The position numbers and the translations under genes were made by a program. Shown here piece by piece: positions 1-64,000 of a stretch of DNA of 64,000 nt. Source of the stretch: Cupriavidus sp. YR651 (lineage in GTDB: Bacteria; Pseudomonadota; Gammaproteobacteria; Burkholderiales; Burkholderiaceae); contig NZ_FMYZ01000001.1 of the NCBI RefSeq assembly GCF_900101625.1, positions 590,304 through 654,303 on the forward strand, written 5' to 3'. How positions within the stretch are numbered: position 1 is the first letter of the stretch; each line of letters begins with the position of its first letter. The notes under the pieces are model-generated. The model was given only the letters and a program-made list of their open reading frames with translations, did no database searches and had not been told where the DNA came from.

Positions 1-131
1 CACGGCCGCTGCGGATTGGAGACGGAGCCGACGGACGGACACGCCGCGACAACGCCGGCCGTCAACAACACGGCCAGCGCACGGAACGCGATACGGGGAA
101 GGGAAACAGGCAGGAAACGACAACAACGCAT
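1..131 (-). CDS. Exported lipoprotein, 5' end only (runs off the window)
   Basis: This reading frame starts with ATG at 131 on the minus strand and stays open to the window edge, so only the first 43 residues are visible. A run of G residues sits at ribosome-binding distance upstream. The N terminus is basic, then hydrophobic, and ends in VVAAC followed by P, which resembles a lipobox with the lipidated Cys near residue 31. This suggests a lipoprotein or otherwise exported protein. It lies 61 bp downstream of the murein transglycosylase gene on the same strand, so the two may be co-transcribed. Nothing of the mature domain is visible, so no function can be assigned. An ABC-transporter binding protein is one possibility, but this is a guess. 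Confidence 0.5.
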   Translation of the reverse strand, partial: MRCCRFLPVSLPRIAFRALAVLLTAGVVAACPSVGSVSNPQRP

Positions 132-192
132 GGCAACACCCCCCAAAGAATCGGGTCAATGGGGCCGCTTGTTGTTGTCTACCAGACTGCGG

Positions 193-1887
193 TCAGTGGG
201 CCTTGCCTTTTGGCTTGGCGGTCGCCTTGGGGGCCGGCGCGGATTTGGGCGGCGTGGGCGGGGCGGCCTTGCCGGATGCCTTGCTGGCACCCTTGCGCGG
301 CGTGGCCTCGACGACCACCCGCTTGCGCGGCTCGGCACGCTCGGTCTTGTCGGCCTTTGCGGCCTTCTCTGCCGTCTTGCCCTTCGCCTTGCCGTGCGCC
401 GACGCCCGCACCGGCGCATCGTCGCTGTCGTCACCACGGTCCGCCCGCGCGGCGGCAGGCGAATTCGGCCGCACCATCAGCACCAGGCTCTGGCCGGCCA
501 CCAGCTTGCTGCCGGAGAGCTTGTTCCAGGACTGCACCTGTCGTGGGGATACGCCGAAGCGGTGCGCCACGGAAGACACGGTGTCCTTGCGGCCGGCGCG
601 AACGACAATGCGCCGGGCATCGGGAACATCCGGCTCGACGGCCAGCATCGCGGTATCCACCAGCGATGCGCTGATGTCCTGGTCATGGCGCTCCGAGCGC
701 GGGATCATCACCGTCGACCCTGCCTTCAGCCGCATGCCCTTGGGGATGCGGTTGATTTCCCGCAGCGTGTCGGCATCGACATTGAGCCGTGCGGCCAGCG
801 CCTCCACGCGCTCGCGGCTGTCCACCGTCACGGTCGTCCAGCTGGACAGCCCGCCACGGTAGGTATTCAGGTTGTACTGGAAGCGCTCGGCGTTATCGAA
901 CGGCAGCAGGATCTGCGGATTGGCCGCACCCAGGATCACCGGCCGGTTGAACGACGGATTGAGCGCCTTGAACTCGTCCAGCGGCATGTTGGCCAGCTTG
1001 GCGGCCAGCGCCACGTCGATGTCGCGCGACGTGGTCACCGTGACGAAGTACGGATGATCCGGGATCTCGGGCAGCCTCACCCCATACGCGGCCGGGTTGG
1101 CGATGATGTTCTTGACCGCCTGGAGTTTGGGCACGTAGTAGCGCGTCTCGTTCGGCATCGTCAGGCTGGCGTAGTCCGTGGGCAGCCCGCGCGCCTGATT
1201 GCGCGCGATGGCGCGAGACACGGCGCCCTCTCCCCAGTTGTACGCGGCCAGCGCGAGTTGCCAGTCGCCGAACATGTCATACAGCCGCGAGAGGTAGTCC
1301 AGCGCGGCATCCGTGGATGCCAGCACGTCCCGGCGCTCGTCGCGGAACATGTTCTGCTTGAGGTTGTAGGTCTTGCCGGTGCTCGGGATGAACTGCCACA
1401 TGCCGGCCGCCTTGGCCGTGGATTCCGCCTGGGGATTGAACGCGCTTTCGACGAACGGCAGCAAGGCCAGCTCAGTGGGCATCTTGCGCCGCTCCAGCTC
1501 CTCCACGATGTGGTAGAGGTAGCGGCTGGACCGGCCCACCATCCGCTCCATATAGTCGGGGCGGGCGGCGTACCACTGGGTGCGGTCGTCCACCAGCGTG
1601 CCTTCCAGGTCCTGCATCGCAAAGCCGCGACGGATGCGGGCCCAGATATCGGAGGACGGGCCGCGCATCCAGTCCACGCTGGTCTGGTCGACGTTGACGA
1701 CGGCGTTACTGGAAAGCGAGCCGGGACGGCCGGTGCTGTTGAGCGTGTTGAGCGGGTCCTTCTTGGGACCGGAATCCAGGGCGGTCGGCGTGCCGGCCAT
1801 CTCGCCGGCAGGCGGGGTAGGTGTGCTGGCGCAGGCTGCAAGCAGCGCCGCACACGCAACTACCGCCAGAAATCGACCAAATCGCAT
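193..1887 (-). CDS. mltD: Membrane-bound lytic murein transglycosylase D (lipoprotein, SLT + LysM)
   Basis: The 564-residue product would cleave the glycan strands of peptidoglycan between MurNAc and GlcNAc, leaving 1,6-anhydroMurNAc, from the inner face of the outer membrane. The start at 1887 gives a signal peptide ending in the lipobox LLAAC. The SLT domain carries the catalytic Glu in FVESAFNPQAEST and the typical AAGMWQFIPSTGKTYNL and LALAAYNWGEGAV segments. Two LysM-type peptidoglycan-binding repeats follow: one ends in MIP, the next begins RIVVRAGRKDTVSSVA. An upstream in-frame ATG at 1968 would bury the signal peptide and is rejected. The last ~90 residues are an unusual Lys/Ala/Pro-rich tail with no recognisable fold. 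The gene follows gloB on the same strand, as is common in this group. Confidence 0.93.
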   Translation of the reverse strand: MRFGRFLAVVACAALLAACASTPTPPAGEMAGTPTALDSGPKKDPLNTLNSTGRPGSLSSNAVVNVDQTSVDWMRGPSSDIWARIRRGFAMQDLEGTLVDDRTQWYAARPDYMERMVGRSSRYLYHIVEELERRKMPTELALLPFVESAFNPQAESTAKAAGMWQFIPSTGKTYNLKQNMFRDERRDVLASTDAALDYLSRLYDMFGDWQLALAAYNWGEGAVSRAIARNQARGLPTDYASLTMPNETRYYVPKLQAVKNIIANPAAYGVRLPEIPDHPYFVTVTTSRDIDVALAAKLANMPLDEFKALNPSFNRPVILGAANPQILLPFDNAERFQYNLNTYRGGLSSWTTVTVDSRERVEALAARLNVDADTLREINRIPKGMRLKAGSTVMIPRSERHDQDISASLVDTAMLAVEPDVPDARRIVVRAGRKDTVSSVAHRFGVSPRQVQSWNKLSGSKLVAGQSLVLMVRPNSPAAARADRGDDSDDAPVRASAHGKAKGKTAEKAAKADKTERAEPRKRVVVEATPRKGASKASGKAAPPTPPKSAPAPKATAKPKGKAH

Positions 1888-2049
1888 TAATTTCTCTGAA
1901 AGTGACGCCAAAAAATTTTGCCTGATGCTATGGAAAAGGCCCGCTGGCGTCAATGAGATTTTCCCCATGACGCAATTTAAGATAGTCGCCGCGCGAGCGT
2001 TCCACTGTGCGGTGGAAAACGGCCAGCAGCGCGGCGCGGCGCCGGTCCG

Positions 2050-2850
2050 CTAGCGGAAGTTGTCCTTCCAGCCCCTCAAGGCGCCGAAGGCCGCCGCGTC
2101 ATTGCTCACGTCCCCGCCCTGCGCCCCCACCGCCCGCCGTACGGCCGGCTCGCGCGAGCGCAGGAACGGGTTGACCGCCCGCTCGTGGGCCACCGTGGTC
2201 GGGACGGTCGGGGTGTCCGCGTGGCGCAGGGCATCGACCCGCGACGCCCAGGCGGCGAGTTCCGCGTTGGCCGGTTCCACCGCCTGCGCAAAGCGGACAT
2301 TGCCGCGGGTATATTCATGCGCACAATAGACTCGCGTGGCCCCGGGCAGCGCAGCGAGCTTGTCCAGCGACGCGAGCATCTGGGCCGGCGTGCCTTCAAA
2401 GAGCCGGCCGCAGCCGCTGGCAAACATCGTGTCGCCGCAGAACACCACGGGGCCGGCCCCAGGGAGATCGCCGACATAGGCCACATGGCCCGCGGTATGG
2501 CCGGGAACGTCCAGCACGCCGAAGGTGGCGGCCGGGTAGCGCAGCGTCACGGTGTCGCCCTCGCGCACGGCCTGGGTGCGGTGTCCGATACGTTCGCCTG
2601 CCGGGCCGACAACCGGCATCGGCGCGCCATCGGGGCCATACGGGTGCGCGTCCAGAAGGTCCGACACGCCACCCTGGTGATCCCCATGGTGATGGGTGAT
2701 TACAATAGCGCCCAGTGCCAGCCCATGCTGGGTCAGGAAACGCTCGACCGGCGCGGCCTCGCCGGGGTCCACGACGGCGGCGCTATGCCCGTCATGGATC
2801 GCCCAGATATAGTTGTCCTGGAAGGCGGGGATTGGCTCCACTTTCAACAT
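2050..2850 (-). CDS. gloB: Hydroxyacylglutathione hydrolase (glyoxalase II)
   Basis: The 266-residue protein is the normal size for glyoxalase II, a cytoplasmic metallo-beta-lactamase-fold enzyme that hydrolyses S-D-lactoylglutathione to D-lactate and glutathione in methylglyoxal detoxification. The binuclear metal motif [10 protein letters not shown] is at about residues 52-61. The GHTAGHVAY and [12 protein letters not shown] segments supply further metal ligands, and the C-terminal substrate-binding part has [12 protein letters not shown]. The start at 2850 is preceded by AGGAG and gives the family N terminus [16 protein letters not shown]. The start codon lies back to back with the methyltransferase gene, only 10 bp away, so promoters must overlap the coding ends. 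mltD lies 162 bp downstream on the same strand. Confidence 0.95.
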
Positions 2851-2860
2851 GTGTGCTCCT

Positions 2861-3655
2861 ATGTCCAACCGTCCGATTATAAATTGGGAAGACTGGCTGG
2901 CCTCGCCTCCCGGGCAGTATGTGCTGCAATGGGAAGGCCGGCAGTACGACCGGATCGTCGCGGACATCTTCGGCTATCACGCGGTCCAGATGGGGTTGCC
3001 CGCCATCGACACGCTGCGCGAGAACCGCATGCCGTTCTCGGCGCTGGCGCTCGATGGCCGCTTTGGCCCGCACGGCCCGAGCGAGACCCACCCGGACGCC
3101 CGGCAGCTCCTTTGCCGCTTTGACGAGCTGCCGTTCGACACGCAAAGCATCGACCTCGTCACCCTGCCCCATATCCTGGAATTTTCCGAAGACCCGCACG
3201 AAGTGCTGCGGGAGGTCTCCCGTGTGCTGATGCCCGAGGGCCGCGTGGTGGTGACCTGCTTCAACCCGATGAGCCTGTGGGGCGCGCGGCAGGGCCTGAA
3301 CCGCCTGGGCGCATCATCCTTCCTGCCCAGCGACGCCCAGACCATCGGCTTTGTGCGGATCAAGGACTGGCTCAAGCTGCTGGGGTTCGATATCATCCGC
3401 GGCCGCTTCGGCTGTTATTGCCCGCCCTACCGGACCGACCGCTGGATTCAGCGCACGGCCTTCATGGAAAAGGCCGGCGACCGCTGGTGGCCGATCTTCG
3501 GCGCGGTTTACATGATCTCGGCCGTCAAGCGGGTCAAGAACATCCGCCTGGTCGGGCCGGCCTGGAAGACCGCCAAGCCCACCCTGACACCTGTGGCCGC
3601 CCCCGTGGCCACGCCTACCGGCACGCACGGCAAGACGCCGGGCGACGATGCCTGA
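2861..3655 (+). CDS. Class I SAM-dependent methyltransferase
   Basis: The 264-residue product has a Rossmann methyltransferase fold of the Methyltransf_11 type. [20 protein letters not shown] matches the acidic strand and the post-motif region, followed by a [20 protein letters not shown] segment typical of this family. The substrate is unknown. This gene is regularly found between gloB and rnhA in betaproteobacteria. It diverges from gloB, and rnhA follows 23 bp downstream, so methyltransferase, rnhA and dnaQ probably form one transcription unit. The start was placed at 2861 ([13 protein letters not shown]). An in-frame ATG at 2849 would overlap the gloB start codon and is possible. No strong ribosome-binding site is visible at either site. 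The last ~25 residues are Pro/Thr/Ala-rich and probably disordered. Confidence 0.8.
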
Positions 3656-3678
3656 GACTCCCGAATACCTCCCATCCA

Positions 3679-4116
3679 ATGCAAGAAGTCACCATTTATT
3701 CCGACGGCGCCTGCAAGGGCAACCCTGGCCCCGGGGGCTGGGGCGCTGTGCTCGTCGCCGGCACCAGTGAGAAAGAACTGTTCGGCGGCGAGAACCCGAC
3801 CACCAATAACCGCATGGAACTGACCGCCGTGATCGAGGCCCTGCGTGCGCTCAAGCGGCCGTGCGTGGTCCAGGTCTACACGGATTCACAGTACGTGCAA
3901 AAAGGCATCAGCGAGTGGATCACCGGCTGGAAGGCCCGCGGCTGGAAGACCGCCGACAAGAAACCGGTGAAGAACGCCGACCTGTGGCAGCAACTGGACG
4001 AAGCCCGGCAGCCGCACACCATTTCCTGGCACTGGGTGCGCGGCCACAATGGCCACCCGGGCAATGAACGCGCCGACGCGCTGGCCAACCGTGGCGTGGC
4101 GTCGATCAACGTGTGA
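3679..4116 (+). CDS. rnhA: Ribonuclease HI
   Basis: The 145-residue enzyme removes RNA from RNA-DNA hybrids, for example R-loops and primer remnants. The family hallmarks are intact. [16 protein letters not shown] carries the first catalytic Asp, [13 protein letters not shown] the Glu, YTDSQYV the second Asp, and [15 protein letters not shown] the catalytic His and last Asp. The basic handle region [11 protein letters not shown] is present. The length is close to that of the E. coli enzyme (155). The gene sits between the methyltransferase and dnaQ on the same strand, and its stop codon overlaps a possible GTG start of dnaQ at 4113, which suggests translational coupling. The rnhA-dnaQ adjacency is conserved in many proteobacteria. 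Confidence 0.96.
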
Positions 4117-4151
4117 CGCCCCGGCCTGCCCTCTCCGTTAGAATGCCCGCC

Positions 4152-4877
4152 ATGCGACAGATCGTCCTCGATACCGAAACCACCGGCCTGAACCACGCCA
4201 CCGGCGATCGCCTGATCGAAATCGGCTGCGTGGAAATGGTGAACCGGCGCCTGACCGGCCGCCACCTGCACTACTACGTCAATCCCGAGCGCGACATCCA
4301 CGAAGACGCGATCGCCGTGCACGGCATCACGCTCGAATTCCTGGCCGACAAGCCGAAGTTCGCGGACGTCGTCCATGACATCCGCGATTTCGTGCAGGAC
4401 GCCGAGTTGATCATCCACAACGCCGCGTTCGATCTGGGATTCCTTGACATGGAATTCCAGTTGCTGGGCTTGCCGCCATTCCGCCAGCACGCCGGCAACG
4501 TGATCGACACGCTGCGCGAGGCCCGCCAGATGTTCCCCGGCAAGCGCAATTCGCTCGACGCCCTGTGCGACCGCCTGGGCATCAGCAACGCCCACCGCAC
4601 ACTGCACGGCGCATTGCTCGATGCGGAATTGCTGGCCGAGGTCTACCTGGCGATGACCCGCGGCCAGAATTCGCTGGTGATCGACATGCTGGAAGGCGGC
4701 ACGGCGGGTGGCGATGCCCGGGCCGCCACCGATCTCTCCACCCTGACGCTGCCGGTCCTGCTTGCCACGGAGGCCGAAGTGTCGGCGCATGTAAGCGTGC
4801 TGAAGGAACTGGACAAGGCCAGCGGCGGCAAGACAGTATGGCAAGCCGCACCGCCGCCCGAAGCCACGATCCAGTAA
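4152..4877 (+). CDS. dnaQ: DNA polymerase III epsilon subunit (3'-5' proofreading exonuclease)
   Basis: The product (241 residues from this start) is the proofreading subunit of the replicative polymerase core. The three exonuclease motifs are intact. Exo I is VLDTETTGLN near the N terminus, Exo II is HNAAFDLGFLDME, and Exo III is RTLHGALLDAELLAEVYLAM with the HxxxxD signature. A Pro/Gln-rich C-terminal part with VLKELDKASGGKTVW corresponds to the alpha-binding tail. The start is uncertain. ATG at 4152 gives the classical MRQIVLDTETTG. ATG at 4143 adds MPA, and GTG at 4113 overlaps the rnhA stop codon and would add 13 residues. No good Shine-Dalgarno is visible, which fits coupling to rnhA. 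Confidence 0.95.
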   Translation: MRQIVLDTETTGLNHATGDRLIEIGCVEMVNRRLTGRHLHYYVNPERDIHEDAIAVHGITLEFLADKPKFADVVHDIRDFVQDAELIIHNAAFDLGFLDMEFQLLGLPPFRQHAGNVIDTLREARQMFPGKRNSLDALCDRLGISNAHRTLHGALLDAELLAEVYLAMTRGQNSLVIDMLEGGTAGGDARAATDLSTLTLPVLLATEAEVSAHVSVLKELDKASGGKTVWQAAPPPEATIQ

Positions 4878-4948
4878 GCGCTCTGCGCGTGTGATCCCGC
4901 CGCGTGATTTCGCCGATCCGGCCCCGCTCAGAAAGTTAAAAAAAGGGC

Positions 4949-4977
4949 TTTACAAGATACAGCCCCGTCGGCATAAT
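4949..4977 (+). promoter_or_regulatory. Sigma70-type promoter of tRNA-Val
   Basis: A TTTACA -35 box (4949-4954) and a CATAAT -10 box (4972-4977) are separated by 17 bp, about 50 bp upstream of the tRNA. Both differ from consensus by one base. This is the cleanest promoter visible in the window and should drive the tRNA-Val gene. Confidence 0.75.
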
Positions 4978-5027
4978 CTCGTTTCTCCGCTGCACGACAC
5001 CAGCAACAACGGTGACGGCGCAGAAAG

Positions 5028-5102
5028 GGGTGGTTAGCTCAGCGGTAGAGCACTGCCTTCACACGGCAGGGGTCACAGGTTCAATCCCTGTACCACCCAC
5101 CA
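5028..5102 (+). tRNA. tRNA-Val (anticodon CAC)
   Basis: The 75-nt gene folds as a complete cloverleaf. The acceptor stem GGGTGGT pairs with ACCACCC, the D-arm is GCTCAGCGGTAGAGC, and the anticodon stem CTGCC/GGCAG encloses loop TTCACAC with anticodon CAC (reads GUG, valine). The T-arm CAGGTTCAATCCCTG follows, then discriminator A and an encoded CCA end. The gene remains intact although its 3' end is the integration site of the element to its right. It has its own promoter upstream and a strong terminator downstream at 5135. Confidence 0.97.
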
Positions 5103-5103
5103 G
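5088..5103 (+). other. attL core (tRNA-Val 3' end)
   Basis: The 16 bp CTGTACCACCCACCAG at the 3' end of the tRNA recurs as CTGTACCACCACCAG at 18958-18972, one C shorter. The bases just outside are also similar (TATAATGGTTAGCAA here, AATTTGGTAGCAAAA there). This is the expected core for a tyrosine integrase that uses a tRNA 3' end. Confidence 0.7.
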
Positions 5104-5134
5104 TATAATGGTTAGCAACACCTAACGTTGCCTG

Positions 5135-5169
5135 AAAACCCCGGCGCCAAGCGGCTTCCGGGGTTTTTT
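5135..5169 (+). terminator. Rho-independent terminator after tRNA-Val
   Basis: Arms AAAACCCCGG (5135-5144) and CCGGGGTTTT (5158-5167) pair around a 13-nt loop and continue into a T run ending at 5169. It lies 33 bp past the tRNA and separates tRNA transcription from the integrase gene. Confidence 0.85.
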
Positions 5170-5215
5170 GTTACGTGGTTTGCCCGACGTTGACGCGTAG
5201 CAACGGTCACGTTTT

Positions 5216-5257
5216 GGGGTATGGATCCGGGTATGGGGGTATAGTTTTCAGGGTACG
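5216..5257 (+). repeat. GGGTA(T/C)G repeats, putative left integrase arm sites
   Basis: Four copies of GGGTAT or GGGTAC lie in 42 bp (starting near 5217, 5229, 5237 and 5251) between the attL core and the integrase start codon. The same motif is found twice near the opposite end of the element at 18878-18897. Placement inside both ends fits arm-type sites for the integrase N-terminal domain. They may also overlap the int promoter and give autoregulation. Confidence 0.55.
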
Positions 5258-5273
5258 CACTTTTACCCGAAAA

Positions 5274-6530
5274 ATGCCGAAGCGAATCCTGCCCCTCTCC
5301 GACATTCAATGCCGACACGCCAAGTACAGCCCGGAAGGTAACAACCGCCTCCGGGACGGCGGCGGTCTCTATCTCGAAGTCCTTCCGAGCGGCGCCAAGA
5401 AATGGCGCATGAAATATCAGAAGCCAGGCGGCAAGTCAGAAAACCTCCTGACCTTTGGCGACTATCCGGCAGTCAGCCTCAGCGCAGCTCGCGAACGGCG
5501 TGAAGAAGCTCGCGCCCAGATCACGGCAGGTACGGATCCGGCACTGGCACGCGATGTTGCTCGCGCGGCCGTCGCCACCGCATCGAGAAACACCTTCCGG
5601 GCTGTCGCGGAAGAATGGCTTGACCATCGCCGCGACACCTGGAGCGCGAACTACGCTCAGAAGACCAAGCAGCTGCTCGAACGAGATTTGTATCCGGACT
5701 TGGGCAACCACCCCATCGCGTCCATTACTCCCGCTTACCTTCTCGGCGTCGTTCGCAAGATCGAAAGCCGGGGCGCATATGAGATGCCTCGCCGAGCCTT
5801 AGTGACGGCTGGCCAGGTGTTCCAGTACGCCATCGGCACGGGCCGAGTTTCGACAGACGCCTCGGCCGGCATGGCAGCGCAGCTCAAGCCTCGTCCGCCA
5901 GTTCAACACTATCCCCACGTTGCCGACACACAGCTGCCGGACCTTCTCCGGCGCATCGATGGTTACTCAGGTCGGCCAGAGACAATTGCCGCCGTCAAAC
6001 TGGCTGCACTCACGTTCATTCGTGGTGGCGAGCTTCGGTATGCCGAATGGAAAGAGTTCGACTTTGAGAACGCCGAGTGGCATGTGCCTGCAGGCCGCAT
6101 GAAAGGCCGCCTCTGGCATAAACAATCCGGCGCGCCCCATGTCGTCCCTCTAGCACGCCAAACCATCGCGCTCCTCGAAGACTTGAAGCAGTACAGCGGC
6201 CACTTCGCGCTGCTCTTCCCCGGCGCCGTCAGCGTGCTCCGTCCAATTACTGGCGAAGCGATGAACAAGGTTTTCCACTCCATCGGTTTCAAGGGACAGC
6301 AGACCGTTCATGGTCTGCGCGGACTTGCGTCCACGCTACTCAATGAATCGGGACATTTCGATCCTCGCGTCATCGAAGCACAGTTGTCTCACAAGGAGAC
6401 CAACAAGACCATCGCCGCCTACAACCACGCAAAGTACCTTCCGGAACGACGCCGCGTGATGCAATGGTGGGCGGATTACATCGACCAACGCGCGCGGGCC
6501 ACAAGCTTGCCCGAGCGCGACGCCGCATAA
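5274..6530 (+). CDS. int: P4-type tyrosine integrase
   Basis: The 418-residue site-specific recombinase would catalyse insertion of the element at the tRNA-Val 3' end and its excision. The N-terminal arm-binding DUF4102 domain has the familiar RLRDGGGLYLEVLPSGAKKW and LTFGDYPAVSLSAAR segments. The catalytic set is present: Arg250 in FIRGGELRYAEW, HGLR at 346-349 (the His-x-x-Arg box), and the nucleophile candidate Tyr383 in AAYNHAKYLPERRRVMQWW. The chosen start at 5274 gives MPKRILPLSDIQ, a typical N terminus. The frame is open further upstream to 5175 but that part crosses the terminator and repeat region. The gene points away from the tRNA and is flanked upstream by four GGGTA repeats. Confidence 0.93.
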   Translation: MPKRILPLSDIQCRHAKYSPEGNNRLRDGGGLYLEVLPSGAKKWRMKYQKPGGKSENLLTFGDYPAVSLSAARERREEARAQITAGTDPALARDVARAAVATASRNTFRAVAEEWLDHRRDTWSANYAQKTKQLLERDLYPDLGNHPIASITPAYLLGVVRKIESRGAYEMPRRALVTAGQVFQYAIGTGRVSTDASAGMAAQLKPRPPVQHYPHVADTQLPDLLRRIDGYSGRPETIAAVKLAALTFIRGGELRYAEWKEFDFENAEWHVPAGRMKGRLWHKQSGAPHVVPLARQTIALLEDLKQYSGHFALLFPGAVSVLRPITGEAMNKVFHSIGFKGQQTVHGLRGLASTLLNESGHFDPRVIEAQLSHKETNKTIAAYNHAKYLPERRRVMQWWADYIDQRARATSLPERDAA

Positions 6531-6551
6531 AGAGATACAAGATCGCGACAT

Positions 6552-7283
6552 ATGGCACACATCACGAAAGAACTCCACGCTCGACTGCAAAACGAATTGA
6601 GAGACTTGCGTTGCGAGCTCAGAGAGACCTTCGAGGAAGCGTTCAATCTCGACCTGCAGCAGTACATCGACGTGCTCAAGGGACCGGCCGCAGAGAACTT
6701 CTTTGGCGACGGATACGTTAATCGCCCGCGCAATGAAGACGACCTACGAGACGATGACCCTCTAGCCATCTACATACACGGCGGCGATATCGGGCGCATA
6801 CAGGAGCGAATCGATTCGGTGGCGCCATTCCTCGATCAGCTCCGACCCAAAAGCGCCTACAACGGAGGGATCTTTTATGCTCTGGCTCAGGCATCCATGG
6901 AACTCGCCATGGCCGAAAGCGGCCTCGAGAGCGCAGACATCAGGTACCTCGTCAGCTGTGTTCGGCAAGCCGGCAAGGAACTCGGTATAGCAAGTGGCTT
7001 TCTCCAGTCGAGGGAGTTCAGGAAGGCCGGCGCAAGAAGTGGCGCGTTGGGGCTTGCCTCGCAGCGCAAAGAAGACAGGGCAAAAGCGATGCAGATCTGG
7101 AGAGAACAAGTCCACCCGGGGCTGTCGTCAGAGCGTGCCGCTGAAATCCTGCGCACGAAGTTCAACGTCACAGTCGGGCATGGAAACTTGGCGCGATATG
7201 TTTCTGCCGAGAAGAAAAAGCTTGCCGCCAGTTCGCCTCGAACAGAAGCAGCGGTCACGCCGGACACCCAGGTCACCGAATAG
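6552..7283 (+). CDS. Unknown satellite protein with helix-rich N terminus and possible C-terminal HTH
   Basis: The 243-residue protein starts 21 bp after the integrase stop, so it is probably co-transcribed. The first ~50 residues are charged and helical, a possible coiled coil (ELHARLQNELRDLRCELRE). The middle contains IGRIQERIDSVAPFLDQLRP, FYALAQASMELAMAESGLES and a Gly/Ala stretch. The last third, from about residue 175, reads KAMQIWREQVHPGLSSERAA followed by an ILRTKFNVTVGHGNLARYVS segment, which looks like a DNA-binding helix-turn-helix of the kind seen in small mobile-element proteins. No enzyme motif is visible. A role in regulation of excision or replication is conceivable but not shown. 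Composition is less GC-rich than the core genes. Confidence 0.7.
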   Translation: MAHITKELHARLQNELRDLRCELRETFEEAFNLDLQQYIDVLKGPAAENFFGDGYVNRPRNEDDLRDDDPLAIYIHGGDIGRIQERIDSVAPFLDQLRPKSAYNGGIFYALAQASMELAMAESGLESADIRYLVSCVRQAGKELGIASGFLQSREFRKAGARSGALGLASQRKEDRAKAMQIWREQVHPGLSSERAAEILRTKFNVTVGHGNLARYVSAEKKKLAASSPRTEAAVTPDTQVTE

Positions 7284-7460
7284 CCCTTTGCGCCCCTTCA
7301 CCCTTGACGCTGGTATGCGGGTGCAGATGTTGCGAAGTGGCAGAACAACAGGCCCTCCTTCAATTGATGGGCGCCGAAAGCAAACCGACCAAGATGTAGT
7401 CTCAACACCGTTTTGCCTTTTGCCGAGCAACAGACAGCGAATGCCAAGCATCATCAGACG

Positions 7461-7544
7461 ATAGTTAGCAACTGGGCTTACGCCAAAGTGCTGCTGTCCC
7501 TACTCTGCGGTCATCAACAACTTTGCCCGCTTCGGGCTAACTAT
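7461..7544. promoter_or_regulatory. 9-bp inverted repeat, one arm over a start codon
   Basis: ATAGTTAGC (7461-7469) and GCTAACTAT (7536-7544) are perfect inverted copies 66 bp apart, and the second includes the A and T of the start codon at 7543. This could be an operator pair or an RNA structure that hides the start. The rest of the 259-bp gap 7284-7542 shows nothing recognisable. Confidence 0.3.
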
Positions 7545-7839
7545 GTCGATGATGGCCAAGACCTCAAAGCGCACACCCGCCGCAAAGGCGACTACCGAGG
7601 GCCGCCGAGCGCAGCCCGACATGCTCACGTCACTTCCTCGAGTCGGCTTGGGCCGTTGGCGTGACATCGCTCCGTTCGTAGGGGTTAGCCGGGACACCTG
7701 GCGAAACCTGATCAAGGTAGGTAAAGCCCCTGCCGGCCGCCGCCTCTCCGAACGGTGCACCCTTTACGATTTCTCAGCAGTCCACACCTGGATTGCCGAC
7801 CCTGCAAACTTCACCCCCGAAGTTCGAGAAGCCCAATGA
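7543..7839 (+). CDS. AlpA/MerR-like helix-turn-helix regulator
   Basis: The 98-residue basic protein has the layout of short phage and satellite regulators. A disordered Lys/Thr/Ala-rich N terminus is followed by a winged-helix-like core. IAPFVGVSRDTWRNLIKVGKAP aligns with the AlpA pattern in which a recognition helix follows a V-S-x-x-T/S turn, and LSERCTLYDFSAVHTWIADP is the C-terminal strand and helix that carries the target-column Asp/Trp of this family. In-frame ATGs at 7549 and 7552 are alternatives to 7543. The stop codon overlaps the next start (ATGA at 7836-7839), so the two are translationally coupled. A 9-bp inverted repeat ends on its own start codon. Confidence 0.6.
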   Translation: MSMMAKTSKRTPAAKATTEGRRAQPDMLTSLPRVGLGRWRDIAPFVGVSRDTWRNLIKVGKAPAGRRLSERCTLYDFSAVHTWIADPANFTPEVREAQ

Positions 7840-8342
7840 CAGCCCAAACGAATTCGCGTGCGCTTCTTTCGGGTGCTCAGGCAGCAGCACGGTATCTCAC
7901 TCGCGTAGACGCATGCGCGACAAACGGTGCGTGCATGCCCTACTCGGAGCTGCATCGGCAGCTCGTAGCCTTAGGTGGCCTTCATCGTGAGGAAGCGCAA
8001 GGCTTTCTTCAGCACATACAGGACCAGTTGCAATTGATGCACGCTGGCCCAGCGCCACATCGGACAGCGATGAGGCCGGACATCGTCGGCAGGATTGTCC
8101 GACGGCATATTGACAGATGGTATAGCGGACCGTCCGACGCTTCTCTTGTCGATGCGCTTAGCGATGCCGTTGTCGATGTCCTTACCAGCCATCCCCAGGC
8201 AACGCCGCAACTCACGGCCAAAAGTCTGTGGCTTCAGGCCACACACGATGTCATCGTCGGCGACCCACCACTTCCGGCAACTCAAATACCGCCGTGGGAG
8301 CCCGACCCTCCGCTACCGTCAAACACTGCCCGAGGTGCGTAA
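7836..8342 (+). CDS. Unknown protein, translationally coupled to the upstream regulator
   Basis: The 168-residue protein begins in an ATGA overlap with the preceding HTH gene. I recognise no family. The sequence looks helical and soluble, with ALLSGAQAAARYLTRVDACA near the N terminus, then YSELHRQLVALGGLHREEAQ, VGRIVRRHIDRWYSG and a Pro-rich end (LPATQIPPWEPDPPLPSN). It has few Cys residues and no signal peptide or membrane helix. Position between two AlpA-like regulators suggests a role in control of the element or an interaction with the helper phage, but this is only context. The frame is open upstream to 7755, but that part reads through the previous gene and is rejected. Confidence 0.6.
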   Translation: MTAQTNSRALLSGAQAAARYLTRVDACATNGACMPYSELHRQLVALGGLHREEAQGFLQHIQDQLQLMHAGPAPHRTAMRPDIVGRIVRRHIDRWYSGPSDASLVDALSDAVVDVLTSHPQATPQLTAKSLWLQATHDVIVGDPPLPATQIPPWEPDPPLPSNTARGA

Positions 8343-8660
8343 ATCTGCGTAATTCCTTGCACGGTGTCGCCGACCTTCCAAGTCAGCGCCGGGGCGGATC
8401 TCTGTCTCTACATGAGTGCATAAAAACCACTCGATGAAGCGCGCGGGTGAGGCGGGGTCTCCACGGCGCGCTGACGGTGCAGAGCACTGACGGCCCCAAC
8501 CGTAAGGCCGCGATTTGCCACGGCCAGCTCGGAGCACGTTGCTTTCACATGCGACACGCGATCGCCCCCTTGCCCCGAGCCACTCAGACCGGAGCGCATG
8601 TTGTAAACGGCGTCACCACAACAGCGCGCTATTGCCATTAGTTGCGCGCGCTCAAGACAC

Positions 8661-8710
8661 TGTGAGCTGCTCTGAGCAACAACGAGCGACGCCGAGGAAC
8701 TCCGAGCGAT
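8661..8710 (+). repeat. Five 10-bp direct repeats (core GAGC/GAGG) upstream of alpA
   Basis: Five successive 10-bp units have GAG at exactly the same offset (8664, 8674, 8684, 8694, 8704): TGTGAGCTGC, TCTGAGCAAC, AACGAGCGAC, GCCGAGGAAC and TCCGAGCGAT. The period is close to one helical turn, so a protein bound to each would line up on one face of the DNA. The array ends 36 bp before the alpA start. The gap 8343-8746 also holds a 7-bp inverted repeat (AGCGCGC at 8623-8629, GCGCGCT at 8646-8652) just upstream. No credible gene is seen in this 404-bp gap. Confidence 0.6.
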
Positions 8711-8746
8711 GTTTCTCGAATCTTTGAACATTGATGAGGAAGACAG

Positions 8747-9010
8747 ATGATCAGCTCGCAAGCTAGAGCGCCTGCCGCTCGCATTACTCCCGGCCTCGTC
8801 CTGCACGACGCGGGAGTAGCGGAGGGGGAACGCTTCATGCGACTGCCCGAAGTCACGGCCGTGTGCGGGATGTCAGCATCGTCCATTTACGACCGCATCC
8901 GACGCGGAGATTTCCCGAAGCCCGTGCCGCTGGCGGGAAAGAGCGTGGCCTGGCTTTCTAGCGAGATCAGGCAATGGATGCAGTCACGCATTGCATCACG
9001 TCGGCCGTAA
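8747..9010 (+). CDS. alpA: AlpA family phage regulatory protein
   Basis: The 87-residue product has a clear AlpA-type DNA-binding core from about residue 31: FMRLPEVTAVCGMSASSIYD, then RIRRGDFPKPVPLAGKSVAW and LSSEIRQWMQSRIASRR. In P4-like elements such proteins act on promoters of the element, often for integrase or late genes. The first 30 residues are a non-conserved extension, and the internal ATG at 8837 (MRLPEV) would also give a complete AlpA. The SD-like GAGGAAG lies before 8747, which supports the longer form. The gene is preceded by the phased 10-bp repeat array at 8661-8710, a natural candidate for its operator. The next gene starts 11 bp downstream. Confidence 0.85.
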   Translation: MISSQARAPAARITPGLVLHDAGVAEGERFMRLPEVTAVCGMSASSIYDRIRRGDFPKPVPLAGKSVAWLSSEIRQWMQSRIASRRP

Positions 9011-9021
9011 CCCATACCACT

Positions 9022-9756
9022 ATGACCACACAACCACCCAACCAGGAAGTCCAGACAGCCTTGGACCGATACCGCAACGCGGCGACCGCATTCGAATCTG
9101 CCGTAGGCACAGCGAACAGAATGAAAGCGGACTTGGAGAAGCACACCAAGGCCGCACAAGCTGCAGATGCTGAAGCGCTTGCCGCGCGCAACGAAGCAGC
9201 GTCACTGATGCGCGATTCGGATGCGTCGATGAAGCAGCTTCGCGACCTGAAGGGAAAAGAGCGCGCTGCTTACACGCTTGCGGAGGACTACCGGTCCATC
9301 ATCGCCGAAGTTCAGCTTGCATTAGATGAAGCAACGCTCGAAGCTCGCGTCGCGCATCTCGCGGAATCGTACGCCTACACAGGACTTGTAAGTCAGCATG
9401 CAGAAGAGCTGCTGCGCTCCAGCAGTCAGACGCTCCAGCCCTTTGCCCATGCGATTCATATTCTTGCGGACGCGTACTCGTGCCAAGCGCGAGACCCAGG
9501 CGGCGCGCAATGGGAAAAGCTGGGCTACGCGTCCGCAATGGACGCAGCTCTCGAAGAAGCCTTCTCGGTCGTTCGCAAGTGCGTCAAGGAATATGGCAAG
9601 ACTTCTGCGCACGACCACGTGCTCTCCAACATCGAGCGCCCCTCCGGGCGTGCCAATTTCCCGCCGGCCTACGCGGCGACGGTGCAAAGGGTGCGCACTG
9701 AACTTTCCAAGCGCAAAGCACAGCTCCGTGAGGCCGCTGCGGACACTCTCTCCTAA
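9022..9756 (+). CDS. Coiled-coil satellite protein, possibly Psu-like
   Basis: The 244-residue protein is dominated by long helices rich in Ala, Glu, Lys and Arg, from RYRNAATAFESAVGTANRMK through AQAADAEALAARNEAASLM to ASMKQLRDLKGKERAAYTLA and EDYRSIIAEVQLALDEATLE. This strongly suggests coiled coil. I know the same type from related P4-like satellites. The arrangement of an N-terminal helix, a short L-x-x-G/D-like break, then a second helix resembles P4 Psu, the capsid-decorating Rho inhibitor. It also sits directly next to two Delta-like activators, as psu sits near delta in P4. The similarity is by eye only. The frame is open upstream to 8974, inside alpA, but MTTQPPNQE at 9022 is the more natural start. 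Confidence 0.6.
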   Translation: MTTQPPNQEVQTALDRYRNAATAFESAVGTANRMKADLEKHTKAAQAADAEALAARNEAASLMRDSDASMKQLRDLKGKERAAYTLAEDYRSIIAEVQLALDEATLEARVAHLAESYAYTGLVSQHAEELLRSSSQTLQPFAHAIHILADAYSCQARDPGGAQWEKLGYASAMDAALEEAFSVVRKCVKEYGKTSAHDHVLSNIERPSGRANFPPAYAATVQRVRTELSKRKAQLREAAADTLS

Positions 9757-9762
9757 GGAAAC

Positions 9763-9972
9763 ATGATGCAAGCAGAAAAATGTCCGAAGTGCCGTGCCCT
9801 GACACCCGCCGAAGGCTACGTTGAATGCGGCAGTGGGAATCGTGAGGCGCTGTATCGCTGCAAGAACTTGCGCTGCGAACACATGTTCTCCCGCTCCGAC
9901 AGTGCCCGTCTGACCGAAAACACTGAGCGGTACTCGTCGAAACACGGCGACACCATCGCAACCGACTGCTGA
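9763..9972 (+). CDS. Ogr/Delta-type zinc-finger activator, copy 1
   Basis: The 69-residue protein has the four-Cys pattern of the P2 Ogr/P4 Delta late-gene activators: Cys7 and Cys10 in CPKC, Cys33 and Cys38 in YRCKNLRCEHMF. These proteins bind upstream of phage late promoters and contact RNA polymerase alpha. The spacing CxxC-X22-CxxxxC and the following aromatic residue match the family. It starts 6 bp after the coiled-coil gene with AAGGAAA at good distance, so both are probably on one message. An ATG one codon later is an alternative. It is shorter at the C terminus than the second copy and lacks the SxVEV-like helix, so it may differ in target. Confidence 0.75.
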   Translation: MMQAEKCPKCRALTPAEGYVECGSGNREALYRCKNLRCEHMFSRSDSARLTENTERYSSKHGDTIATDC

Positions 9973-10032
9973 CATCACTGCGCACGGGCGGTGGCCGCTG
10001 GACGCCGCCCCGCAAAGGAGCACTTGTTTCCT

Positions 10033-10308
10033 ATGAGAATGGACTGCCCTCACTGCGGCTCGAAATCGAATATTCGCTCCAGCCGCCCGGTTTCCCGCAT
10101 GACGCGGGAGCTTTACTGCCAGTGCACAAACCTCGACTGCGGGCACACGTTTGTCAGCCTGGTCGAAGTGGTGCGGACCCTGTCTCCAAGCAGCATCCCC
10201 GACCCGGACATCGCCCGACAGCTTGCCGGGCGCTCGGCCAACGCAGTGCCGGCACGCGACCAGGTCGCGATCCAACCACTTTCCGCCCAAGTGAGGCCGG
10301 GGAGATAG
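10033..10308 (+). CDS. Ogr/Delta-type zinc-finger activator, copy 2
   Basis: The 91-residue product begins MRMDCPHCGSKSNIRSSRPV and continues to LYCQCTNLDCGHTFVSLVEV, with Cys5, Cys8, Cys31 and Cys36 as the predicted zinc ligands. This is a textbook Ogr/Delta finger followed by the conserved helix. In P4, Delta turns on late genes of both the satellite and its helper. The ATG at 10033 is preceded by AAGGAG at a long spacing of about 12 bp. A TTG at 10024 in the same frame would have a better distance. The C-terminal ~40 residues are Pro/Ala-rich and variable. Two such activators side by side is unusual, because P4 needs one. Confidence 0.85.
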   Translation: MRMDCPHCGSKSNIRSSRPVSRMTRELYCQCTNLDCGHTFVSLVEVVRTLSPSSIPDPDIARQLAGRSANAVPARDQVAIQPLSAQVRPGR

Positions 10309-10330
10309 CAACCTTGACACCCTGAAGCAG

Positions 10331-10762
10331 ATGATGAAGAATTCAACCGTCGCCGAAACAAAGGCGGCCGGGCGTGAGAACCCGAAACAACCCAAGGCGG
10401 ACAGCCGCCCATGCGGCATTTTTTTCGTCCGTAGCGCACGTGCGCGCCTACACTTCTATGGCGGGCCGGGCGGGGCAGCCTTCGGGCTGGCCGGTCACCT
10501 TGGGTACCGGTTTCTCACCCCCGCTGTCGGGCCCGCCACCCCTCACGTGAGAATGAGCGGCGGGCCTCCAACATACCCAAGGAGGCCGCAATGCGTGCTA
10601 ATGCCCTCGCTCGTTCTGAGCAAACCGCTTTCCCCCAAATCCTCGCCATTGTTCGCCTTGCCCTGCGCGACGCGGTTGACGCGCCGACGGAGCGTGCATC
10701 ACTCGACATCGTTGGCGACGCACTGGTCGCCGTCGCAGCCATCGCCCAAGCGGAGGTGCGCC
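10331..10762 (+). CDS. ash: Ash-family-like reading frame, open into the next gene
   Basis: The frame from 10331 contains KADSRPCGIFFVRSARARLH followed by FYGGPGGAAFGLAGHLGYRF and Pro-rich sequence. This resembles the small Ash proteins encoded just upstream of the primase in P4-like satellites, which typically show an A-GR-NP start, an ARLHF-like segment and a GQPxGWPVSxWAG-like segment. The odd point is that no stop codon separates it from the gene at 10763: the frame continues into that gene. The region also overlaps the strongly initiated small gene at 10591 in another frame. In P4 this interval encodes the CI immunity RNA, so the base sequence may matter more than the protein. The coordinates stop at the next likely start and do not mark a real terminus. 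Confidence 0.4.
10388..10580 (+). ncRNA. Possible immunity-RNA region (P4 CI-type), by position
   Basis: The stretch before the small gene at 10591 is hairpin-rich. GGCGG-ACA-GCCGCC is followed shortly by a T run, and GC-rich inverted pieces lie around GGCGGGCC and CAGCCTTCGGGCTGGCC. P4 makes a short antisense-like CI RNA from the corresponding interval upstream of its primase. I see no conserved sequence that proves it, so this entry rests on position and structure. Confidence 0.25.
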
Positions 10763-10770
10763 ATGCATAA
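10591..10770 (+). CDS. Small satellite protein of 59 residues
   Basis: A 59-residue gene starts at ATG 10591 behind a perfect AAGGAGG Shine-Dalgarno with 6 bp spacing and ends at TAA 10770, overlapping the next start codon (10763) by 8 bp. The protein begins MRANALARSEQTAFPQILAI and ends in a helix with alternating Ala and Val (DALVAVAAIAQAEVRHA). It has no Cys, signal peptide or enzyme motif. Small proteins of this type occur between the Ash region and the primase in related satellites. The excellent ribosome-binding site and the coupled downstream start make it very likely to be translated. Its frame is different from the Ash-like frame that covers the same DNA. Confidence 0.7.
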   Translation: MRANALARSEQTAFPQILAIVRLALRDAVDAPTERASLDIVGDALVAVAAIAQAEVRHA

Positions 10771-11104
10771 GGCTCAGCATCTGACGGGAAACGAGCTCGC
10801 CTTCTTCCGCCAACGCGACATGCTGTCGCAGCTCGTGTCGCAGATCCTTCCAACAAACCGTCGATCCAAAGCGGAGCTGTCCAGCGCCGTTGCCCAAATC
10901 AATGCATTGAGCGAGAGCATTCGGGGTGCCACACAAAACAGTTGCTATGAGTTGCTGAGGGTAAGTGCCGGACTTGAAGGCATTCTGCGGCTCCTCGACC
11001 TTGAGAGCGACAGGTCCCCTACTCACCTCCGTCTGCATTGCATGCTCAGCCCACTTAAAAAACAATTGGATGAGGCACTGAGCCATGTCCATGACATGCT
11101 GTGA
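10763..11104 (+). CDS. Unknown helical protein upstream of the primase
   Basis: The 113-residue protein starts at ATG 10763 inside the end of the small gene, with GGAGGTG upstream. It reads as a helical bundle with heptad-like leucines: FFRQRDMLSQLVSQILPTNR, then SSAVAQINALSESIRGATQN and LRVSAGLEGILRLLDLESDR. No family is recognised. Its stop codon overlaps a GTG at 11101 that could start the primase, so the small gene, this gene and the primase form a tight overlapping cluster. In P4-like elements the genes in this position are often replication or immunity factors, but nothing in the sequence shows which. The frame is open further upstream through the Ash-like region. Confidence 0.65.
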   Translation: MHKAQHLTGNELAFFRQRDMLSQLVSQILPTNRRSKAELSSAVAQINALSESIRGATQNSCYELLRVSAGLEGILRLLDLESDRSPTHLRLHCMLSPLKKQLDEALSHVHDML

Positions 11105-11112
11105 GGCCGCCC

Positions 11113-13914
11113 ATGCATACACAGCACAATCCCGCCCTCCGCGCTTGGTTTGATGAACTCAAGCGCAGCATCGATCTGCACGATGTAGCCGAGCGATTAG
11201 ACCTGAGGCGCAGCGGCGCCAAGGGCAACTATCACAGCCCACACCACACCGACAAGAGCCCCTCGCTCTCGATCTATGACAACGGACGTTCCTGGAAGGA
11301 CTGGTCTACCGAGACGGGCGGCTCCTGCATCGACCTTGTCATCCATTGCCTGCCCGAGATCGATGGCCCGATGGACGCCGCCAAGCTGCTTGGCGAGTGG
11401 TATGGCATGCCGATGCCAAGTAGCGAACCCAGAGGGCTTCCAGCGAAGAAAAGCACTGAGGAATACATCGCGGAGAAGGCTCGCGCTGATGCAAGCCCTG
11501 CGGTCTCCTATCTGTCGGGCCGAGGCATCGATGAAGCGGTCGCGCGCCGCGCCATTAAGGCAGGCACTCTCGGATGGAACACATGGCAAAGCCACAAGGT
11601 TCCAGCCGGCGAAGTTGGCCACGGCGGGCCTGCGGCCGCGTTCATCGTGTGCGAATTGGGTACAGGTCGCGTCGTGGCCGTGGACCTTCGGTATGCAGAT
11701 CCCACACTGAATGGCAACGTCAAGACGCAATGCCAAGGTGAAAAGCTCGGACACGGATGGACGAGCGATGCCATGCGACTGCGGCGCGCGCACACGGTGT
11801 TTATTGTCGAAAGCCCCATCAATGCACTGTCCGTCGAGTCGTGCCATCTTGCCGATGGCACTGCTGCGCTTGCCATCCGCGGCACCACCAACGTGGACAA
11901 GATCGATTGGACTTTTCTGCGCGGTAAGCGCGTCTTGATTGCGCTCGATCATACGGACGCCGTCAACGAGCAAACAGGACTGCGCGCCGGCCTATCGGCT
12001 GCATGGAAGCTGTCAGAAGCCCTAACAGCTGCGGACATCGGTGCGATGTTCGTTGACATGCAGGACTGGGACGAAGGACAGGATATCAATGATGTCCTGC
12101 AGCAACATGGCGCCGATGAACTGACCAAGCGGTTAAAGCGGCTTGAGCCTTGGCTGATACCGGGCATGCCGGGAGGTGGCGAGCGCCTCGAAGGGACACG
12201 CCGTGTTTTTCTACCGAGTCATGACTTCGCGGTCTACTGGCGTTTTCGTGTCAAGGAAGACTTCACGCAATACGTGCAAAAGTACAAAGAGGGTGACGGT
12301 GATGATGACCAGCCACGCCGCTCCGAAGAAGTGGGCGACCTTTGTTCGTTCCGCATCGCCGGCTTCTCCCGCCTGCGCATTCAAAGCCATCTGGCGACGA
12401 TCAACGGCACGCCGGACAACCAGCCGGAGACAGTCTTCGGTATCAGCGCACAGGTTCCGCGTCACGGAGCAGTCCTACAGCGCGAGGTTGTCGGCGATGA
12501 GAAGCTCTACAACCTCGAATGGTGGCGAGGGAAGTTTGGGCATATCTGGATGCCGGCGCAGTTCTCCCGAATGGTGACAGTTTTGGAGCGCGCCGCCGAT
12601 CTTGGTGCGCGAGACGTGGTGAATTTTGTTGGACTAGCGTGGCGCGGCGGCGAGCTGGCTGCATTGGAGGGCAGCGACTGCTTTTTCATTGAGCCGCAGA
12701 AGCAATGCCTGTATTACAACATGACGTTTCCGCGCGGAACGCGCCAGAACGCACGCGCAGTCATCAAAGCGTATCAGGCGACCTTCCGAGACAATGCGGC
12801 CGCTATTGGGCTTGTGTGGACCCTTGGAACGCATCTAAAGACGGTTCTCGGGTTCTACCCACATCTCCAGATGCAAGCCGAAAAGGGCTCGGGAAAATCC
12901 AAGCTGCTGGAAAGCCTACAAAGCACACTCGCCTTTCAGGTTCTGTCTGGCCAGATGCTGAAGACGGACCACCGCCGCCGCGCCTCCGTCTCATGGACTA
13001 CGCAGCCCGTGGGATGGGATGAGTTTTCCAAGCTGCCCAAAGCCGTTCTATCGGACATCGACGGACTGCTGCAGTCCACGTATCGCTTCGAGTTCACACG
13101 TGTTGGGTCGTCTCTCACGCCATACCTGATGTGCGCCCCCGTCTTGTTGGCCGGTGAAGAAGTGGACGTGGCCAGCCTGCAGTCGAAAATCTGCCGCACG
13201 TCGCTATCGGTGGCCAAGCAGGGTGCAATCGTCCCGCACAGCACGCCGCAGTTTCCGGTATGGGAATGGCTTCAGTTTCTTGCCGCCATTGAGCCGGCAC
13301 GCATTAGAGACCTTCACGAAGCCTTCATCGCTGAGTGTGTGAAACGCAGCGGTGTCGCATCGCCTGACGCCACCGCGCGGCGCATGATGGAGAACTACGC
13401 GGCGGTCATGACAGCGTGGGCGTTGTTGGCCGAGTTCGCCGACATCGATGTCGACCAGGGCGGATTTGTGGAAGACGTCCTGGCGGAAATGACCGCACAC
13501 ATCGCAGAAACCGATGGTGCACGCCTGCCGTGGTTCTGGGTAATGGATGTCTTGCTTTCCGAGCTTGCGGCACGCCGCTTTGAGTTCCCCCGCTGCTGGG
13601 ACACCGTGCAGACCGATGAAGGCAAGGTCATGGCTCTTTTCGTGCGGCCGAGCCACGTCATGGACCATATCTCGACGGCACCGCACTTGCGGCAGAAGTT
13701 TGATTCGCTGCCCATCAAGACGGCACGGATCTTCAAACAGCAGTTGCTGCAATCCGGCGTCGTCCCCAAGCATGCGGGCAAGCTGCTGGACGATGTTGAA
13801 AAGCGCATCCACGGGCGGCGCCATGCCCATATGACGGCCATCAGCGTGCCGAATCTGGAACGGCTCGGCCTTGAGGCCATACCTGAAATCGAAGACGCTC
13901 GAAGTCCGCCGTAG
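11113..13914 (+). CDS. Satellite primase-helicase (P4 alpha-type replication protein)
   Basis: The 933-residue protein would prime and unwind the element's own DNA. An N-terminal CHC2-like module appears as GNYHSPHHTDKSPSLSIYDN and DWSTETGGSCIDLVIH. It is degenerate, because the usual finger Cys positions are largely replaced by His and Tyr. A TOPRIM core follows with VFIVESPINALSVES and an Asp-containing VLIALDHTDAVN strand. The helicase part carries a Walker A motif EKGSGKSKLLE at about residues 590-600 and a region after it with GWDEFSKLPKAVLSDIDGLL. P4 alpha is 777 residues and combines primase, helicase and origin binding. GTG at 11101, overlapping the previous stop, is an alternative start. 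A strong terminator lies at 13935 and a motif-rich region follows. Confidence 0.88.
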   Translation: MHTQHNPALRAWFDELKRSIDLHDVAERLDLRRSGAKGNYHSPHHTDKSPSLSIYDNGRSWKDWSTETGGSCIDLVIHCLPEIDGPMDAAKLLGEWYGMPMPSSEPRGLPAKKSTEEYIAEKARADASPAVSYLSGRGIDEAVARRAIKAGTLGWNTWQSHKVPAGEVGHGGPAAAFIVCELGTGRVVAVDLRYADPTLNGNVKTQCQGEKLGHGWTSDAMRLRRAHTVFIVESPINALSVESCHLADGTAALAIRGTTNVDKIDWTFLRGKRVLIALDHTDAVNEQTGLRAGLSAAWKLSEALTAADIGAMFVDMQDWDEGQDINDVLQQHGADELTKRLKRLEPWLIPGMPGGGERLEGTRRVFLPSHDFAVYWRFRVKEDFTQYVQKYKEGDGDDDQPRRSEEVGDLCSFRIAGFSRLRIQSHLATINGTPDNQPETVFGISAQVPRHGAVLQREVVGDEKLYNLEWWRGKFGHIWMPAQFSRMVTVLERAADLGARDVVNFVGLAWRGGELAALEGSDCFFIEPQKQCLYYNMTFPRGTRQNARAVIKAYQATFRDNAAAIGLVWTLGTHLKTVLGFYPHLQMQAEKGSGKSKLLESLQSTLAFQVLSGQMLKTDHRRRASVSWTTQPVGWDEFSKLPKAVLSDIDGLLQSTYRFEFTRVGSSLTPYLMCAPVLLAGEEVDVASLQSKICRTSLSVAKQGAIVPHSTPQFPVWEWLQFLAAIEPARIRDLHEAFIAECVKRSGVASPDATARRMMENYAAVMTAWALLAEFADIDVDQGGFVEDVLAEMTAHIAETDGARLPWFWVMDVLLSELAARRFEFPRCWDTVQTDEGKVMALFVRPSHVMDHISTAPHLRQKFDSLPIKTARIFKQQLLQSGVVPKHAGKLLDDVEKRIHGRRHAHMTAISVPNLERLGLEAIPEIEDARSPP

Positions 13915-13934
13915 TGCCCGCAGCGCCCTCTTCC

Positions 13935-13964
13935 AAGCCCGCCATGCGCGGGCTTTTGTTTTTT
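13935..13964 (+). terminator. Rho-independent terminator after the primase-helicase
   Basis: AAGCCCGC (13935-13942) and GCGGGCTT (13948-13955) form an 8-bp stem with a 5-nt loop, followed by a T-rich tract to 13964. It lies 20 bp after the primase stop and closes that transcription unit. Confidence 0.85.
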
Positions 13965-14027
13965 GGCTGCGCCAGCGCTCTCGGACAGATGTCGGCCTCG
14001 CTGGCTAGGCCAACATCGAGTTCCCTC

Positions 14028-14400
14028 TAGTCCGTTGGAAGCCGCACAATGTGAAAAAACTCGTGGCGGCGTGTAACTCGCCCCGTAACCCTTTGATTTC
14101 CAAGGAAACAAGCCACACAGCTTCGCCCGCTTTTGCCACGTTTTTGCCGCCATTTGCCACACCGAATGTTCAAGCTCCCTTCCCTCATCTTCTTTTCTTT
14201 CTCTTTTAAAATCAAAGAGAAAGAGAAAGAATCGTTGAAAACGGACGGACAGCGACGTGCCACAGTTTCGAGGCACTGCCTATTTTTTAAGCCACGGATT
14301 CGGAAGGAAGCCACACAGAATTTCGTGGCATTCCGAGGCGGGTTAGTCCGTTGATTTATATGGCTTCGCCGGCGATGCGCGCGCGTTGCCACGGTGCCAC
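14028..14400. other. GCCAC-rich region, candidate replication origin of the satellite
   Basis: Ten copies of GCCAC or its complement GTGGC occur between 14063 and 14400 (14063, 14112, 14135, 14156, 14259, 14291, 14310, 14325, 14388, 14396). Under random expectation I would estimate below one. Two are part of an identical 11-mer, AAGCCACACAG (near 14110 and 14308). The block is flanked by two identical TAGTCCGTTG copies (14028-14037 and 14344-14353) and contains an AT-rich inverted repeat. Iterated motifs next to the gene for an origin-binding primase-helicase fit a P4-like ori or crr. No credible gene is seen between 13965 and 14765. Confidence 0.5.
14196..14224. repeat. AT-rich inverted repeat in the candidate origin
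   Basis: TCTTTCTCTTT (14196-14206) and AAAGAGAAAGA (14214-14224) are perfect inverted arms around the 7-nt spacer TAAAATC. The pyrimidine-rich arm pairing with a purine-rich arm could extrude as a cruciform or mark an easily melted site. Confidence 0.6.
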
Positions 14401-14693
14401 TGCATTTTTCGCCAGTCACTTCTCAGCCGGTGTGCTCAGTCTCGCCATGGGCCAACAACTTCCCCGGCGCCCGCCAATCTGCGCCATAAGCCCCTGCCAA
14501 AGCCAATTCAAGGATCGGCGGCTGCAGCTCCTCGGCGGCTGGGCTGGGTGGGCCTCTTCAGTAGGCGCTGCTGATTCTTGACAGCCCGGCGTCACTCGAC
14601 ACGGGATCTCTATGCCTTCATAAATCGAGAGTCGGACGCATGCTCTACGTCCGCCCGCCCGTGCGCCAGCGCCGACGGCTGCTGTCATATTCA

Positions 14694-14723
14694 GCGACAG
14701 TTACCACAGCAGTCTGTGATAAT
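14694..14723 (+). promoter_or_regulatory. Probable promoter of the Gabija operon (extended -10)
   Basis: TGT followed by GATAAT (14715-14723) is an extended -10 element. GCGACA at 14694-14699 matches four of six -35 bases with an 18-bp spacer. It lies about 45 bp upstream of the TTG start of gajA and would give the pair its own promoter, separate from the satellite genes. Confidence 0.45.
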
Positions 14724-14765
14724 TTGTGCTCTCGTGTGACACAACATAAGAATGCGGAGGCACGC

Positions 14766-16907
14766 TTGCACATTTCCAAACTAACGCTCGTTAATTATCG
14801 AAATTTTGGTAACGCCTCCCTGCGATTCACCAAAGGCGTCAATACGATCATCGGCGAGAACGGCGCAGGGAAGACAAACGTCCTAAGAGCGATCAGGCTC
14901 ATGCTTGATGACAGCATGGTCCGAGCTTCCTACAGGCTCAATGAATCTGACTTCTACCGAGGACTTGGATCCTGGCGAGGCCATTGGATCATAATCAGCG
15001 TCGAGTTCGAGGAGATCAGCGCGGATGAAGCCATTCAAGCTCTCTTTTTACATGGCACGGGAGTCGGTCAGCCTGGCGGCGTGGTTGAGCGAGCAACTTA
15101 CAATTTGATATTTCGCCCGAATAAGCAGATCAGAATGAATCTCGCCGCTCTGGCGGATTTTGACGTTCCAGGCATGAACGCGATCCTTGATCGGGTTACA
15201 GTCGACGACTACGAAACGCTATTTACGGGAAAGAGCGTTGCCGATTTCTCGGATCCTGCTGTCTACCGACGCATTGTGGGAGACTTTGGCAGGGCTGTGT
15301 TCAGCCGCGAGATCGAGTTTCCGGAGCTAGGGACACGCATTCCGGGCACGCTGTCGGTCACCAAGGAAGTGTCGTTCACTTTCATTCAGGCTCTACGCGA
15401 TGTGGTATCCGAGTTCCACAACAACCGGACGAATCCGCTCCTTACACTGCTGAAAAGCAAAAGTGGACAACTCGATCCCGTGCAATTTCAGCCAGTCGTA
15501 GACCGCGCACGACAGCTAAACGCAGAGATTGAAAATCTGAGGGATGTGCTGACCGTCCGCTCTGACATCATGGAGACGATCCATGGCGCTTCTGGCCAGA
15601 CGTATTCCCCCTCCTTGCTAGCGATCAAGTCTGACCTACCGGATGAAGCGGACTTGCTATTTCAGTCGCTAAAACTCTTCGTCGGTGAGTTCGATGCGAG
15701 TCATGAGGGAAGCATTAACGAGCTCAGCCTTGGGGGAGCCAATCTCATTTTCCTCACGCTGAAGCTTCTCGAGTTCAAATACCAGCACGAACGCCAAGCG
15801 CTTGCGAACTTCCTGCTCATCGAGGAGCCAGAGGCGCATCTGCACACTCATGTGCAAAAGACGCTGTTCGATCGCATTGGATATGCCGGTGCGCAGATCA
15901 TCTACTCGACGCATTCAACGCACATCTCCGAGGTGAGCAACATCCAAAGCGTCAACATCCTAGGGCGCACCGGAACTGCTTGCGAAGCGTTCCAGCCGGC
16001 CGCAGGGCTCGCTGCCGATCAGGTGGGCAATGTTCAACGTTACCTCGATGCTGTTCGCAGCAACCTGCTCTTTGCAAAGAGCGTCCTTCTAGTAGAGGGA
16101 GACGCCGAAGAAATCCTTATCCCGTTGATGGTGAAGAAGGTTCTTGGAGTCAGCCTAGACGAGCTTGGAGTGAGTCTAGTCAACATCGGCAGTACCGGAT
16201 TTTCAAACGTATCCGCACTGTTCCATCAGACTAGAATACGTCGACGTTGTTCGATCATCACTGACCTCGATGCAGCATTTATGAACCCGCATCCATCGCC
16301 AGGCGACGATCCCGAAACATTAAAGTTCAAAAGCAAACTCTTAGGAGCCCAGACCTCCGGTGCAGCTCGCAAGATCGCACTCGACGCGCATACCGCCGAC
16401 AATGCATGGCTTAAGGCGTTTTATGCTGCCAATACGTTCGAGGTTGATTTCGTGGCATGCGGAAATACGGGACAAGTGGTTGCAACGGTCAATGATGTCT
16501 ATACGCAGGCAGCAACTCGCGCGCAATCCATAGCCGAGCTGAGCTCAGGAGATCCAGCTCAATTTGGAAGGCGCGTGCTCACCATGGCTAACTATGAAGG
16601 CAAGGGGTGGTTCGCGATTCTTCTCGGCAAGCGAGTAGATCACAAAACCGTGATCCCGCCCTACATCCGGCAAGCGATCATCTTCGCGCATGGCACGTTT
16701 TCCACCGAACTTATCTTCAGCATACTCAAGCACAGAGTGACACTGAACAACCCTGGCGGAGCCGCCACACCTCCAGAGCTGCAGCGCTATTGGGGACGTC
16801 TGCTTGAGTATCGTGCAGGCCGCGTTGACTTCAACACCATCAGAGCGGAGGCTGCGATAGGGCTCCCGGGCGATCAGATCCTAGCATTTTTGGGCGATCT
16901 GCCATGA
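14766..16907 (+). CDS. gajA: GajA-like OLD-family ATPase/TOPRIM endonuclease (Gabija)
   Basis: The 713-residue protein combines an ABC-type ATPase and a TOPRIM nuclease, the architecture of Gabija GajA, which nicks phage DNA when nucleotide is depleted. Visible motifs are Walker A GENGAGKT (30-37), a signature-like NELSLGGANL, Walker B LLIEEPEAHLH (Glu353/354), IIYSTHSTHISEV, then TOPRIM LLVEGDAEE (Glu444) and SIITDLDAAF (Asp500, Asp502). The start is unusual: no ATG fits, but a TTG at 14766 follows GGAGG by 5 bp and gives a natural LHISKLTLVNYRNFG start. ATG at 14640 would add 42 unrelated residues. The stop overlaps the gajB start (ATGA). The founder GajA is about 578 residues, so this one is clearly longer. 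A generic class 2 OLD nuclease is the alternative name. Confidence 0.88.
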   Translation: MHISKLTLVNYRNFGNASLRFTKGVNTIIGENGAGKTNVLRAIRLMLDDSMVRASYRLNESDFYRGLGSWRGHWIIISVEFEEISADEAIQALFLHGTGVGQPGGVVERATYNLIFRPNKQIRMNLAALADFDVPGMNAILDRVTVDDYETLFTGKSVADFSDPAVYRRIVGDFGRAVFSREIEFPELGTRIPGTLSVTKEVSFTFIQALRDVVSEFHNNRTNPLLTLLKSKSGQLDPVQFQPVVDRARQLNAEIENLRDVLTVRSDIMETIHGASGQTYSPSLLAIKSDLPDEADLLFQSLKLFVGEFDASHEGSINELSLGGANLIFLTLKLLEFKYQHERQALANFLLIEEPEAHLHTHVQKTLFDRIGYAGAQIIYSTHSTHISEVSNIQSVNILGRTGTACEAFQPAAGLAADQVGNVQRYLDAVRSNLLFAKSVLLVEGDAEEILIPLMVKKVLGVSLDELGVSLVNIGSTGFSNVSALFHQTRIRRRCSIITDLDAAFMNPHPSPGDDPETLKFKSKLLGAQTSGAARKIALDAHTADNAWLKAFYAANTFEVDFVACGNTGQVVATVNDVYTQAATRAQSIAELSSGDPAQFGRRVLTMANYEGKGWFAILLGKRVDHKTVIPPYIRQAIIFAHGTFSTELIFSILKHRVTLNNPGGAATPPELQRYWGRLLEYRAGRVDFNTIRAEAAIGLPGDQILAFLGDLP

Positions 16908-18706
16908 CCTTCGTATGGACTCAGACCGAGCTGAACGATGAGCAGTCGCAGGCTGTACGCGAGGAGAACAGCGTGTTCCTGATCGCATGCCCGGGCAGCG
17001 GAAAGACCAGAACACTTACCTATAAGATTGCCTATGAGCTCTCACGCCTGCAAAGCAAGCGGCAGTTTATCGTGGCCCTCACTTATACGCACCGAGCGGC
17101 CGACGAGATTCATGAACGGATCGAAGGGCTTGGCGTGGACACATCGCAGCTATGGATTGGGACAATCCACTCCTTCTGCTTGGAATGGATTCTGAAGCCC
17201 TACGGTATTTATGAACCAGCCTTAGCACGTGGCTTCCGGATCATTGACGGCCATGAGCAAGAGCGGCTACTGGAAGATCTATGCCGCACGCAGCGAGGAA
17301 TTACTTATTGGGACTGTGATTACTATTTCACCGATGAAGGGTATGTCTTAGGGTGCAGAGACCAAAGCAAACACGAACGTCTTCATGCGATTTTCTCTCT
17401 GTACTTCCGCCACCTGTCAGATAACAGGCAGATTGACTTTGAACAGATCCTCTTCTATGCGTCGCGCCTGATTCAAAGCCAACCACAGATTTCTAAGGTT
17501 TTGGCAAACATCTTCCCGTGGATACTGATCGACGAGTATCAGGACACGAAAAGGATTCAATACTCCATCGTTGCCGCCATCGCGAGGGCTGGAGCTGAGC
17601 GATCAAAGCTGTTTGTTGTGGGCGACCCTAACCAAGCAATCTTTGGCTCGCTAGGTGGCTTCGCGATGCCAGTTGCCGAGTTACGGCAGCTGTGCGGTGT
17701 CCGAATGGACGAGCGTGTGCTGTCTGAAAACTATCGATCTACGGACCGGCTAATCAGATATTTCTCGAATTTCACTGTGTATCCAACCGGAATTCGAGGG
17801 GCCTCATTCGACCGAGCGTTCCCAAGCCGTATCAGCTACAACACCAATTTGGAGAGAGACCAGCTCGAAGCTGAGCTTGTGAGACTGATCAGGCTAAGCA
17901 CCGCTCAGGGCTTTGCTGCGGAACAGATCTGTGTTGTTGCGCCATGGTGGATTTTGTTGGCCGGAGTGACACGCCGACTGGCAGGTGCTTTACCTGAGTA
18001 TCAATTCGACGGCCCAGGCATGATCCCATTCAGCCGGGATCAGGAGAACTTCTGGTACCGGTTGTCGCGGATCGCACTCACGGATGCATCTCCCTCGCAA
18101 CATGTGCGGCGCATGCGGTGGGCGACAGAGGTAATTAAAGACCTTGGCAATGAAGGGATCGACACTCGGATGCTAACTGCCAAGCTGCTACTTCGGGAAA
18201 GCAACTCCATCCATCTGAATCAGCTTGACGGCCTGCAATATCTTAGAGAGTACTTCACCTCATTGATGGATCGCCTCGGTGTCGATTGGCAGTCTCACAG
18301 GTTGCTCTCAGAGCATCACCAAGCATTCTTCGACAGTTCTGCCGCGAAGATCGCGCGACTACGGAGGGAGGGTGCCGCGTACATCGGAGGCATCGACTTC
18401 TTCCGCAAAGTCTTCCAGCACCGGAGTGGTATCACTGTCAACACAATCCATGGTGTCAAGGGTGCCGAGTTCGACGTGGTAATAGCCTTCGGGCTGCTGC
18501 AGGGAATGGTCCCCCATTTCAGCGAAGAAGCGGACGCAGACGAAGGAATCAGCAGCGCCCGAAAGTTGCTCTACGTCGTGGGCTCTCGCGCGCGCAAACA
18601 TCTACATCTGATATCGGAGCGTCAGCGCTTGAGGGGCGGCGGGCGGGGCCCGTACGCAGCAACGGATGTGCTTGCCGCATGCGTGTTCGATTACGACGTC
18701 GTGTAG
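16904..18706 (+). CDS. gajB: GajB-like UvrD/PcrA-family helicase (Gabija)
   Basis: The 600-residue superfamily 1 helicase begins in an ATGA overlap with gajA, so the two are made together. Motif I CPGSGKTRT has Lys34. Motif Ia-like ALTYTHRAADEIHER and IGTIHSF follow. Motif II is ILIDEYQDTKRIQY (Asp210, Glu211), motif III FVVGDPNQAIFGSLGG, motif IV LSENYRSTDRLIRYF, motif V VNTIHGVKGAEFDVV and motif VI KLLYVVGSRARKHLHL. All helicase residues are in place. In Gabija the helicase partner senses DNA ends and activates the GajA complex. The founder GajB is about 494 residues, so this is a longer version, with the extra length in the inserted 1B/2B-like regions. Its composition is lower in GC than the host core genes. 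Confidence 0.9.
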   Translation: MTFVWTQTELNDEQSQAVREENSVFLIACPGSGKTRTLTYKIAYELSRLQSKRQFIVALTYTHRAADEIHERIEGLGVDTSQLWIGTIHSFCLEWILKPYGIYEPALARGFRIIDGHEQERLLEDLCRTQRGITYWDCDYYFTDEGYVLGCRDQSKHERLHAIFSLYFRHLSDNRQIDFEQILFYASRLIQSQPQISKVLANIFPWILIDEYQDTKRIQYSIVAAIARAGAERSKLFVVGDPNQAIFGSLGGFAMPVAELRQLCGVRMDERVLSENYRSTDRLIRYFSNFTVYPTGIRGASFDRAFPSRISYNTNLERDQLEAELVRLIRLSTAQGFAAEQICVVAPWWILLAGVTRRLAGALPEYQFDGPGMIPFSRDQENFWYRLSRIALTDASPSQHVRRMRWATEVIKDLGNEGIDTRMLTAKLLLRESNSIHLNQLDGLQYLREYFTSLMDRLGVDWQSHRLLSEHHQAFFDSSAAKIARLRREGAAYIGGIDFFRKVFQHRSGITVNTIHGVKGAEFDVVIAFGLLQGMVPHFSEEADADEGISSARKLLYVVGSRARKHLHLISERQRLRGGGRGPYAATDVLAACVFDYDVV

Positions 18707-18726
18707 CTTGGCGCAACGATAGGCCC

Positions 18727-18742
18727 TCACATGTGAAACGCG
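18727..18742. repeat. 16-bp element with a near-copy upstream of alpA
   Basis: TCACATGTGAAACGCG here matches TCACATGCGACACGCG at 8545-8560 at 14 of 16 positions. The first ten bases here form a perfect palindrome (TCACATGTGA). One copy is upstream of alpA, the other just after gajB. A shared operator is possible. Confidence 0.35.
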
Positions 18743-18877
18743 CATTGTGTTGGTGCGGTCGACAATGTGCGGCGACGGCACACAGAGAGCACGCACAACG
18801 CCGAGACCTGACTGCTGCGCCGCCGCCCGACAAACCGTGACGCTCCGCGGCTTACCAAGCGCCCTTCTGCCTTTTTA

Positions 18878-18897
18878 GGGTATGCAATGGGGTATGC
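18878..18897 (+). repeat. GGGTATGC repeats, putative right integrase arm sites
   Basis: GGGTATGC at 18878-18885 and GGGGTATGC at 18889-18897 repeat the motif found four times at the left end (5216-5257). They lie 60-80 bp inside the attR core, as expected for integrase arm sites. Confidence 0.55.
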
Positions 18898-18957
18898 ACG
18901 ATCTAATAAACTTATAAGTCATTGATTTATATAGATCATTATGCATCGATTCGGTCG

Positions 18958-18972
18958 CTGTACCACCACCAG
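18958..18972 (+). other. attR core (imperfect copy of the tRNA-Val 3' end)
   Basis: CTGTACCACCACCAG repeats the tRNA 3' end (5088-5103) with one C missing, and the following bases (AATTTGGTAGCAAAA) keep some likeness to the left side (TATAATGGTTAGCAA). This marks the right edge of the integrated element, 251 bp after the gajB stop. Confidence 0.65.
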
Positions 18973-18990
18973 AATTTGGTAGCAAAAATC

Positions 18991-19026
18991 AACGGCTTAC
19001 AAGGTTCGCGCCTCGTAGGCCGTTTT
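18991..19026 (+). terminator. Terminator-like hairpin just outside attR
   Basis: AACGGCTTACAAGG (18991-19004) and CCTCGTAGGCCGTT (19011-19024) pair over 13 of 14 positions (one G-T wobble, one mismatch) around a 6-nt loop and run into a short T run. It may be the original terminator displaced from the tRNA by the insertion. The rest of 18707-19491 shows no gene that I can support. Confidence 0.5.
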
Positions 19027-19491
19027 GCTATTCTGACCTTTCGCATCGCTCCCGCGTCCACGTTCCCGGCATACCCCCCTCTCGCTGCCCGCCTGCATCC
19101 GCTCCGGCTTCGGCAGGGTGGACGCAATCTTTTCCGTTTCCCTTACTGCCTCCAGCCGTACGTTTGCTGGAGCGCGGCTGTCTGATGTGATCTCGCTGAT
19201 GAGCCGGGAGCGCCATACGCGCGTTTCGGCTCTCAGGGCGATGCGTACCACCGTGCGACTCCTGCGCGACGCACGCCCACTTCCGGCCCACTGTCCTCCC
19301 GCCCCCTAGTTCCCTCCGCTCTGCGTGTTGGCGCGGCTGGGATGGGACGGCCAGCCCGCTACAAAAGCGGATTTATCGACACTTGGCATCAAATGCAAAG
19401 CCACGGGCAGCCCATGCAAAGTTGTGCCTTGTCGCTATGCCTATCTTGGGTAGTGAGTTTGTTGGATTCAGATGCAATAAACGAACACACC

Positions 19492-19684
19492 ATGAAAAGG
19501 ATCATTATCGCTGCACTCATCGCGGCCTCTACCCTCTACCCTCGCTCCTGCCGCGCATGCGGCCTCTACCTTCGGTGCCAACTTCAAATGCGTGGATTTG
19601 ACTGAACATGCCGAAAGAATCGACTCCAGGAACATCGCAATGGGTGCGTTTATTGCCGGTTACGCATCCGACTTCCCCTCTTGA
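19492..19684 (+). pseudogene. Small exported protein gene broken by a 7-bp tandem duplication
   Basis: The ATG at 19492 opens a signal peptide (MKRIIIAALIAAS), but the frame then turns into nonsense and stops early. The cause is visible: TACCCTC is present twice in a row (19530-19536 and 19537-19543). Removing one copy restores a 61-residue protein with a complete signal peptide (ASTLAPAAHA, cleavage at AHA-A), a mature part STFGANFKCVDLTEHAERID and an end at TGA 19682-19684. The short mature part may itself be a truncated remnant. The function is unknown. Because a tandem 7-bp unit can be lost by slippage, reversible on/off switching is possible, although a simple decaying gene is the more cautious reading. 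Confidence 0.6.
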
Positions 19685-19702
19685 TTCTCTGAGTATCTGA
19701 AA

Positions 19703-19834
19703 ATGAAACGGATTATCGCCAGCGCGCTCGCCCCTTTGGCCCTCTGTCTTTCCGCCACCGCCGCGCTTGCCTTTCTGACTCTCTGCCTTTTGGCTACCGC
19801 TGTTTTATTCGGATACTTCGAATTTCAAAAGTGA
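19703..19834 (+). CDS. Tiny hydrophobic peptide of 43 residues
   Basis: A 43-residue frame starts at ATG 19703 with MKRIIASALAPLALCLSATA and continues with a second hydrophobic segment ending in VLFGYFEFQK. Its first residues resemble the signal peptide of the broken gene just upstream (MKRIIIAALIAAS), so the two may come from an old duplication. It could be a secreted or single-span membrane peptide, or a degraded gene. There is no strong ribosome-binding site, and only CTGAAA precedes the ATG. A perfect hairpin (CAGAATCG-AAC-CGATTCTG, 19847-19865) follows just after its stop. I give it low confidence as a real gene. Confidence 0.3.
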   Translation: MKRIIASALAPLALCLSATAALAFLTLCLLATAVLFGYFEFQK

Positions 19835-19846
19835 TTGCCACGTACA

Positions 19847-19865
19847 CAGAATCGAACCGATTCTG
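19847..19865. repeat. Perfect 8-bp hairpin
   Basis: CAGAATCG (19847-19854) and CGATTCTG (19858-19865) are inverted copies around AAC. There is no T run after it, so a simple terminator is unlikely. It lies 44 bp before the next gene and could be an operator or an mRNA structure. Confidence 0.4.
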
Positions 19866-19908
19866 AGTGGCAACCAGATCAAACGCAATATCGAGATCGA
19901 GTTTAATT

Positions 19909-20235
19909 ATGCTTGGATTGTTCAAGAAAAAGCCTGCCAACATTCACGATTTGCCCTTTGGTGAAAAGAACCAAGGGGAAATCCGCGAACTTGCAGAAAG
20001 TTTGGCGAACCAAATCCGGATCATTGTGTATGAAGATGTTCCCGGCTCAAGTCGCGAGCATGATAAACGCACATTTCACAAGATCGAAGATGCGGCATTC
20101 GAGATTAGCAGCAGCATGTTCGATCGCGTCAAGATCTGGAATGCCGTGGAGGGCGTTGACAGGGACGCATACGATAACCTTATCGCTGCGATCCAAAACC
20201 TGGGGCGCAACAACCGCGTCGCATCGATCATCTAG
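19909..20235 (+). CDS. Unknown cytoplasmic protein of 108 residues
   Basis: The start at 19909 gives MLGLFKKKPANIHDLPFGEK, a basic N terminus without a signal peptide. The remainder looks like a compact alpha/beta domain with charged helices: EIRELAESLANQIRIIVYED, HDKRTFHKIEDAAFEISSSM and AVEGVDRDAYDNLIAAIQNL. No catalytic motif or known family is recognised. The frame is open upstream to 19867, but that extension covers the hairpin downstream region and is less likely. The gene sits between the debris outside attR and the convergent rhodanese gene. Its composition is less GC-rich than the core, so it may be a remnant of an earlier insertion at this tRNA hotspot. Confidence 0.6.
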   Translation: MLGLFKKKPANIHDLPFGEKNQGEIRELAESLANQIRIIVYEDVPGSSREHDKRTFHKIEDAAFEISSSMFDRVKIWNAVEGVDRDAYDNLIAAIQNLGRNNRVASII

Positions 20236-20306
20236 CAACAGGCGCGGCATTCCTGCCTGTCGCACGTGGCGGGGCCGCTTCCCCGCCTCCCCCGCCCCGC
20301 CCTCGC

Positions 20307-21917
20307 TCAAACCACCCCAAAGAAATGCGTCTGGTCCCGTTCGAGCTGGGCGATCAGTCCGAATTCCCAATCCAGATAAGCCTGCATCGCCGCTGTCGCG
20401 TTGTCGGTGCCCTCGTAGGGGCGACGATAGCGATCCGTGCGCGGCACGGCCAGGTGTGTCTCGCCCTGCTCCAGCAGCAGGCCAGCCTCGATCCACGCGG
20501 CGGTGCCGCCTTCCAGCACCACAACCTCCGCCGACGTCAGCCGCTTCAGGTCCGCTGCGGCAAACCGCGCCAGCTGGCTCGTTCCGCAAGTCAGCACGTA
20601 ACGCTTCGCCGATGGAATATTCGCCAGCGCCTGCTCCAGTTGCGCGCGGATGACGAACCAGGCGCCCGGGATATGCCGCTTCACGTAGTTCGCACTCGCG
20701 GTGACGTCCAGCACGGCGATCTCGTCTTTCCCCGCCTCCGCCAGCCAATCGGCCAGCGTCGCCGGCGATACCGTTGCCACCGGTGCAGACTCCGGCACCG
20801 GCACGCTCGTCGCGCCACGCTCGCTTCGCCCGGCGTCGGGTACCGGATCGACGACCGCCACATCCCAGCCCATCTGCGCCAGCCACGACGCCGTCATGTC
20901 CGCGCGTACGCCGTCGTCGTCGGCCAGCACGATGCGGGCGCCACGCACCGGCGCGACATGGTCGGTCTCCTGCACCAGCTGGCCCCCGGGCGCGTTGGTG
21001 AAGCCCGGCAGGTGGCCATCGGCAAACTCCTCCGGCGTACGGACATCGAACCGAAACAGCGTGCGCCCCGCTTCCTGCAACGATTCCACCGCGTCATGGG
21101 CAATGCGCCGCACCCCGGCACGCGCCGCGATTTCGCGTGCGCCGCTGCGCGCGAGATCGCGATTGGCGGCGTCGACCACGGCCGGCGCGCGGCGACTGGC
21201 CCCGTGGTCCAGCACCTGCCCGGCCAGCGTCCAGCCAATCGTCCCGTTGCGCAGCGCCGCCACCGGGTTCGGAATGCCCGCATTGATCAGCGATTGCGTG
21301 CCGATGATGCTGCGCGTACGGCCCGCGCAATTGACGATGACCCGCGTCTTCGGGTCCGGCGCCAGCTCGCGCACGCGCAACACCAGCTCCGCGCCGGGCA
21401 CGCTCGTGGCTGTGGGAATGCTCATGGTCTGGTATTCGTCAAAGCGGCGCGCGTCGACGATCACCACATCGGCCTTGGCGTCGATCAGCGCCTGCACCGC
21501 CTGCGCCGGCAGGGAAGGCGTATGACGCTTGGCCTCCACCAGCTCGCCGAATGATTTGCTCGGCACGTTGACGTCGCGGAACACTTCGCCGCCCGCCGCG
21601 ATCCATGCGGCCAGCCCACCGTCCAGCAGCGAAACCTCCGTATAGCCCAACTCACGCAGCACGGCAGCCGCGCGCGGCGCCAGGTCCACGCCATCGTGCT
21701 CGCCATAGACCACGATCCGCGTATCGCGGCGCGGGATGCGCGACCACGCTTGCAGTTCCAGCTTCGACAGCGGGAAATTCGTCGCCCACAGCGGATGCTG
21801 CTGCGCGAACGGGTCTTCCTCGCGCACGTCGATCAGTGCGATCTCGGTGCGGTCCAGCAATGCCTGGCGCACCGCCAGGCTCGTCGTGGTCGGGAATGCT
21901 TGATGGAAATCGGTCAT
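20307..21917 (-). CDS. Four-domain rhodanese-like sulfurtransferase
   Basis: The 536-residue cytoplasmic protein consists of four rhodanese-like domains in a row. Only domains 2 and 4 keep a Cys at the active-site loop: VIVNCAGRTRS (a proper C-x5 loop) and YVLTCGTSQLARF. Domain 1 has VVYGEHDGVD and domain 3 has IVLADDDGVRAD at the equivalent place, so both are inactive by sequence. Such proteins move sulfane sulfur between donors and acceptors such as cyanide, thiols or sulfite. The chosen start at 21917 (MTDFHQAFPTTTS) overlaps the stop of the cysteine-dioxygenase-like gene (ATGA), so the two are translationally coupled. This links the rhodanese to oxidation of cysteine or another thiol in a sulfur-scavenging locus. 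Confidence 0.85.
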   Translation of the reverse strand: MTDFHQAFPTTTSLAVRQALLDRTEIALIDVREEDPFAQQHPLWATNFPLSKLELQAWSRIPRRDTRIVVYGEHDGVDLAPRAAAVLRELGYTEVSLLDGGLAAWIAAGGEVFRDVNVPSKSFGELVEAKRHTPSLPAQAVQALIDAKADVVIVDARRFDEYQTMSIPTATSVPGAELVLRVRELAPDPKTRVIVNCAGRTRSIIGTQSLINAGIPNPVAALRNGTIGWTLAGQVLDHGASRRAPAVVDAANRDLARSGAREIAARAGVRRIAHDAVESLQEAGRTLFRFDVRTPEEFADGHLPGFTNAPGGQLVQETDHVAPVRGARIVLADDDGVRADMTASWLAQMGWDVAVVDPVPDAGRSERGATSVPVPESAPVATVSPATLADWLAEAGKDEIAVLDVTASANYVKRHIPGAWFVIRAQLEQALANIPSAKRYVLTCGTSQLARFAAADLKRLTSAEVVVLEGGTAAWIEAGLLLEQGETHLAVPRTDRYRRPYEGTDNATAAMQAYLDWEFGLIAQLERDQTHFFGVV

Positions 21918-22537
21918 GACGCTGCAGGGTCCTTCGATCGGTCCCATGGGTTGGGGAGTGTCTGGTTGGAATAGCCGGAGATGAACGCCTTGCGGCCGCC
22001 CTCTTCCGGATACACATGGCGACGTACCGCGCCGATATTGGCGCCGTACACATGGATGCTGATCGACACGCGGTCGTCATAGGCGTTGTGCACACGATGG
22101 ATATCGCCCACCGTCGGCGATACGGCCTCGACGTGCCCTGGTTCGAGGCGAATCGGCTCGCCCTGCGGACGCGGCTTGCCGTCGGCATCGAGCGCAAACG
22201 GCTGCGAATACTCCGCGCCGCGCAGCATGCCGATCAGCCCCCACACGGTGTGGTCGTGGATTGGCGTGCGCTGCCCCGGGCCCCAGACAAAGCTGACGAC
22301 CGAGAAACGCTCTGCGGAATCGCAATGCAGCAGCACCTGCTGGTAGTACTCCGGGTGCGGTTGGGCAAAGGCATCGGGCAGCCAGTCGTCACGGGCAACC
22401 AGTCGCGCAAGCAGCGCGCCGCCTTCGGCAAGAATCCGGGATTCGTCGGGCTGCTGGTGGAGCAACGCGGACAAGCCGGTAATGAACTCGCGCAGCGGCG
22501 TCAGCGAGCCCTTGGTGTCGGGCAGGGAATCGTGCAT
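21914..22537 (-). CDS. Cysteine-dioxygenase-type thiol dioxygenase (cupin)
   Basis: The 207-residue non-heme iron enzyme has the cupin fold of thiol dioxygenases, which add O2 to a thiol to form a sulfinate. The metal-binding core is visible: QRTPIHDHTVWGLIGMLRGA gives two of the three His ligands (HDH), and DIHRVHNAYDDRVSISIHVY provides the third His (the HRVHN turn). The substrate may be cysteine or a relative such as 3-mercaptopropionate; sequence alone cannot tell. The start at 22537 follows AGGAGA and gives MHDSLPDTKGSL. The stop overlaps the rhodanese start. Its position between the flavoprotein and rhodanese genes supports a role in oxidising organic sulfur. Confidence 0.85.
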   Translation of the reverse strand: MHDSLPDTKGSLTPLREFITGLSALLHQQPDESRILAEGGALLARLVARDDWLPDAFAQPHPEYYQQVLLHCDSAERFSVVSFVWGPGQRTPIHDHTVWGLIGMLRGAEYSQPFALDADGKPRPQGEPIRLEPGHVEAVSPTVGDIHRVHNAYDDRVSISIHVYGANIGAVRRHVYPEEGGRKAFISGYSNQTLPNPWDRSKDPAAS

Positions 22538-22623
22538 CCCAGTCTCCTGATGGATCGTCCGGCCGTCTGATCGCGGCCGGTGGCCACAAACATAGCATGA
22601 AGCCTGCGGGCCGTTTGGCAGGG

Positions 22624-23832
22624 TCACAAGGCCAGCGCCGCACGGCCCGCGGCGATCAGGATCGAATCGTTCTGCGGCGTGTGAATGCGGCTGCAAAGCA
22701 CATCCCGATAGTGCCGCTCGAGCGGGTTGTTGCGGCTCAGGCCGTGATTGCCGGACAGTTGCAAGGCCATCTCCACGGCCCGGATAGCATTGCCGGTGAC
22801 CGTGAACTTCAGCAGGCCGCTGTCCGTGGCCAGTGGCGGCGCGCCCGCATCGGTGCGCGCGGCGGCCGCATCCAGCAGCCCCTGGTTGGTGTGGAGCAGC
22901 GCCGCGATCTCGCCGATGGTCTCCTGCACACGCGGCAGCGTAGCCAGCGGCGCGCCGAGGCTGCCCGGTGCGCGCTCACGCACAAAGCCACGAATCCAGT
23001 CGAAGCCGGCGCGCGCCACGGCGTCGTACAGGCTGCCGAGCAACACCACCATCCACGCCTGCTGATCCGTGCTGGCGTCGACGTCCGCCTGACTGGCGCC
23101 CGCAGGTGCCCACGCGGCGGGCGGGCGGATATCGACAGCGTTCGCGAGCGGTATCCACACGTCGTCCAGCACAGTCTCGTGGCTGCCCGAAGCGCGCAAG
23201 CCGAGGTGATTCCAGTTCTCCACCACGCCGATGCCCGGCGTATCGGCCTCCGGCTTTGGCACGAGGAAAACGCCGACGCGCGGATCTGGCTCATGCGTGC
23301 GCGCCCACACGACCAGCCATTTCAGCGCCGGAATACCGGTGCTGTAGAGCTTGCGGCCACGGATGCGCCATTGATCGCCCACGCGCGTGGCCACGGTGGC
23401 GGGCAGTCCGCCGCGCGCCGGCGAGCCGAGGTCCGGCTCCACACGTAGCGAATTGATCAGCGCACCGGACGCCACCGCGCTGGAAAACACTTCCCGCCGC
23501 ACGGCTTCCGGCCAGCGCGAATCGGCGCGTCCGATGGCTCGGTGCTGCAGATAGGTCATCGTCAGCACCAGCGCCGTCGCCGCATCGCCAGATGCCACCG
23601 CGGCGACGATGCGTCGCGCCTCCGCAAGGCCCGCCCCGCCGCCGCCGTATTCGCGCGGTACCACCTGGGCAATCAATCCGTGCCGATGCAGCCAATCGAA
23701 GTTGTCGTGCGGAAAGCTGCCCTGTGCGTCGTGATCGGCGGCCGTCGCCGCAAAGCGGGCAGTCAGTTCAGCCAGCACATCGGCCAGCCGCGGCTCGCTC
23801 GCCGGCAGCCGGCGCAGCGGAGAAGAAGACAT
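22624..23832 (-). CDS. Acyl-CoA-dehydrogenase-fold flavoprotein, SfnB-like
   Basis: The 402-residue protein has the acyl-CoA dehydrogenase fold. The N-terminal helical domain has DNFDWLHRHGLIAQVVPREY. The central FAD-binding beta-domain includes WRIRGRKLYSTGIPALKWLV and LGLRASGSHETVLDDVWIPL, and the C-terminal domain has MALQLSGNHGLSRNNPLERH and a YRDVLCSRIHTPQND segment. The usual acyl-CoA catalytic Glu is not evident, and the best match is the SfnB/DszC-like group that acts with reduced flavin on organic sulfur compounds. It starts at 23832 with AAGGA upstream and diverges from the LLM monooxygenase gene. A 12-bp palindrome (23939-23950) lies in the shared promoter region. The exact substrate is unknown. 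Confidence 0.75.
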   Translation of the reverse strand: MSSSPLRRLPASEPRLADVLAELTARFAATAADHDAQGSFPHDNFDWLHRHGLIAQVVPREYGGGGAGLAEARRIVAAVASGDAATALVLTMTYLQHRAIGRADSRWPEAVRREVFSSAVASGALINSLRVEPDLGSPARGGLPATVATRVGDQWRIRGRKLYSTGIPALKWLVVWARTHEPDPRVGVFLVPKPEADTPGIGVVENWNHLGLRASGSHETVLDDVWIPLANAVDIRPPAAWAPAGASQADVDASTDQQAWMVVLLGSLYDAVARAGFDWIRGFVRERAPGSLGAPLATLPRVQETIGEIAALLHTNQGLLDAAAARTDAGAPPLATDSGLLKFTVTGNAIRAVEMALQLSGNHGLSRNNPLERHYRDVLCSRIHTPQNDSILIAAGRAALAL

Positions 23833-23938
23833 GGTGGGGGTCCTTGCAGGGGATGCTCGTGAAGGGATCGCCGCATAGCGTACCGCCGGCGCAGCGCGCC
23901 GATAACGACGCATATCGCATATCCAGCAGCGGTTTTTG

Positions 23939-23950
23939 CTGAATATTCAG
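23939..23950. promoter_or_regulatory. 12-bp palindrome in the divergent sulfur promoter region
   Basis: CTGAATATTCAG is a perfect 12-bp palindrome between the divergent SfnB-like and LLM genes. It is a good candidate operator for a sulfur-starvation regulator. No regulator gene is encoded in the locus, so a global one such as CysB would have to act in trans. Confidence 0.5.
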
Positions 23951-24031
23951 TGGCGTTTTTATTCGTTGGGGCGTGTCGGACGCTGGCGTACTTTCTTCCT
24001 CAGCCCGCTTCACGAACCAGGAGAACCACGC

Positions 24032-25123
24032 ATGAGCGTCGACATCATCGGCATGATCCAGAGCCAGAAGCAGTCCGAGATCCATCCGCCTTCCGGCCCG
24101 GTGATCGATCGCGACTATGTGCGCGCCTTCGCGCAGGCCCACGAGCAGGCGGGCTTCGACCGCATCCTCGTGCCCCACCACTCCACCGGCCCTTCGGCCA
24201 CGCTGACCATTTCCTATGCGGCCACGGTCACCGAGCGGATTCACTTCATGCTGGCTCACCGGCCGGGATTCACGTCGCCGACGCTGGCCGCGCGCCAGAT
24301 CGCCACGCTGGACCAGTTCAGCGGCGGACGGCTGGGCGTGCATTTCATCTCGGGCGGCTCCGACGACGAACAGAAGCGGGACGGCGACTATCTCGACCAT
24401 GACCAGCGCTACGCCCGCACCGATGAGTACCTCGGCATCCTCCGCCGCATCTGGACGGAGGACAAGCCGTTCGACCACGCGGGCACCTTCTATCGCTTCA
24501 GCAATGGCTTCTCCGAGGTCAAGCCGGCGCAGCGACCGCATGTGCCGGTCTACTTTGGCGGCGCGTCCGAGGCCGCCATCGCCGTTGCGGGCAAGCATGC
24601 CGACGTCTACGCACTGTGGGGCGAATCGCTCGAACAGGTGCGCGAGCTGACCACGCGCGTGCGTGCCGAAGCCGCGAAGCATGGGCGCGAGGTGCGCTTC
24701 TCGGTCTCGTTCCGGCCGGTGCTGGCCGAAACGGAAGACAAGGCCTGGGCCCGCGCCGAGCGCATCCTGGAACGCACGCGCGCCCTGCGCATACAGGCTG
24801 GCTACAGCCGCGGCGGCCCGCAGCAGAGCGAGGGCGCGCGCCGGCTGCTGGCGGCGGCCGAGCAAGGCGACCGCGTCGACGCGCGGTTGTGGACCGCCAT
24901 CGCTCGCGAAACCGGCGGCCGCCATAACTCGACCGGGCTCGTCGGCACCCCCGAGCAGGTGGCCGAGGCGCTGCTGGCCTACTACGACATCGGCGTCACC
25001 ACCTTCCTGATTCGCGGCTTCGATCCGCTGGAAGACGCAATCGACTACGGCCGGGAGCTGATCCCGCGTGTCCGCGAGCTGGTGGCCCGGCGCGACGCGG
25101 AAGGTAGCCGGAAGGCCGCCTGA
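24032..25123 (+). CDS. LLM-class FMNH2-dependent monooxygenase (SsuD-like)
   Basis: The 363-residue TIM-barrel flavin enzyme belongs to the bacterial-luciferase family that includes alkanesulfonate monooxygenase. The N terminus MSVDIIGMIQSQKQSEIH, then GFDRILVPHHSTGPSATLTI, HFMLAHRPGFTSPTLAARQI and LDQFSGGRLGVHFISGGSDD are the familiar FMN-binding segments. The C-terminal half has VPVYFGGASEAAIAVAGKHA and NSTGLVGTPEQVAEALLAYY. It would use FMNH2 from the flavin reductase at 29533 and O2 to release sulfite from a sulfonate or a related C-S compound. The start follows CAGGAGAACC. It is the first gene of a run of six on the plus strand that includes the ABC transporter. Confidence 0.88.
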   Translation: MSVDIIGMIQSQKQSEIHPPSGPVIDRDYVRAFAQAHEQAGFDRILVPHHSTGPSATLTISYAATVTERIHFMLAHRPGFTSPTLAARQIATLDQFSGGRLGVHFISGGSDDEQKRDGDYLDHDQRYARTDEYLGILRRIWTEDKPFDHAGTFYRFSNGFSEVKPAQRPHVPVYFGGASEAAIAVAGKHADVYALWGESLEQVRELTTRVRAEAAKHGREVRFSVSFRPVLAETEDKAWARAERILERTRALRIQAGYSRGGPQQSEGARRLLAAAEQGDRVDARLWTAIARETGGRHNSTGLVGTPEQVAEALLAYYDIGVTTFLIRGFDPLEDAIDYGRELIPRVRELVARRDAEGSRKAA

Positions 25124-25240
25124 GCCCGAGCCTGCCCGCTGCAATCACGTCGACGACGGCGCAACGAGGACGCCATGACGGCGCGGGCGACATCGAAGAA
25201 CACACCTACGTGCCATGACAAGACGGGAAAACAGACAACC

Positions 25241-26287
25241 ATGAGCCAGCCGGAAGCCAACCCCATCAACGATCCACACAATCCACACCGCTCACACAGC
25301 TCACGCCGCCGCGATCTCCTGCGGCTGGCCGGTTCGGCGGCGATCGCCGCGCCCGCGCTGATCCTGGGCCGCCAGGCCTGGTCGGCGCCGCGCAAGCTGA
25401 CGTTCGCGTGGAACCAGAATTCCTTTTGCCTGACGCCGATCGTCGTCGCGCAGGAACGGGGCTTCTTCGAGAAGAATGGCCTGCAGGTGGACCTGATCAA
25501 CTACAGCGGCTCCACCGACCAGTTGCTGGAGTCGATCGCCACCGGCAAGGCCGATGCCGCCGTGGGCATGATTCACCGCTGGCTCAAGCCGCTCGAAGCG
25601 GGCTTCGACGTCAAGATCATCGGCAGCTCGCACGGCGGTTGCGTGCGGCTGGTGGGATCGAAGGCCGCAGGGGTCACGAACCTGCAGCAACTGAAGGGAA
25701 AGACCGTGGGCGTGAGCGACCTGGCCGCGCCGGGCAAGCACTTCTTCACGATCCTGCTGGCCAAGAACGGCATCGACCCGGACAAGGACATCACGTGGCG
25801 CCAGTACCCGGCCGACTTGCTGGGTGTGGCCGTGGACAAGGGCGAGATCCAGGCGATTGCCGACGGTGATCCCAACCTCTACCTGCTGGAGAAGCGCACC
25901 AACGGCGCCTACGTGGAACTGGCGACCAACCTGACCGGCGAGTACGCGCGCAAGGTCTGCTGCGTGGTCGGTGCACGCGGGGAGCTGGTGCGCAACGACA
26001 AGCCGGCCGCATCCGCGCTGGCGCGCTCGATCGTCCAGGCGACGGACTTCGTCAACGAGAACCCGAACGAGGCTGCCCGCGTATTCGCGAAGTACTCGCC
26101 GAAGATCAACCTCGACGACTTGCGCAAGCTGTACGCCACGCTGACCTATACGCACCACCCGACCGGCGTCGACCTGCAAGAGGAGATTGCGTTCTACGCC
26201 GACGACTTCCGCCGTATCGGCGTGCTCAAGAAGTCCACCGATGCAAAGCGGCTGGCGCAGCATGTCTACGCCAACGTTCTGGGGTGA
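25241..26287 (+). CDS. ABC transporter periplasmic binding protein, Tat-exported (sulfonate/taurine type)
   Basis: The 348-residue protein belongs to the SsuA/TauA/NMT1 group of binding proteins for sulfonates, nitrate or taurine. Export is by the twin-arginine route: SSRRRDLLRLAGSAAIAAPA is a proper RR signal with cleavage near AWSA. The mature part reads KLTFAWNQNSFCLTPIVVAQ and GLQVDLINYSGSTDQLLESI, with TGKADAAVGMIHRWLKPLEA and QQLKGKTVGVSDLAAPGKHF as the family core. Tat export fits a protein that folds before export. The start at 25241 is the one that gives the Tat signal; the ATG at 25175 adds unrelated residues. The permease and ATPase follow directly, 4 bp apart and overlapping. Confidence 0.87.
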   Translation: MSQPEANPINDPHNPHRSHSSRRRDLLRLAGSAAIAAPALILGRQAWSAPRKLTFAWNQNSFCLTPIVVAQERGFFEKNGLQVDLINYSGSTDQLLESIATGKADAAVGMIHRWLKPLEAGFDVKIIGSSHGGCVRLVGSKAAGVTNLQQLKGKTVGVSDLAAPGKHFFTILLAKNGIDPDKDITWRQYPADLLGVAVDKGEIQAIADGDPNLYLLEKRTNGAYVELATNLTGEYARKVCCVVGARGELVRNDKPAASALARSIVQATDFVNENPNEAARVFAKYSPKINLDDLRKLYATLTYTHHPTGVDLQEEIAFYADDFRRIGVLKKSTDAKRLAQHVYANVLG

Positions 26288-26291
26288 TGCC

Positions 26292-27389
26292 ATGACGACG
26301 AGCCACACCGCGCTGGACGCGGGTCTTGCCCGCGACAACGAAGCGGGGCGCAGCGCTTTCTCCGGCGCGGCGCCCGGTGCCGCCCGCGCTGCGGCCGGCC
26401 ACACGCCTGCGCAGCCGCATCGTGCGGGCCTCTGGCTGACCGGCCTGGTTGCGGCGCTGACCTGGGCCGCATTCGGCGCGGTGACCTGGCGCTGGCCCAA
26501 CAAGGCCGTCGGCTTCAGCGACTGGGCCTATACCGAAGCCCTCGGGATCGCCGCGCTGGCGGTCGCCGCCGCATTGGCGTTGCTGGCGCTGACGGGCCAG
26601 CATGTGGCCCCGCTGCGGCGCGCACTGACCGCGTTGCGCTCGGCTGGACCCTGGCTGGTGGCGTTGCCACTGGGGTTCGCCGCGTGGGAAATCCTGACCG
26701 CCAAGACCGCCATCCTGCCGACCCCATTCTTCGCGCCGCCGCAGGCGCTGATCGAGGTCTACCTCGACGACTGGCAGCGCCTGGGCGACAGCGTGCTGAA
26801 CACCCTGAAGCTGCTCGGGCTGGGCGTGGCCTATGGCGGCGCGGCGGGCTTCCTGATCGGCGTGTCGATCGGCTGGTCGCGCCGGATCGGCTACTGGGTC
26901 CACCCCGTGCTGCGCGTGCTGGGGCCGCTGCCCTCCACCGCACTGCTGCCGCTGACGTTCTACTTCTTCCCGTCCAGCTATTCCGCCGCCGTGTTCCTGA
27001 TCGCACTGGCGACAGCCTTCCCCGTGGCCGTGCTGACATGGTCCGGCGTGGCCGGCGTCAACAAGAGCTACTACGACGTGGCCCGCACGATGGGCGCCTC
27101 CGGCTGGTTCCTGGTGCTGCGCGTGGCGATTCCCGCTGCGCTGCCGCAGGTGTTCGTCGGCCTGTTCATGGGATTGGGCGCATCGTTCTCGGTGCTCGTC
27201 ACCGCCGAGATGATGGGCGTGAAATCGGGCCTCGGGTGGTATCTCACCTGGGCACAAGGCTGGGCCTCGTATGTGAACATGTACGCCGCGCTGATCGTGA
27301 TGGCGCTGCTGTTCTCGGGCGTCATCACCTTGCTGTTCGTCGTGCGCGACCGCGCGCTGTCGTGGCAAAAAGGAACCGTGAAATGGTAG
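26292..27389 (+). CDS. ABC transporter permease (sulfonate/taurine type)
   Basis: The 365-residue inner-membrane protein carries the transmembrane channel of the ABC importer. An unusual N-terminal part of about 130 residues, with two extra hydrophobic segments (LWLTGLVAALTWAAFGAVTW and ALGIAALAVAAALALLALTG), precedes the normal six-helix SsuC-like core. The EAA-type ATPase contact is in SYYDVARTMGASGWFLVLRV with the G three residues after the A-rich turn, and VFVGLFMGLGASFSVLVTAE follows. The usual length of SsuC proteins is about 260 residues, so the extension is notable. It starts 4 bp after the binding-protein stop, and its end overlaps the ATPase start by 7 bp. Confidence 0.87.
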   Translation: MTTSHTALDAGLARDNEAGRSAFSGAAPGAARAAAGHTPAQPHRAGLWLTGLVAALTWAAFGAVTWRWPNKAVGFSDWAYTEALGIAALAVAAALALLALTGQHVAPLRRALTALRSAGPWLVALPLGFAAWEILTAKTAILPTPFFAPPQALIEVYLDDWQRLGDSVLNTLKLLGLGVAYGGAAGFLIGVSIGWSRRIGYWVHPVLRVLGPLPSTALLPLTFYFFPSSYSAAVFLIALATAFPVAVLTWSGVAGVNKSYYDVARTMGASGWFLVLRVAIPAALPQVFVGLFMGLGASFSVLVTAEMMGVKSGLGWYLTWAQGWASYVNMYAALIVMALLFSGVITLLFVVRDRALSWQKGTVKW

Positions 27390-28201
27390 CCGTCCTCGCG
27401 CGCGAACCGGCCGCGCAGGCTCATGATCCGGTGCCGGCATCCGGCCCGGGAGCCCGCATCGATATCCGCAACGTCAGCCACGCCTTTGGCGACGGCGACA
27501 AGCGCCTGGAGGTGCTCGACGACGTCAACCTGACCGTGGCGCCCGGCGAATTCGTGGCCCTGCTGGGCCCGAGCGGCTGCGGCAAGTCCACGCTGCTGCG
27601 GCTGGTCGCCGGGCTCGACGCGCCATCATCGGGCCAGATCCTGCAGGACGGCACGCCGATTGAAAACCCGGACCCGTCGCGCATCGTCGTCTTCCAGGAC
27701 CCGACGCTCTACCCCTGGCGCCGCGTGTGGGACAACGTAGCGCTGGGCCTTCAGGCGCGCGGCATCGTCAAGCGCGAACGCCATCGCGTGGATGACGCGC
27801 TCAGGCGCGTGGGGCTCGAAGCCTTCGACCGCGCCTTCCCGCACCAACTCTCCGGCGGCATGGCGCAGCGCGTGGCACTGGCCCGCGCGCTGGTCAATGA
27901 TCCGCAATTGCTCGTGCTCGACGAACCGCTCGGCAAGCTCGATTCGCTGACCCGGCTGGCCATGCAGAGCGATCTGGTCGAGTTATGGCAACGCGCCGGC
28001 TTCTCCGCACTGCTGGTCACGCACGATGTGGAGGAGGCGCTGTTCCTGGCGCAGCGCGTGATCGTGTTCAGCGACCGTCCGGCAAAGATCCGGGCCGAGC
28101 TCAAAGTCGACCTGCCCTACCCGCGCCATCGTGGCGATCCGCGCCTGACGGCTCTGCGTCACGAAGCGCTGCGTCTTCTGGGGCTCGATGCCAGCTGGTA
28201 A
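27383..28201 (+). CDS. ABC transporter ATPase (SsuB/TauB-like)
   Basis: The 272-residue ATPase powers the sulfonate-type importer. It has Walker [18 protein letters not shown]-loop [15 protein letters not shown], signature [15 protein letters not shown], Walker [17 protein letters not shown] and the switch His in [16 protein letters not shown] 40-residue Ala/Pro-rich N-terminal extension precedes the ATPase fold, which starts at [20 protein letters not shown]. Start codon 27383 is preceded by AAAAAGGAACC, overlaps the permease end, and gives [13 protein letters not shown] longer open frame upstream belongs to a different reading of the permease gene and is rejected. The cytochrome gene follows 45 bp later. 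Confidence 0.92.
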
Positions 28202-28246
28202 CGCGATGACGGCAACGGCCCCGCGCCACCGCAGCCGGGGCTTCGC

Positions 28247-29434
28247 ATGAACGGCCTGCCGCCGCAGGCGTGGCTCAACACTCTGCTCGTCGTGCTTCAG
28301 GAGGCGCAGCTCGCACTGCTGCGCGCCTGGCACGCGCTCGGCCTGACCGGCGACATCCACGGCCAGCCCGCGTGGCCGTGGGCCCATCGCATCGTGGGCG
28401 AAACCCTGCTGATCGACCTCGGCCTGGCGCGGCAACTCGCGTGGAGCGTGGCGGCGATTACCTTCGCGCTGCTCGCAGTCATGGTTGCGCTGCTGTGGCG
28501 CCGCCGGCGACTGCCGTGGCTGGCGGCCGGCGCGCTGGCGCTGGTGCTGGCGCCCTGGCCCTCGCCGGCGCTGGTGTTCGGCCCGGCCGCGCCGACGAGC
28601 TTTCACGCAAGCCCCACCGGTTTTTCGGTCGCGTCCATCGCTCGCGGCGAGCGCGTTTATACGCAGCATTGCGCGGCCTGCCACGGCGCGGATGGACGCG
28701 GCGAAGGCCCACTCGCGCACACGCTGCAACATTGGCCGCCGACCGTGGTCAGCCCGTTGCTGGGACGCCGTGCAGAGGGCGAACTGTTTTGGCACATCCA
28801 GACCGGCATGCGCGACGTACGCGGCCGGTCGACGATGCCCGCATTTGGCCGGCTTCTGGACGATGCCGACACATGGGCGGTGCTCGACTACATGAAGGCG
28901 CTGGCCGCCGGCAGCGGCGCCGTCGCCACCGGCAATTGGCCAAACCCGCTGCGCCTGCCCGACGTTTCCATCCGCTGCGGCACCGATGCGCCGCGCCCCC
29001 TCTCTGAATGGCGTGGCAACCAGCGCGTGCGCGTGGTGGCGTTCGACGGCCCGCCCGCCGCACTGCCGATAGAGGATCCGCGCTTCCTGACACTGCTGGT
29101 GACGCCGGACGGCAAGCCGCCCGCCAGCGTGCCGCAATTTCGTGCAGGGTGCGTGGCGATGCCAGCGGCGACGTGGCGCGTGATCGCGCAGATCGCCGGC
29201 GTCCCGGCTTCCGCATTGGCCGGCACCGAGCTACTGGCTGACCGCAACGGCTGGCTGCGCGCACGCGGCGCGCCGGGTCGCGGCACCTGGAGCGATGCCG
29301 ACCTGCTTTGCACCTCGGGCCAGCCGGCGGCCGCGCGCGCCGGAACGCCACCATCGCGGGACGGCCTCACCGCGTTGCTGCTGCGCATGGACGCGGAACC
29401 CGTGCGCTTTGTTCAAGGCGGATTCATTCATTAG
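28247..29434 (+). CDS. Membrane-anchored c-type cytochrome
   Basis: The 395-residue protein is unusual for a sulfonate locus. The N terminus has three hydrophobic stretches (WLNTLLVVLQEAQLALLRAW, AWSVAAITFALLAVMVALLW and a third, LPWLAAGALALVLAPWPSPA), then a soluble cytochrome c domain with the heme motif CAACH at residues 142-146 and a candidate Met ligand in STMPAFGRL. A second soluble part (from IRCGTDAPRPLSEWRGNQRV) has no recognised cofactor motif and ends with RFVQGGFIH. Electron transfer to the respiratory chain is likely. One possible use is to accept electrons from oxidation of sulfite or another sulfur product, but no sulfite dehydrogenase is encoded here. The gene follows the ATPase on the same strand. 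Confidence 0.75.
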   Translation: MNGLPPQAWLNTLLVVLQEAQLALLRAWHALGLTGDIHGQPAWPWAHRIVGETLLIDLGLARQLAWSVAAITFALLAVMVALLWRRRRLPWLAAGALALVLAPWPSPALVFGPAAPTSFHASPTGFSVASIARGERVYTQHCAACHGADGRGEGPLAHTLQHWPPTVVSPLLGRRAEGELFWHIQTGMRDVRGRSTMPAFGRLLDDADTWAVLDYMKALAAGSGAVATGNWPNPLRLPDVSIRCGTDAPRPLSEWRGNQRVRVVAFDGPPAALPIEDPRFLTLLVTPDGKPPASVPQFRAGCVAMPAATWRVIAQIAGVPASALAGTELLADRNGWLRARGAPGRGTWSDADLLCTSGQPAAARAGTPPSRDGLTALLLRMDAEPVRFVQGGFIH

Positions 29435-29532
29435 GAAGACAGGCGCACGCCGGGACTGCAAGGGCGGCATGCTGCGACAAACCCCGGAGCATGCGAGACT
29501 AGCCGCCTGCCCTTTCTCTTGGCCACATCACC

Positions 29533-30165
29533 ATGTCCACCCATCGACCAGCCCCGTCCGACGTCCATTTCTACCGTCCCGAAGATGGCCACGGCCTGCC
29601 TCACGATCCGTTCAAGGCCATCGTCGCGCCCCGCATGATCGGCTGGATTTCCAGTCGCGACGCAGCGGGCCGCGTCAACCTGGCGCCGTACAGCTTCTTT
29701 GGTGCCTTTGCCGGCAACCCGCCCGTGATCGGGTTTTCCAGCGAGGGCTACAAGGACACGGTCCGCAATATCGAAGCCACTGGCGAATTCGCGTGGAACA
29801 TGGCCAGCCTTTCCCTGGCCGAGAAGATGAATGCCACCTCTGCCAGCGTACCGAGCGATGTCGACGAATTCGTGCTGGCCGGGCTGACGCCGGCACCGGG
29901 GCGCAGCATCGCGGCGCCCCATGTGGCCGAGTCCCCGGCGGCGCTGGAATGCAAGGTGTTGCAAGTGATCCGGCTGAACGCGCTGGACGGATCGCCGATG
30001 CCCAACTGGCTGGTGCTGGGCCAGGTGGTGGGGGTGCATATCCGTGGCGAGTTTCTCAAGGAGGGGATGTTCGACACCTTCCTCGCGCAACCCGTGATGC
30101 GGGCCGGCTATCGTGCCGACTACGCGCAAACGGGCGACAAGTTCGAGATGATCCGGCCGCGCTGA
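29533..30165 (+). CDS. Flavin reductase family protein
   Basis: The 210-residue protein has the FMN-binding split-barrel fold of the flavin reductase / DIM6-NTAB family, with the segments PFKAIVAPRMIGWISSRDAA, NLAPYSFFGAFAGNPPVIGF and EFAWNMASLSLAEKMNATSA and a LVLGQVVGVHIRGEFL strand. Such proteins reduce FMN with NAD(P)H and feed two-component monooxygenases. Here it would supply FMNH2 to the LLM enzyme at 24032 and possibly to the SfnB-like flavoprotein. It is separated from the cytochrome gene by 98 bp and closes the sulfur run of plus-strand genes. It may have its own promoter because of that gap. Function is by family and context, and the substrate flavin is not shown. Confidence 0.82.
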   Translation: MSTHRPAPSDVHFYRPEDGHGLPHDPFKAIVAPRMIGWISSRDAAGRVNLAPYSFFGAFAGNPPVIGFSSEGYKDTVRNIEATGEFAWNMASLSLAEKMNATSASVPSDVDEFVLAGLTPAPGRSIAAPHVAESPAALECKVLQVIRLNALDGSPMPNWLVLGQVVGVHIRGEFLKEGMFDTFLAQPVMRAGYRADYAQTGDKFEMIRPR

Positions 30166-30292
30166 GCAGGGGTTCGATCAATGATCGCCAAAGATTCAGA
30201 CATTTCAGACGCCAATTCCAGACTTTTCCTGTAGATCGGCCCACACCAGCCGCGTAGCGTGAGGGCCCTCCTCTTGCTACGGAATCACGTGG

Positions 30293-30976
30293 ATGTCGCT
30301 GGATCTGCTGCCTTCGGAATACGCCGCTCAACTCGCCATCGGGGCCATACGGCCCTGGACGGGCCACCATGCCGGGTCCGCCGGCCTGTTCGAGGTCCGG
30401 CCGCGACACATCCCGCGCGATGTGCGCCCGGTCTTCGACGAAGACCTGGATTGCATCATCGGATACCACCGCGTATTCCGGGAGCGTTGCTATCTCTATG
30501 ACCTGACCGGGGACATGGCCGCGATCTGGGAAGGCATGAAGGATTTACCGCCACCGGCGCAGCACGATACGTTGCTGGTGGCGGGCGGCCTCTGGGCTGC
30601 GAATGTGCGCGGGATGACGGCGCTGGGGATTGCGGGGAGCGGGGTCGCGCTGGCGCCGACGACGCTGGCCCAGCTACGCAAGCGGTTTGCCGGGCTGACG
30701 CAGGTGCCGCTGCACTTCACGGAGGCCGCGCACGCCAGCATGGACGATGCGCGGCGCTTTGTGCCACCGCATATCCTGCGGCTGGCGATGCGACTGGGCC
30801 AGCGCGGCAACGCGCCCGCGGAATGGCCGGGTGCGGCGCGCTATCTGGCCAGGATGTCGATCATGCAACTGCCCTGCATCCTGGACCTGGTCACCGTCGA
30901 TGACGGCACCGTGGTCCAGTTCCGGCACTGGCGTTACGCCGAGACCCGGCCGGACGATGCCTGGCCGGCAGCCTGA
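30293..30976 (+). CDS. Unknown protein of 227 residues
   Basis: I recognise no family. The start MSLDLLPSEYAAQLAIGAIR, then RHIPRDVRPVFDEDLDCIIG and YHRVFRERCYLYDLTGDMAA suggest a compact cytoplasmic domain, followed by a Gly/Ala-rich middle and HASMDDARRFVPPHILRLAM. The end has LDLVTVDDGTVVQFRHWRYA. There is no signal peptide, membrane helix or obvious catalytic motif. The 3' end overlaps the end of waaC on the other strand by 43 bp, so the two genes converge and share coding sequence. The gene is preceded by a 127-bp gap in which no clear promoter is seen. It could be a heme, nucleotide or cofactor-binding protein, but nothing visible supports a specific choice. Confidence 0.65.
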   Translation: MSLDLLPSEYAAQLAIGAIRPWTGHHAGSAGLFEVRPRHIPRDVRPVFDEDLDCIIGYHRVFRERCYLYDLTGDMAAIWEGMKDLPPPAQHDTLLVAGGLWAANVRGMTALGIAGSGVALAPTTLAQLRKRFAGLTQVPLHFTEAAHASMDDARRFVPPHILRLAMRLGQRGNAPAEWPGAARYLARMSIMQLPCILDLVTVDDGTVVQFRHWRYAETRPDDAWPAA

Positions 30977-31965
30977 ACGGAAGGAGGGGTCGCAGCGGCC
31001 GGCGACTGCGTCACCTGCCCGATCGCGGCCATGACGGCGTCGACCGAGGGCGGTGCGCCGTTATCGCCGATCGACACCGACTGCCCCGGCCGCTGCACGC
31101 CAAAATGCGCGCACGACGTGGCCGTGAACAGCATGACGGTGGGCTTGCCGAGCGCGTCGGCCAGATGGACGAAACCGGTGTCCATGCCGACGACCAGTGC
31201 GGCGGCATCCACACGCTGCGCGCATTCGGTAATGGACATGCGCGGCAGCACCTCGGCATCGGGAATCGCCGCGGCCAGCGCCTGGGATTCCTCATGCTCC
31301 CTGGCGGAGCCCCACGGCAATTGCACACGGTAGCCGCGCGCGGCCAGCGCCTGGCCGACCTGGATCCAGCTGGCCTGCGGCCATTTCTTGATCTCCGCGG
31401 ACGTCGCGTGGAACAGCATCGCGCGCGGCACGCCGTCGGTGTTCAGCGGCGTGGCAGGTGCCGGCACGCGCAGGTCGCAGACCTCGGGCGGTTCGATCTC
31501 GTACCCCAGCGCATTGGCCACGACCAGCCGCATCTTGTGGCGGCACGTCGCGTCGCCGTGCGGCCCGAAGATATCCGTATAGGCAAAGACGGCCTTGGCT
31601 TCTCCCAGGAACTCGGCCGCGTAGCCGAAGCGGCGCGGCGCACGCGCCAGCCGCGCGACGATGGCGCTCTTGTAGACGCCGTGGACGTCGACCACCACGT
31701 CATATTTCTCGCGTCGCAACTCGCGCACGGCGCGCAGGATGCCGCGCAGGTCTTTCCACTGCTTGCCGTTCTTCTTGAACTGCCGCAGCGGTGGCGCGAT
31801 CACGCGGTCCACACCCACGGTCCAGCTCGGAATATCGGCGCACGATGCGTCTGCCACCCAATCGATTGCCGCGCCGGGATAGGCGCGGCGCAGGTCAGAA
31901 ACCAGCGGCAGGGTGTGCACCATGTCGCCAAGCGAGGTGATCTTGATCAGGAGGATGCGCTTCAT
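30934..31965 (-). CDS. waaC: Lipopolysaccharide heptosyltransferase I
   Basis: The 343-residue GT-B glycosyltransferase adds the first L-glycero-D-manno-heptose to Kdo of the lipopolysaccharide inner core at the inner face of the cytoplasmic membrane. The family N terminus MKRILLIKITSLGDMVHTLP is intact, with LRREKYDVVVDVHGVYKSAI after it. The C-terminal half has the donor-binding segments MLFHATSAEIKKWPQASWIQ and VVGMDTGFVHLADALGKPTV. The start at 31965 gives this N terminus, and in-frame upstream residues to 32001 are rejected. The length matches E. coli WaaC (about 320) with a short Ala/Pro tail. Its 3' end overlaps the convergent unknown gene by 43 bp. No other LPS gene is in the window. 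Confidence 0.92.
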   Translation of the reverse strand: MKRILLIKITSLGDMVHTLPLVSDLRRAYPGAAIDWVADASCADIPSWTVGVDRVIAPPLRQFKKNGKQWKDLRGILRAVRELRREKYDVVVDVHGVYKSAIVARLARAPRRFGYAAEFLGEAKAVFAYTDIFGPHGDATCRHKMRLVVANALGYEIEPPEVCDLRVPAPATPLNTDGVPRAMLFHATSAEIKKWPQASWIQVGQALAARGYRVQLPWGSAREHEESQALAAAIPDAEVLPRMSITECAQRVDAAALVVGMDTGFVHLADALGKPTVMLFTATSCAHFGVQRPGQSVSIGDNGAPPSVDAVMAAIGQVTQSPAAATPPSVQAAGQASSGRVSA

Positions 31966-32179
31966 GGAAACAGGGGCGTAATGGCGGGCTGGTGCGGCCA
32001 ATGGCGGCCGCCCGGAAAGGCGCTAGTATGCCTGACACGCCCGGGCCCGGGACGGCGAAAATGCAATCCAGTCCGCATATCCGCCCGACATACGCGACGC
32101 CTGCGGCACGGCGCCGCTTTTTGTTACATCTGGCGAATTGCGACGCCCTTCCCCGCGCCCCCCTGCGACACCCAGTCCC

Positions 32180-32779
32180 TTATCTCCAGACCGAGGCGTC
32201 CCCGACGACGGTTGCAAACCGGTCATTCAGCGCGGCCAGCGTCACCCGGTGCAGTTCCGCGGCTGTCAGCGGATCCCCGCCGAGCGGATCGGGCAGATCC
32301 CGCGTGGCGCAGGCATTGGCCACCAGCGTGACCCGATAGCCATGATCCAGCGCCGAACGCGCGGTCGCGCTGATGCACATGTGCGTCTGGAAACCGGCGA
32401 GGATCAGTTCCTTGCGCCCCGTGGCCGCCAGTTGCGCGGCCAGTTCCGTGCCGGCGAAGCTGTTGGGCAGGTGCTTGACGACGGTTTGCTCGCCAGCCTT
32501 GGGCGTCAGCCCCTCGATGATCGCGGCAAACGGCCCGCCCGGATCGAACGCGCCGCCGGCCTTGCCGTGGTGCACCACGTGAATCACCGGCGTGCCATGG
32601 GCGCGCGCCAGCGCCAGCAGGTCCGCACAGGCGGCGACGGCCTCCGGCATGCCGGTCAGCGGCAGCTTGCCATCGACATATTCACGCTGGTGGTCGACCA
32701 GCACCAGCACGGCATCCGTCCAGGCGGAAGGCTTGCGGCTGGCGCCGGCGGCATCGAGCAGGGTAAAGGGGGCGGGCAT
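32180..32779 (-). CDS. Isochorismatase-family cysteine hydrolase
   Basis: The 199-residue cytoplasmic hydrolase has the alpha/beta isochorismatase fold with a visible triad: Asp in VLVLVDHQREYV, Lys in TVVKHLPNSFAGTEL, and Cys in LAGFQTHMCISATARSALDH. Members cleave isochorismate, nicotinamide, N-carbamoyl compounds or similar amides, so the substrate remains open. The gene diverges from a LysR regulator with only 27 bp between the two start codons, which suggests that the regulator controls it. The start at 32779 follows AGGAG with a 9-bp gap, part of a palindromic CTCCTGAGGAG that also serves the regulator. No partner enzyme is adjacent. Confidence 0.85.
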   Translation of the reverse strand: MPAPFTLLDAAGASRKPSAWTDAVLVLVDHQREYVDGKLPLTGMPEAVAACADLLALARAHGTPVIHVVHHGKAGGAFDPGGPFAAIIEGLTPKAGEQTVVKHLPNSFAGTELAAQLAATGRKELILAGFQTHMCISATARSALDHGYRVTLVANACATRDLPDPLGGDPLTAAELHRVTLAALNDRFATVVGDASVWR

Positions 32780-32806
32780 GACGTCGGGCTCCTGAGGAGG
32801 TGGTCT

Positions 32807-33715
32807 ATGCACGTATCCTATGGCGCGCTATCCTGTGCGCCAATTCCCCAACAACTCACACTCGCTGTGCAAAAAAGCACAATCGCCTGGGATGATCTGC
32901 TGACCCTGTCCACGCTGATGCGGGCGGGGAGCTATTCGGCTTGCGCGCGGGAGCTCGATATCACCCATGCCACCGCCATCCGCCGCATTCGCCGGCTGGA
33001 AACCGCGCTGGGCAAGCCGGTGGCCACCCGCACCGACGGTACCTTCGTACTGACCGCCGCCGGCCGCAACGCCCTGACGGCGGCGCGCCAGATGGAGCAG
33101 TCCGCGGACCGGCTGATGCGCGAGATCGAGGGCGCCAGCACCGGCGTCTCGGGCGTGGTGCGCGTTGCCGCCACCGCGGCGTTGGGCAGCGAATTCCTGA
33201 CGCCGCAACTGCCCACGCTCTACGCAGCACACCCCGATGTCGAGATCCGGCTGGAGGTCGATAACCGCGTCACCAGCCTGGCACGCCGGCGCGCGCATAT
33301 CGCCGTCCGGCTGGCCCGCCCGCAGGAGGACGACATCGTGGCGCAGCGGGCCGGCACAGCGCGCTTCGGACTCTACGGACCGACGGGCGGCCAGGCACCG
33401 GACGATGCGCCGCTTTGCGGTCTGCTGGACGAAGGCTTTTCCCTGCCGGAGGTTGCCTGGCCCCAGGCGCTTGAGCGGCGTTTCGCCTACCAGTCCAACA
33501 GCCTGCTGGCCGTCCGCGAGGCCGTGCGCGCCGGCATCGGCATCGCCTTGCTGCCCCACTACGTCGCGCAGCATCACCCCGACCTGCAACTACTGCGCGA
33601 GGTACCCGAAGTCGTCCGGGAAATCTGGCTGGCCTACCCTGCCGAGTTCCGCGGCGCCTCGCGCTTCCGCCCCGTGATCGACTGGCTGGCGGACACCCTG
33701 GCCAGATGCCCGTGA
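32807..33715 (+). CDS. LysR-family transcriptional regulator
   Basis: The 302-residue regulator has the winged HTH (WDDLLTLSTLMRAGSYSACA and RELDITHATAIRRIRRLETA) and a LysR substrate-binding domain with GVVRVAATAALGSEFLTPQL and LAVREAVRAGIGIALLPHYV. It probably controls the divergent isochorismatase-like gene. The start is uncertain. ATG 32807 has a perfect AGGAGG at 7 bp, but in most LysR proteins the WDDL-like motif is within ten residues of the start. A GTG at 32867 would give VQKSTIAWDDLL, a more usual N terminus, and would leave 87 bp for the divergent promoters. I keep 32807 because of its ribosome-binding site. The effector is unknown. Confidence 0.88.
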   Translation: MHVSYGALSCAPIPQQLTLAVQKSTIAWDDLLTLSTLMRAGSYSACARELDITHATAIRRIRRLETALGKPVATRTDGTFVLTAAGRNALTAARQMEQSADRLMREIEGASTGVSGVVRVAATAALGSEFLTPQLPTLYAAHPDVEIRLEVDNRVTSLARRRAHIAVRLARPQEDDIVAQRAGTARFGLYGPTGGQAPDDAPLCGLLDEGFSLPEVAWPQALERRFAYQSNSLLAVREAVRAGIGIALLPHYVAQHHPDLQLLREVPEVVREIWLAYPAEFRGASRFRPVIDWLADTLARCP

Positions 33716-33963
33716 GCGGCCGGCCGGGGTGTCCGCCAGCCGGCACTGTCGCATCGACACCACCCGAGTCCCGCCGCTGATCGCGCAAGGCGTCGCATGC
33801 GCCACACATGTGGGATGACACACGTCTCCGGGCCTTTGCAGGCGCTGCGAGCGAAACCAGTTCTGCTACGCTACAAACCGGTTTGCCGAAAAATGGGCGG
33901 GTCGATGTCCAAAGCCCTGGCACCGGATAACGGGTCACTGCGCAAAACGAAAAGAAGAGATTC

Positions 33964-35940
33964 ATGCGGCACTCCTTGAAGTACCGGATGGCGGTCGCGA
34001 CTGCGGTCGCGGTCACGCTTATTCTTGTGGCGCGTGCCGGCTTTTCCCAGTACTACGCCTATGAGAGCCTGAAGGAGATGCTTCAGGCCCAGCAGGACAC
34101 ACTGGTCAAGCTGGTTGCCGGACAACTCGACGAGAAACTCGAATCTCGCGAGGTCGTGTTGCGCCGCCTGGCGCGTGCGTTGACCCCCGCGCTGAACCAG
34201 AAACCATCCGAACTGCGCCGCATCGCGACGGAAACCGTCGACATGCCCGAAAGCTTCAACGCCGTCTTCCTGGCGTGGCCGGACGGCACGCTTGCCTTCA
34301 GCACGGCAGTGCCTGAAGGGGTCAAGATGACCGTGGGCGAACGGGACTATTTCAAGGAAATCCAGCGCGGCGCATCGTTTGCCGTCTCCGACCTGCTGCA
34401 AGGCAAGCATTCCAGTTCGCCGGGCGTGATCCTGGCCATCCCGCTGCGTGGCCCCGACGGCGAGTTGCGCGGCGTGGTGGGCGGCGTGCTGAACCTGTCG
34501 GCGAGCAATTTCCTGCGTGAACTGGCCCACAGCCGCGTGGGCGTGACCGGCTACTACTGCCTGGTCTCGGCGGGCGCCAATCCGCGCTACGCCTTGCATC
34601 CGGATGGCGACAAGGTCCTCGCGCCGGCGCGCGCGGTTGGCGAGGCCTGCGGGGCCGATCAGCCCGAATCGAACTGGGAGATGCTTTTCCCCGAACAACC
34701 GGTCGTCGCGCGCTATCTGCTGTCCTCCAACGGCTGGGAGGTGGTGTCGGTGTTGCCGGCCGACGAGGCCTATGGCCCGCTGTTGGAAATCCGCCAGCGT
34801 GCGGTGGGCATCGGCCTGGCGTCCCTGCTGATTGCCGCCGTGTTGATGTGGAGCGTGGTCCGGCGCCTGCTGGCGCCACTGGAACACCTGCACCGGGCGG
34901 TGCGCCAGCTGGCGACGCAGCCTGCGGCGGTGTCGGACCTGCCAGTCGGCCGTGACGACGAGATCGGCGAGCTGGCGGCGTCCTTCGCCGAGGTCATGCA
35001 CCAGCTTTCCGAACGCGAGGCCGCGCTCAAGGCGGCCAAGGACAGCGCCGCCGCCAGCGAAAAGCGTATCGAGGCGATTGCCAACCACGTGCCGGATTTC
35101 GTCGCCTTCATCGATGCCGCCGAGCGCTTTGCCTTCGTCAACCAGGCCTATGCGCGCCACTTTGGCCTGCCGGCCGAGCAGATCACCGGCCTGTCGCTGC
35201 GCGAGCTGTGGGGCACGCCCGAGTACGTCGCCAACAAGCCCTACCTGGATCAGGCGCGCGACGGCCACGCCGTGACCTTTACGCGCGAGAGCACCGAGGG
35301 CACGGCGTGGGAAGTCACCTACCAGCCTGCCTGGGACGATGCCCAGGATGCCGTTACGGGCCTGCACATGTTCGCGCGCAACGTCACCGGCGAGCGGCAG
35401 AAGCTGCGGTCCCTGGAAGCCCAGACGCTCTCCGACCATCTGACGGGCCTGCTCAACCGCAAGGGTTTCGATCGCCGCCTGACGGAAACCATGGCGCGCG
35501 CCGACGCGGCCGGCCAGCGCGCGGCGCTGTTGCTGGTGGACCTGGACGACTTCAAGGCCGTCAACGATACGCACGGCCACCCCGTGGGCGACCGCCTGCT
35601 GGTGGCGTTTGCCGAACGGCTCACCGCCTGCGTGCGCAAGGGCGATGCCGTGGCCCGCATCGGCGGCGACGAATTCGCGATCATCCTGGACAACGTGTCA
35701 CAAGCCGGCACCGTGGAGCGCATCGCCCACACCGTGGTGCAGGCGGCACTGCGCCCGTTCTCGATCAACGGCCACACCCTGGTGTCCACCGCCAGCGTGG
35801 GAAGCGCGATCCATCGGCCGGACAATGGCACGTCGGTCAGCGAACTGTTCATGCGCGCCGACATGTCGCTGTACGAGGCCAAGCGGCGCGGCAAGGCTCG
35901 CTACGCAGCAGCGGCGACTGCGACGACTTCCGAAGCCTGA
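33964..35940 (+). CDS. Membrane diguanylate cyclase with Cache-like sensor, HAMP, PAS and GGDEF
   Basis: The 658-residue protein makes cyclic di-GMP in response to an outside signal. A first membrane helix lies at about residues 9-28, followed by a periplasmic sensor of the Cache/PDC type (to about 275) with ERDYFKEIQRGASFAVSDLL. A second helix, VGIGLASLLIAAVLMWSVV, is followed by HAMP, then a PAS domain (HVPDFVAFIDAAERFAFVNQ). The GGDEF domain at about 490-650 has ARIGGDEFAIIL and the inhibitory RxxD site five residues before it (RKGD), so the enzyme should be active and product-inhibited. The start at 33964 follows AAGAAGAGA. No partner is adjacent. The 248-bp gap before it contains only a weak promoter-like region. 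Confidence 0.92.
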   Translation: MRHSLKYRMAVATAVAVTLILVARAGFSQYYAYESLKEMLQAQQDTLVKLVAGQLDEKLESREVVLRRLARALTPALNQKPSELRRIATETVDMPESFNAVFLAWPDGTLAFSTAVPEGVKMTVGERDYFKEIQRGASFAVSDLLQGKHSSSPGVILAIPLRGPDGELRGVVGGVLNLSASNFLRELAHSRVGVTGYYCLVSAGANPRYALHPDGDKVLAPARAVGEACGADQPESNWEMLFPEQPVVARYLLSSNGWEVVSVLPADEAYGPLLEIRQRAVGIGLASLLIAAVLMWSVVRRLLAPLEHLHRAVRQLATQPAAVSDLPVGRDDEIGELAASFAEVMHQLSEREAALKAAKDSAAASEKRIEAIANHVPDFVAFIDAAERFAFVNQAYARHFGLPAEQITGLSLRELWGTPEYVANKPYLDQARDGHAVTFTRESTEGTAWEVTYQPAWDDAQDAVTGLHMFARNVTGERQKLRSLEAQTLSDHLTGLLNRKGFDRRLTETMARADAAGQRAALLLVDLDDFKAVNDTHGHPVGDRLLVAFAERLTACVRKGDAVARIGGDEFAIILDNVSQAGTVERIAHTVVQAALRPFSINGHTLVSTASVGSAIHRPDNGTSVSELFMRADMSLYEAKRRGKARYAAAATATTSEA

Positions 35941-36252
35941 GCACGCCGCCACAGACAGCGGATGAAGAAAAGCTCTTCGCTGATTTGCGGGGTGAGGGAG
36001 CGTCGCAGAGCGACCGTGGATTCAACCGGTCGATGCAACACTCTAGAAACTGCGGGCGGCAGCGGTTCGATTCGTGCGAATGGTCGTCCTCGATTGCGAC
36101 ACGTTTCGTTGTCTGTAACGTGCCCTGCCTCTGCAGAAACAAAGCTTACGGATTGTCACGAGTTGGCAGTCAACTGAGTGTGAGGCTGCCCCGTTTTCTG
36201 GGATAAGCGCGGCACATCGCAGCGCCCAAACCTCTCAGAAGGATTGTCGATC

Positions 36253-36540
36253 ATGAAGAAGCTGTTTGCTGCCGTTGCCGCTTTTGCCATCACTGGTGCC
36301 GCCGTTGCTCAAGGCGTTGCCCCGGCTCCCGCCACGGCCGCTCCCGCAGCGCCGGCCGCTACGGCAGCTACGGCGCCCGCTGCGAAAGCGCCCGCCGCTA
36401 CCGCGACCCACAAGCATGTCGCCAAGCACGCCAAGGCAACCAAGGTGAGCGCCGAGAAGGCTGCTGCGCCGGCCAAGGCCGAGAAGGCTACGGTCACGGC
36501 AGAAAAGGCCGCGCCGGCAGACGCCGTCAAGAAGCCGTAA
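36253..36540 (+). CDS. Ala/Lys-rich exported low-complexity protein
   Basis: The 95-residue protein begins with a normal signal peptide, MKKLFAAVAAFAITGAAVAQ, with cleavage expected near AVAQ. The mature part is made almost only of Ala, Pro, Lys and Thr, in loose repeats such as APAAPAATAATAPAAK and KAEKATVTAEKAAPADAVKK, with one HKHVAKHAK segment. This is intrinsically disordered and basic, so a cell-wall or nucleic-acid binding role is possible, but no fold is visible. ATG 36253 has AAGGA upstream. An in-frame TTG nine bases earlier is less likely. A very strong terminator at 36589 follows. The 312-bp gap before the gene (35941-36252) holds nothing that I can name. Confidence 0.7.
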   Translation: MKKLFAAVAAFAITGAAVAQGVAPAPATAAPAAPAATAATAPAAKAPAATATHKHVAKHAKATKVSAEKAAAPAKAEKATVTAEKAAPADAVKKP

Positions 36541-36588
36541 TCGCGAGCCAGTAAGCCTGCGGGTTGACGCCACAGGCGCGCCCGCAAA

Positions 36589-36620
36589 GAAAACAGCCGA
36601 CCATGTCGGCTGTTTTCTTT
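36589..36620 (+). terminator. Rho-independent terminator after the Ala/Lys-rich gene
   Basis: GAAAACAGCCGAC (36589-36601) and GTCGGCTGTTTTC (36605-36617) form a perfect 13-bp stem with loop CAT, followed by TTT. Because the outer arms are A- and T-rich, it could work in both directions and also end leftward transcription from glpV. Confidence 0.9.
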
Positions 36621-36809
36621 TGGAAGGCGGTGACCGCATCTTAGGATTGTGTGCAATCAGGGCCCGCATACCGAGCGGCAGCTACCGGCCGATCTCGGTC
36701 GGATGCTCCCAATCCAGGCGACCTTCCCCGGAACTTTACGAAGAACCCAAAAAAACGGTGGCGCCGCAAGACGCCACCGCCCTTCCTCTACAACACCCCG
36801 CGCAACCAA

Positions 36810-38552
36810 TCAGCGAACGCGACCTTCCTTCCACGCCTGGAGCAGCTTGTCATAGGCGATGGTCTCGCCCTTCGGCTTTTCGTTATCCAGCTTCTTCCAC
36901 GGCGCGTGGTCCGACGACAGCCACTTGGACGGATCGCTCTTCGCATTCAGCTTGGGCGCGCAGTTGGCCATGCCGGCGCGCTGCAGGCGACCCATCACCT
37001 GATCCATCTCCTCGGCCAGGTTGTCCATCGCGGCCTGCGGCGTCTTCTCGCCGGTGACCGCCGTGGCCACGTTCTTCCACCAGAGCTGGGCCAGCTTCGG
37101 ATAGTCGGGCACGTTGGTACCGGTCGGCGTCCAGGCCACGCGGGCCGGGCTGCGGTAGAACTCGATCAGGCCGCCGTACTTGGCCGCATTCTTGGTCAGA
37201 TAGTCGTGGTGGATATCGCTGTCACGAATGAACGTCAGGCCGGTGAGCGACTTCTTCAACGACACCGTCTTGGAGGTCACGAACTGCGCATACAACCACG
37301 CGGCAGCCAGGCGGTTCGGGTCGGTGTTCTTGAAGAACGTCCACGAACCCACGTCCTGGTAGCCGTTCTGCATCCCCTGCTTCCAGTACGGGCCGTACGG
37401 CGACGGTGCCATGCGCCACTTGGGCGAGCCATCGGCGTTCACCACCGGCAGGCCCTTCTTGGTCATGTCCGCCGTGAAGGCGGTGTACCAGAACACCTGC
37501 TGGGCGATCTGCCCCTGCGCCGGCACGGGACCGGCTTCGGAGAACGTCATGCCCATGGCCTGCGGCGGCGCGAACTTCTTCATCCAGTCGATGTACTTGG
37601 TCAGCGCATAGACCGCAGCCGGGCTGTTGGTGGCGCCGCCACGGGACACCGACGCACCGACCGGCGTGCACTTGTCCTCTGCCACGCGGATGCCCCATTC
37701 GTCCACCGGCATGCCGTTGGGCAGGCCCTTGTCGGCCGTACCCGCCATCGACAGCCACGCGTCAGTGAAACGCCAGCCCAGCGACGGGTCCTTCTTGCCA
37801 TAGTCCATGTGGCCATAGACCTTCTTGCCGTCCAGCTCCTTCACGTCGTTGGTGAAGAAGTTGGCGATGTCCTCGTACGCGGACCAGTTGGTCGGCACGC
37901 CCAGGTCATAGCCGTACTTGGCCTTGAACTTGTCCTGCAGGTCCTTGCGCGCGAACCAGTCGGCGCGGAACCAGTACAGGTTGGCAAACTGCTGGTCCGG
38001 CAGCTGGTAGAGCTTGCCGTCCGGCGCTGTGGTGAACTTGGTGCCGATGAAGTCCTTGACGTCGAGGTCCGGATTGGTGAATTCCTTGCCCGCGCCGCTC
38101 ATGTAGTCAGAGAGCGGCAGGATGGCGCCATAGCGGTAGTGCGTGCCGATCAGGTCCGAATCGGAGATCCAGCCGTCGTAGATGGACTTGCCCGACTGCA
38201 TCGAGGTCTGCAGCTTCTCCACCACATCGCCTTCCTGGATGATGTCGTGGTTGACCTTGATGCCGGTGATTTCCTCGAACGCCTTGGTCAGCGTCTTGGA
38301 CTCGTATTCGTGCGTGGTAATGGTTTCCGAGACCACGTTGATCTGCGTGACCCCCTTGGCCTTGAGCTTGGCGGCGGCATCCATGAACCACTTCATCTCC
38401 GCCATCTGCTTGTCCTTGGCTAGCGACGACGGCTGGAATTCGTTGTCCACCCACTTCTTCGCCGCAGCCTCGTCGGCCCAGGCGGCATGACCGCATGCCA
38501 GCGCGGCCGCAAAGGCCAGGGCCGACATCCCCAACTTCACGTGCACTTTCAT
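36810..38552 (-). CDS. glpV: Glycerol ABC transporter periplasmic binding protein
   Basis: The 580-residue periplasmic protein is the large binding protein of the GlpSTPQUV glycerol importer, first described in Rhizobium leguminosarum. The signal peptide is MKVHVKLGMSALAFAAALAC with cleavage near AWADEAAAK. The mature part has the long sugar-binding-like fold with EEITGIKVNHDIIQEGDVVE and SIYDGWISDSDLIGTHYRYG. It is the last gene of a six-gene leftward operon and starts 103 bp after glpU with a GAGGAGA ribosome-binding site. The identification rests on order and family: two ATPases, two permeases, a small DUF2160 membrane protein and this protein, next to glpR, glpK and glpD. It is larger than ordinary sugar-binding proteins, as GlpV is. 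Confidence 0.88.
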   Translation of the reverse strand: MKVHVKLGMSALAFAAALACGHAAWADEAAAKKWVDNEFQPSSLAKDKQMAEMKWFMDAAAKLKAKGVTQINVVSETITTHEYESKTLTKAFEEITGIKVNHDIIQEGDVVEKLQTSMQSGKSIYDGWISDSDLIGTHYRYGAILPLSDYMSGAGKEFTNPDLDVKDFIGTKFTTAPDGKLYQLPDQQFANLYWFRADWFARKDLQDKFKAKYGYDLGVPTNWSAYEDIANFFTNDVKELDGKKVYGHMDYGKKDPSLGWRFTDAWLSMAGTADKGLPNGMPVDEWGIRVAEDKCTPVGASVSRGGATNSPAAVYALTKYIDWMKKFAPPQAMGMTFSEAGPVPAQGQIAQQVFWYTAFTADMTKKGLPVVNADGSPKWRMAPSPYGPYWKQGMQNGYQDVGSWTFFKNTDPNRLAAAWLYAQFVTSKTVSLKKSLTGLTFIRDSDIHHDYLTKNAAKYGGLIEFYRSPARVAWTPTGTNVPDYPKLAQLWWKNVATAVTGEKTPQAAMDNLAEEMDQVMGRLQRAGMANCAPKLNAKSDPSKWLSSDHAPWKKLDNEKPKGETIAYDKLLQAWKEGRVR

Positions 38553-38655
38553 CAGTGTCTCCTCAGGAATCCCCTCCCCGGCTCTGTTACTGGGTTGCGG
38601 CCCCGGGGAAGGGACAAGCTGCGCAGCCCATGACAGCGAAACCCGGCGTGCCGCG

Positions 38656-38964
38656 TCAGCCGCGGCGCATGATCACCAGCAGCACCACGGCGGAAATCGC
38701 CACGCTGATCCAGATCGACGGCTCCTCGGCCAGCGAGAACCACGCCTGCATCTTCTCCCCCAGCCCCACCCAGGCCAGGTTGATCCATGCCGCGCACATC
38801 AGGCCGATGAACAGGCGATCGCCACGCGTGGTGGCGATCGGCAGGAAGCCCTTGCGCATGACCGTGGGCAATCGCGTCTCCCAGATCGTCATGCCGATCA
38901 GCATGACCACCACCGACGTGAAGAACACCGCGACGGGGGTGGTCCAGACCATCCAGCTGAGCAT
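38656..38964 (-). CDS. glpU: Small membrane protein of the glycerol ABC transporter (DUF2160)
   Basis: The 102-residue protein has three hydrophobic segments: SWMVWTTPVAVFFTSVVVML, LFIGLMCAAWINLAWVGLGE and WISVAISAVVLLVIMRRG, and belongs to the DUF2160 family. In the R. leguminosarum system GlpU is a small membrane protein needed with the transporter, of unknown mechanism. It lies between permease glpQ (22 bp upstream) and binding protein glpV, exactly the order of that operon. Start codon 38964 is preceded by AAGGAG at good spacing. The last residues MRRG are a basic cytoplasmic or periplasmic tail. Confidence 0.88.
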   Translation of the reverse strand: MLSWMVWTTPVAVFFTSVVVMLIGMTIWETRLPTVMRKGFLPIATTRGDRLFIGLMCAAWINLAWVGLGEKMQAWFSLAEEPSIWISVAISAVVLLVIMRRG

Positions 38965-38986
38965 CTCTTCGACTCCTTGTTATCGG

Positions 38987-39817
38987 CTACACGCGGCCCA
39001 TCGCGAAACCCTTCGCGATGTAGTGCCGCACGAACCAGATCACGATGGCGCCCGGCACGATGGTCAGCACGCCGGCCGCCGCCAGCACGCCCCAGTCCAT
39101 GCCTGACGCGGACACCGTGCGCGTCATCGTCGCCACGATCGGCTTGGCGTTGACGGACGTCAGCGTGCGCGCCAGCAGCAATTCCACCCAGCTGAACATG
39201 AAGCAGAAGAACGCCGCCACGCCCACGCCCGCCTTGATCAGCGGCAGGAAGATCGTCACGAAGAAACGCGGGAAGGAATAGCCGTCCACGTAGGCGGTCT
39301 CGTCGATCTCGCGCGGCACGCCGGACATGAAGCCCTCCAGGATCCACACCGCCAGCGGCACGTTGAACACCAGGTGCGCCAGCGCCACGCCCAGGTGCGT
39401 ATCCATCAGCCCGATCGTGGTGTACAGCTGGAAGAACGGCAGCAGGAACACCGCGGGCGGCGTCATGCGGTTGGTCAGCAGCCAGAAGAACACATGCTTG
39501 TCGCCGATGAACTGGTAGCGCGAGAACGCATAGGCCGCCGGCAACGCCACGGACACCGAGATGATCGTGTTCAGCGCCACGTAGATCATCGAATTGATAT
39601 ACCCGGAGTACCACGAGGCGTCGGTAAAGATGGTGACGTAGTGCTCCAGCGTGAACGACGCCGGCAAGAGCGACAGCGTGGAGACGATCTCCTCGTTCGT
39701 CTTGAACGACATGTTCACCATCCAGTAGATCGGGACGATGGCGAACAGCAGGTACAGCACCAGGAACAACGGGCGCCACCAGCCGGCGCGCTGGCCGGGA
39801 TGCGCGATATCAGCCAT
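38987..39817 (-). CDS. glpQ: Glycerol ABC transporter permease
   Basis: The 276-residue inner-membrane permease has six predicted helices, starting with WWRPLFLVLYLLFAIVPIYW, and the EAA loop EIDETAYVDGYSFPRFFVTI for contact with the ATPase. The chosen start at 39817 gives MADIAHPGQRAGWWRP. Upstream residues to 39850 lie in the preceding gene and are rejected. It overlaps the end of glpP by 8 bp and is followed by glpU. It is of the MalG/UgpE-like group and pairs with GlpP to form the channel. The gene order S-T-P-Q-U-V matches the glycerol importer and no other known system. Confidence 0.9.
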   Translation of the reverse strand: MADIAHPGQRAGWWRPLFLVLYLLFAIVPIYWMVNMSFKTNEEIVSTLSLLPASFTLEHYVTIFTDASWYSGYINSMIYVALNTIISVSVALPAAYAFSRYQFIGDKHVFFWLLTNRMTPPAVFLLPFFQLYTTIGLMDTHLGVALAHLVFNVPLAVWILEGFMSGVPREIDETAYVDGYSFPRFFVTIFLPLIKAGVGVAAFFCFMFSWVELLLARTLTSVNAKPIVATMTRTVSASGMDWGVLAAAGVLTIVPGAIVIWFVRHYIAKGFAMGRV

Positions 39818-40694
39818 TGGGCATCTCCTCGGTGCCGGACGTGCCGGCACGCTGCATCCAGTTATAGAGGATGAAACAGGCCAGCAGGATGATCAGGAAG
39901 TAGATGATCGAGAATGCCGCGGCCGGCCCCAGGTCGAACTGGCCCACCGCCTTCTGCGTCAGGTATTGCGACAGGAATGTCGTGGCATTGCCGGGGCCGC
40001 CGCCGGTGAGCACGAACGGCTCCGTGTAGATCATGAAGCTATCCATGAAGCGCAGCAGCACGGCGATCATCAGTACGCCCCGCAGCTTGGGCAGCTGGAT
40101 GAAGCGGAACACGGCAAAGCGCGACGCGCCATCGATCCGGGCCGCCTGGTAGTAGGCGTCCGGAATCGCGCGCAGGCCCGCGTAGCAAAGCAGCGCCACC
40201 AGCGGCGTCCAGTGCCAGACATCCATCACCAGCACCGTGACCCATGCATCGACCGCACTGCCCGTGTAGTTGTAGTCAAACCCCATGCCCGCCAGCGCCG
40301 CGCCAAGCAGGCCGATGTCCGTCCGGCCGAAGATCTGCCAGATCGTGCCCACCACGTTCCACGGAATCAGCAGGGACAGCGCGATGATGACCAGCACGGC
40401 GGAGGCCCTCCAGCCCTTGGCCGGCATCGCCAGCGCCAGCAGGATGCCGAGCGGAATCTCCACCAGCAGCACCGCCAGCGAAAAACCGAGCTGGCGCAGG
40501 AGCGCGTCGTGCAGTTCGCCATCGCGCAGCACGGTGCGGAACCACTCCGTGCCGACGAACACCCGCCGCTCTGGCGAAATGATGTCCTGTACCGAATAGT
40601 TGACGATGGTCATCAGCGGCAGGATGGCCGAGAACGCCACGCACAGCACCACGGGCAGCACCAGCAGCCAGGCCTTCTGGTTGACGGGCTTCAT
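39810..40694 (-). CDS. glpP: Glycerol ABC transporter permease
   Basis: The 294-residue permease has the first membrane helix in AWLLVLPVVLCVAFSAILPL and the EAA loop in IPDAYYQAARIDGASRFAVF, with the conserved G. The C-terminal helices are LGPAAAFSIIYFLIILLACF. It is of the MalF/UgpA-like group and forms the channel together with GlpQ. The ATG at 40694 lies in an ATGA overlap with the stop of glpT (40691), so the ATPases and permeases are translationally coupled. Downstream it overlaps glpQ by 8 bp. No odd residues are seen in the EAA loop. Confidence 0.9.
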   Translation of the reverse strand: MKPVNQKAWLLVLPVVLCVAFSAILPLMTIVNYSVQDIISPERRVFVGTEWFRTVLRDGELHDALLRQLGFSLAVLLVEIPLGILLALAMPAKGWRASAVLVIIALSLLIPWNVVGTIWQIFGRTDIGLLGAALAGMGFDYNYTGSAVDAWVTVLVMDVWHWTPLVALLCYAGLRAIPDAYYQAARIDGASRFAVFRFIQLPKLRGVLMIAVLLRFMDSFMIYTEPFVLTGGGPGNATTFLSQYLTQKAVGQFDLGPAAAFSIIYFLIILLACFILYNWMQRAGTSGTEEMPNG

Positions 40695-41794
40695 TGGACC
40701 AGTTCCTCGTTGATATAGAAGCAGGTGTGCCGGTTGAAGACCGACAGCCAGACGGTGTCGCCGGGGCGCAGGCTCGCGGCCTCGGTGCCAAGCCGGGCCC
40801 GGATCGTGGCCGGCTCGCCGCCGTTCTCCACGGTCGCCGTCACCAGCCAGTAGGTGCCGATATCCTGAGCGCGTACCACGTGCGCCGGCATGGCCTGCGG
40901 ATCGTCACTGGCCGCCAGCTCCAGGTATTCGGGCCGCACGCCGATCTTGAAGCTGCCGGCGGCCTGCAGCGCAGGCCCGGTCGCCGGTGGCAGCGTCGGC
41001 ATGTAGCGCCGCCCGGCCACGTCGATTGCCCCGTCGCGCCATACGGCCGGCAGGAAATTCATGCCCGGGGAACCGATGAAGTGGCCGACAAACGTGTGCG
41101 CCGGCCGCTCGAACAGCGCATCGGCGGAACCCACCTGCACCGCCTTGCCACGCGACATCACCACCACCTGGTCGGCGAACGTCAGCGCCTCGGTCTGGTC
41201 GTGCGTCACGTAGATCAGCGTCAGCCGGAATTCGTGATGAATCTCTTTGAGCTTGCGCCGCAACTGCCATTTCAGATGCGGGTCGATCACGGTCAGCGGT
41301 TCGTCGAACAGGATCGCCGAGACATCCTGCCGGACCAGCCCGCGGCCGAGGGAAATCTTCTGCTTGGCATCCGCGGCGAGCCCGCTCGCCCGGCGGTCCA
41401 GCGATGACGACAGGTCCAGCATCTCCGCCACGCGCCCCACGCGCTCCCTGACCTGCGCAGCCGGCACCCCGCGATTGCGCAGCGGGAAGGCCAGGTTCTG
41501 GCCGACGGTCATCGTGTCGTAGATCACCGGGAACTGGAATACCTGCGCGATATTGCGCGCCTGCGGCGTGGCGCCGGTCACGTCGTTGCCGTCAAAGCGA
41601 ATCGTCCCCTGCGAGGGCCGCAGCAGGCCGGACACGCAATTCAGCAGCGTGGTCTTGCCGCAACCGGACGGGCCCAGCAAGGCGTAGGCCCCGCCATCCT
41701 CGAAGGTGAAGCGCAGCGGCAGCAGCGCGTAGTCCTCGTCGTTCTGCGGATTCGGGCCGTAGGCGTGCGCGAGATCGAGATCGATGCGTGCCAT
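40691..41794 (-). CDS. glpT: Glycerol ABC transporter ATPase, with a degenerate signature motif
   Basis: The 367-residue ATPase has Walker A GPSGCGKTTLL (41-51), Walker B ILFDEPLTVID (161-171) and the switch His198 in YVTHDQTEAL. The usual LSGGQ signature is replaced by ASGLAADAKQKIS (136-148), a marked departure. A C-terminal OB-type regulatory domain of MalK-like proteins follows (FKIGVRPEYLELAASDDPQA). The partner ATPase GlpS has an intact signature but lacks the switch His, so the pair would form one good and one poor ATP site. The start at 41794 gives MARIDLDLAHAYGPN. It is 1 bp from the glpS stop and overlaps the glpP start. Confidence 0.9.
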   Translation of the reverse strand: MARIDLDLAHAYGPNPQNDEDYALLPLRFTFEDGGAYALLGPSGCGKTTLLNCVSGLLRPSQGTIRFDGNDVTGATPQARNIAQVFQFPVIYDTMTVGQNLAFPLRNRGVPAAQVRERVGRVAEMLDLSSSLDRRASGLAADAKQKISLGRGLVRQDVSAILFDEPLTVIDPHLKWQLRRKLKEIHHEFRLTLIYVTHDQTEALTFADQVVVMSRGKAVQVGSADALFERPAHTFVGHFIGSPGMNFLPAVWRDGAIDVAGRRYMPTLPPATGPALQAAGSFKIGVRPEYLELAASDDPQAMPAHVVRAQDIGTYWLVTATVENGGEPATIRARLGTEAASLRPGDTVWLSVFNRHTCFYINEELVQ

Positions 41795-41795
41795 C

Positions 41796-42914
41796 TCAGC
41801 CTCCCGACTCGGTAATCGGCGTGCTGGCCACGTCGGCCAGTGCGCCCGGACGGCGCGGCGCGTGGATGCGATCGCCGGCAGCGTTGAACAGGTAGAGCTG
41901 CGCGGGTTCCAGATGCAGCGACAACGGCGCCCCCAGTCGAAGTTCGAGCACGCCGGCAAACTGCGCGACGAGATTGCCGACAGCGGTATCGAGGTGGACG
42001 AAGGTATCCGAGCCCGACAATTCGGCCAGCGCCACCTTGCCCGGCACCGCCACCGCGCCCGGCACCTGCGCCAGCCGCAGCGCGGCGGCGCGCACGCCGA
42101 CCGTCACCGGGCCATCCGGCGCGGACACCTCGGGCAACGGAATCACGATATTGCCGGCCAGCGTCACGCGTCCGCCGGACAGCGTGCCCTCCACCAGGTT
42201 CATCGGCGGATCGCTGAAGGCGCGCGCCACGCGCAGCGAAGCCGGGTAATGGAAGACCTCGGGCGTCGGCCCGTACTGGAGCAGTTCGCCGGCATCGAGC
42301 ACCGCCGTATGCCCGCCCAGCAGCAGCGCTTCGGCCGGCTCGGTGGTCGCGTAGATCACGGTGGCGTTGCCGTGCGCGAAGAGCTGTGTCAGTTCCTCGC
42401 GCAGTTCCTCGCGCAGCTTGTAGTCCAGGTTGACCAGCGGCTCGTCCAGCAGCATCAGCGGCGCGTTCTTGGCCAGCGCCCGCGCCAGCGCCACGCGCTG
42501 CTGCTGCCCGCCGGACAGTTCGGCGGGATAGCGGTCCAGCAGATGTTCGATATGCAGGCGGCTGGCCAGCGCGCGGACCTGCGTGGCAATATCCTCGCCA
42601 CGGTCGCGCCGCAGCTTCAGCGGCGACGCGATGTTGTCGAAGACCGTGAGGGAGGGATAGTTGATGAACTGCTGGTACACCATCGAGACATTGCGCTCGC
42701 GGACTGGCACGCCGGTGACGTCGGCGCCGTCGACCAGCACACGCCCTGCGCTGGGCTTGTCGAGCCCGGCCATGACCCGCATCAGCGACGTCTTGCCGGC
42801 CTGGGTGGTCCCCAGCAGGATGGTGACGGCGCCGGGCACGGGAGCCAGCGTCATCGGGTAGAGATAGGCTTGCGACCCCACTTGCTGCGCAATGCCTTCC
42901 AGGCTCAGCTGCAT
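41796..42914 (-). CDS. glpS: Glycerol ABC transporter ATPase, lacking the switch His
   Basis: The 372-residue ATPase is the first gene of the leftward glp operon. Walker A is LLGTTQAGKTSLM (34-46, with an unusual TTQ), signature [15 protein letters not shown] (133-147) and Walker B LMLLDEPLVNLD (153-164). The switch region reads VIYATTEPAEA, so the usual His is Thr191. A MalK-like C-terminal domain follows (PVTVGVRAAALRLAQVPGA). Start codon 42914 gives MQLSLEGIAQQVGSQAYLY. The in-frame start at 42980 adds residues that cover the promoter region and is rejected. A divergent regulator gene glpR lies 157 bp upstream with inverted repeats between them. Confidence 0.9.
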   Translation of the reverse strand: MQLSLEGIAQQVGSQAYLYPMTLAPVPGAVTILLGTTQAGKTSLMRVMAGLDKPSAGRVLVDGADVTGVPVRERNVSMVYQQFINYPSLTVFDNIASPLKLRRDRGEDIATQVRALASRLHIEHLLDRYPAELSGGQQQRVALARALAKNAPLMLLDEPLVNLDYKLREELREELTQLFAHGNATVIYATTEPAEALLLGGHTAVLDAGELLQYGPTPEVFHYPASLRVARAFSDPPMNLVEGTLSGGRVTLAGNIVIPLPEVSAPDGPVTVGVRAAALRLAQVPGAVAVPGKVALAELSGSDTFVHLDTAVGNLVAQFAGVLELRLGAPLSLHLEPAQLYLFNAAGDRIHAPRRPGALADVASTPITESGG

Positions 42915-42990
42915 CCAGTCTCCAATGTTCGATTGCTTGCTCAGCCACACCGAATACCGTGACCAAGGGGCACTATTCATAGCTTCCTGC

Positions 42991-43010
42991 TCGTTTTAGC
43001 GCAAAAACGA
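42991..43010. promoter_or_regulatory. Inverted repeat between glpS and glpR, likely GlpR operator
   Basis: TCGTTTT (42991-42997) and AAAACGA (43004-43010) are perfect inverted arms around the 6-bp spacer AGCGCA. Further TTCG/CGAA-type pieces (AACGAAC, TTTTCGTTTC) lie between here and 43050. DeoR-family glycerol regulators bind AT-rich inverted repeats with TTCG. This site sits between the divergent glp operon and glpR and should control both. Confidence 0.6.
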
Positions 43011-43071
43011 ACGCAAAACAATCGTGCAGTGCATCATTTGTTTTCGTTTCTGTTTGAACTAGAATGCCGGC

Positions 43072-43842
43072 ATGACGCTTAATCCCCGCCAGACCGCCCT
43101 CCTCGAGGAAGTCCGCAGCCAGGGCTTTGCCTCCATCGACGAACTCGCACGCAAGTTCGGCGTGACCCTGCAAACCGTCCGGCGCGACGTCAACCTGCTT
43201 GCCGAAAACGGCATGCTGGCGCGCTTTCACGGCGGCGTGCGCATGGAAGGGTCCACCACGGAGAACATCGCCTACCGGCAGCGCCAGGTGCTGCACGCGG
43301 AAGGCAAGGCGCGCATTGCGCGCGCGGTGGCGGCCGCCGTGCCGGAAGGCTGCTCGCTGATCCTGAACATCGGCACCACGGTGGAAGAGATCGCGCGCGC
43401 GCTGGTCCACCATCGCGGCCTGCGCGTCATCACCAACAACCTGCACGTGGCCAATATCCTGGCCGACAACCCGGAATGCGAGGTCATCGTGGCGGGCGGC
43501 GTATTGCGGTCACGCGACCGCGGCATCGTCGGCGAGGCCACGGTGGAGTTCATCCGCCAGTTCAAGGTGGATATCGGCCTGATCGGCATCTCGGGCATCG
43601 AGACCGACGGCACGTTGCGTGACTATGACTTTCGGGAAGTGAAGGTGGCGCGCACGATCATGGAACATTCGCGCGAGATCTGGCTGGCGGCGGATGCCAG
43701 CAAGTTCAATCGCCAGGCGATGGTGGAGCTGGCGCCCCTGTCGAGCATCGACCGCTTGTTCACGGACGAGCCGCTGCGCGCGCCGTTCGTGGAGATGCTG
43801 GCGGACAGCGGAGTGAATTGTGTGGTTGCGGACCAGGAATAA
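43072..43842 (+). CDS. glpR: DeoR-family glycerol operon repressor
   Basis: The 256-residue regulator has an N-terminal DeoR HTH (RQTALLEEVRSQGFASIDEL and ARKFGVTLQTVRRDVNLLAE) and a C-terminal sugar-phosphate-binding domain with CSLILNIGTTVEEIARAL, VITNNLHVANILADNP and GLIGISGIETDGTLRDYDFR. GlpR proteins release DNA when glycerol-3-phosphate binds. The gene diverges from glpS with an operator-like repeat in between, and glpK and glpD lie downstream of the intervening genes. The start at 43072 gives MTLNPRQTALLEEVRS, a normal family N terminus. Length and motifs are complete. Confidence 0.93.
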   Translation: MTLNPRQTALLEEVRSQGFASIDELARKFGVTLQTVRRDVNLLAENGMLARFHGGVRMEGSTTENIAYRQRQVLHAEGKARIARAVAAAVPEGCSLILNIGTTVEEIARALVHHRGLRVITNNLHVANILADNPECEVIVAGGVLRSRDRGIVGEATVEFIRQFKVDIGLIGISGIETDGTLRDYDFREVKVARTIMEHSREIWLAADASKFNRQAMVELAPLSSIDRLFTDEPLRAPFVEMLADSGVNCVVADQE

Positions 43843-43906
43843 CGCGATGGCGGGTCCGCGCGCCCGTCGCCTCCCCCGCGTGCGGGAGAGGCGGGATACC
43901 CATGGC

Positions 43907-44773
43907 TTACTTGAACACCACGGTCTTGTGGCCGTTCAGCAGGATGCGGTGTTCGGCATGCCACTTGACGGCGCGGGCCAGCGCCACGCATTCGACGTCG
44001 CGGCCGACCGCGGTCAGCTGATCGGGGTCCATGCTGTGGTCCACGCGCTCGATCTCCTGCTCGATGATCGGACCTTCGTCGAGGTCGGCAGTCACGTAGT
44101 GGGCGGTGGCGCCAATCAGCTTCACGCCGCGATCATGGGCCTGGTAGTACGGCTTGGCGCCCTTGAAGCTCGGCAGGAACGAATGGTGGATGTTGATCGC
44201 GCGACCTTCCAGCTTGCGGCACAGGTCGTTGGACAGCACCTGCATGTAGCGGGCCAGCACGACGAGGTCGATGTTCTGGTCGCGCACCACTTCGAATACG
44301 CGCGCTTCCTGGGCGGACTTCTGCTCGGCGGAGGCGTTCATCAGCGGCAGGTGGAAGAACGGCACGTCGTACGACGCGGCAAGCTGGTAGAAGTCGCGAT
44401 GGTTCGACACGATCGCGGCGATCTCCACCGGCAGGCCACCCACCTTGGCGCGGAACAGCAGGTCGTTCAGGCAGTGTCCGATCTTGGACACCATGATCAT
44501 CACGCGCGGCTTCGCCGCGGCGTCGAACACCTCCCACTGCATGCCGAACTGGTCGCCGACCGGCGCGAACGCGGCGCGCAGCGTGGCCAGGTCCGGACCG
44601 CCGGCGGCCGTGCTGAAGTGCACACGCATGAAGAAGCGGCCGGTGAACGCATCACCGTACTGGTCGGAATCGACGATATTGCAGCCATGCTGGAACAGCA
44701 GGCCGGAGACGGCATGCACGATGCCCGGCTGGTCCGGGCAGGAAAGAGTGAGGATAAATCCGGTGGAGCTCAT
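43907..44773 (-). CDS. purU: Formyltetrahydrofolate deformylase
   Basis: The 288-residue enzyme hydrolyses 10-formyl-tetrahydrofolate to formate and tetrahydrofolate to balance one-carbon pools. An N-terminal ACT domain (MSSTGFILTLSCPDQPGIVH) is followed by the formyltransferase-like hydrolase with VSNHRDFYQLAASYDVPFFH, HHSFLPSFKGAKPYYQAHDR and GATAHYVTADLDEGPIIEQE, which supply the catalytic His and Asp. The length matches E. coli PurU (280). The gene converges with glpR (64 bp gap) and lies downstream of the Nudix gene on the same strand. It has no evident tie to glycerol metabolism. Confidence 0.95.
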   Translation of the reverse strand: MSSTGFILTLSCPDQPGIVHAVSGLLFQHGCNIVDSDQYGDAFTGRFFMRVHFSTAAGGPDLATLRAAFAPVGDQFGMQWEVFDAAAKPRVMIMVSKIGHCLNDLLFRAKVGGLPVEIAAIVSNHRDFYQLAASYDVPFFHLPLMNASAEQKSAQEARVFEVVRDQNIDLVVLARYMQVLSNDLCRKLEGRAINIHHSFLPSFKGAKPYYQAHDRGVKLIGATAHYVTADLDEGPIIEQEIERVDHSMDPDQLTAVGRDVECVALARAVKWHAEHRILLNGHKTVVFK

Positions 44774-44832
44774 CGTAGGCGAATCGGGCGAATCTTAGTC
44801 AAGCGGCAGGGCGCGGCCGTGATGCGAACAGA

Positions 44833-45699
44833 TCAGGATGGCTGGGTGGATGCAGCCGTCCAGCCGCGTCGGCGGAGGGCATCCAGCGTCACCAGCGTGG
44901 CATCGACGGTCATGGCGCGGTCCGCCATGATAGCAAGCAATGCCGAAGGGTCGATACGGCGGTGCTCGGCCACCTCCCCGTCGCGATTGTGCGGCACGAA
45001 GTCCGGCGGCAGTGACAGGTCGTACACATACACCCGTTCCCACTGCACGCCCTCGGGGATTTCGCGCAGGACATCGATCACGCCGTGCGCCTCCGCCCGG
45101 GCCGCCAGCGCCGGAGGAATGCCGGATTCCTCGTCGCATTCGCGGATCAGCGTCTCCAGCGGGTCGCTGCCGGCCGGCATGCCGCCCGCCACGAGGTTGT
45201 CCCACATGCCGGGGTCCACGGACTTGGCGGGGCTGCGCCGGGAAATCCAGAGCGCACGCTCGCCGTCGATGATGCCGTTCATATGCGACGCGAACGTCAG
45301 CAGGCCGAGGAACCGCGCCGCGGCACGCTCGATCACGGCCAGCGCCGGCGCGTCCGGTGCGGGCGTGACCGCGAACAACTCGTTGCGCCAGCCGCGCAAA
45401 TGGCCGGCGTCCGCCAGTTGTCGCGCCAGATTGGCCAGCGTGGCGCTGCGCGTATCGAAGTCCGGGCACCCGGGCAGCAGCGTCATAGCGCCCTCTCCCA
45501 CCGGGACCAGCAAGCTCCCGGCGCCCGGTATGCCGGTCATCGAGTTCAGCACATCCGCGTGCCTGCGCGACAGCCAGCCCACCTGCCGGCCTTCGACCAT
45601 CAGCCGCAGATGCGCGGACGGGTCAAACGGGCTGCGCGCGGCCACGCCGGCCGTCACGCGGGTAATCAGATCAGAAGGTTCGGAAACGATGTCGGCCAT
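44833..45699 (-). CDS. Nudix hydrolase with DUF4743 N-terminal domain
   Basis: The 288-residue protein has an N-terminal domain of the DUF4743 type ([20 protein letters not shown] and others) and a C-terminal Nudix domain. The Nudix box [20 protein letters not shown] then SG fits the pattern G-x5-E-x7-REUxEExGU with all metal-binding Glu residues in place. Family members hydrolyse nucleoside diphosphate derivatives; relatives with this architecture are linked to thiamine diphosphate or similar compounds, but the substrate here is not known. It diverges from glpK with 54 bp between starts and precedes purU by 59 bp on the same strand. Confidence 0.85.
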
Positions 45700-45753
45700 G
45701 GCAGCAAGGTTTGGCCGGCAACACCAGCCTCAATTTTTTTCCGGACGGAACGC

Positions 45754-47295
<1,542 letters not shown>

Positions 47296-47316
47296 TTTCC
47301 GTATTCGACCATCACC

Positions 47317-48921
47317 ATGCCAACACCTGCTACCCCCATCCAGCCACCTTCGCGCGCCGAGCTGCTCGCCACGCTGTCGCGCGAGGCCCGATGGGATGTC
47401 ATCGTCATCGGCGGCGGCGCCACCGGCCTGGGCACGGCGGTGGATGCCGCCTCACGGGGCTATCGCACGCTTCTGGTGGAAGCGGCCGACTTCGCCAAGG
47501 GCACGTCGAGCAAGGCCACCAAGCTCGTGCACGGCGGCGTGCGCTACCTGGCCCAGGGCAACATCAGCCTGGTGCGCGAGGCGCTGCACGAACGCGGCCT
47601 GCTGGCCCGCAACGCCCCGCACCTGGTCTGGCCGCTCGGCTTCGTGGTGCCGGCCTACCAGATGTTCGACCAGCCGTTCTATGGCATCGGGCTGAAGGTC
47701 TACGACATGCTGGCGGGCGGCCTCAACCTGTCCGGCAGCCGCTGGCTCAGTCACCGCGAGACCCTGCAGGCGGCGCCCACGCTGGCCGAGCACGTCGGCG
47801 GCCGTCCGCTGCGCGGCGGCAATCTCTATTTCGATGGCCAGTTCGACGACGCGCGCCTGGCCGTGGCCCTGATGCGCACGCTGTTCGATGTGGGCGGCAC
47901 CGCCGTCAACTACATGCGCGTGACCGGCCTGTCGCAACGCAACGGCGTGATTACCGGCGTGACGGCGCAGGATGCGCTCGGCGACGCCACCTTCGACCTG
48001 CGTGCGGACTGCGTCATCAACGCCACGGGAGTATGGGTGGACGCGGTGCGGCAGATGGAAGACGGCCACGCCCGCAGCATGGTGGCGCCCAGCCAGGGCG
48101 TGCACCTGACGCTGCCCAAGAGCTTTCTGCCCGGCGACCGTGCGATCCTGATCCCGAAGACGGACGACGGACGGGTGCTCTTCCTGGTGCCCTGGAACGG
48201 CCACACCATTGTCGGCACCACGGACACGCCGCGCCAGGACCTGCCGCTGGAGCCGCGCGCGACCGGTGACGATGTCGATTTCATCCTGGAAACGGCCTCG
48301 CGATACCTGGCGCGCGACCCGACACGCGCGGACGTGACCAGCGTGTGGGCCGGTTTGCGCCCGCTGGTCAAGGCGACTGGCGAAGCGTCCACCGCATCGT
48401 TGTCACGCGAGCACACCATCCTGGTATCGAAAGCGGGCCTGATCACGGTCACCGGTGGCAAATGGACCACCTACCGCAAGATGGCTGAGGACGTCATGGC
48501 GACAGCGATCCAGCGCCAGTTGCTCAAGGCGGCGCCGGGCAGGACGGAAGACCTGCCGCTGCACGGCGCCACCGGCATGCCGGCGGACCTGCCGCCTGCC
48601 GGCTCGGGATCGCCGGACCGCTACTATGGCGCCGACCTCCCCCTCGTCCGCGCCCTGCCCGGCGCGGACAACCTCCTGGTGCCCGCCGCGGGCCTGACCG
48701 AGGCCCACGTGCGCTTTGCCGCCCGCCACGAACTGGCGCGGCGCGTGGAGGACGTGCTGGCGCGGCGCAATCGCGCCTTGTTCCTCGACGCAAAGGCGGC
48801 ACTAGCCGGTGCGCCGCAGGTGGCGGCGATCCTCGCGGAGGAACTCGGACACGATGCGGCCTGGCAGGCGCGCGAACTGGAGAGCTTCGGCACGCTGGCG
48901 AGGGGATACATGCTCGACTGA
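47317..48921 (+). CDS. glpD: Aerobic glycerol-3-phosphate dehydrogenase
   Basis: The 534-residue FAD enzyme oxidises glycerol-3-phosphate to dihydroxyacetone phosphate at the inner membrane and feeds electrons to ubiquinone. The FAD-binding start VIVIGGGATGLGTAVDAASR is followed by the FAKGTSSKATKLVHGGVRYL segment typical of GlpD, then ADCVINATGVWVDAVRQM and GTTDTPRQDLPLEPRATGDD, and SKAGLITVTGGKWTTYRKMA. The ATG at 47317 gives MPTPATPIQPPSRAELLATL. It starts 21 bp after glpK, so the two are one transcript. The length is close to E. coli GlpD (501). Confidence 0.95.
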   Translation: MPTPATPIQPPSRAELLATLSREARWDVIVIGGGATGLGTAVDAASRGYRTLLVEAADFAKGTSSKATKLVHGGVRYLAQGNISLVREALHERGLLARNAPHLVWPLGFVVPAYQMFDQPFYGIGLKVYDMLAGGLNLSGSRWLSHRETLQAAPTLAEHVGGRPLRGGNLYFDGQFDDARLAVALMRTLFDVGGTAVNYMRVTGLSQRNGVITGVTAQDALGDATFDLRADCVINATGVWVDAVRQMEDGHARSMVAPSQGVHLTLPKSFLPGDRAILIPKTDDGRVLFLVPWNGHTIVGTTDTPRQDLPLEPRATGDDVDFILETASRYLARDPTRADVTSVWAGLRPLVKATGEASTASLSREHTILVSKAGLITVTGGKWTTYRKMAEDVMATAIQRQLLKAAPGRTEDLPLHGATGMPADLPPAGSGSPDRYYGADLPLVRALPGADNLLVPAAGLTEAHVRFAARHELARRVEDVLARRNRALFLDAKAALAGAPQVAAILAEELGHDAAWQARELESFGTLARGYMLD

Positions 48922-49001
48922 ATGTATAAACGTGCGCAATCGGGGCGGCCGTGGTGGAGGACTTGGGCGATAATGCGGGCTATCGCATCAGGGAGAACAC
49001 C

Positions 49002-49385
49002 ATGGACGAGATTGATGATCTGTCCGATTTGCCGATGCCCCGGTTCATCTGGGGTTTCGCCGTCATCGCAGGCAAGGGCGGCGACATCATGCACGACGAA
49101 TTCGAGTATCTGACCCACACCCGCAGCCCGCGCTTCACGTGCCGCGTGGTCGAGCTGGAGGATATGCCGGCCGACAGCGAGGAATCGGGGATCGACGGGC
49201 GTATCGTCCACTACGACGAGCCGGACCGTCTGTTCTACATCACCGATGCGGGTATGGCGCTGGTGAATTTCCAGCTGTTTGACAAGCTGCCCGACAAGGA
49301 CAAGCTCAAGAAGGTGTGCGACGAAGCCATCGCCAACTGGATGCTTCGCCGCGACTTCCTCGGCGACGAGGAAGACGAAGGCTGA
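49002..49385 (+). CDS. Unknown acidic protein of 127 residues
   Basis: The protein starts MDEIDDLSDLPMPRFIWGFA at 49002, with AGGGAGAACACC upstream. It is acidic and appears compact, with VIAGKGGDIMHDEFEYLTHT, EDMPADSEESGIDGRIVHYD and DKDKLKKVCDEAIANWML. It has no signal peptide or membrane helix. I know similar small proteins in other Cupriavidus and Ralstonia genomes as conserved hypotheticals, without a function. It lies 80 bp after glpD on the same strand, but that gap and the different size class do not argue strongly for co-transcription. An upstream start at 48951 is possible but lacks a good ribosome-binding site. Confidence 0.65.
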   Translation: MDEIDDLSDLPMPRFIWGFAVIAGKGGDIMHDEFEYLTHTRSPRFTCRVVELEDMPADSEESGIDGRIVHYDEPDRLFYITDAGMALVNFQLFDKLPDKDKLKKVCDEAIANWMLRRDFLGDEEDEG

Positions 49386-49425
49386 CTGGAAGTTCCGGGG
49401 AAAGCCCCCGGGATCCGGGAAAACC

Positions 49426-49447
49426 AAGGCCCGCGGACTGCGGGCCT
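49426..49447 (-). terminator. Terminator hairpin for the minus-strand gene at 49498
   Basis: AGGCCCGC (49427-49434) and GCGGGCCT (49440-49447) pair around GGACT. On the minus strand the hairpin is followed by TTGGTTTTCC, a T-rich tract, so it would end transcription of the gene at 49498-49767. It could also stop rightward transcripts weakly. Confidence 0.6.
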
Positions 49448-49497
49448 GGCAGCCTGCCCCCGCTCCTCACCGGAGCGGGGCGACCATCACCGGGAAA

Positions 49498-49767
49498 TTA
49501 TTCCCCCAGCCCCTTTTCCACCACCTCGGCCAGCAGGCCGCTCATTCCGCCGGGATGATCCTTGGCCAGTTCCTGCAGACGCGTCACCAGCTTGCCATCC
49601 AGCTTGCAGGCAAACGGCACCAGGCCAGCCTGCTGATCCAGCTTGCGCTGCTCGCGGCGGTCGATCTTCGCGCCCTGCGCCACGCCGCCCGCACGCGTTG
49701 CCGCCGCGTGCTTCATGTCGTGGGCAATCTTGAGGCCTTTGTTCTTTTCCAGGTCCGTCTTCTTCAC
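49498..49767 (-). CDS. Unknown basic protein of 89 residues
   Basis: The protein starts MKKTDLEKNKGLKIAHDMKH and is rich in Lys, Ala and Gln, with KIDRREQRKLDQQAGLVPFA and DGKLVTRLQELAKDHPGGMS after it. It resembles the conserved hypothetical proteins seen in Cupriavidus and Ralstonia next to similar small genes. Possible DNA-binding or translation-related roles cannot be shown. It has no signal peptide. It is followed by the terminator at 49426-49447 and lies 44 bp downstream of the small protein gene at 49812-50036 on the same strand, so the two might share a transcript. Confidence 0.65.
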   Translation of the reverse strand: MKKTDLEKNKGLKIAHDMKHAAATRAGGVAQGAKIDRREQRKLDQQAGLVPFACKLDGKLVTRLQELAKDHPGGMSGLLAEVVEKGLGE

Positions 49768-49811
49768 GGGAATTCTTTCGATGGGATGGGAAGGCCGCTA
49801 TTGTACCGGCC

Positions 49812-50036
49812 TCACTCGGTCCGGACCTCGATCAGGCCGGAAGCCACGCGTTCGATCTCGCAATAGACCGGCATGGCCTCCAGCGGACCGGTGCAGCCGA
49901 CGCCGGACGCCTGGCTCGCGCTCGCCCCCGGCGGCAGGAAGACAAACGCCATGCCGGGCTGGAAGCCCGGATGTTTGCGCAAGCTGTCGTTGAGGATGTC
50001 GAGGTACTGCGAACGCGAGAAGACCTGCTTTGCCAT
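49812..50036 (-). CDS. Unknown protein of 74 residues
   Basis: The protein starts MAKQVFSRSQYLDILNDSLR at 50036. It continues with KHPGFQPGMAFVFLPPGASA, QASGVGCTGPLEAMPVYCEI and ERVASGLIEVRTE, so it contains two Cys and looks like a small compact domain. No family is recognised. The open frame continues upstream to 50129, but the upstream part (MLQNEATSHAGRRT) is rich in Arg and Gly and probably not translated. It lies between the unknown basic protein and the YXWGXW gene, all on the minus strand. Confidence 0.6.
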   Translation of the reverse strand: MAKQVFSRSQYLDILNDSLRKHPGFQPGMAFVFLPPGASASQASGVGCTGPLEAMPVYCEIERVASGLIEVRTE

Positions 50037-50180
50037 GTCTAGCCTCCGGGTGGGTGACCCCTGCCCCGCGCCATGCCTGCGCCGTTCTGTGCGGCGGCCG
50101 GCATGAGAGGTCGCTTCATTTTGAAGCAACCTCCAGGTCGCGGGTCCGGAGATCCTAGCATGGCGCTCCGTGCTCCCTTC

Positions 50181-50630
50181 TCAGCATTCGCCCTTCTTGG
50201 CGTGGCCGGGCGGGCAGTGGTAGCCGCCCTTGCCGCGATGGCCATGGTCGTGATCATGATCGTAGTCATGGTCATGATCGTGGCCGCGACGGTCCCAGTC
50301 CGGCCCCTGATTCCAGCGACCCGGCTGCATCACCCAGCCATTGCTGGCCTGCACCCAGCGCGGCGACTCGTAGACGTAGCCCGGGCGCGCCTTGGCCCAC
50401 TTGCCCTTCTTCCAGTTGTGCTTGTGGTAGTGGTCGTCCCAGTCCCAGTAGCCAGGTTGCCAGATGTAGCCGGGGCGTGGCCCAGGTACGACTTCGTAGA
50501 CCGGGGCTGGCGGCGCGACACCAATGCCGATGTTGATATTGACCTGTGCCATGGCGCTGGGCGCGAAGGCGATTGCCGACCAGAGCAAGGCGGCGGCCGT
50601 TACGGCGCGCACGACGGTGCGGTGTGTCAT
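50181..50630 (-). CDS. YXWGXW-type exported protein with His/Asp-rich tail
   Basis: The 149-residue protein has a signal peptide (TAAALLWSAIAFAPSAMAQ, cleavage after AMA) and then the YXWGXW/YxPGYW-type repeats: GYIWQPGYWDWDDHYHKHNW and YVYESPRWVQASNGWVMQPG, with RWNQGPDWDRR after it. The last part is an unusual Asp/His stretch, HDHDHDYDHDHDHGHRGKGG, followed by YHCPPGHAKKGEC with two Cys. Such proteins sit in or near the outer membrane or periplasm, and the His/Asp tail looks like a metal-binding sink, for example for Zn, Ni or Cu. This would fit a metal-tolerant Cupriavidus, but binding is inference. It starts at 50630 and has no obvious partner next to it. Confidence 0.8.
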   Translation of the reverse strand: MTHRTVVRAVTAAALLWSAIAFAPSAMAQVNINIGIGVAPPAPVYEVVPGPRPGYIWQPGYWDWDDHYHKHNWKKGKWAKARPGYVYESPRWVQASNGWVMQPGRWNQGPDWDRRGHDHDHDYDHDHDHGHRGKGGYHCPPGHAKKGEC

Positions 50631-50754
50631 GGGGGACCCTTTTCCATATTGTGATGACTACGGCAGCAGTCTAGCCGACCCCGCGCAGGGGCCGGTGTAA
50701 GAAAGGGTATCGGGAAGTTACGCGGCGCCGACCGGGCCACCGCGCCGGTGGCCG

Positions 50755-50958
50755 TCAGTGATCGGCGGCCATCGCTTTCAGTTCGGCGTCGCCCGCCACA
50801 CGCGCGGCATCTGACGTCGTGAAGGTGTCGTCGGACACCATGGTGCGCCGGATCTGCTGCGCACTGAAGTCCACCAGGGAAATGACCCACACATAGCGCC
50901 CTGCCTGGGGCGCGGTCTGCACGAAAGCCTTCAGCTGCGGTCTGGATTCGGTCGCCAT
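50755..50958 (-). CDS. Unknown small protein of 67 residues
   Basis: The 67-residue gene starts at ATG 50958 with GGAGGAG upstream and ends at 50755. The protein reads MATESRPQLKAFVQTAPQAG, then RYVWVISLVDFSAQQIRRTM and VSDDTFTTSDAARVAGDAEL with the end KAMAADH. It looks like a small soluble domain with a central beta-strand and C-terminal helix. I know similar conserved small proteins in Burkholderiaceae but not what they do. The frame is open upstream to 51393, where the composition is Ala/Gly/Arg-rich and not convincing. It converges with nothing and lies before the yfiR gene on the other strand. Confidence 0.7.
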   Translation of the reverse strand: MATESRPQLKAFVQTAPQAGRYVWVISLVDFSAQQIRRTMVSDDTFTTSDAARVAGDAELKAMAADH

Positions 50959-51154
50959 GGTGCTCCTCCGTAGACAAACGCGTCCAGAAACTCTAGCACA
51001 TCCAATCCAGACGACCGGCACCCACCTACAGCGTTTGACCCAGTGCCACCGCGTGCATTTCAGGCTACAGTTTTTTTGACAAGTGCCGACACCCATTGGA
51101 GTACCAACCGCCACCAAATTGCCGCGCATCGCCATCCACCCTCCCCAGCACCCC

Positions 51155-51811
51155 ATGGCTGAACCAGGTTGTCCGCTCCCTGATCGGCCACGGCTCAGCA
51201 TCGCCCGCGCCCGCCGCCATGGACTGGCCGCGTTGCTGGCATGGCTGGCTGGCGCGATGCCCCTCGTACTGACGCCTGCCGTGGCCGCACAGACGCCACA
51301 GGCAACACAATCTCCGGCCTCGGCCGCCGCACCAGCCTCCGCACCCGCCGCCGCGCCGGTGCCGCGCCCGGAGGCGGTCGCGCGTGTCGTCATGAGCCTG
51401 CTCAGCTACGCCCGCTGGCCCGCCGAACGCGAGACGCTGCGCCTGTGCGTTGACAACGGCACCCGCTACGCCGGCAAGCTGATGGAAGGCGGCACGCTGT
51501 CCACCGGACGCCTGGTCGAGGTGCGGCGCGTGGACGTGATGAGCGATGCCCTGACGCCGGACTGCGATGCGCTGTACCTCGGCACCATGACCGATACGCG
51601 TCGCAAGAAGCTGGCTGGCGACCTGACGGGGCGCCCGGTGCTGGTCATCGCCGAAGAAGACTTCGAATGTGAGGTTGGCAGCATGTTCTGCCTGAACATT
51701 CGCGAGAACCAGGTCTCGTTCCGTGTGAACCTCGATTCCATCGCCCGCAGCGGCATTCATGTCCATCCGGGTGTGCTGCAACTGGGACGTCGCAAGACGC
51801 CGGCATCATGA
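51155..51811 (+). CDS. yfiR: YfiR-family periplasmic repressor of a diguanylate cyclase
   Basis: The 218-residue protein has a signal peptide (HGLAALLAWLAGAMPLVLTP, cleavage near AVAA-Q) and the YfiR (DUF4154) domain with ARVVMSLLSYARWPAERETL, RLCVDNGTRYAGKLMEGGTL and DFECEVGSMFCLNIRENQVS, the conserved Cys pair and strands. In Pseudomonas YfiR holds the cyclase YfiN inactive from the periplasm, and YfiB relieves this. The start at 51155 (MAEPGCPLPDRP) is the first ATG that keeps the signal peptide; a GTG at 51083 is a weaker alternative. The stop overlaps the yfiN start (ATGA), and yfiB follows, so this is a complete yfiRNB operon. Confidence 0.88.
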   Translation: MAEPGCPLPDRPRLSIARARRHGLAALLAWLAGAMPLVLTPAVAAQTPQATQSPASAAAPASAPAAAPVPRPEAVARVVMSLLSYARWPAERETLRLCVDNGTRYAGKLMEGGTLSTGRLVEVRRVDVMSDALTPDCDALYLGTMTDTRRKKLAGDLTGRPVLVIAEEDFECEVGSMFCLNIRENQVSFRVNLDSIARSGIHVHPGVLQLGRRKTPAS

Positions 51812-53112
51812 TCACGCCCGGCCCGCGCCCTACCCCGCCTACTCCGCCCGCCCCACCCGCGCCGCCTGCCACTCATGCGCGGCCCACGCTCTACAGCACG
51901 CTTCGGCGTATCCACCTCAGCGTCGCGCTGATCGCCGTCTGCACGGCCGGGCTTTCGCTGACGGCGCTCGGCCTGACCGCGCTACGCGTCTATGCCGACC
52001 ACAACCTGCGGCTGGTGGCGCGCTCCATTGCCTATACGCTGGAAGCGCCAGTCGTGTTCCGCGACGAAGCCGCCGCGGCCGAGACCCTTTCCGTCATCGC
52101 CGCCGGCGAGGACGTCACCACCGTCGCGGTGTTCGACCGAGACCACCAGCCGCTGGTCACATGGCAGCGCCCCGGCCAGGACCGCTTTCCGCAATTGCGC
52201 AGGCTGGCTGGCGACCTGCTGACGTCCGGCCCGGTGGAACAGCCGATCTATCACGAATCCCTGCAGGTGGGCAGCGTGCGCGTGGCGGGCGACCCCATCG
52301 CGCTGCTGCATTTCCTGCTGCAAGGCACGCTGGGCCTGCTGGCGTGCCTGCTGCTGACGGCCGTGGGCGCGCACTACATGTCGAGCCGCATGATCGTCCA
52401 CATCATCGACCCGGTGCGTAACCTCATGCGCGTGGCCCATGCGGTGCGGTCCGAACGCGCGTTCGACCAGCGCCTGCCGCCAGCGCGGATCGCGGAACTC
52501 AACGCGCTTTCGGAAGACTTCAACGTGCTGCTGGACGAGCTGGAGGCGTGGCAGAACCAGCTACAGCATGAGAACCGTTCGCTGGCGCACCGCGCCACCC
52601 ACGACAGCCTGACAGGATTGCTCAACCGCGCCGCCTTTACCGAAGCGCTCGAGCATGCCGTGCACACCGCGGCGGCGTGCAACCAAAACGCCGCCTTGCT
52701 TTACCTGGACAGTGACGACTTCAAGGGCATCAACGACCGCTATGGCCATGCCGCCGGCGACGCCGTGCTCGTCGGCATCGCCCAGCGCATTCGTACCTGC
52801 GTGCGCGAGAGCGACCTGGTCGCACGCCTGGGCGGCGACGAATTCGCCGTGCTGGTGGGCCCGCTGCGGCAGCCGGAAGACGCCGTGCTGGTGGCCGAGC
52901 ACATCCTTGCCGTCATGGCGGACCCGATCGCGCTGCCGGACGGCACGCACATCGTCGCGCCGCTCAGCATCGGCCTGGCCGTCTATCCGTTCCACGCCCG
53001 TGCCGGCTCCGCGCTGCTGCACGCGGCCGATGCCGCAATGTACGGCGCCAAGCGCCAGTCAGGCGCAACCTGGCGCAGCGCCGAGACCGTCCCGCCAGAC
53101 GCGCACGTGTAG
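51808..53112 (+). CDS. yfiN: YfiN/TpbB-like membrane diguanylate cyclase
   Basis: The 434-residue protein makes cyclic di-GMP from GTP. A first membrane helix (RRIHLSVALIAVCTAGLSLT) is followed by a periplasmic CHASE8-like sensor and a second helix (LLQGTLGLLACLLLTAVGAH), then HAMP and the GGDEF domain. The active motif is ARLGGDEFAVLV, and the inhibitory site RESD is five residues before it, so product inhibition should work. The N-terminal 25 residues are Pro/Ala-rich. Start 51808 overlaps the yfiR stop. YfiR should repress it, and YfiB should relieve repression under envelope stress. Confidence 0.92.
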   Translation: MITPGPRPTPPTPPAPPAPPATHARPTLYSTLRRIHLSVALIAVCTAGLSLTALGLTALRVYADHNLRLVARSIAYTLEAPVVFRDEAAAAETLSVIAAGEDVTTVAVFDRDHQPLVTWQRPGQDRFPQLRRLAGDLLTSGPVEQPIYHESLQVGSVRVAGDPIALLHFLLQGTLGLLACLLLTAVGAHYMSSRMIVHIIDPVRNLMRVAHAVRSERAFDQRLPPARIAELNALSEDFNVLLDELEAWQNQLQHENRSLAHRATHDSLTGLLNRAAFTEALEHAVHTAAACNQNAALLYLDSDDFKGINDRYGHAAGDAVLVGIAQRIRTCVRESDLVARLGGDEFAVLVGPLRQPEDAVLVAEHILAVMADPIALPDGTHIVAPLSIGLAVYPFHARAGSALLHAADAAMYGAKRQSGATWRSAETVPPDAHV

Positions 53113-53121
53113 GAGGTCGCG

Positions 53122-53673
53122 ATGACGCTCCGCCCGACCGCCCGCCCGACCGCCCGCCAGTCCGGCCGCCAACCGGGCCACCGGTGGCTCGGTGCGATGG
53201 GCATCGCCGTGGCACTGGCGTTGGCGCTGGGCGGTTGCCAGAGCGCGCCGCCGCCGCCGCCCGGCAAGCTCACGCCGGCCCAGATTGCGGTGCTGAAGGA
53301 TGAAGGCTTTGCGCTGACCGATAACGGCTGGGAACTGGGTCTCTCGCACAAGGTGCTGTTCGGCTTCGATGAAGACTTGATTACCCCGGAGCGCCGCGGC
53401 GCCGTCATGCGCGTGGGCCTGGCGCTCAATGCCGCCGGCATCGAGCGGCTGCGCGTGGACGGCCATACGGACGCCGCCGGCACCGTTGCCTACAACCAGC
53501 AGCTCTCCGTCCGGCGCGCCGAGGCCGTGGCCCGCTTGCTGTCCGCATGCGGCTTTCCCCGCGAGCACATCGAGGTGCGTGGCCTGGGAAAATCCCGCCC
53601 GGTGTCCGACAACCGCACCGCCGCGGGGCGGGCCGAGAACCGCCGCGTAGCGATCATCGTCACGGTCGACTAG
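53122..53673 (+). CDS. yfiB: YfiB-like OmpA-family outer-membrane lipoprotein
   Basis: The 183-residue lipoprotein has a basic N terminus, a hydrophobic stretch and the lipobox LALGGC with Cys39. The C-terminal OmpA domain, which binds peptidoglycan, has HKVLFGFDEDLITPERRGA, RLRVDGHTDAAGTVAYNQQL and SVRRAEAVARLLSACGFP with GRAENRRVAIIV at the end. In the Pseudomonas system YfiB captures YfiR and so activates YfiN. It starts 9 bp after yfiN and completes the yfiRNB operon. The N-terminal extension of about 20 residues before the signal peptide is longer than usual; ATG 53196 would be an alternative start. Confidence 0.92.
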   Translation: MTLRPTARPTARQSGRQPGHRWLGAMGIAVALALALGGCQSAPPPPPGKLTPAQIAVLKDEGFALTDNGWELGLSHKVLFGFDEDLITPERRGAVMRVGLALNAAGIERLRVDGHTDAAGTVAYNQQLSVRRAEAVARLLSACGFPREHIEVRGLGKSRPVSDNRTAAGRAENRRVAIIVTVD

Positions 53674-53917
53674 AAACCGAAGAAACACTCTAATTCGCCA
53701 GGTAATGCGGTCAGATCCGCCCCGGCACTGACGCCCCCGGCCACGGTGACCCCGAAGAAGGGTTGACGCCGTGTCCCGCCATGCGAAATGCCGGGCAAAC
53801 CCTGCCCGCCAACCGTCACGAACGGTCGTACACTCGCGCCTGTGCCGTCTGGCCGAGACGCGGGGTTTCCCGCGCGGGCGCGCATCACCGAATTCCAATA
53901 AAAGAAAGCAAGAAAGC

Positions 53918-56494
53918 ATGCGTACCCAGGCGCTGGAGCAGGCAATAGACGCCGTGGTCGTGGTCAACGCGCGCAATCAGGTCACCCTGTTCAACGCCGC
54001 TGCCGAGGCCTTGTGGGGATTGCAGCGTTCAGCCGTGCTAGGGCGATGCGCGAGCCGGCTCGCGCTGGACGACCTTGGCGGCCATCATGCGCGACAGGCC
54101 GGCCAGCCCGACGCCGACATCGCGTTCGACCTCACCATCACGCGTCCCGACGGGACGACGCGCCATGCACAGTTGCGCACGGCCGCCTTTGCTCCCCTCG
54201 ATCCCGACACCCTCGCATCCGCAGCCGCGAATGACGCCGACCTGCAGTACGCCGCATTCCTGCGCGAAGACAGTGGCGATGGGCTAAGCCCCGCCGGGCT
54301 GCGCATGGTTTCGCTGTGTCTGGACCATGCCGAGAATCCGGTCATGATCACCGACGGCCGCGGCATCGTCTGCCACATCAACGGCGGCTTCACGCGTCTG
54401 CTGGGCTATGGCCGCCATCAGGCCGTGGGCCGCCTCTGGCACGACCTGCTCAAACCGATCAACGCCCGCCCGGAGATGATTCCGCCGCTGCTGGCGCCGC
54501 TGACCGAAGGCCGGCCGCTCCAGCGCGAAGCACTGGTGGCCGACAAGAGCGGCCAGCCGCGCTGGCTGTCCGTGGCCGTCAGCCCGGTCATGGCCCGGCC
54601 GGGCAGCCGGCCCGCGCCGCAGCCCCAGGAGCAAGGCGGGCTGGTCAATGCGGTCTGCGTGCTGACCGACATCACGGCCACCAAGCTGCGCGAATCGATC
54701 CAGCACCGGACGCTGGAAGCGCTGGCGCAGGATCTGCCGACCGCGGACATCATGGCCGACCTCTGCCGGCAAGTGGAGCGGATGGCGCCGGGCGCCGTGG
54801 CCTCCGTGATGCGCGTGGCCGATGGTCGCCTGCGCATGGTGGCGATGCCCTCGGCACAGCCGGCGTCCCTCGATCACTTCGACAACCTGCCGATCGGCCT
54901 CCAGTCGGGGTCCTGCGGCGCTGCCGCCTTCCTCGGCCGGCCCGTGGCGGTCAGCGACATCGCGCAGGACCCGCGCTGGGAACTGCTGCGCGAACACGCC
55001 CTCGCGGCCGGCTGGGCCGCCAGCTGGTCCACACCGGTGCGCGCCGCCGATGGCCGCGTGCTGGGCACCTTTGCCCTGAGCTTCGCCCAGCCGCGCCTGC
55101 CGGACACCTTCCACGAAAACCTGGTGGCCGTTGCCGCGCACCTTTGCGCGCTGGCGCTGACGCGCGACCAGGCGCAGGAACGCATCCACCGGCTGGCCTA
55201 TTACGACGCGCTGACCGGCCTGCCGAACCGCCAGTTGCTCCTCGCCCGTGCCGACGAAGCCGTGACGCAAGCCAATGCCGAGGGCACGCCGCTGGCATTG
55301 CTGTTCATCGACCTGGACGACTTCAAGCGCGTCAATGACGTGCAAGGGCACGTGGCCGGCGACCGCTTCCTGAGCGAAGTGGCCGCGCGCCTGCTGCATG
55401 AGGCCGGCGAGCACGATACCGTGGGCCGGCTGTCCGGCGACGAATTCGCAATGCTGCTGCCGCATTGCACGCGCGATGACGCCGTGGCCACGGCGCAGCA
55501 CCTTCTGCGTGCATTGGCGGCACCGATCCACATCTCGCGCGGGCTGAGCCTGTCGCCGTCGGCGAGCATTGGTATCAGCCTGCTGACGGAAAACGCGCGC
55601 GACCGCGAGACGCTGCTGCACCATGCCGACCTCGCCGTGTACCAGGCCAAGCGGCGGGGCAGCCACGTGTGCGTGTATGACAGCGCCCTCGCCCGCCGCC
55701 TCGGCGACCGCCGCACGCTGGAGCAGGAACTGCGCGAGGCCATCGCGGAGGGCCAGTTGCGCATGCATTACCAGCCGCAGATCCATTTGCCGACCGGTAG
55801 CCTGTGGGCCGTGGAAGCGCTGGCGCGCTGGGCCCATCCGCGGCGCGGCGATATCGCGCCGTCCATCTTCGTGCCGCTGGCCGAGGAAACGGGGCTGATC
55901 GTGGCGCTGGGCTACTGGGCCGTGCGCGAGGCCTGCGTCCAGCAGGCCCGCTGGCGTGCGCGCGGCGCGGCGGTGCCGGCGATCTCGGTCAACCTGTCGC
56001 CGCTGTGCATCCGCGATCCGGGCCTGCCGGAGATGGTCGCGCAGGCGCTGGCCGCGAGCGGCCTGCCAGCCGGCGACCTGACTATCGAACTGACGGAGAG
56101 CGTTTTCCTCGATCTCACGCCGGCTGCGGAAGCCACCATTGCCGCGCTGCGCCAGCTGGGCGTGCGGCTGTCGATCGACGATTTCGGGACGGGATTTTCG
56201 AGCCTGAGCCGACTGACGCGGCTGCCCGTGGAAGAGATCAAACTGGATCGCAGTTTCCTGGTGGACCTGGAAACCAGCGAGCCCACGCGCACGCTAGTGG
56301 AAGCCGTGATCCGTATCGGCCGGGCGCGGAACCTGACGGTGGTGGCCGAGGGCGTCACGACCGCTTTCCAGCGCCAGTTCCTGCTCGACCAGGGCTGCCA
56401 CGTGGGCCAGGGCTTCCTGTTCTCGCAGCCGCTGCCGGCACGGGCCATCGAGGGCTGGCAGCCGCAGGCTAGTTCCCCCGGCCTGCCACACTAG
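53918..56494 (+). CDS. PAS-PAS-GAF-GGDEF-EAL dual cyclic di-GMP protein
   Basis: The 858-residue cytoplasmic protein can in principle make and break cyclic di-GMP. Two PAS domains (AIDAVVVVNARNQVTLFNAA and ENPVMITDGRGIVCHINGG) are followed by a GAF domain (about residues 265-425), a GGDEF domain with RLSGDEFAMLL, and an EAL domain. The first Gly of GGDEF is Ser and no RxxD site precedes it, so the cyclase may be weak or regulatory. The phosphodiesterase set looks intact: AVEALARWAHPRRG, SVNLSPLCIRD, IELTES, SIDDFGTGFSSLSRL, EIKLDRSF and VVAEGV. Start 53918 gives MRTQALEQAIDAVVVVN; a longer frame to 53771 is rejected. No partner is adjacent. The gap 53674-53917 shows only a weak promoter-like area. 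Confidence 0.9.
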   Translation: MRTQALEQAIDAVVVVNARNQVTLFNAAAEALWGLQRSAVLGRCASRLALDDLGGHHARQAGQPDADIAFDLTITRPDGTTRHAQLRTAAFAPLDPDTLASAAANDADLQYAAFLREDSGDGLSPAGLRMVSLCLDHAENPVMITDGRGIVCHINGGFTRLLGYGRHQAVGRLWHDLLKPINARPEMIPPLLAPLTEGRPLQREALVADKSGQPRWLSVAVSPVMARPGSRPAPQPQEQGGLVNAVCVLTDITATKLRESIQHRTLEALAQDLPTADIMADLCRQVERMAPGAVASVMRVADGRLRMVAMPSAQPASLDHFDNLPIGLQSGSCGAAAFLGRPVAVSDIAQDPRWELLREHALAAGWAASWSTPVRAADGRVLGTFALSFAQPRLPDTFHENLVAVAAHLCALALTRDQAQERIHRLAYYDALTGLPNRQLLLARADEAVTQANAEGTPLALLFIDLDDFKRVNDVQGHVAGDRFLSEVAARLLHEAGEHDTVGRLSGDEFAMLLPHCTRDDAVATAQHLLRALAAPIHISRGLSLSPSASIGISLLTENARDRETLLHHADLAVYQAKRRGSHVCVYDSALARRLGDRRTLEQELREAIAEGQLRMHYQPQIHLPTGSLWAVEALARWAHPRRGDIAPSIFVPLAEETGLIVALGYWAVREACVQQARWRARGAAVPAISVNLSPLCIRDPGLPEMVAQALAASGLPAGDLTIELTESVFLDLTPAAEATIAALRQLGVRLSIDDFGTGFSSLSRLTRLPVEEIKLDRSFLVDLETSEPTRTLVEAVIRIGRARNLTVVAEGVTTAFQRQFLLDQGCHVGQGFLFSQPLPARAIEGWQPQASSPGLPH

Positions 56495-56529
56495 GAATAC
56501 GAAGGGACCCGTTGGCGCCGCGTCGGCGA

Positions 56530-56805
56530 CTAATCGCCGAACGGGTTCGGCACGCTGCCTGGCGGATCGTCGCCGAGGTCGAACTCTTCACGCACCTCGT
56601 CCACCACGGCGCGGATCGCGGCCTCGAAGCCGCGCGCGTTGCCAAAGCGGCCCATATCCCAGTTGCGGCCGCGGGCATCCCGCTCGTGCGGCTGGGGGTC
56701 CGGCACCCGGATCAGCGTCCCATCGTCGGCGATCTCGTCGATCTGCTGGATGCGCCGGCTGACCTCTTCCTTCAGGACACGCCGGCTGCGCTCGCGCTTG
56801 GCCAT
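56530..56805 (-). CDS. Unknown charged protein of 91 residues
   Basis: The protein starts MAKRERSRRVLKEEVSRRIQ at 56805 and is highly charged, with QIDEIADDGTLIRVPDPQPH, ERDARGRNWDMGRFGNARGF and EAAIRAVVDEVREEFDLGDD, ending PPGSVPNPFGD. It may be a small DNA-, RNA- or protein-binding domain with an N-terminal helix. Family members are widespread conserved hypotheticals in betaproteobacteria, with no known role that I can name. It converges with the GGDEF-EAL gene and lies 70 bp downstream of the D-amino-acid transaminase gene on the same strand, so co-transcription is possible. Confidence 0.65.
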   Translation of the reverse strand: MAKRERSRRVLKEEVSRRIQQIDEIADDGTLIRVPDPQPHERDARGRNWDMGRFGNARGFEAAIRAVVDEVREEFDLGDDPPGSVPNPFGD

Positions 56806-56875
56806 GACTGGCCTCCTTTCGGTGGTTCGTCCGCGGGCATCCTAGCACGCGGCCACCGGGCGGTCACAGCACCGC

Positions 56876-57724
56876 TTACAGGGCCGATTTCGCCGCCTGG
56901 TAGCCCGCGTAGAGCCGCTGGAACACCGGGCCCGGCTTGCCGGTGCCGATGGTTCGGCCATCGATCGTGACGACCGCCAGCAGTTCCTTGCTGGCCGAGG
57001 AAATCATGACCTCGTCGGCGACAAATACCTCGTCGCGTGTGATGCGGCGGGCTTCCAGCGAAATATCCAGCGCCGCGCACAGTTCTTCCATCAGGCCGTA
57101 GCGGATGCCTTCCAGGATCAGGTTGTCCTTGGGCGGCGCCTCCAGGCGACCCTTCCTGACGATCCACACGTTCGACGACGACGCTTCCGTCAGGAAGCCG
57201 TCGCGGAACTGGATGGCTTCCGTCACGCCATGCTCGGCGGCGACCTGCGCGGCCAGCACGTTGCCCAGCAGCGAGGTCGACTTGATCTGGCAGTTCAGCC
57301 AGCGACGGTCTTCCATCGTCACGCAGGCGACACCGGCTTCGACGGCCGCCGCCGGCGGCAGCGCCATCGGGTTGGTCATGATCAGCACGGTGGGGGTGAC
57401 GTCCTTGGGGAATGCATGCGCGCGCTTTGCCACGCCGCGCGTGACCTGCATGTAGACCATCTGGTCAGACAGGCCGTTGGCTTGCACCACGCGATCGATC
57501 AGCGCAAGCCATTCGGCCTCGCTGTACGGATCGGGAATGCCGATCGCGGCCAGGCTGCGCTTCAGGCGCGCCAGGTGCTGCTGGCCGCGGAACGGCTTGC
57601 CGTTGTAGAGCGGGATGACTTCATAGATGCCGTCGCCAAAGATGAAGCCGCGATCCAGTACGGGGATGCGGGCTTCGGACAGGGGGAGGATCTCCCCATT
57701 CAGGTAGACGACGGCTTCGGACAT
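56876..57724 (-). CDS. dat: D-amino-acid transaminase (class IV PLP enzyme)
   Basis: The 282-residue enzyme belongs to PLP fold type IV and probably interconverts D-alanine and D-glutamate with 2-oxo acids, which feeds peptidoglycan precursors. Typical segments are ARIPVLDRGFIFGDGIYEVI, LNCQIKSTSLLGNVLAAQVA with the PLP-binding Lys, and EAIQFRDGFLTEASSSNVWI. The start at 57724 gives MSEAVVYLNGEILPLSEAR; upstream residues to 57772 are rejected. Branched-chain aminotransferase is the main alternative, but the RGxA-type and GxxTEASSSNVW segments favour D-amino-acid transaminase. It diverges from siaA with a 281-bp gap that shows no clear regulatory motif. Confidence 0.85.
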   Translation of the reverse strand: MSEAVVYLNGEILPLSEARIPVLDRGFIFGDGIYEVIPLYNGKPFRGQQHLARLKRSLAAIGIPDPYSEAEWLALIDRVVQANGLSDQMVYMQVTRGVAKRAHAFPKDVTPTVLIMTNPMALPPAAAVEAGVACVTMEDRRWLNCQIKSTSLLGNVLAAQVAAEHGVTEAIQFRDGFLTEASSSNVWIVRKGRLEAPPKDNLILEGIRYGLMEELCAALDISLEARRITRDEVFVADEVMISSASKELLAVVTIDGRTIGTGKPGPVFQRLYAGYQAAKSAL

Positions 57725-58005
57725 GGCGGACACGCTAAAGGGATCAAGAAACGGGATCGGAAAACAAGACATTCTTCCACATGGCTTGCCCTGCCTTCAT
57801 GCAAATTCGGCATCGTGGCCACGAAGACCTGCCGCCCCACGCCGGCAAGACCGGGAGCCCGCTGCGTGGGCCAGGCGGAAGCGCTGCTGCCGCCACCCCA
57901 CTCCAGAGGGGCTTTAACCTTTGATTCGCAAGGAAAAACGTCACGGAGACGACACGCACGCCGCCTAAACTCGGGGCCACTTTTCCATCACTGGCTCCTC
58001 CCGTC

Positions 58006-59277
58006 ATGTCCGGCGTCCTGGTTGATCCTTTCGCTGCCCGTCCGCGCTTCCGGCAGCCGTGCGCGGAGGATCTGGCCGTTGCGACGCCGTCTGTCACCAC
58101 CGACCAGACCAACCAGGACGTGCTCGAGGTCTTTGCCGTGCATCGCGACCTGGCCTGCCTGCCGGTGACCGAGGCCGACCGGCCGATCGGCCTGATCAAC
58201 CGGTCGATCTTCCTGTCGCAGATGAGCAAGCCGTATCACCGCGAGCTCTACAACCGCAAGAGCTGCATCGCGTTCATGGACAAGGAGCCGCTCGTGGTGG
58301 ATGCGGCCATGAGCATCGACGCCCTGACCTTTCGCGCCGTGGAGTATGGCGAGAAAGCACTCGCGGACGGCTTCATCATCGCGCGTGACGGCAAGTTCAT
58401 CGGCCTGGGCCAGGGCCTGCAGCTGATGCGCGTGGTGGCCGACATGCAGGCCGAGCGCAATCGCCAGATCATGCACAGCATCGACTACGCCAGCACGATC
58501 CAGCGGGCGATGTTGCGCACGTCGCGCGAAACGCTGGCGGCCACGCTGCCCGACGCCGCACTGGTGTGGGAGCCGCGCGACGTGGTCGGCGGCGACTTCT
58601 ATCACTTTGCCGCGTTCGAGGACGGCTGGTTCGCCGCGCTGGCCGACTGCACCGGACATGGCGTGCCCGGCGCGTTCATGACACTGATCGCCTCGTCGCT
58701 GCTGACGCAGGCCATCGAACAGCAAGGCCCGCGCGATCCCGGTGCGCTGCTGATGGCCGTCAACCGCGGCATCAAGCAGATGCTGGGCCAGATGCCCGGC
58801 CAGATGGGTAGCCAGCCGGATGGCCAGCTGGAAGGCCACGGCGGCGCATCGGCGTCCGACGACGGCATGGATGCCGCCTTCTTCTGGTTCGACAACGCCA
58901 CGCGGCAGCTTACCTTCGCCGGCGCCAAGTCCGCGCTGTTCGTGCTGCAACCCGGCGACGCGGAAGGCGAAATGCTCAATGGCGCCCGGATGGGCGTGGG
59001 CTACGTCGATACCGACATGGACTTCGCGTGGCAAAACAGCACGGTGCCGACGCGCACCGGCACGCTCGTGTTTGTCACCACCGACGGGCTGATCGACCAG
59101 ATCGGCGGCCCGAAGGAGATCGCCTTCGGCAAGCGCCGGATGCGCGAAGCGATCCGCGCCAGCCGCGACGCCCCGGCCGTGCAGATCAGCCAGGCGGTGC
59201 TTGAGGTGCATCGCGCCTGGCAGGGCCCGCATCGCCGCCGGGATGACCTGACCTTCTTCTGCTTCCGCGCCCGCTAG
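58006..59277 (+). CDS. siaA: SiaA-like PP2C phosphatase with N-terminal CBS-like domains
   Basis: The 423-residue protein has a SpoIIE-type PP2C serine/threonine phosphatase domain from about residue 180, with EPRDVVGGDFYHFAAFEDGW, ALADCTGHGVPGAFMTLIAS and LVFVTTDGLIDQIGGPKEIA giving the metal-binding Asp residues and QGPHRRRDDLTFFCFRA at the end. In the Sia system SiaA dephosphorylates SiaC. The N-terminal part resembles two CBS repeats (DQTNQDVLEVFAVHRDLACL and VTEADRPIGLINRSIFL) instead of the membrane HAMP sensor of Pseudomonas SiaA, so the input may be cytoplasmic, for example a nucleotide. The operon continues with siaB, siaC and siaD within about 30 bp gaps or overlaps. Confidence 0.88.
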   Translation: MSGVLVDPFAARPRFRQPCAEDLAVATPSVTTDQTNQDVLEVFAVHRDLACLPVTEADRPIGLINRSIFLSQMSKPYHRELYNRKSCIAFMDKEPLVVDAAMSIDALTFRAVEYGEKALADGFIIARDGKFIGLGQGLQLMRVVADMQAERNRQIMHSIDYASTIQRAMLRTSRETLAATLPDAALVWEPRDVVGGDFYHFAAFEDGWFAALADCTGHGVPGAFMTLIASSLLTQAIEQQGPRDPGALLMAVNRGIKQMLGQMPGQMGSQPDGQLEGHGGASASDDGMDAAFFWFDNATRQLTFAGAKSALFVLQPGDAEGEMLNGARMGVGYVDTDMDFAWQNSTVPTRTGTLVFVTTDGLIDQIGGPKEIAFGKRRMREAIRASRDAPAVQISQAVLEVHRAWQGPHRRRDDLTFFCFRAR

Positions 59278-59304
59278 CCTCACGGCGCGCCAATTCGCCC
59301 CCAC

Positions 59305-59898
59305 ATGACCGTCGCACAACCCGCACTGTCCGCCGCACAATCGATTGACCATGAATATGAGCCCTTCTTCGCGATGGCTCGGGAACGTAAAGTGATCTTC
59401 TACTACGTCGGGTACTTCTCGCAGAACATCATCGCCGCCATGTCCGACGCGGTACGCCTGCAACTCGCCGTGAGCGGCGTGGATGGCACCACGCGCCGCA
59501 AGCTGTTTTCATCGTTCGTGGAAATGGCGCAGAACATCGTGCACTACTCGTCCGACGCGCTGACGCCGCCCACGCAGGACAACGGGCAGCTGCGTCACGG
59601 GTCCGTGTGCATCAGCATGGTGGACGAACACTATCGCCTGATGTGCTCGAACCCCGTGGCCACCGCGCGCGTGCATCAGCTGCGTGCCACGCTGGAGCCG
59701 TTGCGCACGATGACGCTCGACGAAATCAAGCAAGCCTACAAGCAGACCCTGCGCGCCGAGGCGCCGCAAGGCAGCAAGGGAGCCGGGCTCGGCTTCCTGA
59801 CGATGGCGCGCGATGCCAGCGCACCCCTGGAGTACAACTTTCAGCCGATCGATACCGATCCGGTCTCGACGATGTTCCAGCTCGTCGCCACGATCTGA
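59305..59898 (+). CDS. siaB: SiaB-like protein kinase of the Sia system
   Basis: The 197-residue protein belongs to the SiaB family, a GHKL-like protein kinase that phosphorylates SiaC. ATP-binding pieces are FSSFVEMAQNIVHYSSDALT (E and N of the N-box) and QGSKGAGLGFLTMARDASAP (the glycine loop). It has no receiver or membrane domain. It lies 27 bp after siaA and 21 bp before siaC. The operon order A-B-C-D is the same as in Pseudomonas aeruginosa, where the four proteins act as a partner-switch that controls the diguanylate cyclase SiaD. The start at 59305 gives MTVAQPALSAAQSIDHEYEP. No unusual residues are seen. Confidence 0.88.
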   Translation: MTVAQPALSAAQSIDHEYEPFFAMARERKVIFYYVGYFSQNIIAAMSDAVRLQLAVSGVDGTTRRKLFSSFVEMAQNIVHYSSDALTPPTQDNGQLRHGSVCISMVDEHYRLMCSNPVATARVHQLRATLEPLRTMTLDEIKQAYKQTLRAEAPQGSKGAGLGFLTMARDASAPLEYNFQPIDTDPVSTMFQLVATI

Positions 59899-59919
59899 CG
59901 GTATCGACAAGAGCCTGCC

Positions 59920-60309
59920 ATGGAAAACCTGTTCATCGCCGCCACGCCGACCTCGCCCGAGGTCAGCTTCGACTTCGAGCGGCACGTCCTCTCGCTCAAG
60001 GGCGAGTCCTACCCCGAGAACGCCGCGGTGTTCTACGGCGAGGCCATCGTGCGCCTGCGCAAGTACCTGGCCGCGCGCGAAGGCGCCGAAGTCACCGTCA
60101 ACGTGGCGCTGACCTACTTCAACAGTTCGAGCACCAAGATGCTGTTCAGCATGTTCGACGCACTGAACGAAGCCGCCGAGCGTGGCAACCGCGTCCGGCT
60201 GCACTGGTTTCACGACGAGGACGACGACACCATCCTGGAGTTCGGTCAGGAACTGCAAGCCGACTTCCCGGCCATCGCGTTCTTTGACGAAGTGACGACC
60301 GGCAGTTGA
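59920..60309 (+). CDS. siaC: SiaC-like partner-switch protein (DUF1987)
   Basis: The 129-residue protein belongs to the DUF1987/SiaC family. In P. aeruginosa the unphosphorylated SiaC binds and activates SiaD, and SiaB phosphorylates it at Thr68. The family pattern is visible in SFDFERHVLSLKGESYPENA and VNVALTYFNSSSTKMLFSM. At the position of the phospho-Thr the sequence is YFNSSSTK, with Ser69 where P. aeruginosa has Thr (as I remember that sequence), so the site is probably used as Ser. The gene lies between siaB and siaD, and its stop overlaps a possible TTG start of siaD at 60306. Confidence 0.88.
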   Translation: MENLFIAATPTSPEVSFDFERHVLSLKGESYPENAAVFYGEAIVRLRKYLAAREGAEVTVNVALTYFNSSSTKMLFSMFDALNEAAERGNRVRLHWFHDEDDDTILEFGQELQADFPAIAFFDEVTTGS

Positions 60310-60365
60310 ACCCGCCGCTTGCCGCTGCCGTTCCAGCTGCCACCGCCCCCGTCATTCCCGTCGCC

Positions 60366-61079
60366 ATGTCCGAGCCCGACCTGTTCGAATCGGAGAACAG
60401 CGCCCTGGCCCATGCCAGGGCCGTGTTTTGCGATGTCGATGCGGGCGAGGAGGCCTATCGCCATACGCTCGGCCAGCTGATCAGCTACTACGAGCGCCTG
60501 ATGCGGGAGACGCGCCGGCTGATCCGCCGCAGCGATCGCGAGGAGCTGGAAATGAACCGGCTCAACCATCGGCTGCAGGAACTGGCGCAAGAACTGGAAT
60601 ATCGCGCGACGCACGACACGCTGACCGGCGCACTGAACCGCGGCGCCGTCATCGACCGTGCCACCGCGGCACTGGCGCGCGGCAGCCTGGCGCTGATCGT
60701 GCTCGACATCGACCATTTCAAGCGGCTCAACGACACCTTCGGCCATCCGGTCGGCGATGCCGTCATCTGCGGCGTCACGGCCTGCCTGAAGAACGCAGTC
60801 GGCACGGAAGGCGCGATTGGCCGCGTGGGCGGCGAGGAATTCGCCGCGCTACTGCCCGGGTTGACGCTGGACGAAGCGACCAGCCTGGCGGAGCGCATGC
60901 GCGAGGCCATCGCCGGATACCGCTTCCCCGCGCCGGTCGACCGCGAGGTGACGGCCAGCTTCGGCGTCAGCTGGACCGCCGAGGGGCGCACGTTCGAATA
61001 CGCCTACGGCCGCGCCGACGAAGCGCTATACCAGGCCAAGCGGGACGGCCGCAATCGCGTGACGCGGGCCGGAGCATGA
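60366..61079 (+). CDS. siaD: SiaD-like diguanylate cyclase
   Basis: The 237-residue cytoplasmic protein has an N-terminal helical SiaC-binding part (RLIRRSDREELEMNRLNHRL and QELAQELEYRATHDTLTGAL) and a GGDEF domain with GRVGGEEFAALLPGLTLDE. The GGEEF motif is active in this family. There is no RxxD inhibitory site (the preceding residues read GTEGAIGRV), so feedback inhibition should be absent, as in other SiaD proteins. SiaC should activate it. ATG 60366 gives MSEPDLFESENSALAHARAV. A TTG at 60306, overlapping the siaC stop, would add 20 residues and cannot be excluded, since no good ribosome-binding site is seen before 60366. Confidence 0.9.
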   Translation: MSEPDLFESENSALAHARAVFCDVDAGEEAYRHTLGQLISYYERLMRETRRLIRRSDREELEMNRLNHRLQELAQELEYRATHDTLTGALNRGAVIDRATAALARGSLALIVLDIDHFKRLNDTFGHPVGDAVICGVTACLKNAVGTEGAIGRVGGEEFAALLPGLTLDEATSLAERMREAIAGYRFPAPVDREVTASFGVSWTAEGRTFEYAYGRADEALYQAKRDGRNRVTRAGA

Positions 61080-61203
61080 ACGCGCGGGCGTTCGACAGCT
61101 CTTCTCAAAGGCAGAACCGTGCCGACGTGATGCGGCGCCAGCTCGGGTTTCCCGGAAGCCAGCCGCACGCAACCGAGCGCGGCTGGGCGGAACCGCTATC
61201 GCT

Positions 61204-61617
61204 TTAGCTGTTGTGCTCGGCGGCAATGGGGCGGGTCTCGCCGGTCTCCACAAGGGTGCGGCTCGCGTCCGTGGAACCATAGATCCACAGGATCTTCATG
61301 GGCGCCGTCGCCGACGCATTGCGGAAGCGATGCGGCACGTTCGGGGGAATGAAGGTGGCGTCGCCCTTCTTGACGGGAATCGATTGTCCATCGATATCGA
61401 AGATCGCCTCGCCATCGATCAGCACAACACTTTCTTCGGCATTGTGGTGATGGAAAGGAATCTCGGCGCCTCCGCCGAACTCGGTATAGCCCGTGATGAA
61501 AGCCGTGGCGCCCGCCCCCTTCCCCACCAGGGGCGTCGTGCGGGCACCGCCGCCGCGCTCATGCGTTTTGATGGTGTCGGGCTTCAGCAGCACGGCATTG
61601 GATTCTGTCTTGATCAT
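61204..61617 (-). CDS. Cupin-domain protein
   Basis: The 137-residue protein is a single cupin barrel with GGGAEIPFHHHNAEESVVLI as the first metal motif (three consecutive His and a Glu) and KKGDATFIPPNVPHRFRNAS as the second. A metal-dependent isomerase, dioxygenase or binding role is possible, but the substrate cannot be told. The start MIKTESNAVLLKPDTIKTHE at 61617 has no strong Shine-Dalgarno. Upstream residues to 61770 read into the dehydrogenase gene and are rejected. It follows the semialdehyde dehydrogenase after 28 bp on the minus strand and may share its pathway. Confidence 0.75.
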   Translation of the reverse strand: MIKTESNAVLLKPDTIKTHERGGGARTTPLVGKGAGATAFITGYTEFGGGAEIPFHHHNAEESVVLIDGEAIFDIDGQSIPVKKGDATFIPPNVPHRFRNASATAPMKILWIYGSTDASRTLVETGETRPIAAEHNS

Positions 61618-61645
61618 GGCATTGCCTCGAAGATAAGGAATAGGT

Positions 61646-63016
61646 TCAGTGGGCAGGGCCAACCCACACTGTCTTGATATTGGTGAACTCGCGGATACCG
61701 AACTCGCCAAGTTCGCGGCCGTAGCCGGATTGCTTGACGCCACCGAATGGCAATCGCGGATCGGAGGCAACCAGGCCGTTTACGAACACCGCGCCAGCCT
61801 CGATGCGCCGGGCCAGCGAGTGGGCCCGTTCCAGATCGCCGGTCCAGAGTGCCGCGCCCAGGCCAAACTCGGTGGCATTCGCCATCGCGATGGCCTCGTC
61901 AGCGCTACCGACCCGAATGACTGCCGCAACAGGCCCGAACGTTTCCTCCACGGCTGCGGCCATGTCTGGTGTGACCCGGTCCAGAATGGTCGGCGCGTAG
62001 AAGAAGCCCGGTCCTTCGACCGGATGGCCACCCAGCGCGACCACGGCGCCTGCGCTGACACTGCGCTCCACTTGCGAATGGAGATCGCTGCGCAGATTAG
62101 ATCTCGCCAGCGGGCCCACGGTTGTGCTGCGATCCGTCGGGTCGCCGACTCGCAACTTGCGTGTGGCGGCGCAGAAGGCGGCGACGAAGCGGTCTGCAAC
62201 GGCGTCTTCCACGATAAAGCGCTTGGCGGAAATGCAACTCTGGCCCGTGTTCGAGAACCGCGCCTTCACAGCCATGTTTGCGGCAGCCTCCACGTCCGCA
62301 TCGGCCAGCACGATGAACGGATCAGAACCGCCGAGCTCCAGGACCTGCTTCTTCATCAGGCTACCGGCCTGGGCGGCAACCAGCTTGCCAACGGCCGTCG
62401 AGCCGGTGAGCGTCACCGCCGCAACGCGTGCATCGGCCAGAACGCCGGCCACCTCCGATGCATCGATCATCAACGTGGAAACCAGGCCCTCGACCGCGCC
62501 CGCTTCCCGGAAGACGTCCGCCAGCGCCAGCGCGCATTGGGGCACGTTGTTGGCATGCTTGAGCAGGGCCGCATTTCCCGCGGCGAGTGCGGGGGCGGCA
62601 AATCGAATGAACTGCCAGAACGGGTAGTTCCAGGGCATCACCGCGAGAACCACGCCCAGCGGGTCGAACACCACGCGGCTATCCGCCGCATTGCTCGGAA
62701 CGCGGACGTCGGCGAGGAAGCCCGGCGCGGCATCGGCATAGAAGTCGCAAGTCCACGCCGATTTCTCGATTTCGGCCTCGGCTTCCGCGAGCGGCTTCCC
62801 CATCTCGGCGGTGATCATCGCCGCATATTGCTCGCGGTTACGGCGAAGCACCCTGGCTACTTCCGCCAGAAGCACGCAGCGCTCTTGCACCGACCGCATG
62901 CGCCAGGCCTGTTGCGCCTGCGCCGCGCGTTGCAGCTTGCGTTCGACATCTTCCGGGCGATCGAGCGGATAGCGGCCGAGCTCCGCACCCGTGGAGGGAT
63001 TGAATGAAACGATCAT
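61646..63016 (-). CDS. NAD(P)-dependent aldehyde dehydrogenase, succinate-semialdehyde type
   Basis: The 456-residue enzyme oxidises an aldehyde to the acid. MIVSFNPSTGAELGRYPLDR is the typical N terminus of the Sad/GabD-like group. LGVVLAVMPWNYPFWQFIRF is the conserved N-P-W-N-like segment, VLELGGSDPFIVLADADVEA has the catalytic Glu, and FSNTGQSCISAKRFIVEDAV the catalytic Cys. NGLVASDPRLPFGGVKQSGY is the usual near-C-terminal signature. The start at 63016 fits the family best; 63055 or 63076 would add residues. It is preceded by a Bug-family binding protein and followed by the cupin gene, all on the minus strand, which suggests uptake and oxidation of a small carboxylate or aldehyde. Confidence 0.87.
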   Translation of the reverse strand: MIVSFNPSTGAELGRYPLDRPEDVERKLQRAAQAQQAWRMRSVQERCVLLAEVARVLRRNREQYAAMITAEMGKPLAEAEAEIEKSAWTCDFYADAAPGFLADVRVPSNAADSRVVFDPLGVVLAVMPWNYPFWQFIRFAAPALAAGNAALLKHANNVPQCALALADVFREAGAVEGLVSTLMIDASEVAGVLADARVAAVTLTGSTAVGKLVAAQAGSLMKKQVLELGGSDPFIVLADADVEAAANMAVKARFSNTGQSCISAKRFIVEDAVADRFVAAFCAATRKLRVGDPTDRSTTVGPLARSNLRSDLHSQVERSVSAGAVVALGGHPVEGPGFFYAPTILDRVTPDMAAAVEETFGPVAAVIRVGSADEAIAMANATEFGLGAALWTGDLERAHSLARRIEAGAVFVNGLVASDPRLPFGGVKQSGYGRELGEFGIREFTNIKTVWVGPAH

Positions 63017-63079
63017 GGGTAGATTGGTAGCAGGTTGTCTGGCGAACGCGGCCATGGCGGGGCCGCATTCACACAAAGG

Positions 63080-64000
63080 TCAGATGGGTTCGCTGCCCAG
63101 TACCTTGCGCCGGATCAGGTCTTCAAGCGTACCGGCATCCTTTGCCAGTCTCGCCTTGAATGCATCAGGCGTGCTGTTCACGATGTCGAATCCGTTCTGG
63201 GCGAAGTGCTTCGCGACTTCCGGGTTGCGCATCACTTCCGAGGTGGCCGCCACGATCTTGTTCCGCGTGTCCGCCGGCAGTCCACTCGGCGCGACCAGAC
63301 CGACCCAGGTGGGATATTCAAGCCCCGGGATGGACTCGCTCATCGTGGGAACACCCGGCAACAGGGCAGACCGCTTCGACGAGCCCACGGCGATTGCCCG
63401 GACCTTGCCCGCCTGGATATGGGGGAGCAGCACCGATATGCCGGCGAAGGCGAAGTCGATATGCCCGCCCAGCAGGTCCGTGATCATCGGGGCAGCGCCC
63501 TTGTACGGAACGTGAGTGGTCTTGAGCTGACGGGCCAGGGCCATCTGCGCACTGTTGACGTGCCCCGCGGAGGCAAGCCCCGAGGTGCCGTAGGTCGTGC
63601 CCGGGTGGGCTTTCAGGTACGCGATCAACTCTTCCAGGTTCTTCACGGGGAGATCGCCCCGGGTCACCAGGATTTGCGGCGTCGTCACCAGCAGGTTCAG
63701 GTAGTCGAAGGACTTGAAGGTGTCGTACCGCAAGCCCTTCATGATCTGGTAGTTGGCCGCCTGCGTATCGAGCGCCAGCATCAGCGTATAGCCATCGGGC
63801 TTGGCACGGGCGATCTCCGCCGCGCCGATGGATCCGCCTGCGCCCGGCTTGTTCTCGATCACGATGGGTTGCCCGAGCTTCTCGCCGAGGGCCACACTGA
63901 TGATGCGCGCCGTCTGGTCGACAGCGCCGCCCGGCGCGAACGGTACGATCAGCCGGATCGGCTGGTGCGGGTACGTCTGCCCCGAGGCCAATGCGCTGGC
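63080..64000 (-). CDS. Bug-family periplasmic binding protein, 5' end outside the window
   Basis: At least 306 residues of a Bug (tripartite tricarboxylate transporter receptor-like) protein are visible on the minus strand; the start and most of the signal peptide lie beyond the window edge. The visible part begins ASALASGQTYPHQPIRLIVP (end of the signal peptide with cleavage near ALA). It continues FAPGGAVDQTARIISVALGE and NKPGAGGSIGAAEIARAKPD, the classical Bug signature. YGTSGLASAGHVNSAQMALA and VPYKGAAPMITDLLGGHIDF also fit. These proteins bind small carboxylates and are abundant in Burkholderiaceae, often without a neighbouring transporter gene. The dehydrogenase starts 63 bp downstream, so co-transcription is likely. 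The ligand is unknown. Confidence 0.9.
   Translation of the reverse strand, partial: ASALASGQTYPHQPIRLIVPFAPGGAVDQTARIISVALGEKLGQPIVIENKPGAGGSIGAAEIARAKPDGYTLMLALDTQAANYQIMKGLRYDTFKSFDYLNLLVTTPQILVTRGDLPVKNLEELIAYLKAHPGTTYGTSGLASAGHVNSAQMALARQLKTTHVPYKGAAPMITDLLGGHIDFAFAGISVLLPHIQAGKVRAIAVGSSKRSALLPGVPTMSESIPGLEYPTWVGLVAPSGLPADTRNKIVAATSEVMRNPEVAKHFAQNGFDIVNSTPDAFKARLAKDAGTLEDLIRRKVLGSEPI

Follow-up and report, generated by a model that had tools for sequence, protein, structure and literature searches.

The closest described systems to the locus considered here are the P4-like satellites. In the available parts of PMC8628076 they are presented as a family of the Enterobacterales, with 92% of the elements in Enterobacteriaceae, and an element is counted as P4-like when at most two of seven components are missing. 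P4 carries its defence hotspot next to cos, in the interval from psu to int (accessible text of PMC8628076 and PMC9122126), and PMC9122126, in the same accessible text, suggests that cargo turnover stems from this proximity to cos. According to the available portions of PMC8628076, att alone separates int and alpha in P4; the P4 record NC_001609 holds one GeneMark-predicted ORF between the two genes. Like the locus described below, the PICMI, PICI and PLE satellites are small integrated elements exploiting helper particles, and they are set apart, going by their abstracts, by other helpers and packaging parts. Literature on P4-type satellites in Cupriavidus, Ralstonia or other Burkholderiales was not found in a search of titles and abstract openings, with most subscription papers outside its range.

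A 13.9-kb block bounded by tRNA-Val(CAC) and an imperfect attR has been recognized in Cupriavidus, within a stretch of 64,000 nucleotides that was analysed as a whole and is called the window. Judging from its sequence, this block is very probably a phage satellite with a P4-type mode of life and P2-like phages as helpers. It comprises the following features.

5028..5118, +: tRNA-Val(CAC) and attL, with the common core CTGTACCACCCACCAG at the 3' end (ARAGORN and right-end alignment)
5217..5257, +: four GGGTAYR repeats, probable integrase arm sites
5274..6530, +: tyrosine integrase (Pfam and PHROG matches)
6552..7283, +: protein after int without a family match in Pfam or PHROGs; relatives in some members (24-30% in comparisons with the window)
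7543..7839, +: small HTH_17-like protein (Pfam E 8.6e-4, under the cut-off)
7836..8342, +: protein without a family match in Pfam or PHROGs (ORF opens at 7755)
8411..8484, +: P2-type cos site, with the 12-bp core GGTGAGGCGGGG at 8446-8457
8599..8623, +: Ogr-box TGTTGT-N13-ACAACA, putative Ogr-dependent promoter element
8747..9010, +: AlpA-type regulator/excisionase (PF05930, 1.5e-19)
9022..9756, +: Sid homologue (capsid-size factor), 244 aa (models, profile comparison and controls)
9763..9972, +: second Ogr/Delta-type zinc finger (profile comparison and cysteine spacing)
10033..10308, +: Ogr/Delta activator (PF04606, 5.6e-21; ORF opens at 9991)
10331..11104, +: DUF1484 protein (PF07363, 5.6e-11)
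11101..13914, +: primase of P2-phage type, with CHC2 zinc finger, Toprim and Walker A motif
13915..14420, +: iteron region, presumably origin-like, with six TGCCAC over two strands
14409..18872, +: cargo slot, delimited by homology breakpoints to relatives
14640..16907, +: GajA (PADLOC, 986.7 bits, full length)
16904..18706, +: GajB (PADLOC, 822.5 bits, full length)
18872..18985, +: right arm (two GGGTATG) and imperfect attR core (alignment, homology and repeat search)

The primase is common to nine elements, that of the window included. Eight of them have an intact core, with AlpA, the long helical protein encoded at 9022..9756, two Ogr/Delta-type zinc fingers and the DUF1484 protein; in the ninth (L052) most of the core is lost. 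Among 48 full-length primase matches, seven are members of this family. The 41 others, 48-63% identical, are more distant and were kept out of it; AlpA and the Sid-like protein were not found by tblastn in any of the 37 of these 41 that were compared (L053-L089), nor in L037-L047. The primase of the window matches PHROG 5629 along its entire length (1046 bits), and P4 alpha was rejected as the replicase (BLASTP E 0.67; no PF03288 match). The iterons behind the primase occur in all nine members, and in none of 500 shuffles for each. The true start of the DUF1484 protein may be later than listed, because its match is confined to residues 154-253. An earlier note on this DNA had described integrase, regulators and primase with no virion genes, and virion families indeed gave no match in Pfam or PHROGs among the 10 block proteins scanned. 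It had also counted two Delta-like activators. One of them is clear; the ORF at 9763-9972 has no PF04606 match at E 0.1 and is related to the first by profile comparison (95%, E 3.8e-8), with CX2CX22CX4CX3F spacing identical in both.

The ends of the block are marked by the tRNA gene, called by ARAGORN at 5028-5102, and by an imperfect, gapped duplicate of its 3' end at about 18955-18985. On its own this attR is weak (alignment score 32, against 31 for the best of 50 shuffles). It is made firm by two relatives: in C. pauculus (L032) matching to the same right-end sequence ends directly after CACCAG, and in a MAG (L033) the right arm is conserved. The bounds given in the earlier note are thereby retained, as is its expectation of an empty tRNA-Val locus in relatives, since 3 of 13 sites inspected in other Cupriavidus genomes are plainly empty. 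In 1-kb bins, the block has a GC content of 0.52-0.62, against mostly 0.62-0.71 in the remaining window. The integrase, which matches PF22022, PF13356 and PF00589 (the last at 1.7e-13), has an ORF opening at 5175 and a likely start, picked by eye, at ATG 5274. No att copy was found for L034 or L247, and a candidate attR of L035 (score 36, shuffles to 31) was rejected, as it sits in repeats resembling arm sites; for want of an accepted att copy, L034 and L035 have no fixed right edge. The integrase of L051 lies at the right end on the other strand, and L033 is without its left end. Megablast of the region against plasmids gave short matches only, of which many fell within one part of GajB and some in the right flank.

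The cos site stands at one place in all eight intact-core members, and BLAST aligns it with sequence annotated as cos in the Burkholderia phages Mana and AP3. Its pattern is present in 12 of 60 Cupriavidus genomes, seven times within 4.3-7.3 kb of a P2 capsid match and five times in satellites, and the reversed pattern, used as a control, in none of the 60. Three of the ten P2 capsid matches (G255, G178, G107:C29) have no exact cos pattern nearby; 63 stretches with the pattern were found in IMG/VR. The Ogr-box, whose motif was taken from the accessible part of work on phiRSY1/phiRSA1 (PMC5694545), lies 131-148 bp upstream of alpA. It is exact in three intact-core members and has one mismatch in the other five; six of seven prophage stretches carry it exactly and the seventh with one mismatch. 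Cupriavidus P2-like prophages share the cos and Ogr-box of the elements. A point against the satellite reading is that, of five stretches from three more distant genomes, four have the cos-like core in opposite orientation, and an Ogr-box at one mismatch was found in only one.

Two structure models, profile comparison and controls indicate that the helical protein is homologous to P4 Sid, the capsid-size factor. For both models 7jw1_E stood in the first row of the VIA results, with Z of 12.1 and 12.7, in a range (below about 13) that can be common in helical proteins. Foldseek ranked Sid first for the second model (E 5.2e-4, TM 0.72/0.71); for the window's own protein it gave no match at E <= 0.001, Psu coming third only, at 0.07, and nothing at E <= 0.001 was returned against viral models. 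Alignment to Sid by hhalign reached 83% (E 8.7e-6), and only 36% with a narrower alignment. Psu was rejected as the nearest relative, as its profile values were 0.1% and 0.3% against 83-87% for Sid across the runs with the wider alignment. The Sid profile score lies far above those of 150 shuffles and 131 decoys. The protein goes unnamed in Pfam, PHROGs and NCBIfam, phmmer against PDB sequences gave only two globins (E 0.7), and searching IMG/VR with the Sid-like alignment yielded 277 pattern matches, none of them confirmed. Sid-like genes are also present in two further Burkholderiales families. The Sid homologue could provide a distant second example of how satellites may resize P2-type heads.

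In its design the element resembles P4, with an integrase at one end and the primase towards the other, AlpA, Ogr/Delta, Sid, a P2-type cos, repeats between primase and att, defence cargo and no virion genes seen. It differs from P4 in having two separate Ogr-like proteins instead of one delta gene, a primase not related to alpha by BLASTP, a Sid too diverged for the libraries used, and no match to Psu (PF07455) or Epsilon (PF10554) at E 0.1 among the 10 scanned proteins. Tyrosine integrase, AlpA and Delta were found by Pfam, and Sid by homology to P4 Sid, which gives three of the seven components by profile and four with Sid; since no Psu, epsilon or P4 alpha was found, the element falls outside the published P4-like definition. 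The name P4-like satellite proposed earlier therefore holds for the mode of life and not for the formal class, while assignment to satellites of P2-like phages has become much stronger with the cos site, the Ogr-box and the Sid homologue. Elements of P4 design occur in Cupriavidus and the Ralstonia group, though P4-like satellites are described, in the text available, as a family of the Enterobacterales. With the P2-like phages of Burkholderia and Ralstonia (KS5, KS14, Mana, AP3, phiRSY1/phiRSA1) the element shares primase type, Ogr, cos and Ogr-box motif; unlike it, these phages have head, tail and lysis genes.

Such likeness could mean that the block is what remains of a P2-like prophage after decay, with the virion genes lost and int, ogr, primase and cos retained. 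The primase, which shares 47-49% identity with its counterparts in Burkholderia P2-like phages, and the P2-type Ogr and cos would fit this origin, which is nevertheless very improbable: the virion-free gene order recurs across intact-core members that occupy different tRNA genes and have diverged integrases, and a Sid homologue would be useless to a P2-like phage. The Sid-like protein has no credible match in 50,697 phage records, and neither it nor AlpA was found by tblastn in KS5 and KS14. It is still less probable, to the point of being almost negligible, that an ordinary integrase island with Gabija resembles a satellite by coincidence in cos, Ogr-box and Sid. Islands of other kinds do occupy tRNA-Val(CAC) in G311 and G107, and middling structural scores are frequent for long helical proteins; yet in the window chance would give the cos 14-mer 0.00 times and the box, at <=1 mismatch, 0.08 times, both recur in the same place in 8/8 intact-core members, and the Sid profile score stands clear of its controls.

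Somewhat more room, albeit little, is left for an element that derives from a satellite and is now chromosomally fixed, serving as a defence island only. The P2 major capsid gene (PF05125) has no match in the whole host genome, with a positive E. coli control, nor was it found in the four further genomes of the set of 60 that carry a satellite, so that no resident helper is seen. The attR is imperfect and is followed by DNA resembling another island's left end, and the relative L052 is without most of the core. Against fixation, the element has int, AlpA, a Sid homologue, Ogr, a primase, cos, an Ogr-box and arm repeats, and its protein genes are open; moreover, the attR of the C. pauculus copy is equally imperfect, yet its exact counterpart site is empty elsewhere.

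As a satellite of P2-like phages, the element would respond when such a phage, entering or induced, brings its Ogr to bear on the box (8599-8623). This would activate one co-directed run comprising alpA, the sid-like gene, the two ogr-like genes, the DUF1484 gene and the primase gene. AlpA would then promote excision, the primase would replicate the circle from the iterons, and the satellite's own Ogr would boost late genes. The Sid homologue might lead the helper capsid protein to assemble small heads, with the helper terminase cleaving at the shared cos. While the element is resident, Gabija would protect the cell against other phages, and recombination carrying the right-hand part could exchange the cargo. 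We infer helper dependence, packaging and the defence role from the sequence. As no match to the Psu, epsilon and P4 alpha families was found, derepression of a resident helper is not accounted for by this scheme. It is possible, with a probability approaching even, that the elements form a Burkholderiales lineage, sister or parallel to P4 and switched on by the helper's Ogr as single late activator, in which one Ogr-box drives alpA, sid, ogr and primase and the main slot is tied to att and not to cos. A single box driving all of them together would need no epsilon-like derepression, and the defence slot would also be tied to a recombining block of primase, origin and cargo. If so, the lineage, with its diverged Sid and replaced primase, would have escaped profile-based satellite surveys.

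The cargo of the window is a Gabija system, with a full-length GajA adjoining a full-length GajB. Both are full-length PADLOC matches (987 and 823 bits) and, as had been claimed, the last two genes before attR. The true start of GajA may be later, because the profile match begins at residue 43. The pair agrees with Gabija elsewhere, Walker/TOPRIM-type motifs being partly seen, and has nothing unusual in itself; its placement alone is unusual. A promoter-like element of its own, also claimed earlier, was rejected, with one match in 13900-19100 where 2.8 are expected by chance. Homology to L033, L036 and L052 ends at 14408-14416, and that to L033 returns at 18872, which sets the edges of the slot. 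Main cargo was not found in the P4 position between int and psu beside cos; it occupies the interval from the iteron region to the right end, 5.9 kb from cos one way and about 3.6 kb across att the other, and the different cargo position suggested earlier is thus supported. This slot puts to the test the suggestion on cos proximity made in the accessible text of PMC9122126. The origin-like region and the right end adjoin the cargo.

As the earlier interpretation had anticipated, related genomes keep the backbone and differ in the segment after the primase. Slot contents were surveyed by PADLOC on 20 slot proteins from seven relatives (one small ORF in L051), L032 being judged by identity. The relatives have different genes, often anti-phage ones, in the slot (IetAS, Menshen, PD-Lambda-4, TIR/HEPN or kinase/helicase), and the slot proteins of L032 are 99-100% identical to the Gabija of the window. 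The slot is also a place to seek new defence genes, such as that for an unnamed 756-aa protein in G026. A possible second cargo site lies between int and cos in L032.

The element in the window, part of a Cupriavidus genome, extends from the tRNA-Val(CAC) to about 18972. Read from the tRNA, it carries int, an unknown protein, a small HTH-like protein and a second unknown, followed by AlpA, a helical protein, two Ogr/Delta-type zinc fingers, a DUF1484 protein, the primase, gajA and gajB. Its GC content is below that of most of the remaining window. No virion family was matched by any of the 10 element proteins scanned, and a search of the whole host genome found no P2 capsid gene. The element very probably lives as a satellite of P2-like phages, and under the published rule for P4-like elements it falls outside that class. 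The features discussed below are the following.

Features of the element in the window
5028-5102, tRNA-Val(CAC)
about 8436-8472, P2-type cos, as read from the sequence
8599-8623, Ogr-box, exact copy
9022-9756, helical protein, 244 aa
13915-14420, TGCCAC iteron region directly after the primase, putative origin

Relatives were sought with the primase in 398 genomes of the bacterial family and in one scan of genome contigs. Nine elements, the window counted, have a primase at least 77% identical (window, L032, L033, L034, L035, L036, L050, L051 and L052); 41 more distant full-length matches were excluded. L033 is a MAG contig without the left end, and L034 and L035 belong to the Ralstonia group. 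In L052 (9150-16803, genome G089), the primase and most of the core are internally deleted, leaving int, a single 241-aa frame that joins the two primase ends, the iteron region and a cargo. The order AlpA, helical protein, zinc fingers, DUF1484 protein, primase is constant in the eight members with a core. Integrases and sites vary (tRNA-Val, tRNA-Thr, tRNA-Ala), and the L051 integrase lies at the opposite end, on the opposite strand.

The cos is present upstream of alpA in all eight members with an intact core, and the pattern is missing from L052. P2 and P4 share with the window the cos core and the GCGCGC after it, and the cohesive end given for the Ralstonia phage phiRSA1 in PMC5694545 is nearly identical. 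BLAST against phages matched 15 records with E values up to 10. Twelve of these reach E <= 2e-3, ten from Burkholderia and one each from Halomonas and Acidovorax; the matched stretches include ones annotated 'cos site predicted by PhageTerm' (Mana) and 'cosR' (AP3). The pattern is present in 12 of 60 Cupriavidus genomes: in seven a P2 capsid match (partial in G190) is 4.3-7.3 kb away, and in five the pattern lies in a satellite; the reversed pattern occurs in none of the 60. The P2 capsid gene was found in nine of these 60 genomes, none of them a satellite genome, and three of the 10 capsid matches have no exact cos pattern nearby. The element would be expected to be packaged as a satellite.

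The Ogr-box, TGTTGT-N13-ACAACA, also occurs in late promoters of phiRSA1 and phiRSY1 (PMC5694545). Allowing one mismatch, the window has no further copy (0.08 expected). All eight members with the core have it (three exact, five with one mismatch), 131-148 bp upstream of the alpA start, and it is exact in six of seven Cupriavidus prophage stretches around cos, with a one-mismatch copy in the seventh. Since the genes from alpA through the primase are co-directed with little or no spacing, they are likely to form one transcript, which Ogr would induce.

The helical protein gave no meaningful family match and no credible relative among 50,697 phage records (two matches, E 0.5 and 0.8). Its structural model (pLDDT 90.5) placed P4 Sid in the first row of VIA (Z 12.1, rmsd 3.0, 226 of 235 aligned), and Foldseek gave no match at 0.001, with Psu third at E 0.07. 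Because Z values below about 13 can be common among helical proteins, the test was repeated on L246, a member from another bacterial family that is 27-40% identical to the other alignment rows (model pLDDT 87.3). Sid came first both in Foldseek (350,542 chains, E 5.2e-4, TM 0.72/0.71) and in VIA (Z 12.7, rmsd 3.9, 221 aligned). Some rows are common to the alignments behind the two models, which are therefore only partly independent. By hhalign, a narrower alignment matched Sid at 36% across 83 columns and a wider one at 83% (E 8.7e-6), collinear across almost the full length. The profile scored Sid at 44.8, against at most 20.1 for 150 shuffled Sids, 14.9 for reversed Sid, at most 17.8 for 131 ORFs from three phages and 14.7 for Psu. 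On these profile and model comparisons the protein is taken as a Sid homologue, and small capsids would be expected. The Sid-like family occurs in seven of 398 genomes of the bacterial family (five Cupriavidus, two Ralstonia group) and in five of 399 genomes of the order, three of these five being new and belonging to two further families. In five stretches from the three new genomes, a cos-like core (one mismatch allowed) lies near AlpA in four, in reversed orientation (L246, L247, L248, L249), and an Ogr-box at one mismatch in one.

The primase matches PHROG 5629 along its full length, and its counterparts in Burkholderia P2-like phages are 47-49% identical to it. A comparison with P4 alpha gave no similarity. 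The region directly after the primase holds six TGCCAC over both strands against 0.27 expected, equalled in none of 500 shuffles, and the equivalent stretches of all nine members hold five to eight copies (0 of 500 shuffles each). This region would be the origin; in P4, crr is located between alpha and attP. ACCGTGG-type repeats directly follow related primases in L040, L041, L043, L047 and L247, so a primase and the iterons that follow it may constitute a single replication module. L246 has a replicase of a different type, with Zn_Ribbon_Prim, Toprim and DUF927 domains, and the replication module is therefore exchangeable.

The attR copy of the window is imperfect, and its alignment score of 32 is by itself barely above the best of 50 shuffles (31); comparison with relatives makes this predicted attR firm. 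In L032 (C. pauculus), the match to the right-end sequence of the window breaks off right after CACCAG and a terminator-like hairpin follows, 14,830 bp from the tRNA. The same hairpin begins 13 bp past the tRNA in three other Cupriavidus genomes (L123, L124, L126), and the L124 sequence across the tRNA end equals the expected product of joining the two L032 flanks. The displaced hairpin and this junction indicate, at the level of sequence, that the element inserted between the tRNA and its downstream DNA. Three of 13 tRNA-Val sites are plainly empty, three have the hairpin far off, and in seven no such hairpin was found. The att repeats of L036 (C. numazuensis) score 170 against up to 28 in shuffles, and those of L050 76 against 27. 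Core-to-core lengths are 13.9 kb (window), 14.8 kb (L032), 14.4 kb (L036) and 14.7 kb (L050), and GGGTAYR repeats flank the att core on both sides.

The segment bounded by the iteron region and the right end holds cargo that changes from member to member. Homology of the window to L033, L036 and L052 ends at 14408-14416, and that to L033 restarts at 18872.

Cargo of the slot in the nine elements
Window and L032: Gabija
L036: Menshen NsnABC and a weakly TIR-like gene
L033: IetAS
L035: PD-Lambda-4_A
L034: TIR/ThsB-like gene with Mrr_cat, DUF5677 and HEPN_AbiU2 genes
L052: PD-T4-6-like kinase and UvrD-like helicase
L050: 4131-6398 (-), 756-aa protein, weak DUF2254 match only
L051: nothing identified

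Known or candidate defence families are matched in the slot of seven of the nine elements (among them L034 and L035, whose right edges are not fixed), and a role in defence would follow. The 756-aa protein of L050 had no PADLOC match and is a candidate for an undescribed defence gene. Cargo differs between L036 and L050 although their primases are 96% identical. The iterons do not follow the primase directly in L034, L035 and L050, where about 0.5-1.6 kb of other DNA intervenes. Identity between the window and L032 is 53-86% up to 10 kb, 90-94% at 10-13 kb and 98-100% over the remainder of the element, a pattern that would fit joint transfer of the primase end, origin, cargo and attR as one block. 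The earlier note had placed this slot differently from that of P4, and this stands: two P4 accounts put the defence hotspot between psu and int, adjoining cos, and name only att as separating int and alpha (PMC8628076, PMC9122126), whereas the P4 record has a GeneMark-predicted ORF between attP and alpha. A second cargo place may lie between int and cos, the spot corresponding to the P4 hotspot, where L032 has a weakly HEPN_AbiU2-like gene (5263-6237, below the Pfam cut-off).

Other islands occupy the tRNA-Val(CAC) in genomes G311 (L121 1355-17480, 16.1 kb from tRNA to hairpin) and G107 (L122 1090-12001, 10.9 kb), and both contain the tRNA end a second time; this tRNA is an insertion hotspot in Cupriavidus. 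In G131, a 2.9-kb stretch (L127 1016-3867) between the tRNA-Val and an attR-like copy of the type seen in the window is perhaps a miniature or remnant of the element. Directly past the attR of the window, 18961-19059 resembles the left end of the G311 island (L121 1344-1445), and thus a second element, or a remnant of one, may follow in tandem.
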